Program-made: the position numbers and the translations under genes
Part shown: positions 1 through 28,286 of the stretch, in pieces
How positions within the stretch are numbered: the stretch's first letter is position 1
Layout: each line of letters opens with the position of its first letter
The notes under the pieces: generated by a model
What the model was told of the DNA's origin: nothing
Database searches by the model: none
What the model saw: the letters and a program-made list of their open reading frames with translations, nothing else
DNA from: Saccoglossus kowalevskii
Taxonomy: Eukaryota > Hemichordata > Enteropneusta > Harrimaniidae
Direction of reading: 5' to 3'
NCBI RefSeq assembly: GCF_000003605.2
Contig: NW_003128453.1
Location: 1 to 28,286, forward strand
Length of the DNA: 28,286 bases

Positions 1-622
1 AAGAGTGGACATTCATAATGTGACAATTTTAGTGCAGTGGACATTCACAATGTGACATTTTAGTGCAGTAGATATTCACAATGTGACATTTTCGTGCAGT
101 AAACATTCACAATGTGACATTTTAGTGCAGTAGACATTCACAGAGTGACATTTTAGTGCAGTAGACATTCACAATGTGTCATTTTAGTACAGTAGACATT
201 CACAATGTGATATTTTAGTGCAGTAGACATTCACAATGTGTCATTTTAGTACAGTAGACATTCACAATGTGACATTTTAGTGCAGTAGACATTCACAATG
301 TGACATTTTAGTACAGTAGACATTCGCAATGTGACATTTTTGTGTAGTGGACATTTACAATGTGTCATTTTAATGCAGTGGACATTCACAATGTGACATT
401 TTAGTGCAGTGGAAATTCACAATGTGACATTTTAGTGCAGTGGACATTCACAATGTGACATTTTAGTACAGTAGATATTCACAGTGTAACATTTTTGTGC
501 AGTGAATATTAACAATGTGACATTTTCGTGCAGTAGACATTCACAATGTGACATTTTAGTACAGTAGACATTCACAATGTGACATTTTCGTGCAGTAAAC
601 ATTAACAATGTGACATTTTAGT

Positions 623-655
623 GCAGTAGACATTAGACATATTTTAGTGTAAATA
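623..655 (+). repeat. Short 26-bp monomer, a marker of M2 (first of 14)
   Basis: In place of the usual CACAATGTGACA core segment this monomer has AGACATA, five bases less, giving CATTAGACATATTTT. The same change recurs with CATTAGACAT starting at 631, 1930, 3658, 4180, 6403, 7327, 8995, 12212, 19885, 22017, 22382, 24512, 25499 and 26548. Because the change is complex and identical each time, it almost surely arose once and was spread with its HOR block. It is followed by GTGTAATAG, GTGCAGTAG or GTGCAATAG, or by AATGTAATAG (19885 and 22382), which splits the copies into lineages. The five-base loss shifts the register of everything downstream relative to a strict 31-bp grid. Confidence 0.9.
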
Positions 656-1321
656 GACATTCACAATGTGACATTTTTGTGCAGTAGACATTCACAGAGT
701 GACATTTTAGTGCAGTAGACATTCACAATTGTGTCATTTTAGTAAAGTAGACATTCACAATGTGACATTTTAGTACAATAGATATTCACAATGTGACATT
801 TTACTACAATAGATATTCACAATGTGACATTTTTGTGCAGTGAAGATTCACAATGTGACACTTGTGTGCAGTAGACAATCACAATGTGATATTTTAGTAC
901 AGTAGACATTCACAATGTGACATTTTAGTACAATAGATATTCACAATGTGACATTTTCGTGCAGTAAACATTCACAATGTGACATTTTAGTGCAGTAGAC
1001 ATTCACAATGTGACATTTTCGTGCAGTAAACATTCACAATGTGACATTTTAGTGCAGTAGACATTCACAGAGTGACATTTTAGTGCAGTAGACATTCACA
1101 ATGTGACATTTTCGTGCAGTAAACATTCACAATGTGACATTTTAGTGCAGTAGACATTCACAATGTGACATTTTCGTGCAGTAAACATTCACAATGTGAC
1201 ATTTTAGTGCAGTAGACATACACAGAGTGACATTTTAGTGCAGTAGACATTCACAATGTGACATTTTAGTACAGTAGACATTCACAATGTGACATTTTCG
1301 TGCAGTAAACATTCACAATGT

Positions 1322-1570
1322 GACATTTTAGTGCAGTAGACATTCACAGAGTGACATTTTAGTGCAGTAGACATTCACAATGTGTCATTTTAGTACAGTA
1401 GACATTCACAATGTGACATTTTCGTGCAGTAAACATTCACAATGTGACATTTTAGTGCAGTAGACATTCACAGAGTGACATTTTAGTGCAGTAGACATTC
1501 ACAATGTGACATGTTAGTACAGTAGACATTCACAATGTGACATTTTCGTGCAGTAAACATTAACAATGTG
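1322..1570 (+). repeat. 124-bp four-monomer sub-repeat inside M1
   Basis: Within M1 four linked variants follow one another: a core CACAGAGTG, a monomer with AATGTGTC or AATGTGAC, a TTTTAGTACAGTAGAC linker and a TTTTCGTGCAGTAAAC linker. The CACAGAGTG core recurs exactly 124 bp apart, for example near 1345 and 1469, 10449 and 10573, 15709 and 15833, 16674 and 16798, and 17818 and 17942. The round just before each run usually starts with CATACACAGAGTG. This is a second periodicity nested between the 31-bp monomer and the kilobase HOR, and implies that a four-monomer unit was amplified before the larger HOR formed. Confidence 0.85.
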
Positions 1571-1985
1571 ACATTTTAGTGCAGTAGACATTCACAATGT
1601 GACATTTTAGTGCAGTAGACATTCGCAATGTGACATTTTTGTGTAGTGGATATTTACAATGTGTCATTTTAATGCAGTGGACATTCACAATGTGACATTT
1701 TAGTGCAGTGGAAATTCACAATGTGACATTTTAGTGCAGTGGACATTCACAATGTGACATTTTAGTACAGTAGATATTCACAGTGTAACATTTTTGTGCA
1801 GTGAATATTAACAATGTGACATTTTCGTGCAGTAGACATTCACAATGTGACATTTTAGTACAGTAGACATTCACAATGTGATATTTTCGTGCAGTAAACA
1901 TTAACAATGTGACATTTTAGTGCAGTAGACATTAGACATATTTTAGTGTAATAGACATTCACAATGTGTCATTTTTGTGCAGTAG
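1509..1985 (+). repeat. Block related to 21627-22072, about 20.1 kb away
   Basis: Both stretches share GACATGTTAGTACAG (1509, 21627), an AGTGCAGTAGACATTCGC linker in place of the usual AGTACAG, and AATGTGTCATTTTTGTGCAG after the short monomer. The offset is 20,118 bp at the left and 20,087 bp at the short monomer (1930, 22017): exactly one 31-bp monomer is absent from the right-hand copy, near 21920, where a GTGCAGTGAACATTC linker fuses two types. Confidence 0.8.
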
Positions 1986-3200
1986 ACATTTTCAATGTGT
2001 CATTTTAATGCAGTTGACATTCACAATGTGACATTTTAGTGCAGTGGAAATTCACAATGTGACATTTAGTGCAGTGGACATTCACAATGTGACATTTTAA
2101 TGCAGTGGACATTCACAATGTGACATTTTAGTGCAGTGGAAATCCACAATGTGACATTTAGTGCAGTGAATATTCACAATGTGACATTTTAGTACAGTAG
2201 ATATTCACAGTGTAACATTTTTGTGCAGTGAATATTCGCAATGTGATATTTTAGTGCAGTGGATATTCACAATGTGTCATTTTAAAGCAGTGGATATTCA
2301 CAATGTGACATTTTAGTACAGTAGATATTCACAATGTGACATTTTAGTACAATAGATATTCACAATGTGACATTTTAGTACAATAGATATTCACAATGTG
2401 ACATTTTTGTGCAGTGAAGATTTACAATGTGACATTTGTGTTCAGTGGACAATCACAATGTGATATTTTAGTACAGTAGATATTCACAATGTGACATTTT
2501 AGTACAATAGATATTCACAATGTGACATTTTAGTACAATAGATATTCACAATGTGACATTTTTGTGCAGTGAAGATTCACAATGTGACATTTTAGTAGAG
2601 TGGACATTCACAATGTGACATTTTAGTGCGATGGATATTCACAATGTGACATTTTCGTGCAGTAAACATTCACAATGTGACATTTTAGTGCAGTAGATAT
2701 TCACAATGTGACATTTTAGTGCAGTAGATATTCACGATGTGACATTTTTGTGTAGTAGACATTCACAATGTGACATTTTAGTGCAATAGACATTCACAAT
2801 GTGACATTTTAGTCCAATAGACATTCACAATGTGATATTTTCGTGCAGTAAACATTCACAATGTGACATTTTAGTCCAGTAGACATTCACAATGTGACAT
2901 TTTCGTGCAGTAGACATTCACAGAGTGACATTTTAGTGCAGTGGACATTCACAATGTGACATTTTAGTGCAGTAGACATACACAGAGTGATATTTTAGTG
3001 CAGTAGACATTCACAATGTGACATTTTAGTACAGTAGACATTCACAATGTGACATTTTCGTGCAGTAAACATTCACAATGTGACATTTTAGTGCAGTAGA
3101 CATTCACAGAGTGACATTTTAGTGCAGTAGACATTCACAATGTGTCATTTTAGTACAGTAGAAATTCACAATGTGACATTTTCGTGCAGCAACATTAACA

Positions 3201-3704
3201 ATGTGACATTTTAGTGCAGTAGACATTCACAATGTGACATTTTAGTACAGTAGACATTCACAATGTGACATTTTCGTGCAGTAAACATTAACAATGTGAC
3301 ATTTTAGTGCAGTAGACATTCACAATGTGACATTTTAGTACAGTAGACATTCGCAATGTGACATTTGTGTGTAGTGGACATTTACAATGTGTCATTTTAA
3401 TGCAGTGGACATTCACAATGTGACATTTTAGTGCAATGTAAATTCACAATGTGACATTTTAGTGCAGTGGACATTCACAATGTGACATTTTAGTACAGTA
3501 GATATTCACAGTGTAACATTTTTGTGCAGTGAATATTAACAATGTGACATTTTCGCGCAGTAGACATTCACAATGTGACATTTTAGTACAGTAGACATTC
3601 ACAATGTGACATTTTCGTGCAGTAAACATTAACAATGTGACATTTTAGTGCAGTAGACATTAGACATATTTTAGTGCAGTAGACATTTTCAATGTGTCAT
3701 TTTA
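3201..3704 (+). repeat. Block duplicated 22,890 bp away at 26091-26594
   Basis: About 504 bp match 26091-26594 at a constant offset of 22,890 bp, with one mismatch seen (GACATTTTC at about 3686 against GACACTTTC). Shared rare variants are ACATTTGTGTGTAGTGG, GTGCAATGTAAATT (3431, 26321) and TTTTCGCGCAG (3551, 26441), each found only at these two places. The match starts just after a CAGCAACATTAAC change here and ends at the jump into M3. The two lie near opposite ends of the window, so homogenisation here is not only between neighbours. Confidence 0.85.
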
Positions 3705-3960
3705 AAGCAGTGGATATTCACAATGTGACATTTTAGTACAGTAGATATTCACAATGTGACATTTTAGTACAGTAGATATTCACAATGTGACATTTTAGTA
3801 CAATAGATATTCACAATGTGACATTTTAGTACAATAGATATTCACAATGTGTCATTTTAGTACAGTAGACATAAACAATGTGACATTTTCGTGCAGTAAA
3901 CATTCACAATGTGACATTTTAGTGCAGTAGACATTCACAGAGTGACATTTTAGTGCAGTG

Positions 3961-4468
3961 TAAATTCACAATGTGACATTTTAGTGCAGTGGACATTCAC
4001 AATGTGACATTTTAGTACAGTAGATATTCACAGTGTAACATTATTGTGCAGTGAATATTAACAATGTGACATTTTCGTGCAGTAGACATTCACAATGTGA
4101 CATTTTAGTACAGTAGACATTCACAATGTGACATTTTCGTGCAGTAAACATTAACAATGTGACATTTTAGTGCAGTAGACATTAGACATATTTTAGTGTA
4201 ATAGACATTCACAATGTGACATTTTTGTGCAGTAGACATTTTCAATGTGTCATTTTAATGCAGTTGACATTCACAATGTGACATTTTAGTGTAGTGGACA
4301 TTCACAATGTGACATTTTAATGCAGTGGACATTCACAATGTGACATTTTAGTGCAGTGGAAATTCACAATGTGACATTTAGTGCAGTGAATATTCACAAT
4401 GTGACATTTTAGTACAGTAGATATTCACAGTGTAACATTTTTGTGCAGTGAATATTCACAATGTGATA
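3961..4468 (+). repeat. Block duplicated at 7108-7615
   Basis: About 508 bp read as identical to 7108-7615 at offset 3147, checked at GTGTAAATTC and GTAACATTATTG (the latter near 4035 and 7182). Both continue through the short monomer (4180, 7327) and GTGTAGTGGACATTCAC. They part where this copy has GATATTATAGTG and the other GATATTTTAGTG. Just upstream, 3841-3950 instead matches about 6771-6880 at offset 2930; the 217-bp change in offset is exactly seven monomers. Confidence 0.85.
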
Positions 4469-5219
4469 TTATAGTGCAGTGGATATTCACAATGTGTCAT
4501 TTTAAAGCAGTGGATATTCACAATGTGACATTTTAGTACAGTAGATATTCACAATGTGACATTTTAGTACAATAGATATTCACAATGTGACATTTTAGTA
4601 CAATAGATATTCACAATGTGACATTTTTGTGCAGTGAAGATTCACAATGTGACATTTGTGTGTAGTGGACAATCACAATGTGATATTTTAGTACAGTAGA
4701 TATTCACAATGTGAAATTTTAGTACATAGATATTCACAATGTGACATTTTAGTACAATAGATATTCACAATGTAACATTTTTGTGCAGTGGAAATTCACA
4801 ATGTGACATTTAGTGCAGTGAATATTCACAATGTGACATTTTAGTACAGTAGATATTCACAGTGTAACATTTTTTGTGCAGTGAATATTCACAATGTGAT
4901 ATTTTAGTGCAGTGGATATTCACAATGTGTCATTTTAAAACAGTGGATATTCACAATGTGACATTTTAGTACAGTAGATATTCACAATGTGACATTTTAG
5001 TACAATAGATATTCACAATGTGACATTTTAGTACAATAGATATTCACAATGTGACATTTTTGTGCAGTGAAGATTCACAATGTGACATTTGTGTGCAGTG
5101 GACAATCACAATGTGATATTTTAGTACAGTAGATATTCACAATGTGACATTTAATACAATAGATATTCACAATGTGACTTTTTAGTACAATAGATATTCA
5201 CAATGTGACATTTTTGTGC
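4356..5219 (+). repeat. 14-monomer tandem duplication in M3
   Basis: The order from GTGGAAATTC at 4356 restarts at 4788, an offset of 432 bp (14 monomers less two bases). At the join a GTGTAACATTTTTGTGCAG monomer runs directly into GTGGAAATTC, a pairing not seen elsewhere. The copies have drifted: the first has GTGTGTAGTGG and AGTACATAG, the second GTGTGCAGTGG and AATACAATAG, so this is older than the 866-bp duplication or one copy has been partly overwritten. Confidence 0.75.
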
Positions 5220-5286
5220 AGTGAAGATTCACAATGGGACATTTTAGTAGAGTGGACATTCACAATGTGCCATTTTAGTGCGATGG

Positions 5287-8001
5287 ATATTCACAATGTG
5301 ACATTTTCGTACAGTAAACATTCACAATGTGACATTTTAGTGCAGTATATATTCACAATGTGACATTTTAGTGCAGTAGATATTCACAATGTGACATTTT
5401 TGTGTAGTAGACATTCACAATGTGATATTTTAGTGCAATAGACATTCACAATGTGACATTTTAGTCCAGTAGACATTCACAATGTGACATTTTCGTGCAG
5501 TAAACATTCACAATGTGACATTTTAGTGCAGTAGACATTCACAGAGTGACATTTTAGTGCAGTAGACATTCACAATTTGACATTTTTGTGCAGTAAACAT
5601 TCACAATGTGACATTTTAGTGCAGTAGACATTCACAATGTGACATTTTCGTGCAGTAAACATTCACAATGTGACATTTAGTGCAGTAGACATACACAGAG
5701 TGACATTTTAGTGCAGTAGACATTCACAATGTGACATTTTAGTACAGTAGACATTCACAATGTGATATTTTCTTGCAGTAAACATTCACAATGTGACATT
5801 TTAGTGCAGTAGACATTCACAGAGTGACATTTTAGTGCAGTAGACATTCACAATGTGTCATTTTAGTACAGTAGACATAAACAATGTGACATTTTCGTGC
5901 AGTAAACATTCACAATGTGACATTTTAGTGCAGTAGACATTCACAGAGTGACATTTTAGTGCAGTAGACATAAACAATGTGACATTTTAGTACAGTAGAC
6001 ATTCACAATGTGACATTTTCGTGCAGTAAACATTAACAATGTGACATTTTAGTGCAGTAGACATTCACAATGTGACATTTTAGTACAGTAGACATTCGCA
6101 ATGTGACATTTTTGTGTAGTGGACATTTACAATGTGTCATTTTAATGCAGTGGACATTCACAATGTGACATTTTAGTGCAGTGTAAATTTACAATGTGAC
6201 ATTTTAGTGCAGTGGACATTCACAATGTGACATTTTAGTACAGTAGATATTCACAGTGTAACATTTTTGTGCAGTGAATATTAACAATGTGACATTTTCG
6301 TGCAGTAGACATTCACAATGTGACATTTTAGTACAGTACACATTCACAATGTGACATTTTCGTGCAGTAAACATTAACAATGTGACATTTTAGTGCAGTA
6401 GACATTAGACATATTTTAGTGCAGTAGACATTTTCAATGTGTCATTTTAATGCATTTGACATTCACAATGTGACATTTTAGTGCAGTGGACATTCACAAT
6501 GTGACATTTTAATGCAGTGGACATTCACAATGTGACATTTTAGTGCAGTGGAAATTCACAATGTGACATTTAGTGCAGTGAATATTCACAATGTGACATT
6601 TTAGTACAGTAGATATTCAAAGTGTAACATTTTTGTGCAGTGAATATTCACTATGTGATATTATAGTGCAGTGGATATTCACAATGTGTCATTTTAAAGC
6701 AGTGGATATTCACAATGTGACATTTTAGTACAGTAGATATTCACAATGTGAAATTTTAGTACAATAGATATTCACAATGTGTCATTTTAGTACAGTAGAC
6801 ATAAACAATGTGACATTTTCGTGCAGTAAACATTCACAATGTGACATTTTAGTGCAGTAGACATTCACAGAGTGACATTTTAGTGCAGTAGACATTCACA
6901 ATGTGACATTTTAGTACAGTGGACATTCACAATGTGACATTTTCATGCAGTAAACATTAACAATGTGACATTTTAGTGCAGTAGACATTCACAATGTGAC
7001 ATTTTAGTACAGTAGACATTCGCAATGTGACATTTTTGTGTAGTGGACATTTACAATGTGTCATTTTAATGCAGTGGACATTCACAATGTGACATTTTAG
7101 TGCAGTGTAAATTCACAATGTGACATTTTAGTGCAGTGGACATTCACAATGTGACATTTTAGTACAGTAGATATTCACAGTGTAACATTATTGTGCAGTG
7201 AATATTAACAATGTGACATTTTCGTGCAGTAGACATTCACAATGTGACATTTTAGTACAGTAGACATTCACAATGTGACATTTTCGTGCAGTAAACATTA
7301 ACAATGTGACATTTTAGTGCAGTAGACATTAGACATATTTTAGTGTAATAGACATTCACAATGTGACATTTTTGTGCAGTAGACATTTTCAATGTGTCAT
7401 TTTAATGCAGTTGACATTCACAATGTGACATTTTAGTGTAGTGGACATTCACAATGTGACATTTTAATGCAGTGGACATTCACAATGTGACATTTTAGTG
7501 CAGTGGAAATTCACAATGTGACATTTAGTGCAGTGAATATTCACAATGTGACATTTTAGTACAGTAGATATTCACAGTGTAACATTTTTGTGCAGTGAAT
7601 ATTCACAATGTGATATTTTAGTGCAGTGAATATTCACAATGTGTCATTTTAAAGCATTGGATATTCACAATGTGACATTTTAGTACAGTAGATATTCACA
7701 ATGTGACATTTTAGTACAATAGATATTCACAATGTGACATTTTAGTACAATAGATATTCACAATGTGACATTTTTGTGCAGTGAAGATTCACAATGTGAC
7801 ATTTGTGTGCAGTGGACAATCACAATGTTATATTTTAGTACAGTAGATATTCACAATGTGACATTTTAGTACAATAGATATTCACAATGTCACATTTTAG
7901 TACAATAGATATTCACAATGTGACATTTTTGTGCAGTGAAGATTCACAGTGTGACATTTTAGTAGAGTGGACATTCACAATGTGACATTTTAGTGCGATG
8001 G
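5287..8001 (+). repeat. HOR interval 3 (two M2 modules, shortened first M3)
   Basis: M1 runs from 5287 to about 6085 with the CGTG/AGTG alternation, CACAGAGTG cores and a CATAAACAATG variant. M2 starts near 6090 with its short monomer at 6403, and M3 follows only to about 6790. An M1 fragment (about 6790-7015), a second M2 (from about 7019, short monomer at 7327) and a full M3 ending at GTGCGATGG (7993-8001) complete it. The first M2/M3 part is nearly identical to 24409-24860 and the second to 3961-4468, so this interval shares recent ancestry with two distant places in the array. Confidence 0.78.
6300..6751 (+). repeat. Block duplicated 18,109 bp away at 24409-24860
   Basis: About 452 bp read as identical at offset 18,109 bp. 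Shared rare variants are GTACAGTACACATTC, AATGCATTTGAC, GATATTCAAAGTG and TATTCACTATGTG. Downstream the copies rejoin at CATAAACAATG (about 6800 and 25063) with the offset raised by about 154 bp, that is five monomers less one base, so one copy has lost or gained five monomers. Confidence 0.85.
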
Positions 8002-8237
8002 ATATTCACAATGTGACATTTTCGTGCAGTAAACATTCACAATGTGACATTTTAGTGCAGTAGATATTCACAATGTGACATTTTAGTGCAGTAGATATTC
8101 ACAATGTGACATTTTAGTCCAGTAGACATTCACAATGTGACATTTTCGTGCAGTAAACAATCACAATGTGACATTTTAGTCCAGTAGACATTCACAATGT
8201 GACATTTTCTTGCAGTAAACATTCACAATGTGACATT
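7660..8237 (+). repeat. Block duplicated at 14679-15256
   Basis: About 578 bp here read as identical to 14679-15256, at a constant offset of 7019 bp. Shared rare variants include CACAATGTTATATT (7821, 14840), AATGTCACATT (about 7886, 14905), GATTCACAGTGTG (about 7940, 14959) and AAACAATCAC (about 8157, 15176). On the left, TTTTAAAGCATTGG here is replaced by TTTTAGTACAATAG there; on the right, AGTACAGTAG is replaced by TTGTGTAGTAG. CACAATGTTATATT recurs near 28003, hinting at a third relative at the right edge. Confidence 0.87.
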
Positions 8238-9875
8238 TTAGTACAGTAGACATTCACAGAGTGACATTTTAGTGCAGTAGACATTCACAATGTGACATTT
8301 TCGTGCAGTAAACATTCACAATGTGACATTTTAGTGCAGTAGACATTCATAATGTGACATTTTCGTGCAGTAAACATACACAATGTGACATTTTAGTGCA
8401 GTATACATACACAGAGTGACATTTTAGTGCAGTAGACATTCACAATGTGACATTTTAGTACAGTAGACATTCACAATGTGACATTTTCGTGAAGTAAACA
8501 TTCACAATGTGACATTTTAGTGCAGTAGACATTCACAGAGTGACATTTTAGTGCAGTAGACATTCACAATGTGACATTTTAGTACAGTAGACATTCACAA
8601 TGTGACATTTTCGTGCAGTAAACATTAACAATGTGACATTTTAGTGCAGTAGACATTCACAATGTAACATTTTAGTACAGTAGACATTCGCAATGTGACA
8701 TTTTTGTGTAGTGGACATTTACAATGTGTCATTTTAATGCAGTGGACATTCACAATGTGACATTTTAGTGCAGTGGAAATTCACAATGTGACATTTTAGT
8801 GGAGTGGACATTCACAATGTGACATTTTAGTACAGTAGATATTCACAGTGTAACATTTTTGTGCAGTGAATATTAACAATGTGACATTTTCGTGCAGTAG
8901 ACATTCACAATGTGACATTTTAGTACAGTAGACATTCACAATGTGACATTTTCGTGCAGTAAACATTAACAATGTGACATTTTAGTGCAGTAGACATTAG
9001 ACATATTTTAGTGTAATAGACATTCACAATGTGACATTTTTGTGCAGTTGACATTTTCAATGTGTCATTTTAATGCAGTTGACATTCACAATGTGACATT
9101 TTAGTGCAGTGGAAATTCACAATGTGACATTTAGTGCAGTGGACATTCACAATGTGACATTTTAATGCAGTGGACATTCACAATGTGACATTTTAGTGCA
9201 GTGGAAATTCACAATGTGACATTTAGTGCAGTGAATAATCACAATGTGACATTTTAGTACAGTAGATATTCACAGTGTAACATTTTTGTGCAGTGAATAT
9301 TCACAATGTGATATTTTAGTGCAGTGGATATTCACAATGTGTCATTTTAAAGCATTGGATATTCACAATGTGACATTTTAGTGCAGTAGCTATTCACAAT
9401 GTGACATTTAGTGCAGTGAATAATCACAATGTGACATTTTAGTACAGTAGATATTCACAGTGTAACATTTTTGTGCAGTGAATATTCACAATGTGATATA
9501 TTAGTGCAGTGGATATTCACAATGTGTCATTTTAAAGCAGTGGATATTCACAATGTGACATTTTAGTACAGTAGATATTCACAATGTGACATTTTAGTAC
9601 AATAGATATTCACAATGTGACATTTTAGTACAATAGATATTCACAATGTGACATTTTTGTGCAGTGAAGCTTCACAATGTGACATTTGTGTGCAGTGGAC
9701 AATCACAATGTGATATTTTAGTACGGTAGATATTCACAATGTGACATTTTAGTACAATAGATATTCACAATGTGACATTTTAGTACAATAGATATTCACA
9801 ATATGACATTTTTGTGCAGTGAAGATTCACAATGTGACATTTTAGTAGAGTGGACATTCACAATGTGACATTTTA
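7993..9875 (+). repeat. Reference copy of the higher-order repeat (M1-M2-M3)
   Basis: This is the clearest near-complete HOR copy, running from one GTGCGATGG mark (7993-8001) to the base before the next (9876), 1883 bp or about 61 monomers. M1 (about 8002-8685) has the CGTGCAGTAAAC and AGTCCAGTAGAC linkers and the CACAGAGTG cores. M2 (about 8686-9220) opens with CATTCGCAATG, passes GTGTAGTGGACATTTAC and the GTGTAAC core, and contains the short monomer at 8995. M3 (about 9221-9875) carries TTTTAAAGCA, AGTACAATAGAT, GTGAAGCTT and GTGGACAATC variants and ends with AGTAGAGTGG. A six-monomer tandem duplication enlarges its M3. Module names are mine; the order is read directly from the variants. 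Confidence 0.85.
9231..9540 (+). repeat. Six-monomer tandem duplication in M3
   Basis: The block beginning GTGAATAATC at 9231 restarts at 9416, 185 bp later (six monomers less one base). Both copies share the AATAATC change, which marks them as one lineage. A GTAGCTATT linker monomer stands just before the second copy; the same linker is otherwise seen near 23050 and 23422. The second copy differs by TGTGATATATTAG against TGTGATATTTTAG. Confidence 0.8.
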
Positions 9876-11311
9876 GTGCGATGGATATTCACAATGTGAC
9901 ATTTTCGTGCAGTAAACATTCACAATGTAACATTTTAGTGCAGTAGATATTCACAATGTGACATTTTAGTGCAGTAGATATTCACAATGTGACATTTTTG
10001 TGTAGTAGACATTCACAATGTGACACTTTAGTGCAATAGACATTCACAATGCGACATTTTAGTCCAGTAGACATTCACAATGTGATATTTTCGTGCAGTA
10101 AACATTCACAATGTGACATTTTAGTCCAGTAGACATTCACAATGTGACATTTTCGTGCAGTAGACATTCACAGTGTGACATTTTAGTGCAGTAGACATTC
10201 ACAATGTGACATTTTCGTGTAGTAAACATTCACAATGTGACATTTTAGTGCAGTAGACATTCACAATGTGACATTTTCGTGCAGTAAACATTCACAATGT
10301 GACATTTTAGTGCAGTAGACATACACAGAGTGACATTTTAATGCAGTAGACATTCACAATGTGACATTTTATTACAGTAGACATTCACAATGTGACATTT
10401 TCGTGCAGTAAACATTCACAATGTGACATTTTAGTGCAGTAGACATTCACAGAGTGACATTTTAGTGCAGTAAACATACACAATGTGTCATTTTTGTACA
10501 GTAGACATTCACAATGTGACATTTTCGTGCAGTAAACATTCACAATGTGACATTTTAGTGCAGTAGACATTCACAGAGTGACATTTTAGTGCAGTAGACA
10601 TTCACAATGTGACATTTTAGTACAGTAGACATTCACAATGTGACATTTTCGTGCAGTAAACATTAACAATGTGACATTTTAGTGCAGTATACATTCACAA
10701 TGTGACATTTTAGTACAGTAGACATTCGCAATGTGACATTTTTGTGTAGTGGACATTTACAATGTGTCATTTTAATGCAGTGGACATTCACAATGTGACA
10801 TTTTAGTGCAGTGGAAATTCACAATGTGACATTTTAGTGCAGTGGACATTCACAATGTGACATTTTAGTACAGTAGATATTCACAGTGTAACATTTTTGT
10901 GCAGTGAATATTCACAATGTGATATTTTAGTGCAGTGGATATTCACAATGTGTCATTTTAAAGCATTGGATATTCACAATGTGACATTTTAGTACAGTAG
11001 ATATTCACAATGTGACATTTTAGTACAATAGATATTCACAATGTGACATTTTAATACAATAGATATTCACAATGTGACATTTTTGTGCAGTGAAGATTCA
11101 CAATGTGACATTTGTGTGCAGTGGACAATCACAATGTGATATTTTAGTACAGTAGATATTCACAATGTGACATTTTAGTACAATAGATATTCACAATGTG
11201 ACATTTTAGTACAATAGATATTCACAATGTGACATTTTTTGTGCAGTAAAGATTCACAATGTGACATTTTAGTAGAGTGGACATTCACAATGTGTCATTT
11301 TAGTGCGATGG
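9876..11311 (+). repeat. HOR interval 5, compact copy lacking the short monomer
   Basis: M1 is long (about 9885-10720), with AGTCCAGTAGAC linkers and three CACAGAGTG cores, the last two 124 bp apart. M2 begins near 10726 but passes after the GTGTAAC core at about 10890 straight into the M3-like TGTGATATTTTAGTGCAGTGG monomer, so the second half of M2, including the short monomer, is missing. M3 ends at GTGCGATGG (11303-11311). The spacing from the previous mark is 1427 bp, 46 monomers plus one base; the extra base fits a T-run expanded to six at about 11226. Confidence 0.78.
9990..10910 (+). repeat. Block duplicated at 15250-16170
   Basis: About 920 bp correspond to 15250-16170 at a constant offset of 5260 bp, checked at CAGTGTGACA (10171, 15431), ATACACAGAG (10321, 15581) and GACATTCGCA (10721, 15981). 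A handful of single-base differences separate the copies (for example ACACTTTA, AATGCGAC and CGTGTAG here; AATGAGAC there). The correspondence ends where this copy goes on GAATATTCACAATGTGATATT and the other GAATATTAACAATGTGAC. Confidence 0.82.
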
Positions 11312-11610
11312 ATATTCACAATGTGACATTTTCGTGCAGTAAACATTCACAATGTGACATTTTAGTGCAGTAGATATTCACAATGTGACATTTTAGTGCA
11401 GTAGATATTCACAATGTGATATTTTTGTGTAGTAGACATTCACAATGTGACATTTTAGTGCAATAGACATTAACAATGTGACATTTTAGTCCAGTAGACA
11501 TTCACAATGTGTCATGTTCGTGCAGTAAACATTCACAATGTGACAGTTTAGTCCAGTAGACATTCACAATGTGACATTTTCTTGCAGTAAACATTCACAA
11601 TGTGACATTT
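11001..11610 (+). repeat. Block duplicated at 16911-17520
   Basis: About 610 bp correspond to 16911-17520 at a constant offset of 5910 bp, checked at TTAATACAAT (11051, 16961), TGACAGTTTA (11541, 17451) and CTTGCAGTAA (11581, 17491). A long T-run stands at the same point in both, six T here and eight there (GACTTTTTTTTG, about 17144). The marker TGTGTCATGTTCG is shared by the two, and a related TGTGTCATGTTTG lies near 23779. Confidence 0.82.
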
Positions 11611-12915
11611 TTGTGCAGTAGACATTCACAATGTGACATTTTAGTGCAATAGACATTCACAATGTGACATTTTAGTCCAGTAGACATTCACAATGTGACA
11701 TTTTCGTGCAGTAAACATTCACAATGTGACATTTTAGTGCAGTAGACATTCACAGAGTGACATTTTAGTGCAGTAGACATTCACAATGTGTCATTTTAGT
11801 ACAGTAGACATTCACAATGTGACATTTTCGTGCAGTAAACATTCACAATGTGACATTTTAGTGCAGTAGACATTCACAATGTGACATTTTAGTACAGTAG
11901 ACATTCACAATGTGACATTTTCGTGCAGTAAACATTAACAATGTGACATTTTAGTGCAGTAGACATTCACAGAGTGACATTTTAGTGCAGTAGACATTCA
12001 CAATGTGACATTTTAGTGCAGTGGACATTCACAATGTGACATTTTAGTACAGTAGATATTCACAGTGTAACATGTTTGTGCAGTGAATATTAACAGTGTG
12101 ACATTTTCGTGCAGTAGACATTCACAATGTGACATTTTAGTACAGTAGACATTCACAATGTGACATTTTAGTGCAGTAAACATTAACAATGTGACATTTT
12201 AGTGCAGTAGACATTAGACATATTTTAGTGCAATAGATATTCACAATGTGACATTTTTGTGCAGTAGACATTTTCAATGTGTCATTTTAATGCAGTTGAC
12301 ATTCACAATGTGACATTTTAGTGCAGTGGAAATTCACAATGTGACATTTAGTGCAGTGGACATACACAATGTGACATTTTAATGCATTGGACATTCACAA
12401 TGTGACATTTTAGTGCAGTGGAAATTCACAATGTGACATTTAGTGCAGTGAATATTCACAATGTGACATTTTAGTACAGTAGATATTCACAGTGTAACAT
12501 TTTTGTGCAGTGAATATTCACAATGTGATATTTTAATGCAGTGGATATTCACAATGTGTCATTTTAAAGCAGTGGATATTCACAATGTGACATTTTAGTA
12601 CAGTAGATATTCACAATGTGACATTTTAGTACAATAGATATTCACAATGTGACATTTTAGTACAATAGATATTCACAATGTGACATTTTTGTGCAGTGAA
12701 GATTCACAATGTGACATTTGTGTGCAGTGGACAGTCACAATGTGATATTTGAGTACAGTAGATATTCACAATGTGACATTTTAGTACAATAGATATTCAC
12801 AATGTGACATTTTAGTACAATAGATATTCACAATGTGACATTTTTGTGCAGTGAAGATTCACAATGTGACATTTTAGTAGAGTGGACATTCACAATGTGA
12901 CATTTTAGTGCGATG
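11312..12915 (+). repeat. HOR interval 6 (M2 entered without its CATTCGC opening)
   Basis: M1 carries the rare variants TGTGTCATGTTCG (about 11506) and GTGACAGTTTA (about 11541), shared only with 17416-17460 and, in altered form, with about 23780-23820. Near 12000 M1 passes into the middle of M2, skipping the CATTCGC and GTGTAGTGG monomers. The short monomer is at 12212. M3 (about 12400-12915) has private changes GGACAGTCAC, ATATTTGAGTAC and a one-base-shorter GTGCGATGATATT, all repeated in the next interval. Confidence 0.76.
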
Positions 12916-13836
12916 ATATTCACAATGTGACATTTTCGTGCAGTAAACATTCACAATGTGTCATTTTAGTTCAGTAGATATTCACAATGTGACATTTTAG
13001 TGCAGTAGATATTCACAATGTGACATTTTTGTGTAGTAGACATTCACAATGTGACATTTTAGTGCAATAGACATTCACAATGTGACATTTTAGTCCAGTA
13101 GACATTCACAATGTGACATTTTCGTGCAGTAAACATTCACAATGTGACATTTTAGTACAGTAGACATTCACAATGTGACATTTTCGTGCAGTAAACATTC
13201 ACAATGTGACATTTTAGTGCAGTAGACATTCACAGAGTGACATTTTAGTGCAGTGGAAATTCACAATGAGACATTTTAGTGCAGTGGAAATTCACAATGT
13301 GACATTTAGTGCAGTGAATATTCACAATGTGACATTTTAGTACAGTAGATATTCACAGTGTAACATTTTTGTGCAGTGAATATTCACAATGTGATATTTT
13401 AATGCAGTGGATATTCACAATGTGTCATTTTAAAGCAGTGGATATTCACAATGTGACATTTTAGTACAGTAGATATTCACAATGTGACATTTTAGTACAA
13501 TAGATATTCACAATGTGACATTTTAGTACAATAGATATTCACAATGTGACATTTTTGTGCAGTGAAGATTCACAATGTGACATTTGTGTGCAGTGGACAG
13601 TCACAATGTGATATTTGAGTACAGTAGATATTCACAATGTGACATTTTAGTACAATAGATATTCACAATGTGACATTTTAGTACAATAGATATTCACAAT
13701 GTGACATTTTTGTGCAGTGAAGATTCACAATGTGACATTTTAGTAGAGTGGACATTCACAATGTGACATTTTAGTGCGATGATATTCACAATGTGACATT
13801 TTCGTGCAGTAAACATTCACAATGTGTCATTTTAGT
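12412..13836 (+). repeat. Recent 866-bp tandem duplication (28 monomers)
   Basis: The stretch 12412-12970 and the stretch 13278-13836 read as identical by eye over about 559 bp, at a constant offset of 866 bp (28 monomers less two bases). Both carry the private variants TTTTAATGCAGTGGATATT, GGACAGTCAC, ATATTTGAGTAC and the one-base-shorter GTGCGATGATATT, found nowhere else in the window. Identity ends where the first continues AGTTCAGTAG and the second AGTACAATAG. Such private sharing over adjacent copies fits one recent unequal exchange or replication-based duplication. Confidence 0.88.
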
Positions 13837-15020
13837 ACAATAGATATTCACAATGTGACATTTTAGTACATAGACATTCACAATGTGACATTTTTGTGCA
13901 GTGAAGATTCACAATGTGACATTTTCGTGCAGTAAACATTCACAATGTGACATTTTAGTTCCAGTAGACATTCACAATGTGACATTTTCGTGCAGTAAAC
14001 ATCACAATGTGACATTTTAGTGCATTAGACATACACAGAGTGACATTTTAGTGCAGTAGACATTCACAATGTGACATTTTAGTACATTAGACATTCACAA
14101 TGTGACATTTTCGTGCAGTAAACATTCACAATGTGACATTTTAGTGCAGTAGACATTCACAGAGTGACATGTTAGTGCAGTAGACATTCACAATGTGTCA
14201 TTTGAGTACAGTAAACATTCACAATGTGACATTTTCGTGCAGTAAACATTCACAATGTGACATTTTAGTGCAGTAGACATTCACAGAGTGACATTTTAGT
14301 GCAGTGGACATTCACAATGTGACATTTTAGTACAGTAGACATTCACAATGTGACATTTTCGTGCAGTAAACATAAACAATGTGACATTTTAGTGCAGTAG
14401 ACATTCACAATGTGACATTTTAGTACAGTAGACATTCGCAATGTGACATTTTTGTGTAGTGGACATTTACAATGTGTCATTTTAATGCAGTGGACATTCA
14501 CAATGTGACATTTTAGTGCAGTGGAAATTCACAATGTGACATTTTAGTGCAGTGGACATTCACAATGTGACATTTTAGTACAGTAGATATTCACAGTGTA
14601 TCATTTTTGTGCAGTGAATATTCACAATGTGATATTTTAGTGCAGTGGATATTCACAATGTGTCATTTTAGTACAATAGATATTCACAATGTGACATTTT
14701 AGTACAGTAGATATTCACAATGTGACATTTTAGTACAATAGATATTCACAATGTGACATTTTAGTACAATAGATATTCACAATGTGACATTTTTGTGCAG
14801 TGAAGATTCACAATGTGACATTTGTGTGCAGTGGACAATCACAATGTTATATTTTAGTACAGTAGATATTCACAATGTGACATTTTAGTACAATAGATAT
14901 TCACAATGTCACATTTTAGTACAATAGATATTCACAATGTGACATTTTTGTGCAGTGAAGATTCACAGTGTGACATTTTAGTAGAGTGGACATTCACAAT
15001 GTGACATTTTAGTGCGATGG
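12916..15020 (+). repeat. HOR intervals 7 and 8 (duplicated M3, compact copies)
   Basis: Only 866 bp separate the marks at 12908 and 13774: a short M1 (12916-13250) followed by a duplicate of the preceding M3. Interval 8 runs to GTGCGATGG at 15012-15020 (1238 bp). Its M1 (13782-14425) includes the one-base-longer linker TTAGTTCCAG near 13958 and the shorter AAACATCACAATG near 13998. Its M2 opens near 14435 and, as in interval 5, skips the short monomer. The end of this stretch (14679 onward) is a copy of 7660-8237. Confidence 0.78.
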
Positions 15021-17221
15021 ATATTCACAATGTGACATTTTCGTGCAGTAAACATTCACAATGTGACATTTTAGTGCAGTAGATATTCACAATGTGACAT
15101 TTTAGTGCAGTAGATATTCACAATGTGACATTTTAGTCCAGTAGACATTCACAATGTGACATTTTCGTGCAGTAAACAATCACAATGTGACATTTTAGTC
15201 CAGTAGACATTCACAATGTGACATTTTCTTGCAGTAAACATTCACAATGTGACATTTTTGTGTAGTAGACATTCACAATGTGACATTTTAGTGCAATAGA
15301 CATTCACAATGTGACATTTTAGTCCAGTAAACATTCACAATGTGATATTTTCGTGCAGTAAACATTCACAATGTGACATTTTAGTCCAGTAGACATTCAC
15401 AATGTGACATTTTCGTGCAGTAGACATTCACAGTGTGACATTTTAGTGCAGTAGACATTCACAATGTGACATTTTCGTGCAGTAAACATTCACAATGTGA
15501 CATTTTAGTGCAGTAGACATTCACAATGTGACATTTTCGTGCAGTAAACATTCACAATGTGACATTTTAGTGCAGTAGACATACACAGAGTGACATTTTA
15601 ATGCAGTAGACATTCACAATGTGACATTTTAGTACAGTAGACATTCACAATGAGACATTTTCGTGCAGTAAACATTCACAATGTGACATTTTAGTGCAGT
15701 AGACATTCACAGAGTGACATTTTAGTGCAGTAGACATACACAATGTGTCATTTTAGTACAGTAGACATTCACAATGTGACATTTTCGTGCAGTAAACATT
15801 CACAATGTGACATTTTAGTGCAGTAGACATTCACAGAGTGACATTTTAGTGCAGTAGACATTCACAATGTGACATTTTAGTACAGTAGACATTCACAATG
15901 TGACATTTTCGTGCAGTAAACATTAACAATTTGACATTTTAGTGCAGTAGACATACACAATGTGACATTTTAGTACAGTAGACATTCGCAATGTGACATT
16001 TTTGTGTAGTGGACATTTACAATGTGTCATTTTAATGCAGTGGACATTCACAATGTGACATTTTAGTGCAGTGGAAATTCACAATGTGACATTTTAGTGC
16101 AGTGGACATTCACAATGTGACATTTTAGTACAGTAGATATTCACAGTGTAACATTTTTGTGCAGTGAATATTAACAATGTGACATTTTCGTGCAGTAGAC
16201 ATTCACAATGTGACATTTTAGTACAGTAGACATTCACAATGTGACATTTTCGTGCAGTAAACATTAACAATGTGACATTTTAGTGCAGTAGACATTCACA
16301 ATGTGACATTTTAGTGTAATAGACATTCACAATGTGACATTTTTGTGCAGTAGACATTTTCAATGTGTCATTTTAATGCAGTAGACATTCACAATGTGAC
16401 ATTTTTGTGCAGTAGACATTCACAATGTGGCATTTTCGTGCAGTAAACATTCACAATGTGACATTTTAGTGCAGTAGACATTCACAATGTGACATTTTCG
16501 TGCAGTAAACATTCACAATGTGACATTTTAGTGCAGTAGACATACACAGAGTGACATTTTAGTGCAGTAGACATTCACAATGTGACATTTTAGTACAGTA
16601 GACATTCACAATGTGACATTTTCGTGCAGTAAACATTCACAATGTGACATTTTAGTGCAGTAGACATTCACAGAGTGACATTTTAGTGCAGTAGACATTC
16701 ACAATGTGTCATTTTAGTACAGTAGACATTCACAATGTGACATTTTCGTGCAGTAAACATTCACAATGTGACATTTTAGTGCAGTAGACATTCACAGAGT
16801 GACATTTTAGTGCAGTAGACATTCACAATGTGACATTTTAGTACAGTAGACATTCACAATGTGACATTTTCGTGCAGTAAACATAACAATGTGACATTTT
16901 AGTGCAATAGATATTCACAATGTGACATTTTAGTACAATAGATATTCACAATGTGACATTTTAATACAATAGATATTCACAATGTGACATTTTTGTGCAG
17001 TGAAGATTCACAATGTGACATTTGTGTGCAGTGGACAATCACAATGTGATATTTTAGTACAGTAGATATTCACAATGTGACATTTTAGTACAATAGATAT
17101 TCACAATGTGACATTTTAGTACAATAGATATTCACAATGTGACTTTTTTTGTGCAGTGAAGATTTACAATGTGACATTTTAGTAGAGTGGACATTCACAA
17201 TGTGACATTTTAGTGCGATGG
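15021..17221 (+). repeat. HOR interval 9, mosaic of three other intervals
   Basis: The first part (to 15256) matches 7660-8237, the next (about 15250-16170) matches 9990-10910 at offset 5260, and 16911 onward matches 11001-11610 at offset 5910. Between them, M2 from 15986 lacks the short monomer but keeps the GTGTAATAG linker after a full-length monomer (about 16286-16320). At about 16385 M2 jumps back into M1 (16385-16900), whose first monomers carry the rare AATGTGGCATTTTCG variant also found at about 19209. Near 16905 a chimeric AGTGCAATAGAT linker joins M1 to M3. The interval is 2201 bp, 71 monomers. Confidence 0.76.
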
Positions 17222-20200
17222 ATATTCACAATGTGACATTTTCGTGCAGTAAACATTCACAATGTGACATTTTAGTGCAGTAGATATTCACAATGTGACA
17301 TTTTAGTGCAGTAGATATTCACAATGTGACATTTTTGTGTAGTAGACATTCACAATGTGACATTTTAGTGCAATAGACATTAACAATGTGACATTTTAGT
17401 CCAGTAGACATTCACAATGTGTCATGTTCGTGCAGTAAACATTCACAATGTGACAGTTTAGTCCAGTAGACATTCACAATGTGACATTTTCTTGCAGTAA
17501 ACATTCACAATGTGACATTTTAGTGCAGTAGACATTCACAGAGTGACATTTTAGTGCAGTAGACATTCACAATGTGACATTTTCGTGCAGTAAACATTCA
17601 CAATGTGACATTTTAGTGCAGTAGACATTCACAATGTGACATTTTCGTGCAGTAAACATTCACAATGTGACATTTTAGTGCAGTAGACATACACAGAGTG
17701 ACATTTTAGTGCAGTAGACATTCACAATGTGACATTTTAGTACAGTAGACATTCACAATGTGACATTTTCGTGCAGTAAACATTCACAATGTGACATTTT
17801 AGTGCAGTAGACATTCACAGAGTGACATTTTAGTGCAGTAGACATTCACAATGTGTCATTTTAGTACAGTAGACATTCACAATGTGACATTTTCGTGCAG
17901 TAAACATTCACAATGTGACATTTTAGTGCAGTAGACATTCACAGAGTGACATTTTAGTGCAGTAGACATTCACAATGTGACATTTTAGTACAGTAGACAT
18001 TCACAATGTGACATTTTTGTGCAGTAAACATTAACAATGTGACATTTTAGTGCAGTAGACATTCACAATGTGACATTTTAGTACAGTAGACATTCGCAAT
18101 GTGACATTTTTGTGTAGTGGACATTTACAATTTGTCATTTTAATGCAGTGGACATTCACAATGTGACATTTTAGTGCAGTGGAAATTCACAATGTGACAT
18201 TTTAGTGCAGTGGACATTCACAATGTGACATTTTAGTACAGTAGATATTCACAGTGTAACATTTTTGTGCAGTGAATATTCACAATGTGATATTTTAGTG
18301 CAGTGAATATTCACAATGTGTCATTTTAAAGCATTGGATATTCACAATGTGACATTTTAGTACAGTAGATATTCACAATGTGACATTTTAGTACAATAGA
18401 TATTCACAATGTGACATTTTAGTACAATAGATATTCACAATGTGACATTTTTGTGCAGTAAACATTCACAATGTGACATTTTAGTGCAGTCAATATTCAC
18501 AATGTGACATTTTAGTGCAGTAGACATTCACAATGTGACATTTTCGTGCAGTAAACATTCACAATGTGACATTTTAGTCCAGTAGACATTCACAATGTGA
18601 CATTTTCTTGCAGTAAACATTCACAATGTGACATTTTAGTGCAGTAGACATTCACAGAGTGACATTTTAGTGCAGTAGACATTCACAATGTGACATTTTC
18701 GTGCAGTAAACATTCACAATGTGACATTTTAGTCCAGTAGACATCACAATGTGACATTTGTGCAGTAAACATTCACAATGTGACATTTAGTGCAATAGAC
18801 ATCACAGAGTGACATTTTAGTGCAGTAGACATTCACAATGTGACATTTTCGTGCAGTAAACATTTACAATGTGACATTTTAGTGTAGTAGACATTCACAA
18901 TGTGACATGTTCGTGCAGCAAACATTCACAATGTGACATTTTAGTGCAGTAGATATTCACAATGTGACATTTTAGTGCAGTAGATATTCACAATGTGACA
19001 TTTTTGTGTAGTAGACATTCACAATGTGACATTTTAGTGCAATAGACATTCACAATGTGACATTTTAGTCCAGTAGACATTCACAATGTGACATTTTAGT
19101 CCAGTAGACATTCACAATGTGACATTTTCGTGCAGTAAACATTCACAATGTGACATTTTAGTGCAGTAGACATTCACAGAGTTACATTTTAGTGCAGTAG
19201 ACATTCACAATGTGGCATTTTCGTGCAGTAAACATTCACAATGTGACATTTTAGTGCAGTAGACATTCACAATGTGACATTTTCGTGCAGTAAACATTCA
19301 CAATGTGACATTTTAGTGCAGTAGACATACACAGAGTGACATTTTAGTGCAGTAGACATTCACAATGTGACATTTTAGTACAGTAGACATTCACAATGTG
19401 ACATTTTCGTGCAGTAAACATTCACAATGTGACATTTTAGTGCAGTAGACATTCACAGAGTGACATTTTAGTGCAGTAGACATTCACAATGTGTCATTTT
19501 AGTACAGTAGACATTCACAATGTGACATTTTCGTGCAGTAAACATTCACAATGTGACATTTTAGTGCAGTAGACATTCACAGAGTGACATTTTAGTGCAG
19601 TAGACATTCACAATGTGACATTTTAGTACAGTAGACATTCACAATGTGACATTTTCGTGCAGTAAACATTAACAATGTGTCATTTTAATGCAGTGGACAT
19701 TCACAATGTGACATTTTAGTGCAGTGGAAATTCACAATGTGACATTTTTAGTGCAGTGGACATTCACAATGTGACATTTTAGTACAGTAGATATTCACAG
19801 TGTATCATTTTTGTGCAGTGAATATTAACAATGTGACATTTTCGTGCAGTAGACATTCACAATGTGACATTTTAGTACAGTAGACATTAGACATATTTTA
19901 ATGTAATAGACATTCACAATGTGACATTTTTGTGCAGTAGACATTTTCAATGTGTCATTTTAATGCAGTTGACATTCACAATGTGACATTTTAGTGCAGT
20001 GGAAATTCTCAATGTGACATTTAGTGCAGTGGACATTCACAATATGACATTTTAATGCAGTGGACATTCACAATGTGACATTTTAGTGCAGTGGAAATTC
20101 ACAATGTGACATTTAGTGCAGTGAATATTCACAATGTGACATTTTAGTACAGTAGATATTCACAGTGTAACATTTTTGTGCAGTGAATATTCACAATGTG

Positions 20201-20589
20201 ATATTTTAGTGCAGTGGATATTCACAATGTGTCATTTTAAAGCATTGGATATTCACAATGTGACATTTTAGTACAGTAGATATTCACAATGTGACATTTT
20301 AGTACAATAGATATTCACAATGTGACATTTTAGTACAATAGATATTCACAATGTGACATTTTTGTGCAGTGAAGATTCACAATGTGACATTTGTGTGCAG
20401 TGGACAATCACAATGTGATATTTTAGTACAGTAGATATTCACAATGTGACATTTTAGTACAATAGATATTCACAATGTGACATTTTAGTACAATAGATAT
20501 TCACAATGTGACATTTTTGTGCAGTGACGATTCACAATGTGACATTTTAGTAGAGTGGACATTCACAATGTGACATTTTAGTGCGATGG
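17222..20589 (+). repeat. HOR interval 10, longest (3368 bp), two M1 stretches
   Basis: M1 (17222-18085), M2 (from 18091, skipping the short monomer), and a cut-short M3 (about 18270-18450) are followed by an unusually long second M1 (about 18450-19670). In it the stretch 18720-18920 holds several small deletions (AGACATCACAATG, ATTTGTGCAG, ACATTTAGTGCAATAG) clustered within 200 bp. At about 19670 M1 passes into M2 at the AATGTGTCATTTTAATGCAG monomer; the short monomer is at 19885, and M3 ends at GTGCGATGG (20581-20589). Confidence 0.76.
19693..20524 (+). repeat. Block duplicated at 22191-23021
   Basis: About 830 bp match 22191-23021 at offset 2497-2498 bp. Shared markers are the short monomer followed by AATGTAATAG (19885, 22382) and CACAATATGACATTTTAATG (about 20038, 22535). 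Differences seen are few: one extra T at about 19747, GTGTATCATT against GTGTAACATT, TTCTCAATG against TTCACAATG, and CAATGTGTC against CAATATGTC. The match stops at TGTGCAGTGACG here and TGTGCAGTAAAC there. Confidence 0.85.
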
Positions 20590-20700
20590 ATATTCACAAT
20601 GTGACATTTTCGTGCAGTAAACATTCACAATGTGACATCTTAGTGCAGTAGACATTCACAATGTGACATTTTAGTGCAGTACATATTCACAATGTGACAT

Positions 20701-21229
20701 TTTTGTGTAGTAGACATTCACAATGTGATATTTTAGTGCAATAGACATTCACAATGTGACATTTTAGTCCAGTAGACATTCACAATGTGACATTTTCGTG
20801 CAGTAAACATTCACAATGTGACATTTTAGTCCAGTAGACATTCACAATGTGACTTTTTCGTGCAGTAAACATTCACAATGTGACATTTTAGTGCAGTAGA
20901 TATTCACAGAGTGACATTTTAGTGCAGTAGACATTCACAATGTGACATTTTAGTGCAGTAGATATTCACAATGTGACATTTTTGTGTAGTAGACATTCAC
21001 AATGTGACATTTTAGTGCAATAGACATTCACAATGTGACATTTTAGTCCAGTAGACATTCACAATGTGACATTTTCGTGCAGTAAACATTCACAATGTGA
21101 CATTTTAGTCCAGTGGACATTCACAATGTGACATTTTCGTGCAGTAAACATTCACAATGTGACATTTTAGTGCAGTAGACATTCACAGAGTGACATTTTA
21201 GTGCAGTAGACATTCACAATGTGACATTT
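20701..21229 (+). repeat. Nine-monomer tandem duplication in M1
   Basis: The order starting TTTTGTGTAGTAGAC at 20701 restarts at 20980, an offset of 279 bp, exactly nine monomers. Both copies run through AGTGCAATAG, AGTCCAGTAG, CGTGCAGTAA, AGTCCAGT, CGTGCAGTAA, the CACAGAGTG core and AGTGCAGTAG, and part ways at about 21230. A few substitutions separate them (for example GACTTTTTCG in the first, AGTCCAGTGG in the second), so it is recent but not the newest event here. Confidence 0.8.
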
Positions 21230-23042
21230 TCGTGCAGTAAACATTCACAATGTGACATTTTAGTGCAGTAGACATTCACAATGTGACATTTTCGTGCAGT
21301 AAACATTCACAATGTGACATTTTAGTGCAGTAGACATACACAGAGTGACATTTTAGTGCAGTAGACATTCACAATGTGACATTTTAGTACAGTAGACATT
21401 CACAATGTGACATTTTCGTGCAGTAAACATTCACAATGTGACATTTTAGTGCAGTAGACATTCACAGAGTGACATTTTAGTGCAGTAGACATTCACAATG
21501 TGTCATTTTAGTACAGTAGACATTCACAATGTGACATTTTCGTGTTGTAAACATTCACAATGTGACATTTTAGTGCAGTAGACATTCACAGAGTGACATT
21601 TTAGTGCAGTAGACATTCACAATGTGACATGTTAGTACAGTAGACATTCACAATGTGACATTTTCGTGCAGTAAACATTAACAATGTGACATTTTAGTGC
21701 AGTAGACATTCACAATGTGACATTTTAGTGCAGTAGACATTCGCAATGTGACATTTTTGTGTAGTGGACATTTACAATGTGTCATTTTAATGCAGTGGAC
21801 ATTCACAATGTGACATTTTAGTGCAGTGGAAATTCACAATGTGACATTTTAGTGCAGTGGACATTCACATTGTGACATTTTAGTACAGTAGATATTCACA
21901 GTGTAACATTTTTGTGCAGTGAACATTCACAATGTGACATTTTAGTACAGTAGACATTCACAATGTGATATTTTCGTGCAGTAAACATTAACAATGTGAC
22001 ATTTTAGTGCAGTAGACATTAGACATATTTTAGTGTAATAGACATTCACAATGTGTCATTTTTGTGCAGTAGATATTTTCAATGTGTCATTTTAATGCAG
22101 TTGACATTCACAATGTGACATTTTAGTGCAGTGGAAATTCACAATGTGACATTTTCGTGCAGTAAACATAACAATGTGACATTTAATGCAGTGGACATTC
22201 ACAATGTGACATTTTAGTGCAGTGGAAATTCACAATGTGACATTTTAGTGCAGTGGACATTCACAATGTGACATTTTAGTACAGTAGATATTCACAGTGT
22301 AACATTTTTGTGCAGTGAATATTAACAATGTGACATTTTCGTGCAGTAGACATTCACAATGTGACATTTTAGTACAGTAGACATTAGACATATTTTAATG
22401 TAATAGACATTCACAATGTGACATTTTTGTGCAGTAGACATTTTCAATATGTCATTTTAATGCAGTTGACATTCACAATGTGACATTTTAGTGCAGTGGA
22501 AATTCACAATGTGACATTTAGTGCAGTGGACATTCACAATATGACATTTTAATGCAGTGGACATTCACAATGTGACATTTTAGTGCAGTGGAAATTCACA
22601 ATGTGACATTTAGTGCAGTGAATATTCACAATGTGACATTTTAGTACAGTAGATATTCACAGTGTAACATTTTTGTGCAGTGAATATTCACAATGTGATA
22701 TTTTAGTGCAGTGGATATTCACAATGTGTCATTTTAAAGCATTGGATATTCACAATGTGACATTTTAGTACAGTAGATATTCACAATGTGACATTTTAGT
22801 ACAATAGATATTCACAATGTGACATTTTAGTACAATAGATATTCACAATGTGACATTTTTGTGCAGTGAAGATTCACAATGTGACATTTGTGTGCAGTGG
22901 ACAATCACAATGTGATATTTTAGTACAGTAGATATTCACAATGTGACATTTTAGTACAATAGATATTCACAATGTGACATTTTAGTACAATAGATATTCA
23001 CAATGTGACATTTTTGTGCAGTAAACATTCACAATGTGACAT

Positions 23043-23756
23043 TTTAGTGCAGTAGCTATTCACAATGTGACATTTTAGTGCAGTAGATATTCACAATGTG
23101 ACATTGTTGTGTAGTAGACATTCACAATGTGACATTTTAGTGCAATAGACATTCACAATGTGACATTTTAGTCCAGTGGACATTCACAATGTGACATTTT
23201 CGTGCAGTAAACATTCACAATGTGACATTTTAGTGCAGTAGACATTCACAGAGTGACATTTTAGTGCAGTAGACATTCACAATGTGTCATTTTAGTAAAG
23301 TAGACATTCACAATGTGACATTTTAGTACAATAGATATTCACAATGTGACATTTTAGTACAATAGATATTCACAATGTGACATTTTTGTGCAGTGAAGAT
23401 TCACAATGTGACATTTAGTGCAGTAGCTATTCACAATGTGACATTTTAGTGCAGTAGATATTCACAATGTGACATTGTTGTGTAGTAGACATTCACAATG
23501 TGACATTTTAGTGCAATAGACATCACAATGTGACATTTTAGTCCAGTGGACATTCACAATGTGACATTTTCGTGCAGTAAACATTCACATTGTGACATTT
23601 TAGTGCAGTAGACATTCACAGAGTGACATTTTAGTGCAGTAGACATTCACAATGTGTCATTTTAGTAAAGTAGACATTCACAATGTGACATTTTAGTACA
23701 ATAGATATTCACAATGTGACATTTTAGTACAATAGATATTCACAATGTGACATTTT
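23043..23756 (+). repeat. 12-monomer tandem duplication with GTAGCTATT and ATTGTTGTG
   Basis: Two copies, 23043-23386 and 23414-23756, lie 371 bp apart at their starts and 370 bp at their ends, that is 12 monomers less one or two bases. Both carry the rare GTAGCTATT, GACATTGTTGTGTAG, AGTCCAGTGG and AGTAAAGTAG variants. The second has a one-base loss (AGACATCACAATG) and a TCACATTGTG change. AGTAAAGTAG also occurs once near 750, linking this block to the left edge of the window. Confidence 0.82.
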
Positions 23757-26700
23757 AGTCCAGTAGACATTCACAATGTGTCATGTTTGTGCAGTAAACA
23801 TTCATAATGTGACAGTTTAGTCCAGTAGACATTCACAATGTGACATTTTCTTGCAGTAAACATTCACAATGTGACATTTTAGTGCAGTAGACATTCACAG
23901 AGTGACATTTTAGTGCAGTAGACATTCACAATGTGACATTTTCGTGCAGTAAACATTCACAATGTGACATTTTAGTGCAGTAGACATTCACAATGTGACA
24001 TTTTCGTGCAGTAAACATTCACAATGTGACATTTTAGTGCAGTAGACATACACAGAGTGACATTTTAGTGCAGTAGACATTCACAATGTGACATTTTAGT
24101 ACAGTAGACATTCACAATGTGACATTTTCGTGCAGTAAACATTCACAATGTGACATTTTAGTGCAGTAGACATTCACAGAGTGACATTTTAGTGCAGTAG
24201 ACATTCACAATGTGTCATTTTAGTACAGTAGACATTCACAATGTGACATTTTCGTGCAGTAAACATTCACAATGTGACATTTTAGTGCAGTAGACATTCA
24301 CAGAGTGACATTTTAGTGCAGTAGACATTCACAATGTGACATTTTAGTACAGTAGACATTCACAATGTGACATTTTCGTGCAGTAAACATTAACAATGTG
24401 ACATTTTAGTGCAGTAGACATTCACAATGTGACATTTTAGTACAGTACACATTCACAATGTGACATTTTCGTGCAGTAAACATTAACAATGTGACATTTT
24501 AGTGCAGTAGACATTAGACATATTTTAGTGCAGTAGACATTTTCAATGTGTCATTTTAATGCATTTGACATTCACAATGTGACATTTTAGTGCAGTGGAC
24601 ATTCACAATGTGACATTTTAATGCAGTGGACATTCACAATGTGACATTTTAGTGCAGTGGAAATTCACAATGTGACATTTAGTGCAGTGAATATTCACAA
24701 TGTGACATTTTAGTACAGTAGATATTCAAAGTGTAACATTTTTGTGCAGTGAATATTCACTATGTGATATTATAGTGCAGTGGATATTCACAATGTGTCA
24801 TTTTAAAGCAGTGGATATTCACAATGTGACATTTTAGTACAGTAGATATTCACAATGTGACATTTAGTACAATAGATATTCACAATGTGACATTTTAGTA
24901 CAATATATATTCACAATGTGACATTTTTGTGCAGTGAAGATTCACAATGTGACATTTGTGTGTAGTGGACAATCACAATGTGATATTTTAGTACAGTAGA
25001 TATTCACAATGTGAAATTTTAGTACAATAGATATTCACAATGTGTCATTTTAGTACAGTAGACATAAACAATGTGACATTTTCGTGCAGTAAACATTCAC
25101 AATGTGACATTTTAGTGCAGTAGACATTCACAGAGTGACATTTTAGTGCAGTAGACATTCACAATGTGACATTTTAGTACAGTAGACATTCACAATATGA
25201 CATTTTCGTGCAGTAAACATTAACAATGTGACATTTTAGTGCAGTAAGACATTCACAATGTGACATTTTAGTACAGTAGACATTGGCAATGTGACATTTT
25301 TGTGTAGTGGACATTTACAATGTGTCATTTTAATGCAGGGGACATTCACAATGTGACATTTTAGTACAGTAGATATTCACAGTGTAACATTTTTTGTGCA
25401 GTGAATATTAACAATGTGACATTTTCGTGCAGTAGACATTCACAATGTGACATTTTCGTGCAGTAAACATTAACAATGTGACATTTTAGTGCAGTAGACA
25501 TTAGACATATTTTAGTGTAATAGACATTCACAATGTGACATTTTTGTGCAGTAGACATTTTCAATGTGTCATTTTAATGCAGTTGACATTCACAATGTGA
25601 TATTATAGTGCAGTGGATATTCACAACGTGTCATTTTAAAGCAGTGGATATTCACAATGTGACATTTTAGTACAGTAGACATTCACAATGTGACATTTTC
25701 GTGCAGTAAACATTCACAATGTGACATTTTAGTCCAGTAGACATTCACAATGTGACATTTTCGTGCAGCAAACATTCACAATGTGACATTTTAGTGCAGT
25801 AGACATTCACAGAGTTACATTTTAGTGCAGTAGACATTCACAATGTGACATTTTTGTGCAGTAAACATTCACAATGTGACATTTTAGTGCAGTAGACATT
25901 CACAATGTGACATTTTCGTGCAGTAAACATTCACAATGTGACATTTTAGTGCAGTAGACATACACAGAGTGACATTTTAGTGCAGTAGACATTCACAATG
26001 TGTCATTTTAGTACAGTAGACATAAACAATGTGACATTTTCGAGCAGTAAACATTCACAATGTGACATTTTAGTGCAGTAGACATTCACAGAGTGACATT
26101 TTAGTGCAGTAGACATTCACAATGTGACATTTTAGTACAGTAGACATTCACAATGTGACATTTTCGTGCAGTAAACATTAACAATGTGACATTTTAGTGC
26201 AGTAGACATTCACAATGTGACATTTTAGTACAGTAGACATTCGCAATGTGACATTTGTGTGTAGTGGACATTTACAATGTGTCATTTTAATGCAGTGGAC
26301 ATTCACAATGTGACATTTTAGTGCAATGTAAATTCACAATGTGACATTTTAGTGCAGTGGACATTCACAATGTGACATTTTAGTACAGTAGATATTCACA
26401 GTGTAACATTTTTGTGCAGTGAATATTAACAATGTGACATTTTCGCGCAGTAGACATTCACAATGTGACATTTTAGTACAGTAGACATTCACAATGTGAC
26501 ATTTTCGTGCAGTAAACATTAACAATGTGACATTTTAGTGCAGTAGACATTAGACATATTTTAGTGCAGTAGACACTTTCAATGTGTCATTTTAATGCAG
26601 TTGACATTCACAATGTGACATTTTAGTGCAGTGGACATTCACAATGTGACATTTTAATGCAGTGGACATTCACAATGTGACATTTTAGTGCAGTGGAAAT

Positions 26701-27320
26701 TCACAATGTGACATTTAATGCAGTGAATATTCACAATGTGACATTTTAGTATAGTAGATATTCACAGTGTAACATTTTTGTGCAGTGAATATTCACAATG
26801 TGATATTATAGTGCAGTGGATATTCACAATGTGTCATTTTAAAGCAGTGGATATTCACAATGTGACATTTTAGTACAGTAGATATTCACAATGTGACATT
26901 TTAGTACAATAGATATTCACAATGTGACATTTTAGTACAATAGATATTCACAATGTGACATTTTTGTGCAGTGAAGATTCACAATGTGACATTTGTGTGT
27001 AGTGGACAATCACAATGTGATATTTTAGTACAGTAGATATTCACAATGTGAAATTTTAGTACAATAGATATTCACAATGTGTCATTTTAGTACAGTAGAC
27101 ATAAACAATGTGACATTTTCGTGCAGTAAACATTCACAATGTGACATTTTAGTGCAGTAGACATTCACAGAGTGACATTTTAGTGCAGTAGACATTCACA
27201 ATGTGACATTTTAGTACAGTAGACATTCACAATGTGACATTTTCGTGCAGTAAACATTAACAATGTGACATTTTAGTGGAGTAGACATTCACAATGTGAC
27301 ATTTTAGTACAGTAGACATT

Positions 27321-27930
27321 CGCAATGTGACATTTTTGTGTAGTGGACATTTACAATGTGTCATTTTAATGCAGTGGACATTCACAATGTGACATTTTAG
27401 TACAGTAGATATTCACAGTGTAACATTTTTGTGCAGTGAATATTCGCAATGTGATATTTTAGTGCAGTGGATATTCACAATGTGTCATTTTAAAGCAGTG
27501 GATATTCACAATGTGACATTTTAGTACAGTAGACATTCACAATGTGACATTTTCGTGCAGTAAACATTAACAATGTGACATTTTAGTGCAGTAGACATTC
27601 ACAATGTGACATTTTAGTACAGTAGACATTCGCAATGTGACATTTTTGTGTAGTGGACATTTACAATGTGTCATTTTAATGCAGTGGACATTCACAATGT
27701 GACATTTCAGTGCAGTGGAAATTCACAATGTGACATTTCAGTGCAGTGGACATTCACAATGTGACATTTTAGTACAGTAGATATTCACAGTGTAACATTT
27801 TTGTGCAGTGAATATTCACAATGTGATATTTTAGTGCAGTGGATATTCACAATGTGTCATTTTAAAGCATTGGATATTCACAATGTGACATTTTAGTACA
27901 ATAGATATTCACAATGTGACATTTTAGTAC
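27321..27930 (+). repeat. Ten-monomer (310-bp) mini-HOR near the right edge
   Basis: The CGCAATGTGA mark at 27321 recurs at 27631, exactly ten monomers later, and the order GTGTAGTGG, ATTTACAATGTGTC, AATGCAGTGG repeats with it. In the first round M2 goes directly into AGTACAGTAGAT and the GTGTAAC core; M3 lasts a few monomers and M1 only two or three. The second round keeps GTGGAAATTC and has ATTTCAGTGCAG twice (about 27705 and 27736), a change not seen elsewhere. This is the shortest complete M1-M2-M3 round seen. Confidence 0.78.
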
Positions 27931-28286
27931 AATAGATATTCACAATGTGACATTTTTGTGCAGTGAAGATTCACAATGTGACATTTGTGTGCAGTGGACA
28001 ATCACAATGTTATATTTTAGTACAGTAGATATTCACAATGTGACATTTTAGTACAATAGATATTCACAATGTGACATTTTAGTACAATAGATATTCACAA
28101 TGTGACATTTTTGTGCAGTGAAGATTTACAATGTGACATTTGTGTTCAGTGGACAATCACAATGTGATATTTTAGTACAGTAGATATTCACAATGTGACA
28201 TTTTAGTACAATAGATATTCACAATGTGACATTTTAGTACAATAGATATTCACAATGTGACATTTTTGTGCAGTGAAGATTCACAA

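Follow-up and report, generated by a model that had tools for sequence, protein, structure and literature searches.

The stretch of DNA analyzed here (28,286 bp, called the window throughout) is made of copies of a 31-bp unit, and it raises the question of how far a satellite with so short a monomer can be ordered at the kilobase scale, how regular that order is, and what kind of process could have produced it.

One tandem array of a 31-bp monomer

TRF reports one tandem array in the window, with a period of 31 and 86% matches (Table 1); its + strand is arbitrary, being set by the TRF orientation. We segmented the array by wrap-around alignment to the TRF consensus, which yielded 917 pieces, 858 of them exactly 31 bp long; after removal of a 3-bp and a 15-bp piece at the ends, 915 monomers were used for all further analyses. 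These monomers comprise 210 distinct sequences and share on average 91.6% identity with the consensus. Neither TRF nor the segmentation revealed any foreign sequence interrupting the array, and a 22-base core occurs 133 times in the forward direction and never on the reverse strand of the whole window. The GC content stays between 31 and 35% in 1-kb steps across positions 1-28000; the consensus itself has an A+T content of 64.5% (20 of 31 bases, counted by hand).

No ORF of at least 150 aa, no Rfam match at the gathering score and no tRNA were found in the window, and the longest stop-free stretch in a six-frame scan is only 70 aa, which rules out a coding array. What we observe is a long, unbroken, head-to-tail, non-coding array, that is, a satellite. 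A first, sequence-only reading of this DNA had described a 31-bp satellite that fills the window and leaves no unique sequence in it; both descriptions hold, since TRF and the segmentation show no other stretch inside. A finer substructure of the monomer, with parts of 14 and 17 bp (hinted at by weak TRF rows), is not supported, the identity of the half-repeats being ordinary (p = 0.78); a 6-base word common to the two parts is borderline (p = 0.05).

Table 1. Features of the 31-bp array, in coordinates of the window.
Feature	Position	Strand	Basis
Single 31-bp tandem array, consensus AGTAGACATTCACAATGTGACATTTTAGTGC	4..28286	+	TRF, 915.5 copies; 915 monomers segmented
Uninterrupted 61-monomer round, 1,884 bp, used as template	932..2815	+	Lies within the 64-monomer in-register run
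17-monomer block	12417..12941	+	Identical to 13283-13807, 28 monomers apart
Second copy of the 17-monomer block	13283..13807	+	Monomer matrix
Example of the four-monomer (124-bp) sub-periodicity, positions 0-15	19196..19691	+	Position path; lag-4 identity
27-monomer block	19692..20522	+	99.6% identity to 22190-23019, 81 monomers apart
Second copy of the 27-monomer block	22190..23019	+	Monomer matrix
Short round of 36 monomers (positions 9-46 minus 28 and 31)	25984..27093	+	Position path

Ordered rounds of variable length

At the kilobase scale, the order of the monomers is far from random. The monomer-by-monomer identity matrix, proposed as a check along with the sequence-only reading, has pronounced off-diagonal structure, with 44 diagonal segments scoring at least 7 (maximum 3-4 in five order shuffles). 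The longest perfect monomer-for-monomer match spans 17 monomers (three order shuffles gave 3-4, three column shuffles 2), and 747 of the 914 steps belong to bigrams seen at least five times, where 200 shuffles average 114 and peak at 150. Knowing the preceding monomer lowers the uncertainty about the next one from 5.17 to 1.31 bits (merged labels); the same conditional uncertainty is 3.78 bits in shuffles, a fall that reflects sample size. For the labels, which also served for allele lists, variants seen at most three times were merged into a commoner variant that differed by a single mismatch; all identities (in the matrix, the path, the jumps and the template test) were computed on unmerged letters.

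The order can be written as a cyclic path of 61 positions (1,884 bp), which fits the 915 monomers with 66 register jumps; on shuffled order (five shuffles) the same path needs 194-213 jumps and its fit is 93.6-93.9%. Along this path the monomers have a mean identity of 98.6% to their position consensus, and 69% of them match it exactly. Two monomers that share a position are 97.5% identical, compared with 85.9% for two from different positions, as expected of a higher-order repeat (HOR). The result is stable to the jump penalty: values from 3 to 12 give 57-78 jumps, and at least 96% of the monomers hold their position. Not all 61 positions are unique, however, since several share a consensus (for example, 22 equals 36, and 1, 3, 7, 11, 51, and 59 are alike). 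We first traced the order by eye along the label string and then refined it on the data; an unedited template (monomers 30-90, the uninterrupted round in Table 1) removes this hand-reading choice. Applied to the 824 downstream monomers, with the 30 preceding ones left out, the template gives 61 jumps at 98.0% identity; the jumps numbered 191-208 in all five shuffles of the template order, and 168-173 in all three shuffles of the target order. The earlier estimate of about 60 distinguishable monomer positions is thus close to what the path recovers.

The rounds are not constant in length. We measured how far apart the successive occurrences of each of five landmark positions lie (87 distances): their median is 1,427 bp and 55 of them fall within 1-3 kb, but they range from 124 to 4,630 bp. 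Among fixed lags of at most 450 monomers, 118 monomers does best, with 6.1% exact matches, a level that 50 shuffles nearly reach (6.0%, lags up to 400). At the base level, autocorrelation declines smoothly along multiples of 31, and the 25 best lags among 1-4999 are all multiples of 31 up to 775 bp, although off-length monomers weaken this test. The landmark spacings and the lag tests together rule out a strict 1-3 kb period; the tandem rounds of constant length that define a regular HOR are absent here, with no dominant lag. Among the 67 in-register runs, one exceeds a full round (64 monomers), the next has 43, and the mean is about 14. What results is a mosaic made of ordered blocks. Of the kilobase level proposed from the sequence alone, the ordered succession with rounds of variable length is therefore retained, and the word “periodicity” is not, given the spread of the spacings and the lack of a dominant lag. 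For example, the short round in Table 1 closes by a jump from position 46 to position 10 at 27094; a second jump of the same type is found at 25057.

The 124-bp level, described earlier as a four-monomer sub-repeat “in M1”, is real but local rather than array-wide. Exact monomer matches at lag 4 were found in 51 of 911 cases, of which 49 start in positions 0-16 and two in positions 51-60; in the round consensus, lag-4 identity drops from 0.968 inside positions 0-16 to 0.859 inside 17-60. There are further echoes inside the round, at lag 5 (positions 40-42), lag 11 (13-15) and lag 14 (19-22). Echoes at several lags suggest that the round itself probably grew via smaller duplications.

Some blocks recur as long in-register copies (Table 1), and the 17-monomer pair presumably represents a recent local duplication. 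We also observed 14 monomers of an internally deleted form (13 of 26 bp, and one of 27 bp), at 625, 1924, 3652, 4174, 6397, 7321, 8989, 12206, 19879, 22011, 22376, 24506, 25493, and 26542. All 14 sit on round position 27; this deletion is presumably one old event passed on through the rounds. In addition, the variant monomers 41, 40, and 38 adjoin one another at 6732-6824, 24995-25087, and 27032-27124 (40 and 38 also at 3833-3894), a neighborhood that marks a minor subfamily of rounds.

Jumps between rounds and their possible origin

Rounds differ nearly always by whole monomers, so that the 31-bp register is kept: 25 off-length monomers are unexplained by round position, seven of them among the 132 junction monomers. 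At 21 of the 66 jumps the two positions have a near-identical flank at the consensus level (at least 30 of 31 bases), as compared to a null mean of 8.4 and a maximum of 17 in 2,000 draws; the mean flank identity at jumps is 0.926 (null 0.908, sd 0.005). This enrichment is what unequal exchange in register predicts. The other 45 jumps are without a near-identical flank, so homology-driven exchange is supported for a part of the jumps only. Junction monomers match their position consensus at 97.3%, and the other monomers at 98.9%. Reading the junction as a two-piece chimera gains at least one match at 23 of the 66 jumps (null 18.7%, or about 12) and at least two matches at seven (null 1.9%, or about one), where the null uses random partners that are unmatched for similarity. 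Eight recurrent jump types (30>32, 21>36, 27>29, and 46>10 among them) together make up 22 of the 66 jumps, and 27 jumps skip between one and five monomers (skip or repeat was called by the shorter way round the 61-position cycle, which is ambiguous in long jumps). Monomers that share a position are no less alike when they lie far apart, out to 28 kb (Spearman 0.02, p = 0.08, 6,655 pairs); this counts against a purely local exchange model, since such a model predicts decay.

The reading that we consider best, with a probability of roughly 0.8, is a non-coding satellite, most likely eukaryotic and chromosomal, that grew from a 31-bp unit, was reshuffled, and is heterochromatic; the figure is no higher because much of the mechanism rests on the 21 jumps with a near-identical flank. 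The array would have grown from the 31-bp unit until amplification came to act on a long block of diverged monomers as its unit. This block may then have been reshuffled, either by unequal crossing-over or by template switching during replication, acting between sister arrays at similar monomers; such exchange would homogenize the rounds and at the same time let their length vary. The array probably resides in heterochromatin (pericentromeric, subtelomeric, or sex-chromosomal), and beyond packaging it would have no sequence-coded job.

Two other processes could account for the scrambling of the rounds, and we weighed both against exchange. Excised circles of unlike sizes, amplified by a rolling-circle process and reinserted in tandem, would also give unequal rounds, and the flat identity with distance fits blocks drawn from a common pool; but this process predicts consecutive rounds of equal length, and successive landmark spacings are mostly unequal, so we regard it as rather unlikely. 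Somewhat less likely still is that the scrambling is in part an artifact of assembly, with reads of a regular 1.88-kb HOR joined at the wrong round, an explanation that is compatible with the satellite reading. The shortness of the in-register runs, only one of which exceeds a round, would be expected from it, as would the enrichment of jumps at near-identical monomers, which are also the spots where assemblers err. Against it, the recurrence of eight jump types is as expected of inherited variants, the grouping of variants 41, 40, and 38 is found in three places, and the skips of one to five monomers are shorter than most read lengths. The contig may nevertheless contain some assembly joins.

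Source, function and relatives of the array

Exact patterns of the repeat gave zero matches in viral contigs (three scans) and in the contigs of 84,980 bacterial and archaeal species, one genome each (two scans). Similarity searches of phages and plasmids with two queries from the window (2,001 and 1,391 bases) returned nothing at an E-value of 1e-5; raising the E-value limit to 10 brought up a plasmid at E = 1 and a single phage, in two records, at E = 5, all short and at chance level. The searched collections may leave out records close to the window's own genome. The absence from viral, prokaryotic, phage, and plasmid collections, together with the kind of sequence, points to a eukaryotic source. 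As for a prokaryotic or viral repeat array (iterons, a CRISPR-like array, or a phage repeat), the window has neither unique spacers nor an ORF of at least 150 aa for a neighboring replication gene, and with these negative searches such an origin is hardly credible. No paper with either of two literal stretches of the repeat turned up in a literature search; as sequences are seldom printed in text and the coverage has gaps, this weakly favors a family that is new to the literature. The kind of element is already known; its sequence family may be undescribed.

Could the repeat have a function? One candidate role is that of a centromere repeat, in which an 11-bp palindrome TCACAATGTGA, recurring every 31 bp, would be a putative protein site; this is compatible with the satellite reading. 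The exact palindrome is present in 618 of the 915 monomers, and HORs are common among candidate centromere repeats, being clear in 76 of the 171 species with Sanger data in the survey as cited here (PMC4053949). However, 9% of shuffled 31-mers contain a palindrome with an arm of five, and the three 93-base stretches that were folded all gave z-scores between -0.95 and -1.78; a special palindrome or single-strand structure is thus unsupported. Neither strand of the window contains an exact match to the 17-bp CENP-B box, which also speaks against this role, but none is expected by chance and most taxa need none. On balance a centromeric role is doubtful. We consider far less probable a stronger version, in which the family is undescribed and the succession of 61 variants is itself a functional unit, its order kept by selection or by directed amplification that spans tens of kilobases with no loss of similarity (for example, a centromere repeat with a putative protein-binding palindrome every three helical turns or so). 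A heterochromatic satellite without a coded product is the ordinary reading, and the one that we would prefer.

Two further properties of the sequence were examined. The monomer length is close to three helical turns and power of A/T dinucleotides is present at 31/3 bp; as the power at 15.5 and 7.75 bp is equal or higher, this gives no argument for phasing. CpG is scarce (165 observed, 774 expected), mirroring a single 31-bp word. At the CpG bases of the round consensus, transitions (5 of 324, 1.5%) are scarcely raised over those at other C and G (1.0-1.2%), and transversions (12 of 324, 3.7%) are raised over 0.8-0.9%; this does not look like CpG decay, so that the scarcity gives no support for a methylated genome. 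The raised transversions perhaps stem from exchange with variants in which that column is an A.

The rounds of alpha satellite are more constant in length than those of the present array. The number of distinguishable monomers per round is similar in the two, with alpha satellite HORs reaching a 59mer in orangutan (PMC11276891, as far as cited here), and their monomer is 171 bp. Closest in architecture is the 61-bp VNTR of the human pseudoautosomal region (Xp22.33), whose irregular HORs measure 1.6 and 2.5 kb and are arranged in a complex way (PMC2588610, in the passages cited); it likewise combines a short unit with variable kilobase rounds, but its unit is 61 bp and its array 18 kb, and the comparison is by architecture alone. 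The same source applies the name HOR to such irregular cases. It also gives HORs of 3,360 and 3,600 bp for the GAATG arrays of the human Y chromosome and of about 5.8 kb for an HsatII array; the GAATG arrays resemble ours in making a kilobase HOR from very many short units, with a 5-bp unit of other sequence. In a table of that paper, one human GAATG array has a listed length that coincides with that of our window (28,286); we take this as a coincidence, as the GAATG repeat is 5 bp and unrelated.

Units of 31 bp are known from other satellites. In ruminant satellite I (cervid satI and bovine 1.715), 31-bp subrepeats are arranged in units of about 0.7-1 kb (PMC7288315; PMC2760882; parts cited), and subrepeats of satI at the same position are more alike across species than those inside a single unit (PMC7835801, likewise in part). 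The likeness to our array is in unit length and arrangement; the GC content of satI is 46-54% in the table rows cited (PMC7288315; PMC7835801), compared with 31-35% here, and its units of about 0.7-0.9 kb have 18-21 copies of the motif, compared with 61 positions in 1,884 bp. RproSat29-31 of Rhodnius prolixus, in the data cited from PMC8199985, has the same unit length, but its A+T content is 77.4% (64.5% here), which argues that it is not the same unit. Irregular HORs of short units have already been published, and the kind of array is known. The nested HOR proposed by the sequence-only reading is supported in its approximately 60 monomers and its variable rounds; its view of such arrays as far less usual than alpha satellite is weakened by the human and ruminant examples (PMC2588610; PMC7288315; PMC2760882, as far as these sources are drawn on here).

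Apart from its traceable events, the array is ordinary satellite biology. Its value is that it preserves, in legible form, the making and breaking of a HOR in a short-unit satellite: because most of the 61 positions can be told apart by sequence, individual duplications and deletions can be traced, and actual sequences could be used to fit models of local unequal crossing-over, template switching, and circle amplification.
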